Origin: Polytrichum commune
Taxonomy: Eukaryota; Streptophyta; Polytrichopsida; Polytrichales; Polytrichaceae
Assembly: GCA_950295325.1 (NCBI GenBank)
Contig: OX485803.1
Span: forward strand, 36,345,554 to 36,409,553
DNA: 64,000 nucleotides
Direction: 5' to 3'
The notes under the pieces were generated by a model, which did not search any database, had not been told where the DNA came from, and was given only the letters and a program-made list of their open reading frames with translations. Shown one piece after another: positions 1-64,000 of the stretch (the stretch's first letter is position 1; the number at the start of each line of letters is the position of its first letter). The position numbers and the translations under genes are program-made.

Positions 1-1176
1 CATTCTGCTCCTCCAGTCCGCCAATCTTGGCTTCGTGATCAACAACCACTTCATTGACCACTTGAAGTTGTTGTTGCATGTCCACCACCTCCTTTTGCAA
101 AGCCTCCATCTTTCCTCGCATTACTTCATTCCTCATACATACCTCCAGAGCTTGTGACTTTGCAATCTTGGCCTCCTGTAAAGCTGCGTCCCTCTCTGCT
201 TCCAAAGACTGAAGGTTAATTGGTGTACTACTTGAACTGCTAGCCTCCCCCATCGTAAGTGTTGCAACTCGATTTTCCAACTCGAAAATCATCGTTTTAT
301 AGTCACGAATTTCCAACGCGTGTTGCTTACGCAATTCCTCCATTCTGCTCTCCGTCGGGTCCGCTCCATGTTCACCAAGGTTTACCTCGTCTAGGACCTC
401 GTTAACCACGTCGTTGATGAGGTTGTTGACCTTGATATTTGCCTCCATGCCCTCATCCATATGCTCAAACGCCTCCTCGATGGCCATCTCCACGTCATTG
501 GCTGGTCGTTTACGATTACGTGGCTTTTTTGGTTCCCGACCCTCTGGAATTGGGGCCCCAGGCTCGTCCACTAGTCGAGGATTCCTCCTGAACCACTCCG
601 GAACGGGAGTGTATGGAATATCTGGAACTGTGCATTTAGTGAATGCAATTCCAATACCCCCAAATTTTTGACCATGCAGGGTAGCCAAACTTGACCAATC
701 CACCCTAACTCGCAACACGTGCTCCGCATACATCATACACGCCACCGACTTTGGAATTGCACTCTTGGGCCATCTATCCAAATTGGAGATACTTCTAAGT
801 ATTGTTAGGAATCTCCATTTTGCCTCCACGTCATCAAGCTGCATATAACTCGCACTGATGGCCTTGCAGTGTCGCTCGTGACAAGGTCTTGGCCACAACC
901 GATCAAAGTGAGGGAAGCCCACGTACTGCATTGCAGTCTTCACTGACCACGGTTGTGGTACATTCTCCCAACCTGCCCTGGCTTTTTGGGTGTTGTCATC
1001 ATAAACATCCCACTCCAACCCAACGGCTTTGCGTACATGTGATCTGTGACAACCTGATCCCCCACTTGCCATGTCTCCAGATCCTCCACTTGCACTTGCC
1101 ATGTCTCCAGATCCTCCACTTGCCATGTCTGGAAATCCTTCACTTGCCGGATCCACCCAAATTGTAGTTTCTAATT
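1..1176 (-). CDS. Partial coiled-coil protein, unknown function (runs off left edge)
   Basis: The minus strand is open from about 1176 to the left edge, roughly 385 codons. In order it shows a short Gly/Ser-rich tandem repeat (GGSGDMAS-like, about 1060-1140), then a Trp/Cys-rich region (WDVYDDN, GFPHFDRLW, CHERHC, about 850-1020), a segment with EWFRRNPRL (about 560-600), a basic KKPRNRKRP cluster that could be a nuclear localisation signal (about 505-535), and a long Glu/Gln/Lys-rich coiled coil from about 480 to base 1. An in-frame stop lies just upstream at about 1188 and no convincing start ATG is seen, so this is probably an internal exon whose acceptor is one of several AGs near 1170-1190. 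A TATA box at 1579-1586 on the same strand may be its promoter. I do not recognise the family; a transposon-encoded accessory protein is possible. Confidence 0.55.
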
Positions 1177-1452
1177 CTAATCTAGAACTCTAATTTTTAA
1201 ATTACTAATTGCACTTCATAATAGTGCTACAAAACATCCAAGCATACACTTCAAAATAGTGTTGCTGTGGAATTAGTTCAAAAATGTCGTTAAAAATTAA
1301 AGTACAAAAATTCAGCACACCCTTCAAGCACCCCGCTACCAGCGCTCACGCAGAGGCCAGTTGACTGGGCTCATCACAAGGAATATGCCACGTCACAAGG
1401 GAACGGGTCCACGTGGATTACACCCACAAACAGGTCAGTAAAAAAAATATAA

Positions 1453-1476
1453 AAGGATCCCAAAAAAGGGATCCTT
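1453..1476. repeat. Short inverted repeat (BamHI-site hairpin)
   Basis: The arms AAGGATCCC and GGGATCCTT are separated by six A residues, a perfect 9-bp stem. It lies between the TATA box at 1579-1586 and the partial minus-strand gene, so it would be in the 5' untranslated region of that gene if the promoter call is right. Confidence 0.6.
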
Positions 1477-1578
1477 AACTCCTCCGAGCACCCCGCTAAA
1501 CCCCGCACTCTGTAGTAGAGGAGGGTCGTCCGGGCGCCCACAAGGAGTGGAGTGGGGTATGTAAGTGGTCCCCTCCAC

Positions 1579-1586
1579 TTATATAC
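1579..1586 (-). promoter_or_regulatory. TATA box, minus strand
   Basis: Reads GTATATAA on the minus strand, immediately downstream of the GC-rich minisatellite (1590-2200) and upstream of the partial minus-strand gene. The same order (GC minisatellite, TATA box, minus-strand gene) recurs at 9.6-11.0 kb. Confidence 0.45.
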
Positions 1587-1589
1587 CCC

Positions 1590-2200
1590 TCCATCCGCTC
1601 CCCGTTCCCTCCCGTCCGCGCCCGTTCCCCTCCCAGTCCGCGCCCGTTCCCCTCCCAGTCCGCACCCGTTCCCCTACGTCCGCCCCCCGCGTTCCCCTCC
1701 AGTCCGCACCCGTTCCCTCCCAGTCCGCGCCCGTTCCCCTCCCAGTCCGCACCCGTTCCTGCCCCCGTCCGCACTCGTTCCCCTACGTCCGCCCCCCGCG
1801 TTCCCCTCCAGTCCGCACCCGTTCCCTACCAGTCCGCGCCCGCGTTCCCCCCAGTCCGCACCTGTTCCCTCCCGTCCGCGCCCGTTCCCCGCCAGTCCGC
1901 ACCCGTTCCCCTACGTCCGCCCCCCGCGTTCCCCCCAGTCCGCACCCGTTCCCTCCCGTCCGCCCCCTCGTTCCCTACGTCCGCCCCCTCGTTCCCTACG
2001 TCCGCTCCCCTCAGTCCGCTCCCGCGTTCCCCCCGTCCGCTCCAACCCGCCCCCCCCCCTTCCGCTCCCCCCCGTCCGCTCCCCCCCGTCCGCTCCATGT
2101 TCCCTTACGTCCGCTCCAACGTTCCTATAAGTCCGCCCCATGTTCCCCTACGTCCGCTTTAGAGTTCCCCTGCGTCCGCTCTAGCGTTCCCATACGTCCG
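1590..2200. repeat. GC-rich GTCCGC/GTTCCC minisatellite
   Basis: About 600 bp of irregular tandem repeat built from GTCCGC and GTTCCC words (variants such as CAGTCCGCACCCGTTCCC and CGTCCGCCCCCTCGTTCC). Open frames across it in several registers encode only Pro/Arg/Ser or Gly/Arg strings and are repeat artefacts. A related but inverted array lies at 9897-11030. Confidence 0.85.
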
Positions 2201-2667
2201 CTCCCGAGTTCCTTTGAATCTGCATTTTTTAACTTTTTTTGGAAGTTTGGACATAGTCTCGGTTTTTTGGCTCTCAAAAATTCATATAAAGTCCAAAAAA
2301 TGATTTCTTGGTATCCATGGATAGGTAATGAAGTCCTCTACATGAATATGCAATAATATTTCTACTGCACATTCCCGCGTCCCCCCATCCGCACCCCATC
2401 TAACTTAGGCCCTTTGCAAATAATATATGTGACACTAAATATCATTACCGGTGTACTTATCCACACAAAACTAATGAAGGATCCCTCAAGCAACAAAGTA
2501 ACCAATATAGTATGATGACCAACAAATTATCACCCCTATGGAGACAACGATGTACAAGTAATAACTTTATTATTGCGACGACGGTACAAATGCCCTTTAT
2601 AAATCACATACATGAACAAACCATGCACGATTTAATATTCCACTTCATTCCATCAACTTGACTTCCG

Positions 2668-3219
2668 TCATGGCAACCTCGTAGATGCTTGTGGCTTCCG
2701 TCGAGGGTCCATTTTTGGGAGAGGATTCAGTCGAAGTAAATCAACATAGCTAATCGTTCGGTCTTTCATCCGTTCCTTCAATGGTAGCCGATGAGGCGAT
2801 AATCCTTTCTTCTTCTTACGAAAATGCAAAGTCCTTGAAGATTCTTCCGCTACCTTGACATCTTCAATGTCGATTGAAGTCTCCTCCACATCCACATCCC
2901 CGGGCTTCTCCAAAATATCCGCACACAAATCAATCAGATCATTTAGATCTCCACCCACGCATTGTGTGTTGTCATTCTCCACCGCATCGATCTCAAAGTT
3001 GTCCGCATATCGTCGTTGGTCCTCCTCCGCCATCATCCTCCAAGCTTGTGTAGATTGTGAGAAGAGAGTCATGACATACTCATCACGAAATCGATCCCTA
3101 GTACATCTCTCATCTCTCTCACGCTCGGTTGATGGATTGAATGGAATATCGGGTTCACCTAAATTTTCTATCTCCTCATCACATCCTAGACCCTCAAACA
3201 TGTCTCTCTTCTCTCCCAT
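2668..3219 (-). CDS. Small acidic protein of an unrecognised family, copy 1
   Basis: A 183-residue frame starting at the ATG at 3219 (an upstream in-frame ATG at 3228 adds three residues). It is clearly paralogous to the plus-strand gene at 22869-23336: both begin MG(E/D)xRDMFxGL, share FSQSTQxWR in the first third, have a Glu/Asp/Lys-rich middle, and end with a basic block containing HxLPLK(E/D)R followed by TxSYxDLLR. The paralogy over both ends argues for a real gene. The middle looks disordered; no catalytic motif, signal peptide or membrane segment is visible. A TATA box lies at 3271-3279 on the same strand. Function unknown; the second copy sits beside a MULE transposase, so a transposon accessory protein or a nuclear regulator are both possible. 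Confidence 0.7.
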   Translation of the reverse strand: MGEKRDMFEGLGCDEEIENLGEPDIPFNPSTERERDERCTRDRFRDEYVMTLFSQSTQAWRMMAEEDQRRYADNFEIDAVENDNTQCVGGDLNDLIDLCADILEKPGDVDVEETSIDIEDVKVAEESSRTLHFRKKKKGLSPHRLPLKERMKDRTISYVDLLRLNPLPKMDPRRKPQASTRLP

Positions 3220-3270
3220 CCTATCCATGATACTCTACCCTCGTTATATGTATGAGTCTAAATGCTCTAC

Positions 3271-3279
3271 TTATATATT
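3271..3279 (-). promoter_or_regulatory. TATA box of the small acidic gene, copy 1
   Basis: The minus strand reads CAATATATAAG about 50 bases upstream of the ATG. The paralogue has a matching TATATATTGGACTCATAC stretch at about 22820 ahead of its ATG. Confidence 0.45.
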
Positions 3280-3484
3280 GAGCTCAAAGGACTTTATGAA
3301 ATATAAAATATTTGATGTAATCCAAGATGTAGAGGATCCAATTCTCGTTGGTAGGATAAAGACAACACAATAGGAATAAAAAGAAAGTTGGTGAAGTCAA
3401 AAAGTTAGTTGCACTTTTTGAAAAAGTCCCCCGACACCCGCATTGGAAACCTCTTTGAAGCTTCTATATTTGATGGATTGTCCT

Positions 3485-3775
3485 TTCATTCAACAATTCA
3501 CATATTTGAGCTTCAACCTTAGTGGTTGTATAGTTTCACAACCCACACGCATTCAAATGTCATATTAATTCAACAAAATACATATTTGTGCTTCAACCTT
3601 TGTGGTCCATATGGTTTCACAACGCATATTAGGCATCCGAATGCCATCTTCATTCAACGATTCACATATTTGAGCTTCAACCTTAGTGGTTCGTATGGTT
3701 TCACAACCCACACGCATCCCCTTGCCCTTTCATTCGACAATTCACATATTTGTGCTTCAACCTTTGTGGTTCATA
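3485..3775. repeat. Tandem repeat, four units of about 82 bp
   Basis: Four diverged copies contain CACATATTTG(A/T)GCTTCAACCTT followed by GTGGTT and GGTTTCACAAC, beginning near 3488, 3568, 3650 and 3737. The array ends directly in a telomere-like tract. Confidence 0.75.
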
Positions 3776-3812
3776 AACCCTAAACTCTAAACCCCTAAAC
3801 CCTAAACCCTAC
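3776..3812 (+). repeat. Interstitial telomere-like repeat
   Basis: About five imperfect AAACCCT units (with AAACTCT and AAACCCCT variants), the complement of the plant-type TTTAGGG telomere repeat. Confidence 0.75.
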
Positions 3813-6800
3813 GTCATTCCAAATTGCTACCACATATGTGCTGTTGTTTTGTTCTCTCACTCATGTAGAAGTGTTTCCATATATGGTTTGGGGGTTTAGG
3901 TTCCCAGTTTTCCAACGAACCCACCCGCTTTTTTTTTACGATGCCTACAACGAAAGTTAAACGTTCGCAAATCGCGATGACTACTTCAAGTTGGCACAAT
4001 CTCTACTTAGACATATAACTTATGGTATACATTGGGGTTTTTAGAAGGGGTCATGAACGCACGTGATTCTCAAACATAATGTAGAGTGCATCCCCCGAGT
4101 TCCTATAGGCTTCATAAAGATATCTTACCAACACCTTACACAAATTAGAACATTCTAGAAAAACAAATTAATATGGTCCATATTGATATTAAACTAGGGA
4201 TTTGGTGTGGGCTTAAATTTAATGTGGCCCACATTAGTGATCATTTGGGGGGGGTGCACTATACTAAATCCGTATGAGTATATGTGAGTGCACAAAAGAG
4301 GTATTGATTTGAACTTTGTTGTATTATGTATTATTCTTCACAAAATTATAAGTTGTAGTTATGTAAATATATAGAATAATTTAAAAAAATATACAACATC
4401 TCTACTAACTTGTATGGTAGTGTCATTAGATTTTATAGAATAAGGTTTATTTTATTTTAGTATTGGCTTAAACTGGTACATAAAAAGAACCAACCACAAG
4501 TGAACATACGATCTTACATATCATTTGATGGTAGACTTCAAAACAATAATTGCATTAGCTTTTATGACATGTATTACAAATCAGAGTATGGGAGGATTGA
4601 ATGGAAACAGATGCTTAGGGACTTGGAAAAAGCCCCGGACGTGGCCTACCATGACATTCTTAACAAATTTGATTTGATTTGGGGGGTCAAAGGTCTTATT
4701 GTGACCCGTAGCAACTTAGTCCCTACTTGGAAGGATAGGCCTCAAATGAGCATTATTTCTAGATTTCCACTTAGGCTGCGCTGTTTCGGCTGGGTTGGTT
4801 GTATTTTCAATTTGTGCCAAAAAAAGAATAAGACATGTATTGCAAATATAAGGGCCGGTTCACAATATGGCCAAACTTTAAGAGGTTCAACATTTGGACC
4901 AATGAAAATGCTGAAATGCCCAAAGTCCGTCCTCTCGGCCTTCACACTAGAGGCCGAAGTCCAAAGGACGTGGCCTCCAAAAGAGCCTAGGTGGCAACAC
5001 TTTTAGGAAGTTATGGCGCCAAGAGTTCGGCCTCTCGAGCAAAGATTGGGTATAGCAAAATGCTCAACCCAAACTTCCGTCGAGAGGCCGAACTTTTTTT
5101 TCATTAAAATAATCAATCATTGACAAGATCTTGGCCGTTAGATTGGAGGGGTTATTTTGAGCAAGGAATAAAGTGGCATGCTCCTTTGAGTTTGGACTTT
5201 GGGATTGGCCTTTGGAGGCTTCACACTTTGGCCATCCAAGCCGAGAGGCCGTGGGAGTTCATGGCCAAAGGTTTAGACTTTGCGCTTGGCCTTTGGAGGC
5301 TTCACACTATGCCCAACTAAGGCTACCCTTACTATATTTTCTTGGCTATTTTCAGTTCATTTCTTTGGACTATCAACAAAGTTGGGCCACTCAATCGCAC
5401 GGCCTCTCAACTTGGACGGCCAAGAATATGTCCAAACTTCCAAAAAAAAGTGATTGTGAATTATATAAATATAAATATAAGAAATTGTGAAGATTCCTTG
5501 TGAGAGAATACCATTCATAAAATTGCACACCCAATCAAAACTTTATTCAATATCAAGTTTACAAATCACGAGTGAATATGAATCAATGTAACTGGATGTG
5601 TAGTTTTTATCATCCATATTATGGTTGTATTTCATCCGTTAACGTTTATAGAGTCAGATTTATAAAGAAGGGAGTACCATTTTGTTAACTGTTAACACGT
5701 TTAACATTTATAGTGTGCAATATGTGGGGAGTAGAAGAAAGATAGCATTTAGAGATGTTTTGGATCACGTGTACAACCGATATAACTATTGCAATATTGT
5801 GCTCAACTTTAGTTAACTAGATATAACTATAGTTTACTACATTTTGTGGCATACCAAAATTAGAATAAATATAGGTAACTGCATTTTTTCAAGACATATC
5901 ACAAACAACTATAGTTAACTTGAACTTAGCACATGGATGTGATAACAACGATGTGAAAGAAGGATGTGGCCTCACAAGAGGCGAGAACCTTGGTTAGCCT
6001 TCCATAGACTTCTTCTCGATTATGGAGCAAAGGCCTCATGGAGTAGTATGAACATTGCACTAAGATCCATAAACCTCATACAATATACAAGTTTTGTATG
6101 AAAAAATGATGGCTTTATTTACATCTCCAACGGTTACAAAATTGGTATGATTCAAAATTGTTGCAAAAAAAACAAAAAAAATCTATTTTGCAGTGTCACG
6201 GAAGCACATTGTCGGGTTAACCATGTTGTATGGAGGGGACTTCAAAATGTTCACTACGTGTGTGATGGTTGACCTTTCCGCTGGATTGGTCTTCGTCAAT
6301 GAATCCAATGCTAACTCAAACCGCATGTGAGCCCAAAAGGGTGCCCACATTTAGTCTTAGACCCTTGAAACGTTAGTTGATGCACTTTGAAGTAGCATGT
6401 TATTTCACAAAAATATAAAAAGAGTGAAATGTTAGTCTTAGAAGTACCATGTTGTAAGAGGCTAGGATGTGAGTTGTTATTGTGTTTTTACCTTCGGAAG
6501 GATTTGAGTGAATGAGGATAGGTAAGGAGAACTTGGATTGAGTAGTTAGTGAGTAGGCTAGTACAAATGGATGGAGACAACCAAAGTGACTCAAGAGGCA
6601 AGTGCATTCGAATTGGGATGAATGGAGGATCACATGGAGCGCACAAGTGGACCACCTCATCATGGCCATTTAATGGGGAAGGCCCAAGGAAGAATGCAAG
6701 GTGGAGGATAAGCAAATTCTCAAAGCACCAATCAAATCACGAGTTAAGCATCGTGGTTTGAATTAAGTGGTGAGCGACGATTTGGGAAAGTAAGGGGAGA

Positions 6801-7299
6801 AAGTTATGGCGGCGGAAAGCGAAGGAGGCTAAGTTTGGGTTGAAGCATCCCAAGTTTGGTAAAGTGTGGTAGGTAGAAAGCCAAGGTAATGTGTGTGCTT
6901 AGTTTTTAGTTTGAGAGCCAAGGCTTGTTAGCCTTGAAGAGGGCTTGACCTCTTGGTAGAATTAGTGTTGACGTGAAGGATTTTAAAGTTAATTCATGAT
7001 TCCAATTTGTGGTACTTAAAGTTCATGTTTTGAATACACGTGGTTGCAAGTTCCATGTTTAAGAGTTGAGCACTTGATGTTGTGATGAGTGCAAAAATAT
7101 ACTTGTGTGGATTAGTTAGTCTTAGTGAAGTTAGGAAATTCTCTCTCCCCCTCTCCTCTCTAGGATTTTAGGATTTTAGGATTAGAGAAGAATTGTGTGA
7201 TTAGAAAGGGGTTGTTAGTAGAATTAGGGAAATTAGGTAGGAAGATTAGTTAAGGGCTTGAATAATTAGTGAGGTAGTTGGGGATTACAACTACAAAGT
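3813..7299. other. AT-rich intergenic DNA with a possible degenerate ORF
   Basis: No convincing gene. A plus-strand frame at 4500-5006 (168 codons, with FDLIWGVKG and a Trp-rich stretch) could be a relic of a mobile-element gene, but no family is recognised. From about 4880 to 5440 the words GGCCTCTCG and GCCGAGAGG recur in both orientations, like parts of a decayed repeat. Confidence 0.4.
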
Positions 7300-7665
7300 T
7301 GTGGGTTCATAAAGGAGCTGGGTTTATGAAGGAGCTGGGTTTGTTTAGTTAGAAAGTAAAGAGCTGGGTTTATGAAGGACCTGGGTTTGTTTAGTTAGAA
7401 GCTAAGGAGCTGGGTTCATGAAGGAGCTGGGTTTATGAAGGAGCTGGGTTTGTTTAGTTAGAAAGTAAAGAGCTGGGTTTATGAAGGACCTGGGTTTGTT
7501 TAGTTAGAAGCTAAGGAGCTGGGTTCATGAAGGAGCTGGGTTTATGAAGGAGCTGGGTTTATGAAGGAGCTGGGTTTGTTTAGTTAGAAGCTAAGAAGCT
7601 GGGTTTATGAAGGAGCTGGGTTTATGTAATTAGAAAGTAAAGAGATGGGTTCATGAAGGAGCTTA
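7300..7665. repeat. GAGCTGGGTT minisatellite
   Basis: About 14 irregular units of roughly 17-20 bp (GGAGCTGGGTTTATGAA) are interspersed with TTTAGTTAGAAAGTAAA / AGCTAA spacers. A block of about 120 bp is itself duplicated (about 7330-7440 and 7440-7560). Confidence 0.8.
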
Positions 7666-7974
7666 GTAGATAGCCTACCTAATTAGCTCATAGACAAGTA
7701 GTTAGTTACATTATGCTAGTTAGTGTTATGTGTGGCTTTCACAAGTAAATGTATTTGAGATTGACTATAGAGAATAGTGTTTTTTTTAACACTTGCATCC
7801 TCTCTTTAAAAATAAACCACGTGCACAACTTAATGGAGAATGTGGAGCACTCTCGCGATGGCAAGACAAAGGAAGCAAAGACCAAAGTTAAATCCAAGAC
7901 CACTTGAAGGGTGAACCTTGCACTATGGACTCATCCAAGTCCAAATCCAATACCGCGGAGGAATGTGAGCCCAA

Positions 7975-8032
7975 ACCCACTACTCGGACTACGGACGCTT
8001 AAGGGTGGGGGGTTTGGCCTCACACCGCATAT
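7975..8032 (+). repeat. Dispersed about 45-bp repeat, copy 1
   Basis: A conserved core CGGACTA(C)GGACGCTTAAGGG, then TGGG and GGTTTGGCCTCACAC. Related copies lie at about 18770-18820 (opposite orientation) and 20345-20403. Here it overlaps the 3' end of the kinase ORF. Confidence 0.65.
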
Positions 8033-9611
8033 TCAAGCCATTTGGATCACTGTTTAGCTGAAACAAGGGGGAAGTCGCATCCCTGGCATAAATCTTCTTT
8101 GCCAAAGCATCCACTGAGAAGGACTCCGATAGAAACGTGTGCCTATGTTTCCGAGCCATCCTCACCGGAGAGGTGGATGTTCCACGCTGCCCTCGTACAT
8201 GGAATAATTCTGGACCAACACAGTTGTATTTTGCTTTGTGCTTGTTCATCTCATCCACTGAATCTTTTCCATAGTTGGAGGGTGCGTCTTCACCTCCCCA
8301 GGATGCCATGCCCCAATCACACACACCAATGTAAACCGTGTTCTCACGGTCTTGTGGAAAATGCAGCATGACATTGTTGGGATTAAGGTCATTGTGCAAC
8401 ACGTCATGCTTCTGCACTACATCCACAATGCACATTAGAGCCCATGCCAAATAAGCTCGATGATCTACTGGACACGCCAATGCTTCAACTGAACGTTCCT
8501 TTCGATTCTCCAAACTATTCGTGGCCTTCATGGTCTTCCCAGCCCACTCTATCCAGCTAGGGATGAATGATGCTCCATGAATTGCGACTCTCCGCACCAC
8601 TCCGAAGGTCCCTTGGAAGATTTCCTTATCCAAGGCTTTGATCTCCGCATTCCTAGGCAACCATATGACACCCTGCCGGCCCTGAGTGGCAATGTTGTCT
8701 GCCATCTGCCTGTCAATAAAAATGGGAAGGTTGCGGGCGGATGTTCCTTTTGCTGCTATTACGCCTCTTTTCCAATTCTCTAGCTTCATGTACAGCTCAG
8801 ACTTCCTGCCACTACTACTTCCCTCGCTAGGATGCACAACATCATATGCCATTGTTGGATTGTAGATTGCTTCCACGGCTTGTTGTTCAATCCAGGTGCC
8901 CCAATCGCTCATGCCCCTAGCATCTTCAAACTCCGCTCCAGCCGTGGCTTCCGTGAGAATAAGAATCAAATCGTTCCTCACCAAATCCAACCCCTTTGTA
9001 CCATCATTGAGGTATTTTTTTTCCAAATAAACCATGCTGTTATTTCTAAACCACTCCAACAGCACGACCCTACAATGGTTTCGAGCCTCATCGATCCGCG
9101 GGTCGCGTTTGCCTCTATTTTTCCTTTTCCTCGATTGCGAACCTGAAACCCCGGACCCCTCCTCCGTCCCTTCCGAAATTGCTGGGCGTTTTTGTCCCCG
9201 TCTTTCACCATGCTCCGAACCCTGAGGTACATCACGTGCAGGGCTCTCCGGTCTTGATGTCCGCCGTGTCGGAGATCGTGGTGGCACGGACTCTCCATGA
9301 GTGGCTGCATTTATATCGGTGGAACTGCCTGAGCTTGGTCCCCTTCCTATTCTCCCTCTATGTCCACTGTTTCCCCGACTCCCACGTGTTCCACGGCTTC
9401 CACGTGTTTGGTTGCCTCCTGAATGGCCAACTGCAAAGAACTCTTCGTCAAACCAAAAAGGATCTGGACGTGGGGGACGTGCTGCAGTGCTTCCACTTCC
9501 AGCCTCGCTTCCCGTACCCTCTCCAGTATGCGCAAGTGGAGTGCTTTGGAGCCAAGCACGGTGCAGCCTCGTATCCTCGTCTTGGTAAGGAGCAATGTCC
9601 TCCCCCTCCAT
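7989..9611 (-). CDS. Divergent protein-kinase-like protein
   Basis: A 540-residue protein starting at the ATG at 9611 (MEGEDIAPY); the open frame extends further upstream without an ATG. The first 200 residues are low-complexity Arg/Gly/Ser with basic patches (RKRKNRGKR). The kinase core follows: a glycine-loop-like FQGTFGVVRR, candidate Lys in WAGKTMK, catalytic-loop HNDLNPNNVML (HND in place of HRD), metal-binding CDWGMAS (DWG in place of DFG), then CVGPELF in the activation segment. Catalytic Asp, Asn and the second metal Asp are all present, so activity is possible, although the fold is far from ordinary plant kinases. The TATA box at 9837-9844 and a GTGAGTGAAT microsatellite leader precede it. 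The frame ends inside a dispersed repeat, so the C-terminus may be altered. Repeat surroundings suggest a mobile-element or captured kinase; not proven. Confidence 0.7.
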   Translation of the reverse strand: MEGEDIAPYQDEDTRLHRAWLQSTPLAHTGEGTGSEAGSGSTAARPPRPDPFWFDEEFFAVGHSGGNQTRGSRGTRGSRGNSGHRGRIGRGPSSGSSTDINAATHGESVPPRSPTRRTSRPESPARDVPQGSEHGERRGQKRPAISEGTEEGSGVSGSQSRKRKNRGKRDPRIDEARNHCRVVLLEWFRNNSMVYLEKKYLNDGTKGLDLVRNDLILILTEATAGAEFEDARGMSDWGTWIEQQAVEAIYNPTMAYDVVHPSEGSSSGRKSELYMKLENWKRGVIAAKGTSARNLPIFIDRQMADNIATQGRQGVIWLPRNAEIKALDKEIFQGTFGVVRRVAIHGASFIPSWIEWAGKTMKATNSLENRKERSVEALACPVDHRAYLAWALMCIVDVVQKHDVLHNDLNPNNVMLHFPQDRENTVYIGVCDWGMASWGGEDAPSNYGKDSVDEMNKHKAKYNCVGPELFHVRGQRGTSTSPVRMARKHRHTFLSESFSVDALAKKIYARDATSPLFQLNSDPNGLNMRCEAKPPTLKRP

Positions 9612-9836
9612 CGTGAAAAAAACCGCGTGAGTGAGTGAATGTAAAAAAGAGTGAGTGAATGTAGAAATGAGTGCGTGAATCTGGAAAAAAAATTGCGAGG
9701 GTTCCCCCACAATTTGCCCTGTCCTCCCAAACCCCCTGAGACCCGCGCGGTGCCGCTGTCCTTGGGACGGCAACAAGGTCTCGGGTCCCTTTGTGGTGGG
9801 AGGAGAGGAAAGTGAGGGGAACTAAAACCCCACGGC

Positions 9837-9844
9837 TTTATATA
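9837..9844 (-). promoter_or_regulatory. TATA box of the kinase-like gene
   Basis: The minus strand reads CCTATATAAAGCC about 225 bases upstream of the ATG at 9611, right at the edge of the GC-rich minisatellite. Confidence 0.55.
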
Positions 9845-9896
9845 GGCAAAGGGGAGCACAATCATTATGGGATCCCGGTCGGATTTGACATGGGGC

Positions 9897-11030
9897 ACGA
9901 AAAGGACGTATGGGGAACGTGGGAACGCGGGGGCGGACGGAGGGAACGAGGGGGCGGACGTAGGGGAACTCGGGCGGACGGAAGGGAACGGAGCGCGGAC
10001 GGGAGGGAACGTACGGGAACATGGGGCGGACGGGAGGGGAACGTGGGGCAGACTGGAGGGGAACGCGGGCGGACGGGAGGGGAACGTAGCGCGGACGGGA
10101 GGGAACATGGGGCGGACGGGAGGGGAACGTAGCGCGGACGGGAGGGAACGTGGGCGGACGGGAGGGGAACGTAGCGCGGACGGGAGGGAACATGGGGCGG
10201 ACGGGAGGGAACGTGGGGCGGACGGGAGGGAACGTGGGCGGACGGGAAGGGAACGCGGGGCGGACGGGAAGGGAACGGGTGCGGACTGGGGGGGAACGGG
10301 CGCGGACGGAAGGGAACGGGTGCGGACTGGGGGGAACGCGGTAGGGAACGGGTGCGGACGTTAGGAAACGTGTGGGAACGTGAACGCACGGCGGGGGAAC
10401 GTGGGGCGGACGTGAGGGAACTTGGGGCGGACGGAGCCCTCCGCGTTCCCCCCGTCCGCCCCCGCGTTCCCCCGTCCGCTCCAGCGTTCTCCCCCCCGTT
10501 CCCAACCCCCTTCCGCCCCACCCCCGTCCGCTCCACCCCCTCCACCGTCCGCTCCACCCCCTCCCCCGTCCGCTCCACCCCCCTCCGTCGTCCGCCCCAC
10601 CCCCCTCCCCCGTCCGCTCCACCCCCTCCCCCGTCCGCTCCACCCCCCTCCGTCGTCCGCCCCACCCCCCTCCCCCGTCCGCTCCACCCCCCTCCGTCGT
10701 CCGCTCCACCCCCCTCCGTCGTCCGCTCCACCCCCCTCCGTCCGTCCGCCCCACCCCCGTCCGTCCGCCCCACCCCCGTCCGCTCCACCCCCCTCCCCCG
10801 TCCGCTCCACCCCCGTCCGTCCGCCCCACCCCCGTCCGTCCGCCCCACCCCCGTCCGCTCCACCCCCCTCCGTCCGCCCCACCCCCGTCCGTCCGCACCA
10901 CCCCCCTCCCCCGTCCGTCCGCACCACCCCCCTCCCCCGTCCGCACCACCCCCCGTCCGTCCGCTCCACCCCCCTCCGCCGTCCGCACCACCCCCCTCTC
11001 CCGTCCGCCCCACCGTCCGCCCCACACCCT
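9897..11030. repeat. Large inverted GC-rich GTCCGC minisatellite
   Basis: From about 9900 to 10435 the plus strand consists of GCGGACGGGAGGGAACGTGG-like units; from about 10440 to 11030 it is the complementary GTCCGCTCCACCCCC / GTTCCCC type. The two halves meet at about 10435, so the whole block is a roughly 1.1-kb imperfect inverted repeat. Long open frames on both strands (up to about 400 codons of Gly/Arg or Pro/Ser) are repeat artefacts. Confidence 0.85.
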
Positions 11031-11221
11031 CCTTAGTCATATTTTTCTACTTTGATTTTAACAGAACCCTAAACACAATGGCAAAATGGTTTACTTGGCA
11101 AGGGAAATATGCACATCCACGTCGGCGTTTTCTGCCACATAGGACGCCACCTTGGCAAGAAGGTAAGTATTTTACCCACCCTAGTCCATTCCCCCTATGT
11201 TGACCCTACGTGGACCCTATT

Positions 11222-11251
11222 GTGTCGTGACGGAGGGGTCCGTCACGACAC
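11222..11251. repeat. Hairpin, 13-bp stem
   Basis: The arms GTGTCGTGACGGA and TCCGTCACGACAC flank a four-G loop, followed by further TGACG/CGTCA words. It lies between the minisatellite and the retroelement fragment. Confidence 0.6.
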
Positions 11252-11307
11252 GACCTGACATGACGGCACGACACCGTCATGACGTCGCGATAGACAACCC
11301 TGGCCTT

Positions 11308-12435
11308 AGGCAACTGTGGACCCGGAAATATCCTCCGGGAGTTGGCCAAGCGGACAGACCGGAAACAGGTGGAGACCCTGGAGACGGAGAAGGCACAGGT
11401 GGCCGCTATGACCCGGGAGCTCGCCCGGAAGAGATCGGAGATCCGGAAGTACCAGGCGGAACAAACTGTGGTTCTAAGCCGGGTCCGAGAGTTGGTGGGC
11501 CATCTGGGAGAAGTCGTCAACAAGACGCACCTCTACGACCAACTGATGGAGTTAGCGGATCCGTCTTCCGCCTAGCAAATGCTCCAGATCCAAGTAAAGT
11601 ATTCCCGTTCGATGAAGGATCTGCTCAAGGAGATCCAGAAGCTGCTGCTGGGTGGTACCCCCAGGCGGATGCTTTATCTCGGTCGACCTGGATCTCCGAT
11701 GGGCACTCTGTACGAGGTTATTGGGGAGGTGGAACTAGTTCCGGCCTCATAGGCAGGTGTGGGGCCCAGTCAGCCAGCGGGTACTTCCCAGCCACCGGAA
11801 TCCGGAAGATTTCCGGATCGAGAGAAGACTCCTGTTCCGGAACGGACCCACTCATCCCTAGTTCGACAAAAGAGTACAGAACGGTCAGCCATGTCCGGAC
11901 GTGGACAATCACCGAATCCGGATCAGGGTAGGGCGTCAGGACGGTCCCGAACGCCGGAGAAGGCCAGAATTCCGGAAAGGATGAGGACGCCGGATTGGAT
12001 GAAGACTCCGGATAGGGGTAAGGCACCGGTGTCGCAGGTTTCGCCAGCTCCCGCTCTTGATTGTATGATAGTGGAGCCGTGGGCTCCTCCACCCTCACAC
12101 GCGATGTCCGCGAGGGATCCCCGGACGACTTCCGTCTCATGTGGCCGGAACAGGGAGCGGACCACTGGGAGTGTTTTTCCCCTGGCCAGAGGTCCTGGAA
12201 GGAGAAGAATGTTTCTGGTGCAGCACGGTCCAGATCAGGTGACGGACCGAGAGAGGATCCGTCAGCCGCCGACGATTCTGAGGAGGAGATCGCCCCCTCC
12301 CCAAACATGAGGAGGGTATTTACGAGGTTGCAGGAGCGACGACTTTTGACCCACGGAGGAGGCTCCTCCGCCATCAGCGGGCCCGCAAGCCATTCCAAGG
12401 ACGGGACGGCTTCGAAGAAGCACCGCAACACTTAG
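11308..12435 (+). pseudogene. gag-like protein fragment, frame-broken
   Basis: Starts at CGPGNILRELAKR, matching the minus-strand copy, then a coiled coil (ETEKAQVAAMTRELARK), VRELVGHLGE and KTHLYDQLMEL. It then shifts frame: the first frame stops at 11575 and later parts lie in other frames. The C-terminal part is Arg/Ser/Pro/Thr-rich (SRTPEKARIPERMRTP), then PSPNMRR and KKHRNT before a TAG at 12433. Both copies stop at the same place, which marks the authentic end of the protein. Multiple frame breaks make this copy non-functional. Confidence 0.65.
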
Positions 12436-12865
12436 ATTAGACTTAGGTAGATTAGCATTAGATAGTTCAGAATTAGGTAGGCAGAGTTTAGGATACCCCT
12501 TTTGAATTTTTTGGCAAAACTGTACATTCAAATTTTTGTCAGCGCGAAAAGCGGATCGAGATCCGGAAATTCTGCGAAGGACGCGTTTCCAGATTTCTCA
12601 CTGCCTGGGGTTTTCAGGGCGACCGCCTGGGCCGCCACCAATAGTTAGGGATTGTGGCCTCTACTTAAGGCTGAATAAGGAGCTTGAGAAGAGTTCTCTT
12701 CTCCGATGTTGTATGTTGTTGGTCCCTACTCAATAAAGCTCTAGGTCTCCATCTACTCTGACTTGTTTTGTGCACGGACTGTTAGGAGAATGTTGCAGAT
12801 CTAGAGGGAATGAATGAGTATGAAGTTTGGATAGGACAAAGGAGAGGAAACCCGGATCGGATCCG

Positions 12866-12897
12866 ACTACAATACTATGGATCCATAGTATTGTAGT
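12866..12897. repeat. Perfect 32-bp palindrome inside the LTR-like region
   Basis: ACTACAATACTATGGA is followed directly by its exact reverse complement, centred on the GGATCC at about 12881. It lies at the left edge of the first 281-bp direct-repeat unit. Confidence 0.8.
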
Positions 12898-13365
12898 GGG
12901 AAGGAAACCTCATTATTCCGGATGTCTGGGTAACGTCCATGTGAGATAGCCGTCATTAGGACTGGGTAAGATCAGGGAGGTGCCGGACTTACGTCATCCG
13001 ATCTTCTGAAGAGGTCTCACGGATCCTGGGCGGGGCAATCCGGAAAGTGGTACGGATCACCCAGTTATCTCATATTTAATAGAGCCTAAGTTCGTTGTAG
13101 CCGGATCGGTCTGTCAGAAGGTGGAGAGAAACTGGAACAGTTAGGATTCCGGTCTGGAGGTCATTTCCGGCGTGTAGTGGGAAGGAAACCTCATTATTCC
13201 GGATGCCTGGGTAACGTCCATGTGAGATAGCCGTCGTTAGGACTGGGTAAGATCAAAGAGGTGCCGGACTTACGCCATCCGACCTTCTGAAGAGGTCTCA
13301 CAGTCTTTGGGCGGGGTAATCCAGAAAATGGCACGGATCGCCCAGTTATCCCGGATTAACAGATC
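12893..13365. repeat. Direct repeat of about 190 bp, 281 bp apart, in the LTR-like region
   Basis: GTAGTGGGAAGGAAACCTCA at 12893 recurs at 13174, and similarity continues through GGGTAACGTCCATGTGAGATAG, TTCTGAAGAGGTCTCAC and CGCCCAGTTATC. The opposite-strand copy (47575-47920) carries the same internal duplication, so it predates the split of the two copies. Confidence 0.75.
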
Positions 13366-13815
13366 TCCGGCCGAATCTTGACCTTTTCTGTCGTTGTAGT
13401 TCCAGGAACCATCCGGATTCTCTGTGTGACCTGCCAGGAAAGATTAGGCCGATCCGGACTGGTTGTGAGAGAAATCCGGATTCTGACCATACAGGGACGT
13501 CTTCGCCGGATGAACCAAATCATCATTGGAGGTACGACATAGGTAGGTAGGTATTGAGGAAAGAGACATGTAGGAGTAAGACTTAATTATAGAGGTTCAT
13601 TCTGGAAGGCAAGTCCTGGAATAAGGAGTTCCAAAGGACTATCTGGATCCGGAAAGCCGATCCGGCCGGTGGTCGATTTTCAAGCAGGAAAAGAGGGTCC
13701 CTGACATCCTGCACTTCATAGAATCCCTAGACGATACTCGGATCATCCGGACAGACCGGATTAGGCATTGAAAAACGCCTATCCGGAACTTTTGGTGTTC
13801 GTGTGCTCCCACATG

Positions 13816-16376
13816 GAGGCTAAACTAACATCAGAGATATAATTGCAAATGCAATTTTGTGCTAAAAATTATTTTCATGAGGCAAGGACCTCTAAGGATG
13901 GGTTAAAAACGTGCAACCCGTTACGAAAAATATCCAAGATAAAAGGTCAAGGTTTCGACCACATGTCTTGTTAGCCTATTCCTCCTTGTAATGAGTTATG
14001 TGGCCTTTCAATGGCTCATGTAATTATGATGCAACCTAGAAGATTTCATAATTGTTGGAATTATTCTTGATAAGTTGAAGGTGTTTGCATCAACCTTGAA
14101 GAATTTGGAGTTTGGCTTTTTGACATGCTCGTTGTTAAGGGTTGTTGCTTAAAATGGAATTTTAAGAGGTTTTTTGATGCATGTGATTTGTTAACTTGCA
14201 CTCCATCCAACTCTACAAAATATTGTGGGTTGAGAGAGTCATACATTATCATGAGATAATTGTGGTGACAATTCTTTGAACATGGGTGTTTCAAATGTGA
14301 AAGATCTCATAACCTTTGCTCTCTTGCAAGACTTGACATCTTCAATTTCCCTCAACCAAGCGGAAATAATTTAGATTTGGTCTATGAGTTGTTAATCCTT
14401 GGAAACTTGAGATCGCCAAGTTTTTAAATTCTTATGATAATGGCTATTTACTTTGACATTTTGGCATGAGCATTTTGATAGCTTTAATTTCATCTTTCTT
14501 TTGAGCTGCAAGTAAAGAGAAAGAAGTTTTATAATTTTTCAAAATTGAAATTCCCAAGATTCAATTTTTTTGCATTTTGAGAAGTTTCCAAATCATTTTT
14601 AGGTCTTTGTCTTAGTTTTGGTCAAAGACTTATGTGTTTTTGCCTTGCACTCTCTATGTTCAAGATTTTAGTTTGAGCATTTAATTTGAAGACATCAATT
14701 GATGTTCAAAATCGTGCATTGGTGACATCCTCAAACTCTTTTGAGAGCGAGGGAATTTTTTAGCACATTTACTCTTTCAAAGTTTTGAAGAGGACTTCAA
14801 AAATATGTTTGTTGAAACTCCAACATGCAATGAAGAGGCCAAATAAGTATACAAACTTTTGTCATGTGAATATTAAGTGGATATGAAATTAAGAATAGAT
14901 TATTTGGAATTTCTTTCCATCATAACATTTAAAAATTATGCGTGTACTTTATCAATAAAAACATGCATATAATTGTTTCCCCATTAGTGCCTTCCATGTT
15001 TGGAGATTTCAAGGTTTAAGGATTTTGAATAGCTCTGGTGGATTCCAAAATTAAGCTTCCGTTGATCTTGGAATCTAAATTTCAATAGTTTTGAAAACCA
15101 AGGTTTTTTACATGTAAAGTCTACATATTTAATGCAGTTCAACATGTAAGCATCCCATATAAGATTCAAATAGAGAATATTTTTAAATTTTTTACCTCTT
15201 TGGTAGAGGTCTATTTTTCATAGCTAGCATGATATTTGATGATTTATGGTTTATCTTATTGATTAAAATAATAAAATAAACCTTGAAAGTGCATTCATGA
15301 TATGATGCAAGGAAATGATGCTCAAGGAGTGTAAGGCCCATGTACACTAAGAATTGAGTTGATTGAACACCACCCTTGAGAAAGTGCACATGTGATGTGA
15401 AAGCCTATGTGTAAATGCAACTAAGCTAAGATATAGAGAATTTCAATTCTCCGAGGGATGAATTCGGATTGAAGTTGTTTGTAGAGGTTATTATTATGCT
15501 TCTGCCACAAATTGAGTTCAAATTGTCCTTGATATCTCTCCTTGCTACGAGGTTCGTGAAGGATAAATTACAATAAATCACAACAAATCATAGATGTTGT
15601 TGCAAAGATGCCACACTCAACCCTACGACAATGTGCATTCTACAATGTTATTGTAACTAAATCAACTTTCGGCTACTCCACGTCAACTCATCCTTGTTGT
15701 CGTGTACCGCGTATTGGATTGTGTACATTGAAGGAATGAGAGCCGTCCATGAAACTTTCTAAATACACTTACATAGATAGTTTTTGAATTTGAAGCTACT
15801 CTTCATTGGTAAACTCATTGCTATTGTTCATTGTGAAGGTGTGAAAGTTTGGTAATCATTGTGGAAATTCCTATGATAAATGTGTGAATGTTGTGCCTCT
15901 TGCAAATTAACCACTATAGAAGGTGCATGAGGGAATTCAAGAAAACCCAACGTTACAAGGACTCGTGAGTTGTTGGGCGACAAACTTTGAAGCAATTCAC
16001 AAAGGGCACCATCAAAATGAGATACCTTCATTGGAAACCTTCACTACCTTCACTACCTTCACTACCTTCACTACCTTCACTAAAAACTGCCACCCTCACT
16101 GTAGCTTACTTATTGTCCAAACCTTTAGGTTCTTTGATTTGACTAGATGATACACATGCATTTGGCTCTGCCCAAACACAAGTCTTTGGAAATTTGAAGT
16201 TCAAATTCCCACCATGTTCTTTTCCATCCCTTTTCATCACACTCTCCACATTCGACTAGCCCCTCTTCTATACCTCATTGTGCACTTATAATTTGAGCAA
16301 ATTATGTTTGTGTCACGAGCTTTGTGACAAAACCATTAGCATTGTAGAGTCGCACACATGTAGGATGATGATGTTC
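13816..16376. other. AT-rich DNA, no gene seen
   Basis: No coding region is supported; the short open frames are scattered and have no recognisable motif. An ACCTTCACT microsatellite (five 9-bp units) lies at 16037-16082 just before the retroposon site. Confidence 0.5.
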
Positions 16377-16455
16377 AACTATGACTTCCCTTGCGCTGGC
16401 CTTTGGCCTTCTATCTCAAAAAAAAAAAAACAAAAAAAAAACTATGACTTCCCTT
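16377..16455 (+). mobile_element. Short 5'-truncated poly(A) retroposon with target-site duplication
   Basis: The 16-bp sequence AACTATGACTTCCCTT occurs at 16377-16392 and again at 16440-16455. Between them are 25 bp (GCGCTGGCCTTTGGCCTTCT and ATCTC) and an A-rich tail of about 23 bases. This is the structure of a severely 5'-truncated SINE-type insertion. A related unoccupied sequence (AATGACTTCCCTT) lies at 16773-16785 in a diverged duplicate of the flanking DNA. Confidence 0.75.
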
Positions 16456-18765
16456 CCTTCCATTGAACTCACATGAATCCTCCCAAGAACAAGGTTCATA
16501 TAGCATTTGGTTTCATATAGCTAAATTTGGATAAATATGTGGACATTTCATGTAGATAGTAGTACATAGTATATCATGCATGTCAATAATTGATCAATCT
16601 AAATTGTCACCTCACAGGACACAATCCACTTGTTAGTGGCAAATGTAAAATACTCTCACCATGAAGAAACTCTACACATCAAGTAATGCAATACATATTT
16701 TACTTTCGTCATTGGCTCGGTGACATAATCGTTTCACATAGTAAACGCACATGTAGGATGCTCATGTTTAGCAATGACTTCCCTTTTATTCCACTCACAT
16801 GAATCTTTGAGGAACGAAGTTTGTTGCATTTGCGTCCATATACCTAAATCAACAAAATATTGTAGAGAACCTGTTTGGAAGCACAAAGGTATTGAATGTA
16901 ACTGAGATGGAAACTTTTCTCTCTACACCCACTTCTTGTGGGATATGCGACATTCAATTACAAGATGATTTGCAAATTCTATTCATTCCCGAAGCCATTT
17001 GGCTCATAATTTTTAGAGCTCAAATGAATATCTTATTTATTATCAAAGAGAATATTCTTGTTCTCATCAAGAAGTCATCCAAGTGCCCATGAAGATTCAA
17101 AGTGCTCATAAAAAAACTACAAACTTTTGGCATATGGGGTATGAATCATTTGCACTTTTGCATTCCATGAAATTGGAACTACGTGAGACAACGTTAGTTT
17201 TTGGAGGAACATTCTTATGGTGCAACTACGCGTTCGAAATCTACATAGAATTTGTTACCATCTGTGAGCCCAAAAGCATGTGCCCACATGTGTTTTAAGG
17301 TCCTGGATGGACTAAGCTTGAGTTTAGATTTCAAATTACTTTATCAAAACTTAAAAAGAGTGAGTACCTCTAATCTAATCAAGATTAAAGGCTAGGTTAG
17401 GATATCAATAAATTTAGTATTGGGATGGGTAGATTTAAATTAGACGTCGTGCAATGTTTTTGGTGTATGCCTTGAGGCCTTAGAAGATGTGGTTGGTTTG
17501 TGAATTGAGTGAATTAGGTATTAGTGGTGTTCATTCAAAGGATAAGGGCTGGGTTTTAGAATCGGAATTGGGCCGTATCCCTGCCCATTTTGGGGGGTCT
17601 TCCGGGGTTTTAGAGATAAGTTGTGAGCTCGGTGAGAGGACCAAAGAGGACCAGGGGACCCCAAGTCGAAAAGATCAAGGGGATGCAAAAAACAACAGGA
17701 AAAACAAAGGAGAGAGAGACCAGGGCGGCGGCAGCCAGGGGGAAGCCGTGCCCAACAGGGGAGGCATTGCGGAAGATGGCGTAAGTAGTTGAGGAGGGGT
17801 TTGGTTTCGGATCAAGGCATTGCTGGTAGCAACTCATAGATGTGGTTGCTAATCAAGGCCAGGTTGTCAAAAGAGGAGCAAAACGTAGCTGAAGGATTGG
17901 GAGCTACAAGGCGGCCTGTAAGAGTGGACTGCCGTAATGTGAGGAAAGAGAATTGCCTGTGAGGAGGATATGGCTGCGAGGAGTGCACTGAATCTGTAAT
18001 GAAGGTCCGAGGAGCCTCGGCTGCTGGCAGGTTAGGGAAGGAGAGTGAAGGAAGGCGAATCCACGCTGGGGCTTGGCGCAACGTTTTGACATTGGAGGAT
18101 CGTGGGAATTTGGATAGCAGAGCCAGTAATAGACAATGTGGGTCGGGAGGCATTGGGAAGATTCAAGGTGGTTGCATTGTTGGCCGAATTGTTGCTCTGC
18201 AGATTAGTGAGTGGGGGAAGCACAACGCCCACGAGCTAACTAAGAGGCTCACATTAATTCGAACCAGAGGTGCGAGATTTGGCAATTCGGCCTTTTGATC
18301 AATGTTGGTCCTTGCTGGATTCTGCGAGTGATCCAGTGGGGAGGGGGAATTTGCAAGCCTCGGCGACTGAGGAGCTGCTCTCCCGCACCGCAGCGGTGAT
18401 GCTTTGACACAGAGGCCGAAATGGCCAACGTGGCTGCGGAAGAGATCAACACTAGATTCTGGGTTCAGCATGCGATTCAGCTGGGACGGGCAGACCCAGT
18501 GGAGGAACGGTGGTAGGCTGGGGCTGGCAGAGAGCTGAATCCCTTCCCGGAGCAGCGAACCGAGCACTGGATCCAAAAGGAGGACAACAAGTATGGGGGT
18601 GGAGCAACTCGGGACATTGGGGCAGCAGGAGAGTAGTATCCTAGCGGTAGTGAACAACCAACCTTACTGGGGGTGGTGTGGCTTGATTGATTAGAATTGT
18701 GGGGTAACACATTTAGGCAAGCTACATGTGTAAGTGGCGTTGCTTAAAGGCCCTTATAGGTTAGT
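16456..18765. other. No recognised gene; diverged duplication and GC-richer segment
   Basis: 16300-16530 and about 16720-16860 are diverged copies of each other (shared CACATGTAGGATG, ATGACTTCCCTT, CTCACATGAATC). From about 17480 to 18760 the sequence is more GC-rich and has open frames on both strands up to 164 codons, but none shows a recognisable domain and the frames overlap one another. It may be a decayed mobile element. Confidence 0.4.
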
Positions 18766-18820
18766 GTGAGGCCAAACCGCCCACCCTTAAGCGTCCTAGT
18801 CCGGGTGAGGGTATGACGAT
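18766..18820 (-). repeat. Dispersed about 45-bp repeat, copy 2 (inverted)
   Basis: The reverse complement reads CTCACCCGGACTAGGACGCT then TAAGGGTGGGCGGTTTGGCC and TCACAC. It is inverted relative to copies at 7975-8032 and 20345-20403. Confidence 0.65.
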
Positions 18821-19059
18821 CATATTCATATTCACCCTAGTTTGCTTTTCCTCAGTCATTCATTCCCATGACATCACACGTAACTTGGGTCACACAATTT
18901 ATTCAATAGTATGAGTACAAGCGTTGAGAAATGTTTTCTCTATTGGTGCGACTTTCACACCCTCTATCGGCTTCCCTAGCCACTACCTAGCTAATCCATC
19001 ATCTTAACTTAGGGTATTAAACCCCTCTAACCCCTCCCTCTAAATGTCCATTAGTCTAG

Positions 19060-19600
19060 ATGATATACCAGCAACTTAGTCTAACTGCCAACTGCCTCGT
19101 CCCAGCTGATACCAGCAACCTTGGTCTTAGTTGCCAACTACCTCGTCCCAACTAATTCCAGCAACCTTAGTCTTAGCTGCAAACTGCCTCGTCCCAGCTG
19201 ATTCCATCAACCTTGGTCTTAGTTGCCAACTGCCTCGTCCCAGCTGATTCCAGCAACCTTAGTCTAGCTGCAAACTGCCTGGTCCTAACTAATTCCAGCA
19301 ACCTTAGTCTAGTTGCCCACTACTTCGTCCCAACTGATACCAGCAACCTTAGGCTTAGCTGCAAACTGCCTCGTCCCAACTAATTCCAACAACCTTAGTC
19401 TAGTTGCCCACTACTTCGTCCCAACTGATTCCAGCAACCTTGGTCTTAGTTGCCAACTGCCTCGTCCCAACTAATTCTAGCACCTTAGTCTAGTTGCCCA
19501 CTGCTTCGTCCCAGCTGATTCCAGCAACCTTGGTCTTAGTTGCCAACTGCCTCGTCCCAGCTGATTCCAGCAACCCTAGTCTAGTTGCCCAAACTTCCCC
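19060..19600. repeat. Minisatellite, about nine units of roughly 60 bp
   Basis: The repeating phrase is GATTCCAGCAACCTTGGTCT, then TAGTTGCCAACTGCCTCGTC and CCAGCT, with diverged variants (CTAATTCCAGCAACCTTAGT, CCCACTACTTCGTCC). It ends near 19590 before plain AT-rich sequence. Confidence 0.8.
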
Positions 19601-20344
19601 TCTAAATACTATATTCTATAAATCCACTTTTATCAACTACATTTGCTAATCAACCATATTCTATAAGTCCCCTCTAATCACTACATTTTCTACCATACTA
19701 CACTACACCACCCATACTCACACACACCCACACACCCAAGGGAGAGAGAGAGAATGAGAGAGGAGGAAGGAAGATGAGAGAGGGCATCCCACAACCACGA
19801 CCTCTGTAACCTTTTCCTACTTAGTAGGAACTTATCCTATCCACTAACTCCTTACCCCCTAAACCAACAAGAACACGTTCTAATTCAAACATTTAAGCCA
19901 AGGCCCTTCCCCTTGCCTCATAAAACACTACTACTCTAATCAAAACACTCCCTAATGCCACTAATCCTCTACTTAACCACACAAAATGGCTTAAGGCCTA
20001 AACATAAATCCACACTAAGCCTCACTCTTTTTATACTTTTGATTGTTTCAATAACACTCCAATTGCAATTCTAAATAACTTCTAAACATAAAACAAATAT
20101 GAGCAACCATTTTGGGCTCATAATTAGCCTAGGGTAGTTTATGAATTTAGTAGTTGTGAGTTTAGGGGTTTAGATGAGGGTGTGGCGGTTTAAGAAAATC
20201 GCGTGTGGCAATAACCAGTGGGGAGGGGGTGTTTCTAAACGCTTGTGCCCCTGTGTTCTTTGAATAAGAGTTATGTGTTTGGTTTTTATATGGTCGGAAC
20301 TTTGATTGTTGCCCACGAAGTCAAGCAAGGTCAATCATCCACAT

Positions 20345-20403
20345 GTTAGGCCCGAGCTCTCACCCGGACTACGACGCACAAGGGTGGGAGTTTAGGCCTC
20401 ACA
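20345..20403 (+). repeat. Dispersed about 45-bp repeat, copy 3
   Basis: CTCACCCGGACTACGACGCA, then CAAGGGTGGGAGTTTAGGCC and TCACAC; same orientation as copy 1. It abuts the 3' end of the orphan LRR fragment. Confidence 0.65.
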
Positions 20404-22385
20404 CCATCCAAGTTTCAAGAGAGAGCAAACACATATGTCCCTGGGGTAATTATACCAAGCTTGTACATCTCTCCAAATCAAGCTTGCCAAAGAAGTGACA
20501 TTTCCAAGTCCTTCCGCTAATTTTGTCAAGATTGAACATCCCCTGCATTGAAACTCCATCAAATAAGTGTCCTTTCCAAGTTCCTCGGGTAGCTTTGTCA
20601 CGCTTGAACAATCACGCAAATCAAGCTTCGTCAAAGAAGTGAGGTTTCCAAGTCCCTCCGAAAATATTACCAACCTTAAACAACCCCTCAAATCAACCTC
20701 CCTCAAAGGAGCGAGGTTTCCAAGTCCTTCGGATACGATTGTCAAGCTTGACCATCCCTTCAATTTCAGCTTCGTCATTGAACACAGGCTTCCAAGTGTC
20801 TCGGGTAATGAAGTCAACCTTGAACATCCCCTCAAACCAATCATCGTCAAAGAACTGAGGTTTCCAAGTCCCTTCGGTAAGGTTATCAAGCTTCATCAAT
20901 TCTACAATTGAAACTCCACCAAAGAATGAGGTTTCCAAGTTCCTTGGCAAATATTGTCAAACTTGAACATCCAGACAAATTAAGCTCCGTCAAAGAAGTG
21001 AGGTTTCCAAGTCCCTCCGGTTATGTTGTCAAGCTTGAACAATCACGCAAATCAAGCTTCGTCAAAGAAATTAGGTTTCCAAGTGCCTCCGGTAATGTTG
21101 TCAAACTTGAACATCCCCGCAAAACAATCTTCCTCAAAGAAATGAGGTTTCCAAGTCCCTCGAGTATTGTTGTCCAACTTAAACATAGCCGCAAATCAAT
21201 CTCCGTCAAAGAAATGAGATTACCAAGTCCCTCGGGTAATGTTGTCAAACCTAAACATCCCCGCAAAATAATCTTCGTCAAAGAAGTGAGGTTTCCAAGT
21301 TCCTCGGGTAATGTTGTCAATCTTCTACATCCCTGCAAATCAATCTCTGTCAAAGAAGTGAGGTTTCCAAGTCCCTCGGGTGACGTTGTCAAGCTTGAAC
21401 AATAATGCAAATTAATCTTCGCCACAGAAGTGAGGTTTCCAAGTTCCTCGGGTAATGTTGTCAATCTTCTACATCCCTGCAAATCAATCTCTGTCAAAGA
21501 AGTGAGGTTTCCAAGTCCCTCGGGTGACGTTGTCAAGCTTGAACAATAATGCAAATTAATCTTCGCCACAGAAGTGAGGTTTCCAAGTCCCTCGGGGAGT
21601 GTTGTCAAACTAGAACATCCCCATAAAGTAATCTTCCTCAAAGAAGTGAGGATTCCAAGTCCCTCATGTAATGTTGTCAATCTTCTACATCCGAGCAAAT
21701 CAATCTCCGTCAAGGAAGTGAGGTTTCCAAGTCCTTCGGGTAAGGTTGTCAAACTTGAACATCCCCGCAAATCAATCTTCGTTAAAGAAGTGAGGTTTCC
21801 AAGTCCTTCGGGTAATGTTGTCAAGGTTGAACAATAATGCAAATCAATCTCCCTCAAAGAAGTGAGGTTTCCAAGTCGCTTGGGTAATGTTGCCAATCTG
21901 GAATATCCCCTCAAATGAATCTCCGTCAAATAAGTGAGGTTTCCAAGTCCCTTGGGTAATGTTGTCAAGCTCCAACATTCCCCCAAATGAATCTCCATCA
22001 AAGAAGTGAGGTTCCCAAGTCCTCGGGTAATGTTGTCAAACTTGAACATCCCCCCAAATGAATCTTCGCCAAAGAAGTGGAGTTTCCAAGTCCCTCGGGT
22101 AATGTTGTCAAGCTAGAACATTCCCGCAAATCAATCTCCGTTAGAGAAGAGAGGTTTCCGAGTCCTTCGGGTAATGTTTCCAATCTTGAACATCCCCACA
22201 AATTAATCTCCGTCAAAGAAGTGAGGTTTCCAAGTCCCTCGGGTAATGTTGTCAAACTTGAACATCCCCGCAAATTAATCTCCGTCAAAGAAGTGAGGTT
22301 TCCCAGTCCTTCGAATAAGGTTGTCAAATTTGAACATCCTTGCAAATCAATATTCGTCAACGAAGTGAGGTTTCCAAGTGGACGA
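20392..22385 (-). pseudogene. Orphan leucine-rich-repeat fragment
   Basis: About 27 LRR units of 24 codons (consensus LPEGLGNLTSLTEIDLxGCS) run on the minus strand from 22385 to about 20450. They are split over at least four frames (22585-21998, 22049-21021, 20950-20693, 20889-20392) by small indels. No NB-ARC or kinase module lies upstream: the repeat block starts abruptly at about 22385 in unrelated sequence and a plus-strand gene begins at 22869. The units closely match the LRR exon at 38.4-42.6 kb, so this is a duplicated or broken resistance-gene fragment. The antisense strand is also open over long stretches because of the 72-bp period. Confidence 0.75.
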
Positions 22386-22818
22386 CACTTGTATGTGAGC
22401 GGAGAGCATAGATGAAATAAAAATAGCAAACCTTCCAGATAAAAATAGGACTGTTTTAAAAATAGACAAGAATATACCTGGAATATTTCAGAATCTGCCA
22501 AAATTAGAAAAAAATTGGACCTATTTCCGTGGGAATTATAGGTAATAAAATAAACAAAAATGCCCTGAAATTGAAATGGTCTCACTAAGTTTGGAGACCG
22601 CGAGGTGGTTGAATTGTTAAAACCATGGATGATTATAAGAAAAAATCAATGAAAATGGATTTTCTGAGATTGGTATAATTGAAGAATGAGTCAATCAAAA
22701 TACAAAGGAATCAAAATAATCAACTTCCTTCGTTTTTATTCATCACTTTTCTCTTTGTCTTATATGTGAGTCTACTCTATAGCTTGGACTTTAGCAATTA
22801 TCGTTTGTGGCCGAATAA

Positions 22819-22827
22819 ATTATATAT
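22819..22827 (+). promoter_or_regulatory. TATA box of the small acidic gene, copy 2
   Basis: ATTATATATTGGACTCATAC lies about 45 bases upstream of the ATG at 22869; the paralogue at 3219 has a similar TATATAT and GACTCATAC arrangement. Confidence 0.45.
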
Positions 22828-22868
22828 TGGACTCATACCCAACATCATTGTATATACACTTGCATACA

Positions 22869-23336
22869 ATGGGTGATGAAAGAGACATGTTTGCTGGATT
22901 AAAATGGGATAAGGAAATTAGAAGTCTAGGAGATCCTCATATTCTGGTTAATTTATCGCCGGAATTTTCGTTTGCTGCTGGAAATCGAAGTAGTGATGAC
23001 TACGGCCTGACTCCATTTTCGCAGTCTACACAAGTATGGAGGTGGAGGACGCGGGAGGAACAAAAACAACGTGAGAAAAAAGAAAAAAGACAGAAAGATG
23101 TGCCCGAGAAGGACGCTGATTTGGATGAAGACAAATCGAACGAAACGGAGGAGGATGTGAAGGTGGAAGGGGAATCTTCAAAGTCTATTTCATTTCGCGA
23201 ACGGATGAGAGCCTTGCCGCCGCATCATCTTCCGCTGAAGGATCGAAAGAGAGATAAGACAGTTTCTTATATGGATTTGCTTCGACCGGGTCCACCTTCC
23301 TCGGAATCATCCAAGAAGTATGCTAAACGAAAATAG
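22869..23336 (+). CDS. Small acidic protein of an unrecognised family, copy 2
   Basis: A 155-residue protein starting at the ATG at 22869 (MGDERDMFAGL); an in-frame upstream extension is less likely because the paralogue starts at the same MG. It shares with the 2668-3219 gene the start motif, FSQSTQVWR, a charged Lys/Glu middle (EEQKQREKKEKRQK) and the C-terminal HHLPLKDRKRDKTVSYMDLL block. The middle is highly charged and probably disordered or helical. It is convergent with the MULE transposase gene, 161 bp from that gene's stop. Because the two paralogues conserve both ends, the N-terminal and TVSYMDLL blocks are likely functional contact motifs. Function unknown. Confidence 0.7.
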   Translation: MGDERDMFAGLKWDKEIRSLGDPHILVNLSPEFSFAAGNRSSDDYGLTPFSQSTQVWRWRTREEQKQREKKEKRQKDVPEKDADLDEDKSNETEEDVKVEGESSKSISFRERMRALPPHHLPLKDRKRDKTVSYMDLLRPGPPSSESSKKYAKRK

Positions 23337-23497
23337 AGTTGATAGACAAATGATACATTGTAATACGATACTTTGAATGGAATAAACATAATCATTGAGA
23401 TTATATCTTTATTATATCAATCAATTATTGCTTCACAAGAGGTCCAGAAATGGACACATATATCATATCCCAATGTATTGCTAGGCTGAGAGGAATT

Positions 23498-26400
23498 CTA
23501 GGAAGTAGATTGACTCAAGAGACCTCCCTCCATGATGAGTTTGACCTCATTGAAACTAAATGTCGGGGCGTGTATGAACAAATTCACTTCCGCATCCAAA
23601 TTAGAAACCTTGACGAAGATGTAATACAGATGCTTACAATTCATATAAGAATTTCGTTTGCGGCCAAACTTGGAAATCATATCCAAGAAGTAGGCGCAGT
23701 TGCACTCTGGAAGAGAACTCACTGTCACTTGGTAGATGGGTGGTTGGGGTTCTGATTTGGACTGCAGTGTGATAATGCAACCAAATCCCGGTTGAGGGAT
23801 CATAGTTAACTTCAGAACAGTCGCATGCATAGCTTCAGCAGAGGCCACCATCTGCCTCTGCTTTGCCGAAGGTGCGCTGCTGGATCGCCGAACAAGCTTG
23901 GACAGTCTTGTGGTAGGGATGAAGTCGGGGTTTTCTGGAACACGGATTCGAGACATATCCAGCGGGGTCGCAGAGTTGGTGAAGAGTCGAGTCGGTGTGA
24001 TGCGCTCCTTTGGTGGGAGTTGAAAACCTGCGTTCTCAAGCGCACAGATCTCCGAGCGGGTGAGGTTGGTACCAATCTTCACGGGCCAGATTGGGGGAAT
24101 AGGTGGCTTCTGGTCATCAGCAGAGAACGGCATGACCCATTTCCGACGAGGGCCCTTGACGCAACGCTCGATGTCATCTGGACAAAAGACGAAGTCAGTG
24201 CGCTTCATAGATTGGAGTTTGTAGTGATGCCACATACCGGTGTAGGTCGGCGCAGGGACGCTCTTGTTATTGGTGACGATTCTTGCGGTGCACTTCTTCT
24301 TTGTGCCCGCATGATTAGCCCAACAAGACTTCCCAGAGGTATAAGGTATGCGGGCAATATGCCAAAGAGAGACATCTACTTTGGTTTCTTGCACGGCGGT
24401 GACACGCTGGAAACCAAGTCCTGCAGGTGAAGGTACTTGAACCTCTTGTACAGAGGGGGAAGACTCCTCAATGATAGTAGGCAATGTTTCAGGTTGAGAG
24501 CGAGTGACTCGCTTACCGGGGGGAGGGCGAGAGAAGTTCACGGTATCCGGACGGTGGGTCTCACCATCATCACCAATTGGAGTGTTTGGTCTTCGCTTCT
24601 GCGATCCAAACACCTCGGCACCCTCAAGGTGGGGATCGCGAGTGCAAAACTCTTCCCCACCGGGCATGTCAAGCAAGACCTTCTGCAACACTGTGGGGTC
24701 GCCAGTACGCTGAGCTCGACGTTGAGCACCCCTGAGCTTGAGTTCTTCTTTGCTTGGACCGTCTCCGCCAATTCCACCTTTAAGGAACTGGTAGTATGCA
24801 ACAACTTGTAAGAAGGCCCGAATGTAGTCGTCCACCGTAGCCACGTATAGATCTCCACCCTTGTTGCCCGAGGCCTGAAGCCACTTGTTGTGGACGGACT
24901 CCGCAAGATTGCACGACGGCATCTCGGCCAACTGGTCTTGAGTCAGAACCTTTTCCTGATTGGGGAGTGCAGAGGGAGTATTAGAGGGAGCACATAGAGA
25001 GGAAACTAAATCCAGTAAAAGACAATTATGAATCATGAAGGGGATTTACCAGTTCCATGAAACCACCCCATTGAAGGTAGCGGAAGTGCCAGAAAGCAAG
25101 CCATAGCTGGAGGTGCTTGAGACCGTCCTCACTTGTACAATTCGATGATGCCCACCAAGCCTTGATAGCTAGGTACATAGTCTCCGCCTCTGCTATAGAG
25201 GACGCATTGCGATATTGAAGGCAAAGGTGTCTATGTTGGTCTTGTAACTCATGCTTTATGTAGGATTTCGTATGTTTCTCGAGCGACTGTTTCCAATGGA
25301 AAAAACAAGTGCGCTCACGGCCCTCCATAGGAACTTTGGGATCTCCTGAACCATACACAATGCGCACAGCGTTCCAATTGGCTTGCGCACTGTCCGCCAT
25401 GAAGCCAATAAAGTTAGGATGCGGGATACCGTGGCGGGCCATGACATGGTTGAGGTTCTGCCAGAAGAGCACTTGGGCATCCTTATCCTCCGATTGGAAA
25501 TCACAACATGAAATGGTCATGACCCGTTGATAAGTCCCATCGTAGACATGAGCGGCCATGGTGGTCCACCCTTTGACCCGCTTGACGTGATCGGACATAA
25601 TCCAGGCGTTCTCAAGGTCCCCACCCGGTTGCATCCGACGAACCAAATCCACCCCGCTTCCAGGACCAACCTCGGACATCTTGAAGACGAACACCTTGTC
25701 GGCATCGTCACCTTGTCCTGGGAATTGGTTCCGTTGGACATAGGCCCAATTGCTAACGCCTCGGAGCTTTGTGATGCCATCCATAACACCGAACCTCCGC
25801 AAAAATTTGAAAGAGGTAACCTTAGATCGAAGGTTTGGGGAATTCAACCCTCTACAACTCTCAAACACAGGTTCGAGCTCTGTTAAGGAGAGGAGACGGT
25901 GTTTCTCACTATTTTCAAAAAGGAGGAACTCACCAACAATGTCCTTGCTGGCTTCAAGGACGATATTGCTGTACGTGGCCTGAGGCGCACGCTCAACGTG
26001 CTCCTCGAGAAGAGCATTGATGCGCTTCCGACTGTCTCTGCAGTCCCCAACCTTCACGGGATGTTGATGGTTTCCAATATGAATGCAGGCCCTTTGGGAG
26101 AAATTCTTCCCATGGACGTAGAAAATATTCGCCTCGCAAAGTGCAATGCATTTGGGAGGCTGTTTGCAGATCCTGCACACAAGAGTAGATCCGGATGGCA
26201 CAATGCCAGAGAGAGGGAAAGGCTGAGTAGTGAAACCATCAAATTCCGTGTCGTTGACATGAGAGATACGATGGGCGCGTTGAAGGAAATCACAACAAGT
26301 GTTTTGGCATTGGAGATGGCCAACACAGGTAGAGGAACGAAATACAAGGCCAACGTCGTTTGTAATGTTGGTGGTTTGAGTCTTCGTCCAAACATGGCCA

Positions 26401-27152
26401 TCATATTGCTTGTCCATGCTGTCCATGGACCTGGCCCTGGAAAGAGATGAAGAGACTTCTGGTGGAGGCAGGACAAATAACTGGGTACCATCGAAACGAG
26501 GGGGGAGGTGATTAACCTCTTGGATTTTGATCTTATCGTAATCTATTTTCTTGAGGACGCTTTTACTACCGGGTATAGAACCTAGACGACGAAGACATTG
26601 AACAATAGGTGGAGGAGGTTTGGACGTAGACGGTACGGAAGGAGATAAAGGAACATAGCGAGAAGGTGAAGGCGTTACAAAGGAATCAGAGGGAAACAAA
26701 GGAGGGGAATCATGAACATCAGCATTCCTCATAGATACATCTTCAGTCGAAGAATCAGACAAGTCTACAACGTTGTCTATGTCAGGCTCGGTCTTGACAC
26801 TTACTACCGGAGGTGTGCTAAAGTCAGTAGTGGAAGATCGAAGAGGAGCATGGAGTTCTGTTGACACTCCCATCCGAGAATCTGGCCAGCCCCAAACCCT
26901 ATACTTTCCTGCGCCAAGCTCCCACACTACATTGCCATTGTCAGTTACCTTGGAGGGCTCATGGAATGTATGAACGAGCAATCCAGTATCATTGAAGATC
27001 TCACGATCTACCCATATTGTATTAACTTGAAGAGAGAACCTAATGCTAAGATGAAGCTCCGAGACAACAGCAATACCATGTGCACCAATGGGGAAGAGAA
27101 TAGGGACATCGTTGGCATTGGAACGAAGTTCGGCCATTGAGCTGGAAGCCAT
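23498..27152 (-). CDS. MULE-like transposase with SWIM-like zinc finger
   Basis: Two exons: 27152-25050 from the ATG (MASSSMAEL) and 24955-23498, joined over a 94-bp intron (CTG|GTAAAT ... AATCAG|GAA, phase 0), about 1185 residues. The N-terminus is Ser/Pro-rich; a Cys/His cluster (HLQCQNTCC, CRICKQPPKC) suggests metal binding; the transposase core holds a first candidate Asp in HVYDGTYQRVM, a second in GFMADSAQANW, then FFHWKQSLEKH as in MULE/FAR1-type transposases. The second exon ends with a SWIM-type pattern (CNC ... NCKHLYYIF), the usual C-terminal finger of this superfamily. Both exons are open, so the copy may be intact. It would cut and join element ends in the nucleus. Terminal inverted repeats were not located. 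The identification rests on motifs and order, not on a search. Confidence 0.75.
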
Positions 27153-27369
27153 GAAGGCAAAAAAACAGAAACGTAAATGCACAAAGATGCAAAGATTTAT
27201 AAGGAAGAAGAATGGTGAAGACAAACGTTGTGATGTCACCATGTGCATCACCGAAGGAACAGAATTCGAGGAACTAATGTATATAAAAAAGGAGTAGGGG
27301 GAGGATGCCAAAAACGGAAAACAAGGGACGGCTGCCAAAAGAGGGAAACCCTAACCTCAAGCACTGGCA

Positions 27370-27378
27370 ATATAAAGA
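27370..27378 (+). promoter_or_regulatory. Possible TATA box of gene A
   Basis: CAATATAAAGAAC lies about 100 bases upstream of the ATG at 27474, in the intergenic stretch between the MULE start codon (27152) and gene A. Confidence 0.35.
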
Positions 27379-27473
27379 ACAATACAAGCAAAGGAACGAG
27401 TTATTATGTGAATGCGATGCCCTAATAGAAGAGGATAGGAGAGAGACGAGTATTGGGAAACCGGGACGCACAC

Positions 27474-30400
27474 ATGAAGGAACCAGGAAATAGTCAAGTC
27501 TCCACTGCCGATCCTGGAAGAAAGAGAAAGAAAAGAAAGGGAGGCACAAGTTTTAGCAATTCAAAACAGAGGAGACGGAGAGAACTGAGGAAGAAGGAGC
27601 AATCCTGTACACAAGGAAGTGAGCAACCAACAGATTTGAGGAAGACGGGCGGAGAGGCAGAGACAGGGACGTCTAGCAGGAACGAGGAACTGGAACGGAT
27701 AGAGGAAGAACGGGAGAAGGGTGGATCACAAGAACAATCGATGGGAGAGAGCGAGCATCGAAGCGATTCCGATTCAAGCGAATATGAGGAGGAGACAAAG
27801 GAGGACTCAATGGGCACAGTAAGTTTGGTTTAGCGTATTATGCACTAGCCTCAGATATACATTTAGGTAATTTACAAGATGGCATTTAATATTTAGTTAT
27901 GTAATGTGATTCTTCATGACCAACATGTTGAATGTTGAAAGCTCTCTTTTTGTTAAAGTTGGTGAGATGGGGATATACAACCGAACCCTCTCGGAAACGA
28001 GAGGGTCAACAATTATGCACCACGAATAGGGTATTGGCTAAGCACGAAGTTGTGCGGGGCCGCCACCTCCCAAACATGGCCCATAGCAAGAAGGCTTTCG
28101 GCCCATTATATTTGGGGGGAAGGTACCTAGGAAATAGAAGAGTTCGAAAATAGATGGAGGTAGTCCACCGTAGCCGACACCAAGGAACCATTGCGGCTAA
28201 CCTAGTTTGTCGTTCGGAGAGAGAAGGGAGGAGGAAACCCTTGCCGACAACCTTGCGGTGTAGTGTCGAATGTGGAAGGAGCATCCACAATCCCATAGCT
28301 CGGAGAAGTTCGGCATAGACAGGTTTGATGTTAAAACATGCATTCTGTTTAAATAAGTGGCCATGTTAGAGCTTTTAGATTTGTAGTTGATAAGCAAGGT
28401 TCAGATTATGACCCTAATAAATGGCCATGCTTGCGGTATCAGATTTGTAGTTGATAAGCAAGGTTCAGATTATGAGCCTAATAAGTGGCCAAGTTAGAGG
28501 TTTCAGATTTGGAGTTGATAAGCAAGGTTCAGATTATGAGCCTAATAAGTGGCCATGTTAGAGGTTTCAGATTTGTAGTTGATAAGCAAGGTTCAGATTA
28601 TGAGCCTAATTAGTGGCCATGTTAGAGGTTTCAGAGTTGTAGTTGATAAGCTAGGTTCAGATTATGAGGGATATAAGTGGCCATGTTTGCGGTTTCAGAT
28701 TTGTAGTTGATAAGCAAGGTTCAGATTATGAGCCTAATAAGTGGCCAAGTGAGAGGTTTCAGATTTGTAGTTGATAGGCTAGGTTCAGATTTTGAGCCTA
28801 ATATGTGGCCATGTAAGAGGGTTCAGATTTCTAGTGTGCAAATTAATTCCAGATTTTGAGTCTAATTTTGAGGTCAAAGAAATAGTTGGACAAGGGGGAA
28901 GGGCATCTCGATTCCGAGAGGGTGGTGCAAGAGGGGTTTTAGTGGGCCGTGTTAAGGTATCGGATTTGTAGTTAATGAGCTAGGTTCAGATTATGAGCCT
29001 AAAATGTGGCCACGTTAGAGGGTTCAGAAATCTAGTATGTAAGCTAATTCCAGATTTCCAGTCTAATTTTGAGGTCAGAGAAATAGTTGGACAAGGGGGA
29101 AGGGCCTCTCGATTCCGAGAGGGTGGTGCAAGAGGGGTTTTAGTGGGCCGTGTTAAGGTATCGGATTTGTAGTTAATGAGCTAGGTTCAGATTTTGAGCC
29201 TAAAATGTGGCCATGTAAGAGGGTTCAGATTTCTAGTGTCTAAGCTAATTCCAGATTTTGAGTCTAATTAGTGGCCATGTTAGAGGTTCCAGAGTTGTAG
29301 TTGATAAGCAAGGTTCAGATTATGAGCATAATAATTGGCCAAGTTAGAGGTTTCAGATTTTGTACTTGATAAGCTAGGTTCAGATTATGAGGAAAAGAAG
29401 TGGCCATGCTTGCGGTATCAGATTTGTAGTTGATAAGAAAGGTTCAGATTATGAGCCTAATTATTCGCCAAGTTAGAGGTTTCAGATTTGGTCTTGATAA
29501 CGGAGGTTCAGATTAGGAGGGATATAAGGTTCAGATTTTGAGCCTAATATGTGGCCATGTAAGAGAGTTCAGATATCTAGTGTGTAAGCTAATTCCAGAT
29601 TTTGAGTCTAATTTTGAGGTCAAAGAAATAGTTGCATAAGGGGGAAGGGCCTCTCGATTCCGAGAGGGTGGGGATAGTGGGATTTTTGGGGGCCAAGTGA
29701 GAGGTTTCAAATTTGTACTTGATAGGCTAGGTTCAGATTTTGAGTCTAATTTTGAGTTCAAAGCAATATTTGGACTGGGGGGGGGCCTCTCGTTTCCAAG
29801 AGGGTGGGGTAAGAGGGGTTTTAGTGGGCCATGTTAAGGTATCAGATTTGTAGTTAATGAGCTAGGTTCATATTATGAGCCTAAAATGTGGCCATGTAAG
29901 AGGGTTCAGATTTCTAGTGTGTAAGCTAATTCCAGTTTTTGAGTCTAATTTTGAGGTCAAAGAAATAGTTGGACAAGGGGAAGGGCCTCTCGATTCCGAG
30001 AGGGTGGTGTAAGAGGGGTTTTAGTGGGCCATATTAAGGTATCAGATTTGTAGTTAATGAGCTAGGTTCAGATTTTAGGCCTAAAATGTGGCCATGTTAG
30101 AGGGTTCAGATTTCTAGTGTGTAAGCTAATTCCAGATTCTCAGTCTAGTTTTGAGGTGCACTAAATATTTGGACAGGGTGGGGGGACCCTCTCGATTCCG
30201 AGAGGGTGGGGATAGTGGGGTCTTAGTGGGCCATGTGTAAGGTTTCAGCTTTGTATTTGATAAGCAAGGTTTTGATTATGAGCCTAATAAGTGGCCATAT
30301 TAGTGGTTTCAGATTTGTAGTTAACGAGCTAGGTTCAGATTTTGAGCCTAATATGTGGCCATGTTAGAGGGTTCAAATTTCTAGTGTGTAAGCTAATTCC

Positions 30401-33400
30401 ATATTTTGAGTCTAGTTTTGAGGTCCACTAAATATTTGGACAGGGGGGGGACCCTCTTGATTCCGAGAGGGTGGGTATAGTGGGGTCTTAGTGGGCCATG
30501 TGTAAGGTTTCAGCTTTGTAATTAATGAGCTTGGTTCAGATTTTGAGCCTAATGTGTGGCCATGTTAGAGGGTTCAGATTTCTACTATATACGTTAAGAT
30601 CAGATTATGAGTCCAAGTTTTAGACCCTCTCGGAAACCAAAGGGTGGGTGTGAGGGGCCCAGGTGGAGTTCTTTGTTGTCAATAGTGGATTCTGATTTGG
30701 AGATATAGTGAATAAGGGGATTTTTCTTGGAATCGACAGGGTGGGTCATCTAGGATTACTGGGGCAGGTTGGAGGTTTCTAATTTTGCAAAGACTATGCT
30801 TTGTTGTGTTTTCTAGTGTCTTAAGGTGTATTCTGTGCATGCAGGCATCGGAGTCTTTGGGTCTTACTATAGCACGGGTGCAATACATGGCGGATGGGGT
30901 TGTTATATTGTCGCCTCCTGAGGCTAGCCATGCGGCTTTGGATGACATCTCACAAGAAGAGGTGTTTGATTCGTTCATCTGATACAAGTGTTCTTGTATT
31001 GTATCAATGCTGCATTGACATTCTGGGTTTAGAGTTCTTTTCTTATGCTTTCTTTCTCTTATGTTGTAGATTGATGTTCCGGCTATACCCGACTGCATAA
31101 GACCTCTTGCTGAGTCGAATCCAGCTGAAGCAGAGTTAACGATTCGTAGATCGCAAAAACAAGACTCCAACACCGTGATTCAGCGGGTTCGATTCAAGCC
31201 TCTAGGGAAGTCTCGTTTCTCAATTCCATTGTGTCGGTTGCGGACTCTTCCTCTTGTTCGGCCAATCAACGACGTTGATGTTTCTCGTTTGGAGAATGAG
31301 TTTGTGATGGGGTATCGTGATGGTGACCGAGCTATGTACGTCTCAGCATACAACAACCTCGATGAGCCTCTTGATGTCTCCGATGACATCAAGTCCTCCT
31401 GGAGTCCATTATGGCAGGAGGCCAATGCAGAGTTTGATGCCATACTCCAAAAAGACTCCGACCTTGCTTACTTTGTTGGCAAAATGTTCTTCGTGTGGGA
31501 AGGGAACCATCGATTGACAGCTTGGTGGAGGCATATCAACAATCATCACCCGTTGGACAAAAATTGGCATATATGGGCTGATTGTATTGTGGTGGATGCA
31601 AGAAATTGCACCGCTCTCTTTCTTAATGCTATAAATGACATCAACTGGTGAGTTCAACATTTAATGTTGTTGATCGTCTCTTTTGTTTGTTCGCATTTTC
31701 TCCTCTAACATTTTATTTGTCTAGGTCCACGGAGCATGACCATGTTAAGGACAACCTCCCCGCCAAGTTACTTCGCATTCGCACGTTTGGAAAGATGAGG
31801 CTAGAGGAGTTCAAAGACCTCCTTTCCGTTTCGGACTACAAGATGTGTGAGTCCAAGATGGAGAAGAGTCCTACTTGGTATCCCCTGACATTAGATGTCT
31901 TCGTCAAGTTCTTATACAAGGTAAATTTTGTGTACATTTTCCACTCCCATCCTTCTCCCACGTCTATGTGCGCTTCTTATCCTTATTTTTGTTTTTTTTC
32001 AGAGGGAGATATCCAACGCGGCTGATACCGCGGCAAGGTTATATCATGAGGCTACTCCGGAGGCTCAGAGAACTGCTACCGATATTTGGAATGCTATGAC
32101 AAAAGCCCAAGATAGGTTGATCAAAACCATTCGTTCTCGGAACTTTGAGAAGTTCATTTCCGTTGCCCACAAGGACAACGGTGATGATTTCTTCAACGAG
32201 GTGTCTCTCCTATCTTTGTTTTTTGGTTTAGTTTTTCATCCTCCTATGAATTTTGCCGTGCTTGTTTTATCTTTATTTTACTTATCTTTCTTCTATGTGG
32301 CAAATTGACCGTCATTTCTCCGCTTTCCTGGTCACTGATATGACAATTGAGAAACTTCAAAAGGTGGCCACCACACATGTAGATTCCCACTTCAAGGCCA
32401 AGTGGCTACGTTGGTGGAACTCTCCTCCCGAGGTCAAGGATAAGAATAGATTTCCCTCCGATCTCCCTCTTAGGGAGAAAGTCCTCGACAACTGGCTCAA
32501 CAAAGCTTCTTTCTGGGCTCAGGTGCATCCTTAGTATTTTGACTCCGTTTCTTCCTTTCCATTCTACATGTGGGATTCGAGTGGGTCATGCCAAGGTTTC
32601 GGATTTCAAGGGGATAGTGGGGTATTAGTGGGCCATGTTGAGGTTTCGGATTTGAATTAGATAAGCTAAATTCAGATCATGAGTCGAATAAGTGGCCAGG
32701 TTGATGTCTCAGATTTCTAGTTAATAAGCTAAGTTCAGATTCTCAGCCGAATAACTGGCCTGGTTAAGGTTTCAGTTTTCTAGAATATAAGCTAAGTTCT
32801 GATTTTGAGTCGTATAAGTGGCCATGTTTGAGGTTTCAGACTTCTAGTTGATAAGCAAGGTTCAGATTATGAGTCTCATAAGTGGCCAGTTTGAGGTTTC
32901 AGATTTGTAGTTGATAAGCAAGGTTCTGATTATGAGCCTAATAAGTGGCCATGTTTGAGGTTTCAGACTTCTAGTTGATAAGCAAGGTTCAGATTATGAG
33001 TCTCATAAGTGGCCAGTTTGAGGTTTCAGATTTGTAGTTGATAAGCAAGGTTCTGATTATGAGCCTAATAAGTGGCCAAGTTAGAGGTTTCAGATTTGTA
33101 CTTGATAAACTATGTTCAGATTTTGAGCCTAATATGTGGCCATATTAGAGGGTTCAGATTTCTAGTATGTAATCTAATTCCAGATTTTCAGTCTAGTTTT
33201 GAGGTCCACTAAATACTTGGCCAAGGGGGGGGGACCCTCTCGATTCCGAGAGGGTGGGGATATTGGGGTTTTTGTGGGCCATGTGTAAGGTCTCAGATTT
33301 GTAGTTCATAAGGAAGGTTCAGATTATGAGCCTAATAAGTGGCCATGTTAGTGGTTTCAGATTACTCGTTAATAAGCTAGGTTCAGATTATGAGCCTAAT

Positions 33401-36400
33401 AAGTGGCCAAGTTAGAGGTTTCAGATTTGTACTTGATAAGCTAGGTTCAATTTTTGAGCCTAATATGTGGCCATATTAGAGGGTTCAGATTTCTAGTATG
33501 TAATCTAATTCCAGATTTTTAGTCTAGTTTTGAGGTCCACTAAATATTTGGACAGGGGGGGGGACCCTCTCGATTCCGAGAGGATTAGGTCAGTGGGGTT
33601 TTAGCGGGCCATGTTTAAGGTTTCAGCTTTGTATTTGATAATCAATGTTTTGATTATGAGCCTAATAAGTGGCCATGTTAGAGGGTTCAGATTTCTAGTA
33701 TGTAAGCTAATTCCAGATTTTCAGTCTAATTTTGAGGTCAAAGAAATATTTGGACAGGGGGGGGGGCCTCTCGTTTCCGAGAGGGTGGGGTAAGAGGGGT
33801 TTTAGTGGGCCATGTTAAGGTGTCAGATTTGTAGTTAATGAGCTAGGTTTAGATTATGAGGCTAATATGTGGCCATGTTAAGGTGTCAGATTTGTAGTTA
33901 ATGAGCTAGGTTTAGATTATGAGGCTAATATGTGGCCATGTTAGAGGGTTCAGAATTCTAGTATGTAAGCTAATTCCAGATTCTCTGTCTAGTTTTGAGG
34001 TCCACTAAATATTTGGCCAAGGGGGGGGGGACCCTCTCGATTCCGAGAGGGTGGGGATAGTGGGGTTTTAGTGGGCCATGTGTAAGGTCTCAGATTTGTA
34101 GTTAATGAGCTAGGTTCAGATTATGAGCCTAATAAGTGGCCAAGTTTGAGGTTTCAGATTTTTGGTTGATAAGCTAGGTTCAGATTATGAGGGAAAGAAG
34201 TGGCCATGTTAGAGGTTTCAGATTTGTAGTTGATAAGCAAGGTTCAGATTATGAGCCTAATAAGTGGCCAAGTTAGAGGTTTCATATTTGTACTTGATAA
34301 GCTAGGTTCAGATTATGAGGGAAATAAGTGGCCATGTTAGTGGTTTCAGATTTGTAGTTAATAAGCTAGGTCCAGATTATGAACCTAATAAGTGGCCAAG
34401 TTAGAGGTTTCAGATTTTTAGTTGATAAGCTAGGTTCAGATTATGAGGGAAAGAAGTGGCCATGTTAGAGGTTTCAGATTTGTAGTTGATAAGCAAGGTT
34501 CAGATTATGAGGCTAATAAGTGGCCAAGTTAGAGGTTTCAGATTTGTACTTGATAAGCTAGGTTCAGATTATGAGGGAAATAAGTGGCCATGTTTGCGGT
34601 TTCAGATTTGTAGTTGATAAGCTAGGTTTAGATTATGAGTCTAATATGTGGCCATGTTTGAGGTTTCAGATTTGTAGTTGATAAGCTAAATTCAAATTTT
34701 CAGCCTAATAAGTGGCCAGGTTAAGGTTTCAGAGTTCTAGTTAATAAGCTAAGTTCATATTTCTAATGTCTTAAGGGGCCATGTTAGAGGTCTATGTTGT
34801 CAAAATTGAATTTTGTTTTTCATATATGGTTCAAGTTAGAGTGGAGTATGTTATCAAGTACCATCCCCTTACTATTTTCTTTGTTGTCATAGTTGGAGAA
34901 GGGGGTTGAGGGTGAGATAGCTTCATTTGAAAATGAGTGTTCCGTTGAAATCGATTGGAGTTCCGCGGAGGATATTTATCAACCGGCCAATTATGTTGAG
35001 CATTGGAGGCTGAATCTTTGGGACAAGGCATTTCTGGTTTATTTTGACGACAAGGGAGATTTGAAATTTATCAAAGGCCTTGATCTCATGGATTTTGAGG
35101 AAGGCCCCATAGCAATCAAACGCGTCGCTTACCGGTAATATTTTGAGTTTTCTTTTATTTCATATAGTTTTTGTTTCATTTCAATCCCGCCACCTTTTTT
35201 GTTTATGATGTTCTTCATTTTACAGGTTCATCCACCGTGAGCTCGTTGTGAAAAATGCTTTGCCTTCTTCGTGCTTGCCAACCTTCCTTGTAGATTGGGT
35301 CGATGTCAACTCCGATCTTTGTGTGTATACGCCCGTGCAAGTTTCCAAGTTTTCGGAGTCTCACTTGCAGGCTGGGGGATGGTACTTGGATTGTTCTGGA
35401 GGATTTGTGCATGAGGTAGAGAAGCCTCTTTTTTCCACCCTTGTGAGTAGTGCTCCCGAGGTGACATTTGTCCCCTTTGAGGAGCCCGACATTGTTGAGC
35501 TTCCTCCTCCACCGCCCAAGGCACCAAAGGGAAAGGGAAGAGCTAGGAATACCGGCACTCAATCAACTCGGTCTGCCTCAAAGACCCTTGTTCAACCACC
35601 CACCCTTTTACAGAGTCCACCTAGTACTCCCTCCGTTGCTCCATCAGTTGCTCCATCAGCTGCCCCCTCTATCACTCCATCCGCATCTCGTCCACAAACT
35701 ATTGCTACTCCTTCACACAGTGGCACTTCTCTACTCTCCTTGCCTCGCAAGAGGAAGGCCGCCCTCTTGGATACGAGTGCCACCTCTTCGGATTCCCCTA
35801 CCACGCTTGCCCTCATCGAAAATGTGGACATGGTACAACTCATGCTCGATTCCGACCTTGCAGGAGGTCCCCTCCCGGCATATACGCGCATACAAGAGTT
35901 CATTGCCAAGGTTTGTATGTTTTCTTTTGGCATTCATCAGACTCATTTCCGTTTGGTTTGCTTTTGTTTTTCCTTCTCCATTTTTTCTCATGAATTTTTC
36001 ATTGCAGGCCGGGGAAGGTCGCTCCCGTGTGAACACCTCCTCTACATTTCACAAGGGCCTCGATTTACTCTTCGCGGACATTTCTGAAAATTTGCCGGTG
36101 CCCAACATCTCCACGGATGTTCCTGAATGGAACAAGCTCCATGATTCTTACTATGAGTGTATTTTTGCATTTGCAAAATCTAACCTCTATGATCATGGCG
36201 TCCTTGTCCTTGTCCATTGTGCAAGTGCAAGTGTTTCTAGGATGGTTTTCGATTGGGCACACACTTACGACTTCTACGTCGCCGAAGATTGGTTCGGAAT
36301 GGTTGATTTGGACCTCCAATCTCCGGTGGACCCCTCTGGAGTGGTAAGCAACTATCCATCTCCTAGTCCATTTTTGTTTTGTTTTTCATTTTACTTATTC

Positions 36401-37198
36401 CGATTCTTATGAAATCGTTGTCATTTTTTCAGACTCGCAAATTCAATATCAAGGTTCTTGTTCGTGCTAACTCCGTTCTGAAAGTGCGACCGGAGGCCGC
36501 CCAGGAGTATGGCTACTACCTCCAGCGAGATGGATGGTTGAATGCTTTCACCGATGAGAAGAGCCAGACAATGCGCAGTGATGGGATACCCTGGAGAGGT
36601 GCTCGCGAAAAGCATCAAGTTTTTTTTTCTATCATTTTTGCTACTCTCACCGATAAGAATGATGTTATTATGGACTGGCAATGTGGTGTAGGTGGTTCGA
36701 TTACAGCGTGTCGCTCCATTGAGCGGCATATTGTGGCCCTTGAGAGTGACCCAGTGATTTTTAATGCGATACTACTCCCCATGCGTGAAAACCAACCTTC
36801 GCGACCTCCCCGCTCAAATGCCACACCGTCCACCTCTATGTTTGATCCTCCTAAGAAGATGACCAAACGCGCATTCGGTTTTCTTTGTGCGTAAGTTTTA
36901 TTTCTATGTTTTCTCATATTTACGTTCTTGTCATTTTCCCATCTTTGTGTGTTATTTTGTTTCTAATCTTATTGCTTATTGGTTCAGAGCGCCAAGGGAG
37001 AACGCATGTATGAGTTCGAGTCCTTCCAAGACGTTCGAGCTCCCAACCTATGCTGCTAGTTTTGCCAATCTTTTAGCGGAAGCTCCGTCTCCACCTCCTA
37101 GTCGCATCCGGCCTTTCAACAAACTAATAGAGGATTTTCTAGACATAGAGGCCGAGGAGGGTGAGGATAGTGATAGACATGGTAGTCCTAGTTCTTGA
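27474..37198 (+). CDS. Gene A: ParB-like motif plus degenerate DNA-methyltransferase-like fold (multi-exon)
   Basis: Modelled exons: 27474-27818, 30845-30961, 31070-31647, 31725-31920, 32003-32200, about 32352-32522 (acceptor uncertain), 34893-35134, 35226-35910, 36008-36343, 36433-36890, 36988-37198. Splice phases agree at every junction checked. Exon 1 is Lys/Arg-rich (GRKRKKRKGG, QRRRRELRKK), a likely nuclear localisation signal; its link to exon 2 across 3 kb of satellite is the weakest join. Exon 3 carries WEGNHRLTAW (31497-31526), like the [D/E]GxHR signature of ParB/sulfiredoxin-type domains. A Pro/Ser/Thr linker follows in exon 8. Exons 9-10 look like an N6/N4 DNA methyltransferase in permuted order: LLFADISENLP where a (D/N/S)PP(Y/W) motif IV is expected, then NDVIMDWQCGVGGSITA (about 36650-36710) resembling motif I, followed by HIVALESD. 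Lacking the PP(Y/W) residues it is probably not a methyltransferase; DNA binding is likelier. Divergent promoter shared with the MULE gene. Confidence 0.6.
27985..30640. repeat. Hairpin-bearing satellite array 1 (gene A intron 1)
   Basis: Diverged tandem repeats of about 64 bp (GGTTTCAGATTTGTAGTTGA, TAAGCAAGGTTCAGATTATG, AGCCTAATAAGTGGCCATGT), mixed with longer variants that include a stem-loop CCCTCTCG-ATTC-CGAGAGGG. Stem-loops occur near 27988 (GAAA loop), 28907, 29108, 29652, 29787, 29987, 30189, 30451 and 30624. A few carry compensated or single changes. The array fills most of the first intron of gene A. Confidence 0.85.
32580..34790. repeat. Hairpin-bearing satellite array 2 (gene A intron 6)
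   Basis: Same satellite family as array 1, with 64-bp-type units from about 32580 to 34790 and stem-loops CCTCTCG...CGAGAGG near 33236, 33563, 33766 and 34033. It occupies nearly the whole 2.37-kb intron between exons ending at 32522 and starting at 34893. Confidence 0.85.
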
Positions 37199-37849
37199 CT
37201 ACGCCTCGGACCTCCATTTTGTTTGTATTGATTTTACTTTATAAGTTTATTTCTTCAATTTTTATGTGGCTATTGCAAACCTCATTCAATCCCTTATTGA
37301 AGTTGGTTGGTGTTTGATTTCAATTCTCTAGATAGGTTGGGTGGACGGGTTGAGTATACTTTGAAGGTTGTCTACTTTAGTTGTATTTGAGAGATGCTAA
37401 GGTTGTGAGTGACTTTGAATGTTTGTGTTGAACTTTAACTCTTGGCCACATTCCATACCGCTTGAATGTTTGTGTTGAACTTTAACTCTTGGCCACATTC
37501 CATACCGCTTGAATGTTTGTGTAAGGCTTAACTCATATGTTCAATTGATGATGTAAGCCCTAATTTAATATAAACGTATTCGAAACCTAGACTATAAGAT
37601 GTTTGATAACAAACACTATCTTCCACGCCTATAGGTTCGGTTGGTTCACCGACCAAGGTTCGGTTATTATTTACACGGGAATGGGGTGGCTTTTTCGACA
37701 AATTGAAGACAAACTATCACTAAATTCCACGGAAATAGGCACGACTTCCCCTAAAATATTCCAACAAATTTGAAAATCTCCGCTCTCCAATCTCCGCTCT
37801 CCGCTCTCCGCTCTCTGAGCTATGCTCACATACTTGAGTTTCCCGTTTC
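37199..37849. other. Intergenic DNA with a 47-bp tandem duplication
   Basis: No gene. A 47-bp unit beginning CTTGAATGTTTGTGTTGAAC is duplicated at about 37411-37515. A short CCGCTCT microsatellite lies at about 37785-37815. The rest is unremarkable AT-rich sequence between gene A's stop and the end of the LRR block. Confidence 0.6.
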
Positions 37850-38424
37850 CAAGTCCTTCAAGTAATGTTGTCAAACTTTAACATCCCCCCAAATCAATTT
37901 TCGCCAAAGAAGTGAGGTTTCCAAGTCCCTCGGGTAATAGTCTCAAGCTTGACCATTCCTGCAAATCAATCTCCATCAGAGAAGTAAGGTTTCCAAGTCC
38001 TTCGGGTAATGTTGTCAAACTTAAACATCCCCCCAAAATTAATCTTCGTCACAGAAGTGAGGTTTCCAAGTCCCTCCGGTAATGTTGTCAAGCTTGAACA
38101 ATCACGCAAATCAAGCTTCATCAAAGAAATAAGGTTTCCAAGTCCCTCGCCTAATGTTGTCAAGCTTGAGCATCCGTACAAATCAATCTTCCTCAAATAA
38201 GTGAGGTTTCCAAGTCCCTCGGGTAATGTTGTCATGCTCCAACATTCCCCCAAATGAATCTCCATCAAAGAAGTGAGGTTCCCAAGTCCCTCGGGTAATG
38301 TTGTCAAAATGGAACATCCCCACAAATTAATTTTCGCCAAAGAAGTGAGGTTTCCGAGTCCTTCGGGTAATGTTTTCAATCTTCTACATCCCCTTAAATC
38401 AATCTCCGTCAATGAAGTGAGGTT
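37850..38424 (-). pseudogene. Decayed continuation of the LRR block
   Basis: LRR units continue in the same frame directly after the stop at 38425-38427 for about 150 codons (RRLKTLPEGLGNL...), until an extra A in CCCCCCAAAATTAATC (about 38030) shifts the frame. Further repeats run to about 37850. Either the protein truly ends at 38425 or the 3' end of the gene has decayed. Confidence 0.65.
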
Positions 38425-41400
38425 TCAAAGTGCCTCGGGTAATGTTGTCAAACTTGAACATCCCCCCATATCAATCTTCTCCAAAGAAGTGAGGTTTCCA
38501 AGTCCCTCGGGTAATGTTGTCAAGCTTGAACATTCCCGCAAATTAATCCTCGTCAAAGAAGTGAGGTTTCCAAGTCCCTCGGGTAATGTTGCCAAACGGG
38601 AACATCCCCACAAAGTAATCTTCCTCAAAGAAGTGAGGTCTCCAAGTCCCTCGGGTAATGTTGTCAAACTTGAACATCCCCCCATATCAATCTTCTCCAA
38701 AGAAGTGAGGTTTCCAAGTCCCTCGGGTAATGTTGTCAAACTTGAACATCCCCCCATATCAATCTTCTCCAAAGAGGTGAGGTTTCCAAGTCCCTCGGGT
38801 AATGTTGTCAAACTTGAACATCCCCCCATATCAATCTTCCTCAAAGAAGTGAGGTTTCCAAGTCCCTCGGGTAATATTGTCAAACTTGAACATCCCTGCA
38901 AATCAATCTCCGTCAAAGAAATGAGGTTTCCAAGTCCCTCGGGTAATATTGTCAAACTTGAACATCCCTGCAAATCAATCTCCGTCAAAGAAATGAGGTT
39001 TCCAAGTCCCTCAAGTAATGTTTTCAAACTTGAACATCCCTGCAAATCAATCTCCGTCAAAGAAATGAGGTTTCCAAGTCCCTCGGGTAATGTTGTCAAA
39101 CTTGAACATTTCCACAATTTAATCTTCGTCAAAGAAGTGAGTTTTCCGAGTCCCTCGGGTAATGTTTTCAAACTTGAACATTCCTGCAAATAAATCTCCG
39201 TCAAAGAAGTGAGGTTTCCAAGTCCCTCGGGTAATGTTATCAAGCTAGAACATCCCCAGAATACAATCGTCCTCAAGGAAGTGAGGTTTCCAAGTACCTC
39301 GGGTAATATTGTCAAACTTGAACATCCCTGCAAATCAATCTCCGTCAAAGAAATGAGGTTTCCAAGTCCCTCGGGTAATGTTGTCAAACTTGAACATTCC
39401 CCCAAATTAATCTTCGTCAAAGAAGTGAGTTTTCCGAGTCCTTCGGGTAATGTTGTCAAACTTGAACATTCCTGCAAATCAATCTCCGTCAAAGAAATGA
39501 GGTTTCCAAGTCCCTCGGGTAATGTTGTCAAACTTGAACATTCCTGCAAATCAATGTCCGTCAAAGAAATGAGGTTTCCAAGTCCCTCGGGTAATGTTGT
39601 CAAACTTGAACATTTCCACAAATTAATCTTCGTCAAAGAAGTCAGTTTTCCGAGTCCTTCGGGTAATGTTTTCAAACTTGAACATTCCTGCAAATCAATC
39701 TCCGTCAAAGAAATGAGGTTTCCAAGTCCCTCGGGTAATGTTGTCAAACTTGAACATTCCCACAAATTAATCTTCGTCAAAGAAGTGAGTTTTCCGAGTC
39801 CTTCGGGTAATGTTGTCAAACTTGAACATCGCCCCATATCAATCTTCTTCAAAGAAGTGAGGTTTCCAAGTCCCTCGGGTAATGTTGTCAAGCTTGAACA
39901 TTCCCGCAAATTAATCCTCGTCAAAGAAGTGAGGTTTCCAAGTCCCTCGGGTAATGTTGTCAAACGGGAACATCCCCACAAAGTAATCTTCCTCAAAGAA
40001 GTGAGGTCTCCAAGTCCCTCGGGTAATGTTGTCAAACTTGAACATCCCCCCATATCAATCTTCTCCAAAGAAGTGAGGTTTCCAAGTCCCTCGGGTAATG
40101 TTGTCAAGCTAGAACATCCCCGGAATACAATCTTCCTCAAAGAAGTGAGGTTTCCAAGTCCCTCGGGTAATATTGTCAAACTTGAACATCCCTGCAAATC
40201 AATCTCCGTCAAAGAAATGAGGTTTCCAAGTCCCTCGGGTAATGTTTTCAAACTTGAACATCCCTGCAAATCAATCTCCGTCAAAGAAATGAGGTTTCCA
40301 AGTCCCTCGGGTAATGTTTTCAAACTTGAACATCCCTGCAAATCAATCTCCGTCAAAGAAATGAGGTTTCCAAGTCCCTCGGGTAATGTTGTCAAACTTG
40401 AACATTTCCACAAATTAATCTTCGTCAAAGAAGTCAGTTTTCCGAGTCCTTCGGGTAATGTTTTCAAACTTGAACATTCCTGCAAATCAATCTCCGTCAA
40501 AGAAATGAGGTTTCCAAGTCCCTCGGGTAATGTTGTCAAACTTGAACATTCCCACAAATTAATCTTCGTCAAAGAAGTGAGTTTTCCGAGTCCTTCGGGT
40601 AATGTTGTCAAACTTGAACATCGCCCCATATCAATCTTCTCCAAAGAAGTGAGGTTTCCAAGTCCCTCGGGTAATGTTGTCAAGCTTGAACATTCCCGCA
40701 AATTAATCCTCGTCAAAGAAGTGAGGTTTCCAAGTCCCTCGGGTAATGTTGTCAAACGGGAACATCCCCACAAAGTAATCTTCCTCAAAGAAGTGAGGTC
40801 TCCAAGTCCCTCGGGTAATGTTGTCAAACTTGAACATCCCCCCATATCAATCTTCTCCAAAGAAGTGAGGTTTCCAAGTCCCTCGGGTAATGTTGTCAAG
40901 CTAGAACATCCCCGGAATACAATCTTCCTCAAAGAAGTGAGGTTTCCAAGTCCCTCGGGTAATATTGTCAAACTTGAACATCCCTGCAAATCAATCTCCG
41001 TCAAAGAAATGAGGTTTCCAAGTCCCTCGGGTAATGTTTTCAAACTTGAACATCCCTGCAAATCAATCTCCGTCAAAGAAATGAGGTTTCCAAGTCCCTC
41101 GGGTAATGTTTTCAAACTTGAACATCCCTGCAAATCAATCTCCGTCAAAGAAATGAGGTTTCCAAGTCCCTCGGGTAATGTTGTCAAACTTGAACATTTC
41201 CACAATTTAATCTTCGTCAAAGAAGTGAGGTTTCCGAGTTCCTCGGGTAATGTTATCAAGCTAGAACATCCCCAGAATACAATCGTCGTCAAGGAAGTGA
41301 GGTTTCCAAGTCCCTCGGGTAATGTTGTCAAACTGGAACATCCCCACAAAGTAATCTTCCTCAAAGAAGTGAGGTTTCCAAGTCCCTCGGGTAATGTTGT

Positions 41401-42627
41401 CAAACTGGAACATCCCCACAAAGTAATCTTCCTCAAAGAAGTGAGGTTTCCAAGTCCTTCGGGTAATGTTGTCAAACGTGAAAATCCCACCATATCAATC
41501 TCCGTCAAAGAAATGAGGTTTCCAAGTCCCTCGGGTAATGTTGTCAAACTGGGACTTCCCCACAAAGTAATCTTCCTCAAAGAAGTGAGGTTTCCAAGTC
41601 CCTCGGGTAATGTTGTCAAACTTGAACATTTCCACAAATTAATCTTCGTCAAAGAAGTCAGTTTTCCGAGTCCTTCGGGTAATGTTTTCAAACTTGAACA
41701 TCCCTGCAAATCAATCTCCGTCAAAGAAATGAGGTTTCCAAGTCCCTCGGGTAATGTTGTCAAGCTTGAACATTCCTGCAAATTAATCGTTGTCAAAGAA
41801 GTGAGGTTTCCAAGTCCCTCGGGTAATGTTGTCAAACTTGAACATCCCCCCATATCAATCTTCTCCAAAGAAGTGAGGTTTCCAAGTCCCTCGGGTAATG
41901 TTGTCAAGCTTGAACATTCCCGCAAATTAATCCTCGTCAAAGAAGTGAGGTTTCCAAGTCCCTCGGGTAATGTTGTCAAACGGGAACATCCCCACAAAGT
42001 AATCTTCCTCAAAGAAGTGAGGTCTCCAAGTCCCTCGGGTAATGTTGTCAAACTTGAACATCCCCCCATATCAATCTTCTCCAAAGAAGTGAGGTTTCCA
42101 AGTCCCTCTGGTAATGTTGTCAAACTTGAACATCCCCCCAAATCAATCTCCGTCAAAGAAGTGAGGTTTCCAAGTCCCTCGGGTAATGTTGTCAAACTTG
42201 AACATCCCCCCATATGAATCTTCTCCAAAGAAGTGAGGTTTCCAAGTCCCTCGGGTAATGTTGTCAAACTTGAACATCTCGACAAATTCAAGTGTGTCAA
42301 GGAAGTCAAGTTTCCAAGTCCCTCATGCAATGCTTCGAGGTTTTCCAATCCCTCTATATCAAGGATTTTCAAAGAATGCAATTCCCAAAATTGCTTTGGA
42401 AGTTGTTGAAAGTTAGCATTTATAAAAATGGCCTTCAATTGACATAAATGTTGTTGGTTGTTTGAATGAGGATCTTTGAATAGTCGGAAGTCAGTTGATG
42501 CATTGTTGGTATGATCTTGAATTGCCAATAGTCGAAGATTGCTTAGATCCAAGTCTAGACAATAGTTTTGACCTTGTAAATGGGGCTCCAATCTCTTATA
42601 CAATATACCTTCAACTTTCTTGGTGCC
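38425..42627 (-). CDS. LRR exon of the kinase-NB-ARC-LRR resistance-type gene
   Basis: The exon begins at 42627 after an acceptor (GCAAAGCAG|GGC) with GTKKVEGILYKR, the spacer that normally follows NB-ARC in plant resistance proteins. About 95 residues of non-repetitive sequence follow (QQLPKQFWELHSLKILDIEGLENL), then about 54 leucine-rich repeats of exactly 24 residues (LPEGLGNLTSLTEIDLQGCSSLTT). The frame ends at TGA (38427-38425), where GGA of the conserved LGNL is changed to TGA. An 11-unit block of 792 bp is duplicated (for example 39601 and 40393). LRRs of such receptors sense ligands or partners. In phase (0) and strand it fits the NB-ARC exon ending at 59091, which makes it the third exon of that gene across a 16.5-kb intron. 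Confidence 0.75.
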   Translation of the reverse strand, partial: GTKKVEGILYKRLEPHLQGQNYCLDLDLSNLRLLAIQDHTNNASTDFRLFKDPHSNNQQHLCQLKAIFINANFQQLPKQFWELHSLKILDIEGLENLEALHEGLGNLTSLTHLNLSRCSSLTTLPEGLGNLTSLEKIHMGGCSSLTTLPEGLGNLTSLTEIDLGGCSSLTTLPEGLGNLTSLEKIDMGGCSSLTTLPEGLGDLTSLRKITLWGCSRLTTLPEGLGNLTSLTRINLRECSSLTTLPEGLGNLTSLEKIDMGGCSSLTTLPEGLGNLTSLTTINLQECSSLTTLPEGLGNLISLTEIDLQGCSSLKTLPEGLGKLTSLTKINLWKCSSLTTLPEGLGNLTSLRKITLWGSPSLTTLPEGLGNLISLTEIDMVGFSRLTTLPEGLGNLTSLRKITLWGCSSLTTLPEGLGNLTSLRKITLWGCSSLTTLPEGLGNLTSLTTIVFWGCSSLITLPEELGNLTSLTKIKLWKCSSLTTLPEGLGNLISLTEIDLQGCSSLKTLPEGLGNLISLTEIDLQGCSSLKTLPEGLGNLISLTEIDLQGCSSLTILPEGLGNLTSLRKIVFRGCSSLTTLPEGLGNLTSLEKIDMGGCSSLTTLPEGLGDLTSLRKITLWGCSRLTTLPEGLGNLTSLTRINLRECSSLTTLPEGLGNLTSLEKIDMGRCSSLTTLPEGLGKLTSLTKINLWECSSLTTLPEGLGNLISLTEIDLQECSSLKTLPEGLGKLTSLTKINLWKCSSLTTLPEGLGNLISLTEIDLQGCSSLKTLPEGLGNLISLTEIDLQGCSSLKTLPEGLGNLISLTEIDLQGCSSLTILPEGLGNLTSLRKIVFRGCSSLTTLPEGLGNLTSLEKIDMGGCSSLTTLPEGLGDLTSLRKITLWGCSRLTTLPEGLGNLTSLTRINLRECSSLTTLPEGLGNLTSLKKIDMGRCSSLTTLPEGLGKLTSLTKINLWECSSLTTLPEGLGNLISLTEIDLQECSSLKTLPEGLGKLTSLTKINLWKCSSLTTLPEGLGNLISLTDIDLQECSSLTTLPEGLGNLISLTEIDLQECSSLTTLPEGLGKLTSLTKINLGECSSLTTLPEGLGNLISLTEIDLQGCSSLTILPEVLGNLTSLRTIVFWGCSSLITLPEGLGNLTSLTEIYLQECSSLKTLPEGLGKLTSLTKIKLWKCSSLTTLPEGLGNLISLTEIDLQGCSSLKTLLEGLGNLISLTEIDLQGCSSLTILPEGLGNLISLTEIDLQGCSSLTILPEGLGNLTSLRKIDMGGCSSLTTLPEGLGNLTSLEKIDMGGCSSLTTLPEGLGNLTSLEKIDMGGCSSLTTLPEGLGDLTSLRKITLWGCSRLATLPEGLGNLTSLTRINLRECSSLTTLPEGLGNLTSLEKIDMGGCSSLTTLPEAL

Positions 42628-43109
42628 CTGCTTTGCAAGATGTAAAATATATATTAAAAACAAACAGAGTCTCAATAGAATCACATAATTTTTTTTGCAA
42701 AAAGAACACTATATTCGTTAATCGGAGACTTTTGAAAGTCTCAAAATAAAATATGCCCATAGTTTGGGATGCCAATATTGTGGGCATATGGAATGTTGGG
42801 AACATCAAGAACATGACAATTTAAAAATTCGCACGTAAAGAATATTCCTAATACTAAAAATAGAAAATTGCAATTATAATGAAAACGTGAACTCCATGTG
42901 GAAAATAACAAGCGAATCTAAAAAACAAATGGTTTATGTCATTATAGAGTTTGGGGTGCGCATCCCATAAGTAAGGTTCTTATGGTTTTGGATGGCACAT
43001 CCCAAACGTATACCACAATGGAGTGTGACAAGTCTACTAAGTCTATTAAAAACCAAGACTACTAAGCACTAATGTTTTTTCCCGCCGTTAACTTTCACCT
43101 ATGTTATGT
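42628..43109. other. Intron sequence before the LRR exon
   Basis: AT-rich non-coding sequence between the LRR acceptor and the 3' end of the DUF7869-type gene. The branch/acceptor side reads ATATATTTTACATCTTGC before AAAGCAG on the minus strand. Confidence 0.5.
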
Positions 43110-46100
43110 TTACCCATCTCCATCTTCCGCTTCATATCCATTCTCGGCGTCATTTTCCGCAGCTGCAATACGTGCCAAGTTGTCTTTGGCAAAATCTATA
43201 TGTTTTTGGGGGATGGTCATTGCTTCTGTGTTGGAACCTTTGCGCGGCTTCCAAACACAAAGTATAGTATCCGTGTTTATCCAAACCGGTGTGTACGCTA
43301 AGTCCACTGTCCACTTAAAATTCTTTTTGGTGTCCCAACCTAAATAAGTGCGGAGCACGTTGTGGTCTTTAGTGCTTGGACGACAATATTCCACCTCAAT
43401 TTGACGAAAGTTGGGGCTAGTTCGAACAAAATTGGGTAAAGACAATGCTTTTACCAACCAAATTGGCTTGGGATGCTCCTCATCCCCTGCTCGTACGAGG
43501 ACCAAATACCCTTCATGGCAATCAACACCTACACGAAACGACGGTGCCGATCGATTGCGGGCAGGGCCAACGTAATGCTCGTCCATTGCGAACTCTTCAC
43601 GAACGTCTCCATTGCTGAAAAACATAGTATCGGACTCGACAACCGTCAAACGACTTTGTGGCCAAAATCCTTGTGTCAAAGTTGTACGGGTGTCGCCACC
43701 AAGTGTCATCAAGGCTGAGCGAATGCGATCCCAATACGCGATCAACGGTTCATGGGTATCTCTAACACGTCTTGTGATGTCCTCCTCGCACAACTCTTTC
43801 CAATATTCAATGAATCCAGATATGCCTTTGATGATTTCCGGCCCATTCCTCATGGGTTCGGGTTTGCAAGGCTTTGGTTCCCCATCCGGGACCAAACATT
43901 TCCCATCATTGTCTTGACGCCATACGAGTATATCATCATCCGGGCCCCAATTAGGAGATGTGCACAAAAGCTTGAATTGCATGGCCGGGAGACCATCGTC
44001 CCTCATATAAAATCGGAATTGTTGTGCTTTGGTATGCCCCACCAAACGGTCCCCTCCCTTCAACATGTACGGCTTGATGAAGGCCTTGAAATCTGGTACT
44101 TCCTCAATCAAGTGCGGAATTACTGGCATATGGTCCAAATCCATATACGATTTCATAAGAAGAGGTATGGTTGGAAAATCTTCTTCATGCAACTTCATGC
44201 TCCACCGTCCGAATGATGCATCAATGTCGTCGTGTGTATGTCCCACCATCAAGAAAGACACAAACACCTCCTTAAAGATTCCTTTCGCCACGAGCAATGA
44301 CCAAAAACAAAATACGTATCGACATTTGTTGTCCTTCGTACAATTATCAAGTTGAACGTGGAGAGTTGGAGGCAATGGTTTTGCACAAATGGGCTCTCCG
44401 GGTGGTTATGGCAATGACGACATACAAACCTCCTTCCCCGCAAGCACTGCCTCATAAAGGGATGTGGTTCCACAACCATCAAAAAGTGCACGGGAAGAAT
44501 GTACCGGTGGCTTCTCAAGATCGCGCAACAGTTTTGCAAATGAACCCACCGTGTGGTTAGCATCCCCATGGTAAAAATCCAAACCATAATGGGCATACTT
44601 TACGTCCCCATGGCCGTGGGCAATCATACCTGGAAAAAACAAACGATGCGTGACCAAAATAATCAAATAACCACTAAACGGATGTATGGAGTTGGACATT
44701 TGCCAAACACACCCAAGAAAATTGGATAGACTTTAAACACGTAATTGTGATTTCATACAAACTTGTGACAGCTACGGGCAACTTGAAGAGACCATCCGTG
44801 GCCTTTATTTTGCGTGCATAACAAGGGCATGCGGTTTTGGCGTGGTCCATTTTATCATGGATGACTGTTAGAACCTCTGTGGGCCTCATTATGGATAGAG
44901 CACGATTCTTATAGTAATCTTGATGGTGTGCCTCTTGATTGTTGACATGTTCAATATATTTTTTCTAGTGTCTGGAATGAGATTCAGTGCCTATGGGGTG
45001 GGCGTCTCGAAGACCTTTGTATTTTTCACACGTCGTACATCTAGCGAACTTGTCCCCGGGTATTTTCATAATGTATTCCGCAAACTGCTGGTTTTTAATC
45101 ACACTCAACTTGGACAAAGAAATGGGCCCACATCCCGCTATGCGACCCACTTCATTGATGTCCGTTAAGATGTTCTTCCATTTTGTGCCCGTGGGCAACA
45201 CCATTTGAACAACCTTCTCCCCTGACGACAATGTCCTCGTCTTGTGGGGCATTGCATCGGCCAATGGCACTATGATGGTGGATAGTGTCGCGGACGCTTG
45301 CAGTGTAGCCTCCCTAGGTTTCTTTGTGCCCGAGTTGCCATGAAATCGAGAGCGGCGACCCAACGATGAATACTTTCGAAACCTATAAAAGTCAGCCTTG
45401 AAGATGGCGTGGATGGTATACCACGCTGTACAACACACATCAACATTCTCAAATGTCACCACCTTATGCCCATGGGTATCAAGGTGCAAATTTCTGTGGA
45501 CCTCGAGTTTCTTAGCCGACCTCATACGAAAATCCGCAAGCCACATCTCTTGACGCAGAGATCTAATTTTCTCCCGCGGAAAAAATTGGCAACATTTCCT
45601 CGCGCAACAATCCTTGCCGGACACTAGACGGATAGATTCGTCCCCCAAAAGCCGATCCCGTTGACGCTCCTTATCTCCGCGAGGCACACGGTTTGAATCA
45701 TATCTACGGAGGCCTTTGCGAGGACGTGTTGTGGCCAACAAAGCTAATTGTGTTTGCTTATGCCGCCGCTCATGATCCCACAAACTCACTTCCTCATGTA
45801 GAACTTGACGAAGCGGCCATCGACGCAAGGAAAATCTCCATGTCACTGGGACCTCTACCGGAAGCAAAGAGTTCAAGATGCACACGCCAACATCATCGAG
45901 ACCTAGGGCGTTGGCATCGACACAATCACGGGGATTGGAGTTTCTACATATGCCATCTGCCACCGGGACACCAACCTCGTTGAGTAGAACGACATCAAGG
46001 CCAACCCATTGCTCCCTCCCGAAACCGGCACACAACGGAATGTCATCGTGGTCATCTCCGGAATGCAGAGATTGTTCGTGGACTTCCAAAGATTCATGGG

Positions 46101-46239
46101 AGGATGTATCCACAAACACCCCCCTTACGTTTGGCACACCATTACTATCTGCCGACGGGGAAGACAGTTCACATTCAGCATCGGATGACGATGCATACGT
46201 CGACAACTCCAATGAACTATCACCCACATGCAACGCCAT
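43110..46239 (-). CDS. DUF7869-type transposase-like gene, interrupted by one TAG
   Basis: Starts at ATG 46239 (MALHVGDSSLEL) and reads in one frame through a Cys-rich N-terminal half (CCARKCCQFF, DVCCTAWYTIH) to CTTCEKYKGL. A TAG at 44967-44965 interrupts, but the same frame continues with KKYIEHVNNQEAHHQDYY, through MRPTEVLTVIHDKMDHAKT. Introns follow at about 44754-44632 (phase 1, acceptor TTTTTTCCAG|GT) and about 44429-44397. Later exons carry GMIAHGHGD, then LPPTLHVQLDNCTKDNKCRY and SFLMVGHTHDDIDASFGRWS, the block I associate with DUF7869 proteins, which have an RNase-H-like, transposase-type fold. Stop TAA at 43110. The TAG suggests a dead or decaying copy. It lies inside the large intron of the resistance gene, in the same orientation. 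Confidence 0.7.
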
Positions 46240-46439
46240 ACAGCCTAGACCAACTACCAAGAAATGATCAACCCAACCACCACCGCAATGCATACAAGAG
46301 AGGATAGAATATATGTGGAGATAAATGGCCCAAAATTGACAAACAAATTTTGGTGCACCATTGGAGAACCTCACGCACAAAGACGAACGCGCGTCCCAAA
46401 AAAACGTTTTAAGCATACGTCTAGGTTGTTCACTAATGT

Positions 46440-47374
46440 AAACAATACATGGACAAAGAGGAGAACACTCGTTAGTCGTCCAGGAGGGCCCTACTGTTCG
46501 GACCAGCGCCTGTCCCCATACAACCGACGACGAAATCAGAAATCCGAGAACGCCACATGCATTTACGAACGCGCGTTCGTGACCTCAGTAACTTCTTCAT
46601 GTACATCCGGCGGCCTTCGAGATCCCTCAAATGAGAGCACCCTGAGGAATATCGGTTTTGTAGGTCAAAGTACCATACTGACTTAGGAACCTGCGCGATA
46701 TACTATCACAAGAGAACACTTGTCCATACGCACAAAATTAGTAAATCTGCAGATGATGCCTGAATCAACTCCAACAATATTTTGAACACTGAGCACCTCC
46801 ATATTGTGAATTTGATTATGTTGACTTTTGCGTACCTACCCATTTACGAACGGACGTTCGTAAATGGGTGCGACCCCGTGTTCACATCCTTCACGGACGA
46901 GCGATGAGCATATTTTTCTTGCTATTCTGTGTTCGTAAATTACTGCCATACTGATGTGCATGAATGAAGATGTGTTGCTGGATGCGTAGACAATAATGAC
47001 ATGTATTTACGAACGAACGTTCGTAAATTCCCGACCATCAGGTACCAATAGATACGGGTCAAATAAGTATGTATGATCCTCGAAGGCATATTTACGAACG
47101 CACGTTCGTAAATGACTGTCATGGATTAAGTGCATGTGACTAACCATATGAGTACCTCAATCCAGAACATGCTCTCATGTGGGATTTACGAACGCACGTT
47201 CGTAAATTACCGACCATCAGGTACCAATAGACAAGGGTCAAATATGTATGTATGAACCTCGAAGGCATATTTACGAACGCACGTTCGTAAATAAATGCCA
47301 TGGATGATGTGCATGTGACTATCCATGAGTAGCTCAATCCAAAACATGATCTCCTGTGGGATTTACGAACGCAC
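46440..47374 (+). mobile_element. Truncated 3' end of a gene-B-type element with palindromes
   Basis: 46440-46700 matches 55950-56160 (shared GAGGGxCCTxCTGxTCGGxC, CAGCGCC, the palindrome, then ACATCC(A/G)G(T/C)GGCCTT). Similarity resumes at about 46820-46890 against 56325-56400 (GATTATGTT, TGCGACCC, TGT(T/C)CAC). It carries palindromes at about 46562, 46851, 47007, 47090, 47184 and 47270, and a half site at 47362 cut by the assembly gap. It is therefore a second, mostly deleted copy of the unit containing gene B. Confidence 0.65.
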
Positions 47375-47574
47375 NNNNNNNNNNNNNNNNNNNNNNNNNN
47401 NNNNNNNNNNNNNNNNNNNNNNNNNNNNNNNNNNNNNNNNNNNNNNNNNNNNNNNNNNNNNNNNNNNNNNNNNNNNNNNNNNNNNNNNNNNNNNNNNNNN
47501 NNNNNNNNNNNNNNNNNNNNNNNNNNNNNNNNNNNNNNNNNNNNNNNNNNNNNNNNNNNNNNNNNNNNNNNNNN
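47375..47574. other. Assembly gap (200 N)
   Basis: Exactly 200 N. The left flank stops within a palindrome half site (TTTACGAACGCAC), the right flank starts inside the LTR-like repeat of the gag-type element. True length and adjacency here are unknown. Confidence 0.99.
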
Positions 47575-50500
47575 ATCTCACATGGACGTTACCCAGGCAT
47601 TCGGAACAATGAGGATCTCTTCCTACTGCACTCCGGAGGTGGCCTTCAATCCGGAATCCTTACTGATCCGGACCTCTCCTTCTCCGTCCGACGGATTGGT
47701 CCGGCTACCTCTTCCTTGGATTCTACTCAATCTGAGCTAACTGGGCGATCCGTACCACTAATCCGGATAGGTCCGTCTAAAGACGGTGGGACCTCTTCAG
47801 AAGATCAGATTGGCGTAAGTCCGGATCCCTTCCGGATCTCACCCAATCTTCCCAGCGGCTATCCCACCTAGACGTTACCCAACCTACCGGATTAGTGAGG
47901 TTTCCCTCCCACTACACTCAGAGAGGATCTACAAGGCGATAACCGGATCTGATCTGGGTCTCCTCTCTCATGTCCTATCCGGAACTCCTATCCTTCATGC
48001 TCTCTCTCTCTCTTCCACTAACGATCTCCGGATCATTCACACAAACAACAATAAAGAGAAGTCAAGGAGTGAGAAGCAAAGACATTTATTCAGAATAGGA
48101 GTAATCGCAATACAACAATTGAGAAGGAACCCTTCTCAAGCTCCTTATTCAGCCTTAAGTAGAGGCTCAAAAATCCCTAAACTGAGGGCGGCGGCCCAAG
48201 CGGCCGCCGCTTAAGAAAACTCTAACTACCCCCGGTCTCCCGGATTTCCCGGATCCAGATCCGGGTTTTCCGCTGACACTACCAAAGGAAAATTTAATTA
48301 ATCGTCTTCAAAAACTCCTAAGTCCTACCTGCCTACCTCCATTCTGCCTAACTAATCTAGCTACTCCCCTAACTAAGAAGACCGGTGCTTCTTCGGAGCC
48401 GATCCCTCCTTTGAGTGACTCCCTAACCCGCTGACGGCGGATGAGCCCCCTGCCGGCGATGCCTTCTGCAGCCGCGTGAGCATCCTCCTCATGTTCGGAG
48501 ACGGAGCAACCTCGTCCTCCGAATCCGCTGCCCTCTCAGTCCGTGGGGTAGCGGTCCCTGGTGTTCCGGAGACTGTCCCCATTCGGATGCTTCGGACTGG
48601 AGAAGGATCGCTTCCGGTGCCCTGCTCCAGATTCCGTCCGCCCGAGAGTGAAGCCGTCCGCGGATCCCTGTTGGAGGCCGCCCTTGAGGGTGGCGGAGGA
48701 AAGGGACTCACCATTTGGCAGTCCCGTGGAGACGATGGCGAGGCGTGGGTCATAGGGGCCTTGCCCCTACTCGGGGTTGCCTCCCGGTCGGAAGTCTGGT
48801 GCCGGATCGGCGTCCTAGCCCTATCCGGAGTCCGGGACCTATCCGAGTTCTGCGGCACAGGGGACTAGCCCCTTCCGGATCGGACCGACCCGGTGCTTTT
48901 CCGCCTCACCTGGGGAGAACGGACCCTTTCCGGAGCCCCTCCGGAACTACCAGGCCGAGAGCCTCCTCCTTGCTGGCTGGGTCCTGCAGAGGCCGGCGGA
49001 TTCTGAACCAGGGCTACTTCACCAACCACCTCGTAGAGGGTTCCGGTTGGTGACCCTAGCGGACCCGGATAGAGCACCCTCCGCGGTGTTCCGCTTGGCG
49101 GGACCACCCTCTGGATTTCCGCCAGGAGATTTTTCATCGTTCGTGAATACTTCACGAGGATGGGGAGGGTCTGCCTGGCGGAAGCGGGATCTCCGGACTC
49201 CATCATCCGGTCGTAGAGATGTGCCTTGTTAACGATCTCCGCCGGATGACCCACCAGTTCCCGGATCCGGCTGAAGAGCACTGCCTGCTCCGCATGGTAC
49301 TTCCGGATCTCCTCGCTCTTCTGACTCAGCTCCTGAGTCATGGCCGCTACCTGTGCGGTGAGGTGGGCGTTCTCCGTTTTGGCCTGCTCCAGCTCCTTCC
49401 GGTCCGCCCTCTTTGCCAATTCCCGGAGAATGTTTCCGGGTCCGCAGTCGTCCAGAGCATGGTTCGCCCCCTTGACGATGTGCTCCAGTCGGTAATACTG
49501 GGTCTTGAGGTCCTCCATCCCCTCCTGGAACCGTTTGAATGGATTCTCCGAAAAGTCCCAAGCGGATAGGTCCACATTCCGCCATGGGGTCTCCCGGCTG
49601 GGTCCGGCTTCCGGATGTTGGTGAGGGGGAGGGGGAGAGAGTGGCCTCGAGACGGTTGGCGGCAGGCTTCCGGGTGACGAGGGAGGTGCTTCCGGAAGAA
49701 TAGGGTCGCTGGAGGTCTCCGTCTCGACGTCTCCGGCTTCCGGAAGCAACTTGTAGGTGACCTCATCCGCCGCTATTGTGAGCAGGTCCTCCTCCTCTGC
49801 CGTGATGCAGTCGAAATGCTGGTAGAGGTGCAAAATGAAGGGGGAGAGGAAGGAGGGTTTCCAGCCAATATGGGGGAGGGCCCGCCCCACTATCTCCTGG
49901 ATAATCAGCCCCCAGTTCACCGGCCGGACTCCGGACATGGCACCGAACAGCGTGTTAGCCATGGTAAGGCTGATCCGCTTCGGCTTGTCCGGGTTAAGGA
50001 TAGGCAGGAGGAATTCCAACACCCTCCTTTCCCTTAGGTTCCCTTAGGTTCCGGCAGTTCCCGGGGTGGAAGCCGTCCTTCGGATCCGCGTCCCCTCTAA
50101 ATTTTCCGGCGAACAAGCCGTCGCGGCGGCCAGCCCATCCTTCTGTAATCCCCCGAGGAAACCCGTAGACCCTGTTCCAAATATCCGGAGTCCAGTGTTC
50201 CGGATCTCTCCTCTTTGTCCCTAACCACTGATTTCCTCTCTCAAACTTAAACTCTCGGAGAGTATCTTCGGCTCGGAGGTTCCAGGGTTTGGCTAGCAAC
50301 CCTGCGCAGCCCATAACCCGAAGATCCTCCGCGAGCTCCTGTAGCTCCCTATCCTCCCTCGGAATTGCAGGGATGAGGGCTTTGAGCGGAACCGGGATAG
50401 GTTCCCTCTGATCCTCTTCCCGTGCTTCCGGCATTTTCCTCTTCTCTCAATTCCCGGCTCAATCCTCTCTTCCGGATTCCTTCCCTTCCGTCTAATTGCC

Positions 50501-50990
50501 ACAGAGTCCCGGCAAGCCCACTGCCGGTGACTGAAAAGTGCAGAGTCCCAGCAATCCCACTGCTGGCGGCTCGAAAGAATTAACACCTCACCACTCGTTC
50601 TCTCAACAGGTTGCCTTTTTCAGAAAAAAGTGGGAGGGAGAAGGAAGGGACCCTTAAATATCCTTCCTCCCTCTTCCTTCCCCTGTTACCGTTTGGTTTA
50701 ACGGAAAACGGTTACCAACCGTTTTCCGGCGGTTCTCACCAACGGTTTTACTAACATTTTTACCAACGGCTTTCTTTTCCCCCAACCGTCATAAGGCCCG
50801 TTATAACCGCCACTTCCGGGCCGTTGGGTAATCTTGGCGCGTCCGTTACTTGGTCCGGACCAATGGTTTGGACCATGATTACATGGTCCGCCCATCCTAT
50901 TTGACGGACCGGTCATAGTACTTATTTAGAGTCGTTTTACCGCACAAGGCGGGGTTAGAATACTCTATTTCCTAGTACCATTAATTTTGT
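47575..50990 (-). mobile_element. gag-type retroelement, minus strand
   Basis: The minus strand runs from a TATA-like GATATTTAAGGG (about 50653-50664) through the gag-like gene (50434-48373) into an LTR-like region starting at 48278 (TGTCAGCGG) and extending to the gap. It carries a CTACTTAAGGCTGAATAAGG region like the plus-strand copy at 11.3-13.8 kb. No pol domain and no clear 5' copy of the terminal repeat were seen between 50435 and 51000. It interrupts a region of palindromic repeats and contains none, so it inserted later. Confidence 0.6.
48373..50434 (-). pseudogene. gag-like gene with a 10-bp duplication and an in-frame TAG
   Basis: The N-terminus begins at 50434 (MPEAREEDQREPIP) and includes WTPDIWNRVYGFPRG. 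An exact 10-bp tandem duplication (CCCTTAGGTT, 50031-50050) shifts the frame; beyond it the main frame reads VLEFLLPILNPDKPKR, a Pro/Ser-rich linker, a coiled coil around ELAKRADRKELEQAKTENAH, then RELVGHPAEIVNKAHLYDRM. A TAG at 48867-48865 interrupts, with the frame continuing as SPVPQNSDRSRTPDRARTP to KKHRSS and a final TAG. In the other copy the codon at the interrupting TAG is CAA (Gln). The protein resembles retroelement gag in layout only; no zinc knuckle is seen. Confidence 0.65.
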
Positions 50991-51707
50991 CCTAATAGAC
51001 CCTATTATCCTCAGATAAGCAAGGTAAAATATGGAAATTGAATCCGTATTTCCGTATTTCCGTCGAATTTGGACTCCCACAGCATACCCACCTCCATTTA
51101 CGAACGCTCGTTCGTAAATGGACATACACTGCATACCGAACCTCCATTTACGAACGTGCGTTCGTAAATACGCACTCCACGTTCTTTGAAATGATCTATA
51201 TTTATGAACGCACGTTCGTAAATATACTCAAAATATCACTCAGAAGGAACCTTAACTTTAATATGAACCTTTATGAATATCTAAAGTACAAATATAATTT
51301 TGCGAACACCAATAAGACAAATCACATGTACTTACGAAAGATAAATCAACCAAATGTCCGAAAAGATAGACCAAATGGACATACTTACGAACGCACGTTC
51401 GTAAATGAATCCAAATCTATAAAACCCATATCTTTTATGAACGATCGTTCGTAAAAATAACCAAATATATTACAAACACATTCATGACGAGTAGTCTCTT
51501 TGATCTTCATATCTCTTACGAACACTCGTTCGTAAACTCAATACTAAAAATTTATATGATCTTGCAACCCCTCATTTACGAACGAACGTTCGTAAATATA
51601 ATTACATCAATTGCAAAGACGCATTAACACTGCGTAGTCTGTGGGATATGCATGTCACTTACGAACGTTCGTTCGTAAAGTCACTAATTGTTTATATTCT
51701 GTTGCAG
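50991..51707 (+). repeat. Palindrome cluster upstream of gene B
   Basis: Eight palindromic sites at about 51097, 51148, 51201, 51383, 51434, 51515, 51575 and 51659, spaced 50-180 bp. Arms are TTTACGAACG and CGTTCGTAAA around a variable dinucleotide. Because an acceptor (TTGCAG) ends at 51707 immediately before the ATG of gene B, this stretch is likely 5' untranslated region or an intron of gene B. Confidence 0.85.
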
Positions 51708-54700
51708 ATGGCAAGATCAAGCAAAAGCACCATTGAGATGTTCGCGGTGAAGGTCGATGGCCTCCCAGAGTCGGTGTTAGACGATAACGGCAACGACAAC
51801 TATGTCCCCAAGGAAGACTTCATGGGGGAGTGGACGGCACTGCCAGAGAAGATCGGGGACGGCCTCTTCTGCATGCGCTTCACCTACGAGCTGGAGACAA
51901 GACCGGACCAACCCGAACAGTGGGTTCAAATGAAGACGTGGGAGATAGAGTCCATAGAGGCCCAGGGGGAGTATGTAATTCTGGACATGAAGAACAAGAA
52001 GGATCATATCAACCTCTTGTTGCATTTTCAGAAAAATACCTTCTCCTACCAATACGCCACCAATAACGTAGCGGAAGATGCCAAGCACTTCGACCTGGAC
52101 GGCCTCTTCTCCAAATATGCGTTGAGCCCATACTGGACGGCAAGGAAATTGACCGCCCTTGCATTCAACATCTCCAAATACAACAGTGTGGTCACTGAGG
52201 CAAACAAGAAGAAGAAGAGCCCCAGGAAACCATCCACATCAGGGGCAGGAGGATCTAGAAGTGCACCCAGGCCTATGCCTTCCGCTAGCAGGGCGACGGA
52301 GGGCCCCAGTAGACACTCCACGCCATCGAAGAGGATAAGGGAGGAGATGGAGAAATCGGGAGTAACGGAGACCGCAGAGGTGACCTCGCCTGTCGTAATG
52401 CCCACCCCCTTGAAAAAGGATGAGAACCCTGACGCTGTGAAGGCCACGAGGATCCTTCGAGACTTCAACAACTACTCGAAGGATTGCTGGCCCATGGGAC
52501 GCCACTTCACATTCAACGTGGACTGCTTCAAGTGCGAGATGTCCCCCAACAAATGGGTGGTTCGCTCTCGCGAAAGCGGTGGTGTGAAGTGGCAGATAAA
52601 TAATCTAATGAACAACGTGAAGTGGGACAGGCAGACCGTCTGCGTCATGCCGAAAGGGCTGACATCCCGTCCGACGGAGAAGGACTGGCCACGGATCCAG
52701 AATGGAGAGTTCTGGATCATAGACGGCCAACACAGCTTGGAGGTGTCCCAGATAATTCTCAAGGACGACAACTTCCAGCATGAGCTGAAGGAGGACTTGC
52801 GCTACTGGAAGGCGTTCTTGGTGTGGTCGGACGATTGGGACAAGCTGCGGAAGATATCCACCTTCCTCAACTCCGGCAACAAGATCAAGGCCTTCGAGGG
52901 GTCGTGGGCAGCCAACATAGTGGCTGCAAGGGACGTCTGGGTCGCCCACGGGTGCCCCCCTAAAGAAAGGGAGAACGCGAAGACGCCGTCTCCACAATGG
53001 AAGGTGAGTTTACGAACGAACGTTCGTAAATATCTTTGACATTCAAAATTTCAAGTTCTTTGACATTCAAACTTACGAACGTGCGTTCGTATTTTGCGCG
53101 TTTCTGATGTATTTTTTGCTGCAGGCATTCTGCGACGCGATGGTGGACAAGTTCTCCTCCATCGATATGAAGTCTACAACAACCAAGTCTGTCCTGGAGC
53201 TCAAGGGTGAGCTCCGCCTCATCTGTTGCAACAGGGACACTTGGGAGTTGTGGACACAATTTTTTGATGCGCACAGCTCGGGCGATCTGGTCAACCCCGA
53301 CACCGAGGAGAAGTACAGCGCGGAGAAGACCGGGGAGGCCCCTCCACTACTGAGGGAGTTCTTCAGGTCCCTTCAAGGGTTAACAGAGTCCGAGTTGCAG
53401 AGGTGCGCGGTGCATCTTCTTGGGAACACAGTGGGAAGAACCATCCCATACCCGAAGATATTTTTGAAGAGGCCAAGACACAAGCCCGGCACGTATTCCA
53501 TCAAGGAATGGTGCGAACACCGCAAGCTGAAGACTGCTGCAATGAGGGAGTTGAGCGCCCTAATACCAGAGTACGCACTCATCCTAGCCGACGGGGACAT
53601 TAATTGGGCCAGCTGGAAGATGTTCAAGGTCGACTACAACATCTCCGGACCCTCAATGCGTTGTCTTGTCAAGGATCACGCCTCCATTTTGAAGCAGAAG
53701 GGGAACAAGAGGACAAAGAAAACCGAGACGGATCCCCAGGAGGTGGAGCAATACATAAGCTTTTTGGCGCGGAAGAGGTTGGCCACATTCGAAGGAGTGG
53801 CTAGATTTTGTCTGGTGACAACCGGAGTGGAGAGGGTGACATTTTCCAAGTGGGACCGGACCATGAGCAGGGCCGAGGTGAGGGAGGATCGACGGGGGTG
53901 CCCATTTGCCCTGATCGATTTCAGGGGGATCCCCGGTGCGTCGAGGCAGGGGGGGAAGGACATACCTTTCTACGACCCCTTCATGACCAAGTTCAAGGAG
54001 CACAAGTCTCCGGACATGAGGGAGCCTCACGTTTGGCTGTGGATAGTGGAGCAGGAAAAGCTCTCTGCTGTAGTCGACCTGTACGAGAAGATGATCAAAT
54101 TCGAGTACAGCATCTTCCACAGCACTTACGTGCCCGCCAAGACGGAAGGGATCGTGGCCATCAACGAGGCCAGGGGAAACAAACAGGTGGGGGCGGTCAG
54201 CCTCGTCTTCTTGACGTACAACGCGCTTCGGAATGGGCGAGCCCCTGTCAAGGCGAACACTACGTTCAAGAAGATCTACAGCATCCCCCATCCCCCTCCC
54301 AAGGATCTGCTACAGGAGACCTTGTACACTGTCTTCCCGGCGATGGAACTCAGGTTGGAGTTCTACGTCTCCGTTTTGCAGAGCGTGGCAATAAGCGGAG
54401 AGACCGTGTACAACGTTTGTGGCGGCAGCAAGTTCATGTACGCTGCGATGGTAAGCTCTCCAACTAATATTTACGAACGCTCGTTCGTAAAGTTCACCTC
54501 AACTTGTCTTGGGTTTTGATGACATTGTTTCTCGTCGTTGATGTTTACGAACGCACGTTCATATATTCTAACGTATTTGCTTGAATCTCAGATGTTGGGG
54601 CTGGTCGTCAACAGCTTCATTGAAGCCATCGACGAGGAGGACTTCCACGTGCACAGGGCGAAGGCCTCCACGATGGACCTGGAGGACATGTCCCTCCCGA

Positions 54701-56193
54701 GGACGGACATCAACATGCCCGTCGACGAAGGCATGCCCGCCATGGAGACGGACGATGACGAGCCCACGCCCTCCTACAACGTCGAGGCGATCCTCCGATC
54801 CTTGGACGTCACTCCTCTCCGCATTTTGGCGCCGTCGGGAAATCCATCCGATGTGCAAGGGACTCCGGGTGGATACACGGGGTCGTCGGCGGGGACAACC
54901 CAAGATGTCCTCCCCGTGAGAGCGTCTGGAGCGGAGGCATTCGGCACTCCCGGGGGATGCTCGACATCCGTGTCGCCCAGGCCGATCGTGGTTCCCAAGA
55001 TGGAGAACCTCGACCTTCTGGACCAACGGTCCCGACCGACGTTGGACCAGTACCGCAACACGAGGCGGAGGATGAAGAAGACCCCCTACGTGGAGCTGCC
55101 TCCGGGGGCAATCATCGAGGTCTCCGATGAGGACGAGGGCGACATGGAGATCATGGTCGAGCTGGGGGTAGACTTTGACAAAAACAAGAGGGTCAAAGAG
55201 GAGGCGTTGTCCGTCGCCGAGCTTAACGCCAAGCTCGAGCAAAAGATGAAGGAGGACATGGCGAAGGCGGCAGAGGAGAATGCCAAGAAAATGTTCGCAA
55301 TTCAGGAGGAGCTGAGGCAGTCGAACGAGAAGACGGACGCCATCCTCGCCATGCTCTAGCGTATGTAGAGCTTCTCGGTGCCCCCCCAGCCGGCCTACCC
55401 CTTCCCTGGAGGATACCCCTCCCAATCCCCTCCACCGGGCATGTTCACCGGAGGGCCTTCCCGCCAGCAGGCGCCCCACCCTACGCCTGTTGGCACTCCT
55501 CCGCCACCAGAGGTTCCCTCGACCACCTCCCACGATGCTGTGGCGGCGGCCATCCAGGAGGACGAGGATTTACGAACGCGCGTTCGTGAATCTTCAGGTC
55601 CTCCAGTCCTCACCCCTCCCCCTTCAAGGGTAGGACTGCCCTCATACACCGATGCGTCGTCTTTCACCGTCGTCCCCAGGGTAGTAGACAGACATGGCGA
55701 TGACTCTACGCGACACACTGGCATGGTCATTGTGGAGGACACGCAGGGGAGCCCCAATGACGCACCAGGGGTGCATGGGATGGACGTGGAAGAAACCCAT
55801 GCGGCGTGGATGGAGGATGTCAGGATGGACGCGCTCGACCTGGGCGCCGAGGAAGAAGACGCGCTGCGCATCCAGGCGACACAGGCCTCTCAACCGGAGC
55901 GTGAGGCAGAGGCCATGGAGACAGAGGCGGCTGCAGCTGTGGAGGTTACGAACGCGCGTTCGTTAATCGTTGAGGAGGGACCTGCTGCTCGGTCCAGCGC
56001 CGCTGCCCCTCCCCCCGATGACGAGGTAACTCTCCTCTGAGAATACCATTTTTTTACGAACGCGCGTTCGTAACCTCTCTAACATCGCGATGTTTTTCTC
56101 TTCATCGACATCCAGTGGCCTTGCGAGAGCCCTCTTCAGCGGTCCCCCTTAGGGCCGAACAGTTTTGTACGACACGGCATCATTTTGCCTTAG
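51708..56193 (+). CDS. Gene B: ParB-like DGQH motif plus degenerate DNA-methyltransferase-like fold
   Basis: Exons 51708-53003, 53125-54450, 54592-56025 and possibly 56116-56193, all phase 0 (AAG|GTGAGT...CTGCAG, ATG|GTAAGC...CTCAG). Exon 1 starts MARSSKSTIEM; after a Ser/Pro/Lys linker comes FWIIDGQHSLEVS (52711-52749), matching the DGQHR-type signature of ParB/sulfiredoxin-like domains, followed by FLNSGNKIKAFEGSW. Exon 2 continues with CPFALIDFRGIP (about 53900-53935) where methyltransferases have motif IV, VWLWIVEQEK, and GETVYNVCGGSKF (54400-54438) like motif I, so the fold is the permuted type with catalytic residues missing. Exon 3 has a Glu/Lys coiled coil (LNAKLEQKMKEDMAKAAEE). Two TAGs (55357, 55366) interrupt, yet the frame stays open to 56025. 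Each intron carries palindromes just inside the donor, and two more palindromes lie in coding sequence (55568, 55945). Possibly a recent pseudogene or a protein ending at 55359. Same architecture as gene A, little sequence identity. Confidence 0.65.
53004..53124 (+). other. Gene B intron 1 with two palindromes
   Basis: Donor GTGAGT is followed within a few bases by a palindrome (about 53009); a second lies at about 53072; acceptor TTGCTGCAG. The 121-bp intron is thus largely made of palindromic sites. Confidence 0.75.
54451..54591 (+). other. Gene B intron 2 with two palindromes
   Basis: Donor GTAAGC, palindromes at about 54471 and 54544 (the second diverged in its right arm), acceptor GAATCTCAG. 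Confidence 0.75.
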
Positions 56194-56642
56194 GAAAATG
56201 TGATAGACTATCACGTGAGAAATGTAAATATTCAACGGATTAATATATGAGCCTATGTTATCTGCATCGCGTTGCTTCAAATTCTCTGCCCTCGACCCCT
56301 TCTCGTATGTTGTATATGTTGATGAGATTATGTTCATTCTTGCATACCCACCTCATTCGCGAACGCTCGTTCGTGAAAGGCTGCGACCCACTGTCCACCT
56401 CATTCGCGAACGACCGCTCGTAAATGTACGTGTAGCCGCGCTCACGAACGAGCGCTCGTAAATGATGCGCACCGCCCCGCAGCCTTCATTCACGAACGCT
56501 CGTTCGCAAGTGTGCCCTTGAGCACATTTTCCTTGCATTCTCCTCACTTCCTCGTCTTTCCCCATAATGCACCGTCTTCATTTTCTACGCAAAATTTCAT
56601 TATTGGATCATAGAATTAAACTAGTCGAGTTGTTCATCACAG
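56026..56642 (+). repeat. Palindrome cluster downstream of gene B
   Basis: Sites at about 56054, 56355, 56403, 56440 and 56489; the last four are diverged (TTCGCGAACG, CTCACGAACG arms) but still pair. Sequence 55950-56520 is matched by the truncated copy at 46440-46890. Confidence 0.8.
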
Positions 56643-57404
56643 GACCCCCCGGAGATAGGTCGCAACCCCTCGACCAGTGGACCTCCCACCCGGAACAAAC
56701 CTTTCATCGTTTTTGACCTCAACGGGGTGTTGTGTCACACCCAACACATCCCAAGGATCCCCACGCGTCCCTTTCGTCACCCCGACGAAAGGGACTACGA
56801 CGGCGAGCTCGACACCCTCATTAACCGCAAGGCTGTCCGCGCCCGTCCCAGCTTGCGTGACTTCCTTCGCGAGGTGGTCGAGTTCGCTCACGTCATTGTG
56901 TGGAGCTCCATGGTCATGGAGAACACCGAGCCCATCGTGCACTTCTTGTTCCGCGATCTCCCGAGCCCTTGCCTCGTCCTCGGCCAAGAGGACTGCGACG
57001 AGCTGCTCGACGAGAAAGGTCAACCGGTGCCCAAGTTTGGCGGTCGGGGCGGAGGACAACAGTTCCTCAAGGTCCTCCGCTCGAGACTCTGGCGAGGCGT
57101 CCCCCGTCTGCAAGGGACGCCGCACGGGTGGTGGCCGACTCCAGAGAACACCGTCCTCATCGACGACAGCCCCACCAAGAGCGTCTTGAACCCCCCGGGC
57201 AACGTCATCTTCCCGGACACTTGGACCGGCGATAGACAAGACACATTTTTGGTCGATAGGCTAGCCCCCTACCTTAGAAGGCTCGTGCTCCACGCCGGTA
57301 GCATACCATTTTTTGTTAGGTCCAACCCCTTCGGCAATGCGGCGCTAAGCCCCCGCGATAATGTATTCAAGAGCATCATGGGCTCGCCAAACTCAATAAA
57401 TTGA
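56643..57404 (+). CDS. FCP1-like HAD phosphatase exon
   Basis: The frame opens at an acceptor (CATCACAG|GAC, 56642) and reads 253 codons to TGA at 57404. It has the order of an FCP1/small-CTD-phosphatase domain: FIVFDLNGVL (motif I; nucleophile Asp present, the second Asp of DxDx(T/V) is Asn), RPSLRDFLREVV, HVIVWSSMVMEN (motif II Ser), and TVLIDDSPTKSVLNPPGNVI (motif III/IV Asp pair), ending with IPFFVRSNPFGNAALSP. These match a plant branch of FCP1-like proteins that also has DxN in motif I. No in-frame ATG precedes the domain, so an upstream exon is required. The donor of gene B at 56026 has a compatible phase, which would make a fusion; an unseen separate first exon is equally possible. 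The likely role is phosphoprotein dephosphorylation, but with DxN activity is uncertain. Confidence 0.7.
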   Translation, partial: DPPEIGRNPSTSGPPTRNKPFIVFDLNGVLCHTQHIPRIPTRPFRHPDERDYDGELDTLINRKAVRARPSLRDFLREVVEFAHVIVWSSMVMENTEPIVHFLFRDLPSPCLVLGQEDCDELLDEKGQPVPKFGGRGGGQQFLKVLRSRLWRGVPRLQGTPHGWWPTPENTVLIDDSPTKSVLNPPGNVIFPDTWTGDRQDTFLVDRLAPYLRRLVLHAGSIPFFVRSNPFGNAALSPRDNVFKSIMGSPNSIN

Positions 57405-57520
57405 TTTGAAATGCCTCCATGTCTTTGCTTGTATCATGTGGTTCACATTTACTAATGCTTGCTTCGTTTTTGGATGTCTTTTGTTGTTGTGATTGTTGTT
57501 GTTGTTGTTCTTGCCCATAG

Positions 57521-58489
57521 TCTGCCCCCATATGCGACGCCCCTGTGGTCGACGGCCCTTCCCGTCCCCTCTCGCCCCCTGCCTCCCCTTCCCGCGACGT
57601 CACGGACTTCCAAATGCCATCCCTCTACCAGTTCTCGGCGGTGGACGCGGCCTCGGCCGTGGATTACTCCCGCGACATCGGCATCGACGACGGCGTCGTC
57701 AACAGCCCGCCCCCCGCACTTGTCGCCCGCGCCTACGCCCCGTCGCCCTCCCCCCTCTCCAAGGAGAAACGGACGCTCGTTCGTTTGGGGCACCTCTCGC
57801 CCTCTAAGGACAACGCCGTCGCTCGTCGCGGGCCGAGCCGGCGTCTCCGCATGGAAGGCCCCCGTTGCCACACCTCCCCCGCCGACTCCGTTCCTCCCCC
57901 CGCAACGTCCTCCGCCATCGTGAGCCCCCCACGCCTCGACTCCCCCCCGCCACTCACCAATACAATAGTTCCATCGGCTCCGGATGCTCCCGTCGACGCC
58001 CCCCTCGTTCCCACCGTTCCCCGCATGGACGTCCCCAAAGCCAAGGTGCCCTCCTCAACCCTAAACCCCTTTCCCGCTTTTGCTTCCCTTGTCTTCCGTT
58101 TGCGTGCCGTTCTCTTTACGAGCGCCCATCCCAAACCGCCCTCATTATTTTCCCCACTCCATTCCTATTCTTATCTTCCTATGACGTTGTTTCGCAGGTG
58201 GTTACCCGCTCGCTTGGTGCCCGGCCCTCCTCCACGTCCTCCTTGGATAGGCACGCCCTCAAGGCCGCATCTTCCGAGTCCGATCGTTGTCTGGCCCTCC
58301 GGAGAAGCGCAAGACGTTCCCTTTCGCAAACACCCTCGCATTCTACTTATAATACCACCTCTTACAATTCGGGAGCGCGTCCTGAAACATGCAAGAACGA
58401 CACATATTCCTGTCCAGGCAACACACAAGGATACAGTCGTGGGCCTGAGATTTTTAGAGCCATGGAGGCCGCCAAAAAAAAGGGCTTAG
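57521..58489 (+). CDS. Possible downstream exon, Pro/Ser/Arg-rich, unknown
   Basis: An open frame of 323 codons begins after a TTGCCCATAG acceptor (57520) and is Pro/Ser-rich with scattered Arg. Another candidate acceptor (GTTTCGCAG, 58196) lies inside. No domain is recognised and the preceding sequence is a GTT-rich microsatellite. It may be a C-terminal exon of the phosphatase gene, a decayed exon, or chance openness in GC-rich DNA. Confidence 0.3.
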   Translation, partial: SAPICDAPVVDGPSRPLSPPASPSRDVTDFQMPSLYQFSAVDAASAVDYSRDIGIDDGVVNSPPPALVARAYAPSPSPLSKEKRTLVRLGHLSPSKDNAVARRGPSRRLRMEGPRCHTSPADSVPPPATSSAIVSPPRLDSPPPLTNTIVPSAPDAPVDAPLVPTVPRMDVPKAKVPSSTLNPFPAFASLVFRLRAVLFTSAHPKPPSLFSPLHSYSYLPMTLFRRWLPARLVPGPPPRPPWIGTPSRPHLPSPIVVWPSGEAQDVPFRKHPRILLIIPPLTIRERVLKHARTTHIPVQATHKDTVVGLRFLEPWRPPKKRA

Positions 58490-58519
58490 CCACAAAAAAA
58501 AATAGTGGGTCGGACTAGT

Positions 58520-59090
58520 GTGACGTCTAGAAGCGTACTAGTGGGACGGACTCCCTAAATGGGCTTAGGTGTAGAACATATTTAAGTGCTTACTTTCTAT
58601 GCTATTCCAAGTTACTCAAGACATTGATGGTATTTCCATTATAATTGTATTTCAATCCCAATTAATTCATTCAACTTCCATTCATTCTTCGCACCTTCCC
58701 TTCCATTCATAACGAGTTGTGATTTCATACGCAACTATTTTCATGTATGCCTCACATTTTTGTTCACTTCCATGCCTTTATGTATAATAATAGTAGCATA
58801 CCATTATACATATGGGATTTTTAGTCGTCATTACTGGTCCAATTTTGAAAGGTGCATCCTTATATAGTCTCATAATCAACAAAAAGTCTCCAAATACCGA
58901 ATATAGTGTTAAAGATGGAATAAAGAAAATCATAGTAAAAATTAGACAAGAATCTAAATTCTTTATGAACAACTTGACCATCATAAACATTAAACTAATG
59001 GTCCAATAAAATCCAAATCGAATTACACACTTTGTTTGCATGGACTTTATAACATGGAACAAACAATGAATCGTTCATTACATTTCATAC
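58520..59090. other. Start of the large intron (minus strand)
   Basis: AT-rich, no gene seen. The donor GTATGAAATG at 59090 directly follows the NB-ARC exon. Confidence 0.55.
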
Positions 59091-60164
59091 CTCCTTTATG
59101 AATTGAGTTGAGGAACTCAAGTCCACACTCCAAACTCGAGTGGCCAAGTATTCTCCATCCTTTTCCACAATCATTCGTCCCATGTCACGTAGTTGGTCGT
59201 GCATTTCTATGTCTCCATATTCGTCAACATTTACCAATGACCGCTCTATCAACATATTGAAGGATTGTATTGGGGGCATATCATTCACGGTCCACACGTG
59301 CAAAACTCTATCTATTGACATGCCTCCAGGCCACACGTCCTTGCAAAAAAAGCATGCTATGTCCAAAAACATATTTTTTTCATCCGTTCCCAATCCATCA
59401 AAGCTTATCTTCAATGTGCTCCAAAGCTTCGTGTCTTCGAATTCTTGGTCACCATCCAAACATCTTCCCCTTTTCATTCTTCGTAATGCTCGCTCCCAAC
59501 ATCGCAACCTCCATTTATCCCGCAAAAATGCACCCAATACTCCAAGGCTTAAAGGCAAGCCATTGCAAGCTTCCACTATTCTTCCTCCTATATCACAAAA
59601 TCCAATTGGTAAAGAACCTCCGGACCCACATGAATGAAGGATAAAAAGCTCTTTTGCTGCAATTTCATCCAATGTCTCAACCTCTATTTTGTCATTCTCC
59701 TCCACACAATGTTTAATCTTGTCCCAATGGCGGGTTGTCATAATCAATGTGATGCCCACGTTGTCCCTCAAAATATCCGGATGGAGAAGTTCATCTAGTT
59801 GATCTTCATCCCGTATGTCGTCCAATATTATGAGAACCTTCTTACCAACCATAAATTGCTTCAACTTGTTTTGTGCATCCACCAAATGTGTTGGCAAGCT
59901 TTGAGGATCTTCTCCAAAGTCTTTTAACATGTCACATACAATTCCAAGTGAATCACTTTTATTCTTCAAGCCTTTGGCAAAACATGATGCATTGTATGCG
60001 GACTTCAATTTATGAAATATGTCATTTGCCAATGTAGTTTTCCCAATTCCACCCATGCCAATGACACCCAAAATCCTCGCTTCCTTGAGGCGATCCTTGA
60101 CTTTTGTAAGGTTTCGTTCAAGACCAACCACCATGTTGTTCACTTGCATGGTTGCCTCATTCAC
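59091..60164 (-). CDS. NB-ARC exon of the kinase-NB-ARC-LRR gene
   Basis: Exon of 358 codons from an acceptor (TTTATGTAG|GTG) to a donor (AAG GAG|GTATGA). All NB-ARC landmarks are present in order: P-loop VIGMGGIGKTTLA, kinase-2 KVLIILDDIRDEDQ, RNBS-B GITLIMTTRHWDK, GLPL in ACNGLPLSLGVLG, RNBS-D-like MFLDIACFF, and MHD in MHDQLRDMGRMI. The module binds ATP/ADP and acts as the switch of plant intracellular immune receptors. The intact MHD and P-loop argue for function. It joins in phase to the kinase exon (60296) over a 131-bp intron and, by phase and content, to the LRR exon at 42627. Confidence 0.88.
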
Positions 60165-60295
60165 CTACATAAATAGCGCATGCAATAAGAACATAATTCT
60201 CATTCCAAATTACACCCTCAAAGACCTGCATTTAATCTAAATCAATAGAAATAACAAGCTATAATTAGACTATTAAACACCAAAATGGTACGTAC

Positions 60296-61972
60296 CTCTA
60301 TAACATGTTTCTCCTTGACCTTCTTTGCCTTCTCAATTCTTGACTTCTTTTGGAGAGAGGCTCCATCATTTTCAAACTTGGGACATAGGCTCGCCGAATA
60401 TGATCCTCTCAAAAACATTTTCTTCAAATCAATCAATTTTTGACAAATTTCCGAAAATATCGGCCTTCGTAAAGGATCCTCCACCCAACATTCCTCGATC
60501 AACCTCGTAAGCTCTTCACAATTCATTGGCAATTGCGGCCTCTCAGATTCCTTAATTTTTATCAAAATGTCTTTGGTTTTCACAGGAAGGCTCCCAAATG
60601 GAGCACTTTGTGACAAGATCTCTGAACATGTCATAGCAAAGGACCATACATCAACTTGAAATAGACTTGCATGAGGTTCAAGCTTTTGATCAATTATCTC
60701 CGGTGCCATGTATTTAGGTGTACCAACACGATGGCACTTTTGTTCCTTGGGAACTTTGCTTGGAACCTCAATGTTGGAAGTACCATAGTTAGCCAACTTG
60801 ACCAAATATCGCCTAGAATTCAATTTTCCTCCTTCGATGGAATTGGGTCTCATGAGCACATTGTCCGGCTTCAAATCAAGATGGGCAACATGCATGTCAT
60901 GAAGATAACACATGCCACTTGCAATTTGATGCATGATATCAATTGCAAGAAGATATGATAACGGTTTGGACTGCTTCTTCAACATGCCACTCAAGCTCAT
61001 GTCCATGAACTCCATCACCAAATACAAATTCTCAAAAGAGTTTCTTGCTTTGAACTTCCGTAAGACTTTGAGAGTCCAAGAACACAACTCGTCTATGCTC
61101 CCACGTCCACAATAGATGAATTTGATGAGATTCGGATGGCTCAAGCCTGCCAAAATACCAACCTCTTTGCGGAGATTTTGGATTCCATTTGAAATTGGCA
61201 AAATCTTTGTTGCACATTTAAATCCCAACCACATTAATTCATACACAGCACCATATCCTCCTTTCCCAATTTGTTTCAAAAGTTTTGGTTTCAATGAATC
61301 AATGACAATTGGAACCTCCACACTGTCGAGTTCTCCACCCTCAAGTTGCAAGTCCCCCAATCTTTGCCATAAATGTTCTCTGCATTCATATTTGTTGCCA
61401 TTTTTGAGACTATCTTGAAGAATTTCTTCGTCATCCTCAATGTCTTTCAAGGTCGGCATGTCTAGATGAATGGTAAACATGACAGGTTGCGACTGTGGAT
61501 GGCTTGTTGAATGCATCTCAAGTATCACATCCCAACAACACCTCAAATCGTAAACACGTTCTCGAAAAACCTCCTTGTTATTTATTTGGAATGCAATTGC
61601 TTGACTCCGATTTTGATTTCCGCATTCACTCATCACAACTCCCAATTTTTGTGTAATGCAACATAGCTCCTCAATTGCGACACCAAGCTCTTGGACCTCG
61701 CTACTCAATGTGATCATCTCACGAACGCATACTTCGACTTCTTTAAGCTTGGTGAGAAGATGCTTACATTGCTTCTTATTCAATACTTCATTTCCATTTG
61801 AAATCCCTTCAAGTCTATGTATTTCTTTCTTCTGCCATTGCAGTAAATCTCCAACATCATATTCGTCAATGTTTCCTCTTTGCGGATATGTCCAAAACAT
61901 CATAAAGCAAGTTCCAATAAAATCCCAAAACCTTGATAGTTGCTCAAAAAACAATTCCAAAAGCTTTGCCAT
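60296..61972 (-). CDS. Kinase exon of the kinase-NB-ARC-LRR gene (possible pseudokinase)
   Basis: First coding exon, ATG at 61972 (MAKLLELFFEQL; the open frame extends upstream without ATG). About 200 N-terminal residues are helical/coiled (LQWQKKEIHRLEG, KQCKHLLTKLKEVEVCV), like the N-terminal bundle of MLKL- and RPW8-type proteins. The kinase domain follows: IGKGGYGAVYE glycine loop, ATKIL lysine, LRKEVGIL helix-C Glu, HLDLKPDNVLM catalytic loop, YMAPEI, and a tyrosine-kinase-like C-lobe ending CWVEDPLRRPIFSEIC. The DFG motif is replaced by NYG (KLANYGTS), which removes the Mg-coordinating Asp, so catalysis may be lost. Kinase-NB-LRR fusions were first described in mosses, as were hydrolase fusions in liverworts. 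Exon ends GAG|GTACGT at 60295. Confidence 0.85.
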
Positions 61973-62017
61973 GATGAAATATTTCCTAGAAAACCATATT
62001 GTCTCGATCACCAACAA

Positions 62018-64000
62018 GTGTCCAAAGAAATGGTAATCAACATGGTTCCAACCATATAAAAGTGGTCACTCCATCTGCAAACATCCATGTAACAAAAAGT
62101 CAAAGCGACAACCACTTTATATCTCCACAACTCAAAATATACATTGACATAGGTACATACAAATTGGCATTGAAGTAACCAATAATAAATGCAAGCATAT
62201 CAATCTAGTTAATCTTGGCCCCAAATGCTCTCTTATTAGCAACATGTGAAACACAACAAGGGCACCATCCATTTTGTTTCCTATACACATGCATTTTTTG
62301 AGTATTTAGATAGGGGCTAACATGCTAAAACTCAATATTATTCCAAAATGCTCCCCAATCCCTAAAAATATAACATTTAATTAAGATCATGGAAGTACAA
62401 ATTCAATGCACTTTACACTACATAAGTGTAGTATATTTTATAGACTTCATTGCTTCATTCATAAAATGAGTAAGTGCACAACATGAATAACTACACAATG
62501 TTCCCCCAAGATAAGAATTGAGTTCTAGATTAAATACAAGAATAAAAATTCTACTTTATGACATTTGTAGTCAATGAAAAATAAGGCGAAGTTATCAACT
62601 CGACATAACCCATAGGCTCCTCCGAATGAACTTATAAGCCACTTGCTACTACAAATGGGTGGTCACCCAAATGCAAGTCCTCAAGTGCTAGGAGGCAACA
62701 CTCCATTTAATGTCCCAATCAAAAACTTCAAGCAACCTCTTGAAAATTGAAAATCTCAATGTACAAATTCATGATTTTAGTTGATAATTATACTCCTATT
62801 TTTCTCCCGGTTATCAACCCAATATTGTCATCCTTGTGCTTAGTTCAATGAAGATTGACTTTGGATGCAGTGAAGATGAGACTCATGAGAGGTATAAGAT
62901 TACCTAGAATGTCTTCAAATTTTGAAGATTACAACACTATGTTCATCAAATAAAGATGTACAATCAAGTAAATAAGGCTTTTAGTTGCATATAATGGATG
63001 CCTGCTCATGAAAATTGGAATTATTGCCACAAAATAAGTTTTCCAAAAAATATAAAAAGCAAAGATCTCGTCCAATTTATCAGTGCATTGTAATAAGAAA
63101 TTTGATCATTGTTTTTCCTACCATCATATAAACATGTAAATTACTTGATTTTAAATGGCCATTAAGGAGCATCAATTCTAATGAACGCATAGTATTGGCC
63201 CCTACTCCAATCAAGATTGTCAATGAAGTGCAAGTTACGAGGCCAACAAGCCTCCATGTCAAATGCGGAATTCAAGATCTTCAAATGCCGATGTGGCACA
63301 AATTTGAGATGCAAAGTGTTGAAACTTCGAACTACCATAATACTATGGAATATAAGTGATGTGTTATTCAGAAGATGCAATAACCACCTCGTCTTCAGTC
63401 CCGATTAGTTCTTGAACTATTAGTCAAGTCATCATCATGATCAACTTTAAACTCAACCCATTGGCACTCTTGCAAAGCATATATAATGCAAAAAGATTTA
63501 AAGTTTCTCCAAACAGGAGGCAATTAGCTTATTGACGTTCACACGAACTACACAAAACCTGAATTCTGAATCTCTGCAAAAAGGCATTTTGTTTTTTCTA
63601 ATAGTCCATCCGTCCTTGTCTACTAGAGCAAAAAATCACCAAAAGTAGTTGAACATGCAAACAATTTTATTAAAGTACTTCTAGAGAATGGTATAGATAA
63701 TTGCAAGCAATTGATTTTTCACCCGGATTGCACGAGTGAGGAATTACGCACCAAGCCGTTGATAGGGATCCTTCAGGTGTTCATTTTGTATAGGAATAGC
63801 TCAAGCACAGACGGTGGAAAAGCACCACACAAGAGGAAGAAACCTGGGTGGCACAAAATCTGGTAATTCGTTGAAGCAATAAATGTATCAAAGACACTGC
63901 ACACTACAAGGAAAGCATACACATTGTTAGATGCTTGCACCTGTCCTAGGTTTGAATACTCTGAGAATCTCTTCCCAACCTCCAAAAGCATTAGAACTTA
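62018..64000. other. AT-rich DNA upstream of the resistance gene, no gene seen
   Basis: Only short open frames without recognisable motifs. The region should contain the promoter of the minus-strand gene, but no clear TATA box could be assigned. Confidence 0.5.

Follow-up and report, generated by a model that had tools for sequence, protein, structure and literature searches.

Genes A and B of the window, by which we mean the whole 64,000-nucleotide stretch of DNA analysed, are accessory genes of two different multicopy DNA transposons, a context established by clear element boundaries, target duplications, the large number of copies and divergent partner genes. Both elements contain repeated palindromes of their own, an observation that is new here. 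Comparison with known families further supports the presence in the gene A product of a domain derived from beta-class amino-methyltransferases in which the catalytic residues are altered.

Structure and copy number of the two transposons

The edges of both elements were set by comparing genome copies with the window. Transposon A occupies positions 22380 to 37844 (15.5 kb), has the ends GGACGACACTTGTATGTGAGC...CATACTTGAGTTTCCC and is inserted in leucine-rich-repeat sequence. Homology with paralogues stops at its right edge, and the target duplication GTTTCCAAGT flanks it on the left (22370 to 22379) and on the right (37845 to 37854). Both ends and 10-bp target duplications are present in all three copies for which both ends were read, the duplications of the other two being GGTAAGGCGT and ATAAAATTAA. 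In a fourth copy, which is diverged, a search for the left end did not find it. Mutator-like elements make target duplications of 9–11 bp, a range that includes the 10 bp of element A. Two transposase-like ORFs (23498 to 25045 and 25026 to 27350, minus strand) are divergent from gene A, and neither has a Pfam match, the MULE transposase profile included; a SWIM-like CxC..CxH is visible by eye in the ORF at 23498 to 25045. Among the matches listed, a divergent gene A exon lies 3–30 kb from the transposase-like ORF at 43/58 ORF copies, compared with 2/58 and 0/58 in shifted controls, a count that used 67 of 150 gene A exon matches.

Transposon B (42705 to 58910, 16.2 kb) has the inverted ends AACACTATATTCG and a 4-bp target duplication, AAAG; duplications of this length flank all four copies read, the other three being CTAA, AGTG and CTAT. 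Sola1 elements likewise have 4-bp target duplications, and the sole profile match on the transposase side of element B is to DUF7869 (PF25273, Pfam E=2e-37), a domain for which a literature search found no paper. This ORF and a further one span 43110 to 46584 on the minus strand, divergent from gene B, and a divergent DUF7869 gene lies 4–16 kb away, mostly at about 9.9 kb, from 59 of the 95 gene B copies among the matches listed (shifted controls 1/95 and 0/95). The element also encodes a NIF (FCP1/SCP-like phosphatase) gene on the plus strand at 56625 to 57404 (PF03031, E=1.8e-15), with the HAD motif DLNGVL.

The genome scanned is eukaryotic and comprises 408 Mb, nearly all of it within seven contigs of 42–78 Mb. 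The DNA pattern for WEGNHR, from gene A, was found 102 times without mismatch (44 times forward and 58 in reverse), and its control not at all. Searches with the ParB exon of gene A, in which the best 150 of 1252 first-look candidates were scored, gave identities of 62–100%, and searches with exon 2 of gene B, in which the best 95 of 1158 were scored, gave 84–100%; by our own count 79 of these 95 are free of stops. The first-pass annotation had suggested an ancient eukaryotic family; a reading of A and B as an ancient pair of host genes is not supported and was rejected on copy number, element ends and target duplications, both genes lying inside high-copy transposons. The gene spans it proposed do contain the motifs discussed below, but the assignable exons of gene A begin at 31070 and both genes are parts of larger transposons.

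The ParB-like and methyltransferase-like regions

All assigned exons of gene A are on the plus strand. The first (31070 to 31647) encodes the ParB-like block, with EGNHR at 31499 to 31513 inside WEGNHRLTAW (31496 to 31525). Middle exons at 31725 to 31920, 32003 to 32200, 32352 to 32522, 34893 to 35134 and 35226 to 35910, with splice sites inferred from sequence alone, join into one continuous frame. The motif IV exon (36008 to 36343) encodes FADISENLP at 36071 to 36097, and the motif I exon (36433 to 36888) encodes DWQCGVGGSI at 36673 to 36702, followed by the acidic strand ALESDP. Gene B is also on the plus strand. Its exon 1 (51708 to 53003) contains IIDGQHSLEVS (52716 to 52748) with the ParB/DGQHR-like block DGQHS (52722 to 52736); exon 2 (53125 to 54450, splice sites inferred; the search queries included one more codon and started at 53122) contains ALIDFRGIP as motif IV (53908 to 53934) and NVCGGSKF as motif I (54412 to 54435). 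Exon 3 (54592 to 55359) has two TAG stops in the window copy, 55357 and 55366, where the frame stays open in 3/3 distinct copies compared, and by eye the junction of exons 2 and 3 resembles motif I plus the next strand. The six motifs that the earlier annotation had reported were thus found at their places and in open frames, in the order GxH, motif IV-like, motif I-like, and (D/N/S)PP(Y/W) is absent at motif IV in both genes, as it had stated.

For gene A the motifs exceed chance resemblance, given the profile matches to DNA methyltransferases and the N-terminal block common to five families. The methyltransferase assignment of gene A draws on its relatives. A profile of spliced gene A searched against the PDB matched only DpnA (two entries, E=0.06), a PHROG methyltransferase was matched by 5/5 gene A members (best 1.6e-4), and Pfam N6_N4_Mtase by 1/5 (E=0.19); the window copy alone falls short of PF01555. 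A Pfam scan of the genome yielded a further family, C, with a 577-aa ORF that passes PF01555 and is homologous to gene A across all main regions. Two copies of family C score 32.5 bits (whole domain) and 35.3 bits (last quarter) against a cut-off of 26.7 bits. Families D, E and F were detected after family C, and a profile of A with C–F (8 sequences) matches DpnA at E=4.4e-9 and CcrM at E=1.4e-4, the latter match spanning the domain. The gene A family can thus be placed in PF01555 through two family C relatives together with the DpnA and CcrM matches. Pfam-scan matches on the small contigs C10 and C12 (L054, L055) may be bacterial. Scans of viral contigs for close relatives of A or B returned one methyltransferase fragment only (L045, 30% over 43 residues), and family C compared with phages gave no match.

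The catalytic (D/N/S)PP(Y/F/W) is absent from gene A. Motif IV reads DIPENLP in family A (DISENLP in the window copy, DIPENLP in the relatives read), DIPYGMP or DIPDGMP in C, DIPENLP in D, DLPEGLP in E, DVPEDLP in F and DFRGIPG in B, so that D[ILV]P[E/D] replaces DPPY in every one of the six families but B, the exceptions being DISE in the window and DIPY in one of two C copies. An acidic residue common to families at the position of the tyrosine speaks against simple decay and in favour of a change of role. Motif I is largely retained in A (DWQCGVGGS), C (DLSVGTGAS or DLFVGTGAS) and D (DVNAGVGMS), and these three may accordingly still bind SAM; it reads DVAAATGMN in E, DLTASTGII in F and NVCGGSKF in B.

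N-terminal to the methyltransferase part, gene A seems to encode a ParB-like domain, read from a conserved [D/E]GNHR block that is common to families A, C, D, E and F, with the variants GNHP in the family C copy read and GNHH (L041) and CNYR (L038) in two A copies. A ParB profile built from the gene A side found no relevant match in the PDB, Pfam or NCBIfam, and a PHROG ParB-like match appeared in 3/12 family members and was weak (best E 0.11). For gene B the ParB and methyltransferase calls are made by eye from the motifs. Profile searches returned support for neither domain; PF01555 in Pfam was matched by 0/7 gene B members, and there was no methyltransferase match in the PDB or PHROGs. Four other gene B copies read N[VI]FGGSKF, which is nearer canonical motif I. 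With hhalign the DGQHS and DGNHR blocks of B and A align weakly (E=0.043, probability 1.2%) and the methyltransferase parts give nothing sensible, so the proposal that A and B form one family finds no convincing homology. Structure prediction was uninformative: mean pLDDT was 37.4 and 29.8 for the two models that AlphaFold2 made from single sequences, too low for fold searches. The earlier claim of a ParB module joined to a methyltransferase-like fold with an altered site therefore holds in part: for gene A it agrees with the conserved N-terminal block and with the matches to DpnA, CcrM and, in relatives, PF01555, whereas for gene B it stands on motif resemblance.

Most gene B exons are intact, and they evolve under purifying selection. 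By the Nei–Gojobori method, with several dS above 1 and ratios that are accordingly rough, dN/dS is 0.063–0.160 in the methyltransferase part of gene B (8 comparisons), 0.012–0.046 in its ParB part (4 calculable of 6, dS being saturated in two) and 0.046–0.191 in the linker (6 comparisons). In gene A the ParB exon gives 0.10–0.24 (3 comparisons), and the motif IV exon gives 0.17 and 0.19 versus diverged copies and 0.56 and 0.97 versus close copies, where changes are few. With dN/dS low in most comparisons, the altered methyltransferase site seems to be preserved by selection, at least in one gene.

Palindromes of the two elements

Allowing up to 4 mismatches, element B contains 25 palindromes TTTACGAACGNNCGTTCGTAAA between 46562 and 56510; there are none in the rest of the window and none in 20 shuffles. 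Column information is 1.0–2.0 bits in the arms, 0.3–0.5 in the centre and mostly 0.0–0.4 in the flanks, with 0.9 and 0.7 bits in the flank columns next to the core. The genome holds 2909 exact copies, compared with none of the reversed control, and three other copies of element B also contain the palindrome in the pieces read from their right-hand side. Four of the sites lie in introns of gene B and nineteen outside the gene, and two fall in the ORF just past the window gene B stop, which other copies read as gene; one of the nineteen, at 46562, falls in the end of the ORF at 44965 to 46584. All are interior rather than subterminal, at least 2.4 kb from either element end, and CpG is intact at 96 of the 100 CpG positions of the 25 sites. 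A cluster of palindromes near 640 kb on contig C1 was considered as a new family and rejected, being a deleted derivative of element B that keeps the ends and has 26 exact sites; in the parts read (outside 641.5–646.1 kb) it has no gene B exon, and its transposase-side ORF is reduced to a 235-bp piece.

Element A contains 13 palindromes ACCCTCTCGGNNCCGAGAGGGT between 27985 and 34052 (up to 5 mismatches), none of them in assigned exons and most among minisatellites. A relative whose ParB exon is 65% identical to that of A (L029) has no ACCCTCTCGGNNCCGAGAGGGT but 28 sites of a different palindrome, AGGCCTCGGATCCGAGGCCT, and in both the cores are more conserved than the flanks. Among eight other pieces of gene A relatives (4.0–4.5 kb), ACCCTCTCGGNNCCGAGAGGGT occurs in four (L034, L036, L040 and L041), and no repeated palindrome was found in the remaining four (L035, L037, L038 and L039). 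Since the sites of A and its relatives sit mostly in tandem repeats, their counts are inflated.

Known systems, proposed role and alternatives

A transposon accessory protein with this architecture is already known from algae. According to the available part of the report on Ectocarpus, the giant 21.5 kb DNA transposon Sola1-1_Ec32 encodes, opposite to its transposase, one protein with a ParB-like domain and an N4C/N6A-type DNA methyltransferase domain, and similar proteins occur in green and red algal transposons (PMC12477816). The moss elements resemble it, as far as that part describes it, in the pairing of the two domains in one protein, in the orientation of the gene and in residing in large DNA transposons. 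They differ in the conserved alteration of motif IV, where DNA modification was predicted for the Ectocarpus protein, a comparison made by description and not by sequence; and, unlike in that part of the report, the gene occurs in several families within a single genome and is accompanied by repeated palindromes. Our literature search on ParB, Chlamydomonas, transposons and DNA methyltransferase returned the Ectocarpus work only, and one on ParB with bryophyte and transposon nothing relevant. To our knowledge, neither a ParB nor a methyltransferase fold is known for VANC, which by analogy is nonetheless the closest functional model. This protein of the Arabidopsis VANDAL elements recognises short motifs that lie within tandem repeats of non-coding DNA and change with the protein; the motif is YAGTATTAY, and the accessible portion of the text makes no mention of a palindrome (PMC5735166). 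As with VANC so described, an accessory gene of a transposon is accompanied here by short repeated motifs, located in introns and in tandem repeats outside coding sequence, and related families have different ones. VirB is a ParB-family protein that, as far as we know, lacks a methyltransferase domain. In Shigella it offsets silencing, as the part of the study available states (PMC10653881); it is thus alike in family and effect, although a bacterial plasmid protein. Fusions of a ParB-CTPase fold to a PF01555 methyltransferase are described in phages, in the part of that work available (PMC12704722). The domain pairing is alike, but these fusions are prokaryotic, and the scans of viral contigs and phages gave no close relative of A or B.

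The explanation we tentatively prefer, at somewhat less than even confidence, is that a ParB-like protein with an altered methyltransferase domain coats the palindromes of its own element and counters silencing or activates the element. The protein would consist of a ParB/Srx-like domain joined to a beta-class amino-methyltransferase fold, a composition derived from sequence for A and conjectural for B. With its active site changed, it would no longer be expected to methylate DNA, and a role for the gene A protein in DNA binding rather than modification, as the first-pass annotation had suggested, is plausible. The methyltransferase fold may instead serve in DNA binding or dimerisation, in analogy to the part that METTL14 plays for METTL3. 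The protein would bind its own element's palindrome, many copies of which lie in introns and between genes, and by covering the element could oppose host silencing or switch on transcription. Against this reading count the four pieces with no repeated palindrome among the eight from gene A relatives, the location of most A-type palindromes in tandem repeats, the lack of a significant database match for the ParB-like block, the gene B domain calls made without profile support, the weak alignment of A with B, the motif I largely retained in A, C and D, and the dN/dS of 0.56 and 0.97 that the motif IV exon of gene A gave against close copies, where changes are few.

It is unlikely, in our judgement, that the transposase binds the palindromes and that the ParB–methyltransferase protein is a transposition co-factor, not an anti-silencer; the interior position of the element B sites is difficult to reconcile with this, although the gene pairs are kept together in 59/95 (B) and 43/58 (A) of the matches listed and the deleted derivative keeps many palindromes along with its ends. 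Still less probable is that the protein has N6A or N4C methyltransferase activity and uses it to mark the palindromes of its own transposon, a function of the kind suggested for the Ectocarpus protein. The GxG of motif I is kept in A, C and D and the motif IV Asp in all families, one copy of the two from family C has DIPY, and binding together with modification is what the authors of that work propose in the part available (PMC12477816), but families A, D, E and F lack both the aromatic residue of DPPY and its first proline, and gene B reads DFRG, with GGSK at motif I. That gene A alone belongs to the ParB–methyltransferase family and gene B is unrelated is a genuine possibility that we nevertheless doubt: A and B agree in the order of their motifs, in the orientation of the gene and in having palindromes inside the element, and N[VI]FGGSKF in the four other B copies points the same way, set against profile searches in which no part of gene B gave a significant match.

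The preferred reading, coating by an altered-methyltransferase ParB protein, could extend to a ParB–parS-like system in several transposon families, in which the protein loads onto arrays of CpG-bearing, element-specific palindromes and shields them from silencing while protein and palindrome co-diversify, an extension that we consider rather unlikely as a whole. If the palindromes are the targets, these elements would add to VANC another class of sequence-specific counter-silencing encoded by transposons, and the counter-silencer would combine a ParB domain of bacterial type with what was once a DNA methyltransferase. A recognition code open to direct testing would then follow from the pairing of protein families with palindromes.

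Phosphatase gene and deleted derivative of element B

Element B, the transposon that carries gene B, also contains a gene for a NIF (FCP1/SCP-like) phosphatase at window positions 56625-57404 on the + strand (Pfam E=1.8e-15). As read from the sequence, its HAD motif is DLNGVL, with the second Asp replaced, and comparison of copies places the gene inside the portion of the element that is conserved across three further copies. A deleted derivative of element B (L043, L044) lies at C1:639070-648560 of the source genome (G000), where it retains the ends of the element and 26 exact copies of its palindromes. In the parts of this derivative that were read, no exon of gene B was found and the transposase-side sequence amounted to only a 235-bp piece.

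Gene A introns and methyltransferase matches

Minisatellites with a 64-bp unit lie around and within the introns of gene A, the ParB-like and methyltransferase-derived gene of element A (window 28224-30621 and 32571-34814). The CpG ratio in these regions is low (0.22-0.35), yet the palindromes retain CpGs. Motif I is split by an intron in three of the genomic relatives of gene A (L030, L037, L039), an intron that the window gene does not have. The Pfam genome scan also returned clear PF01555 (N6/N4 DNA) methyltransferases on small contigs of G000, at C10:4592-5212 (L054) and C12:29682-30278 (L055), and these contigs possibly represent bacterial contamination.

Surrounding sequence

Element A interrupts minus-strand leucine-rich-repeat sequence with highly similar repeats (20392-22379 and 37845-42704), and element B adjoins the same sequence. 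On the other strand, 39194-42217 forms an open frame of 1007 codons. A 610-aa ORF (7992-9821, - strand) has weak kinase-like similarity, its APH match (E=2.5e-4) falling below the Pfam cut-off. The ORF at 2668-3234 (- strand) resembles by eye the small ORF of element A at 22770-23336, and is perhaps what remains of a related element.
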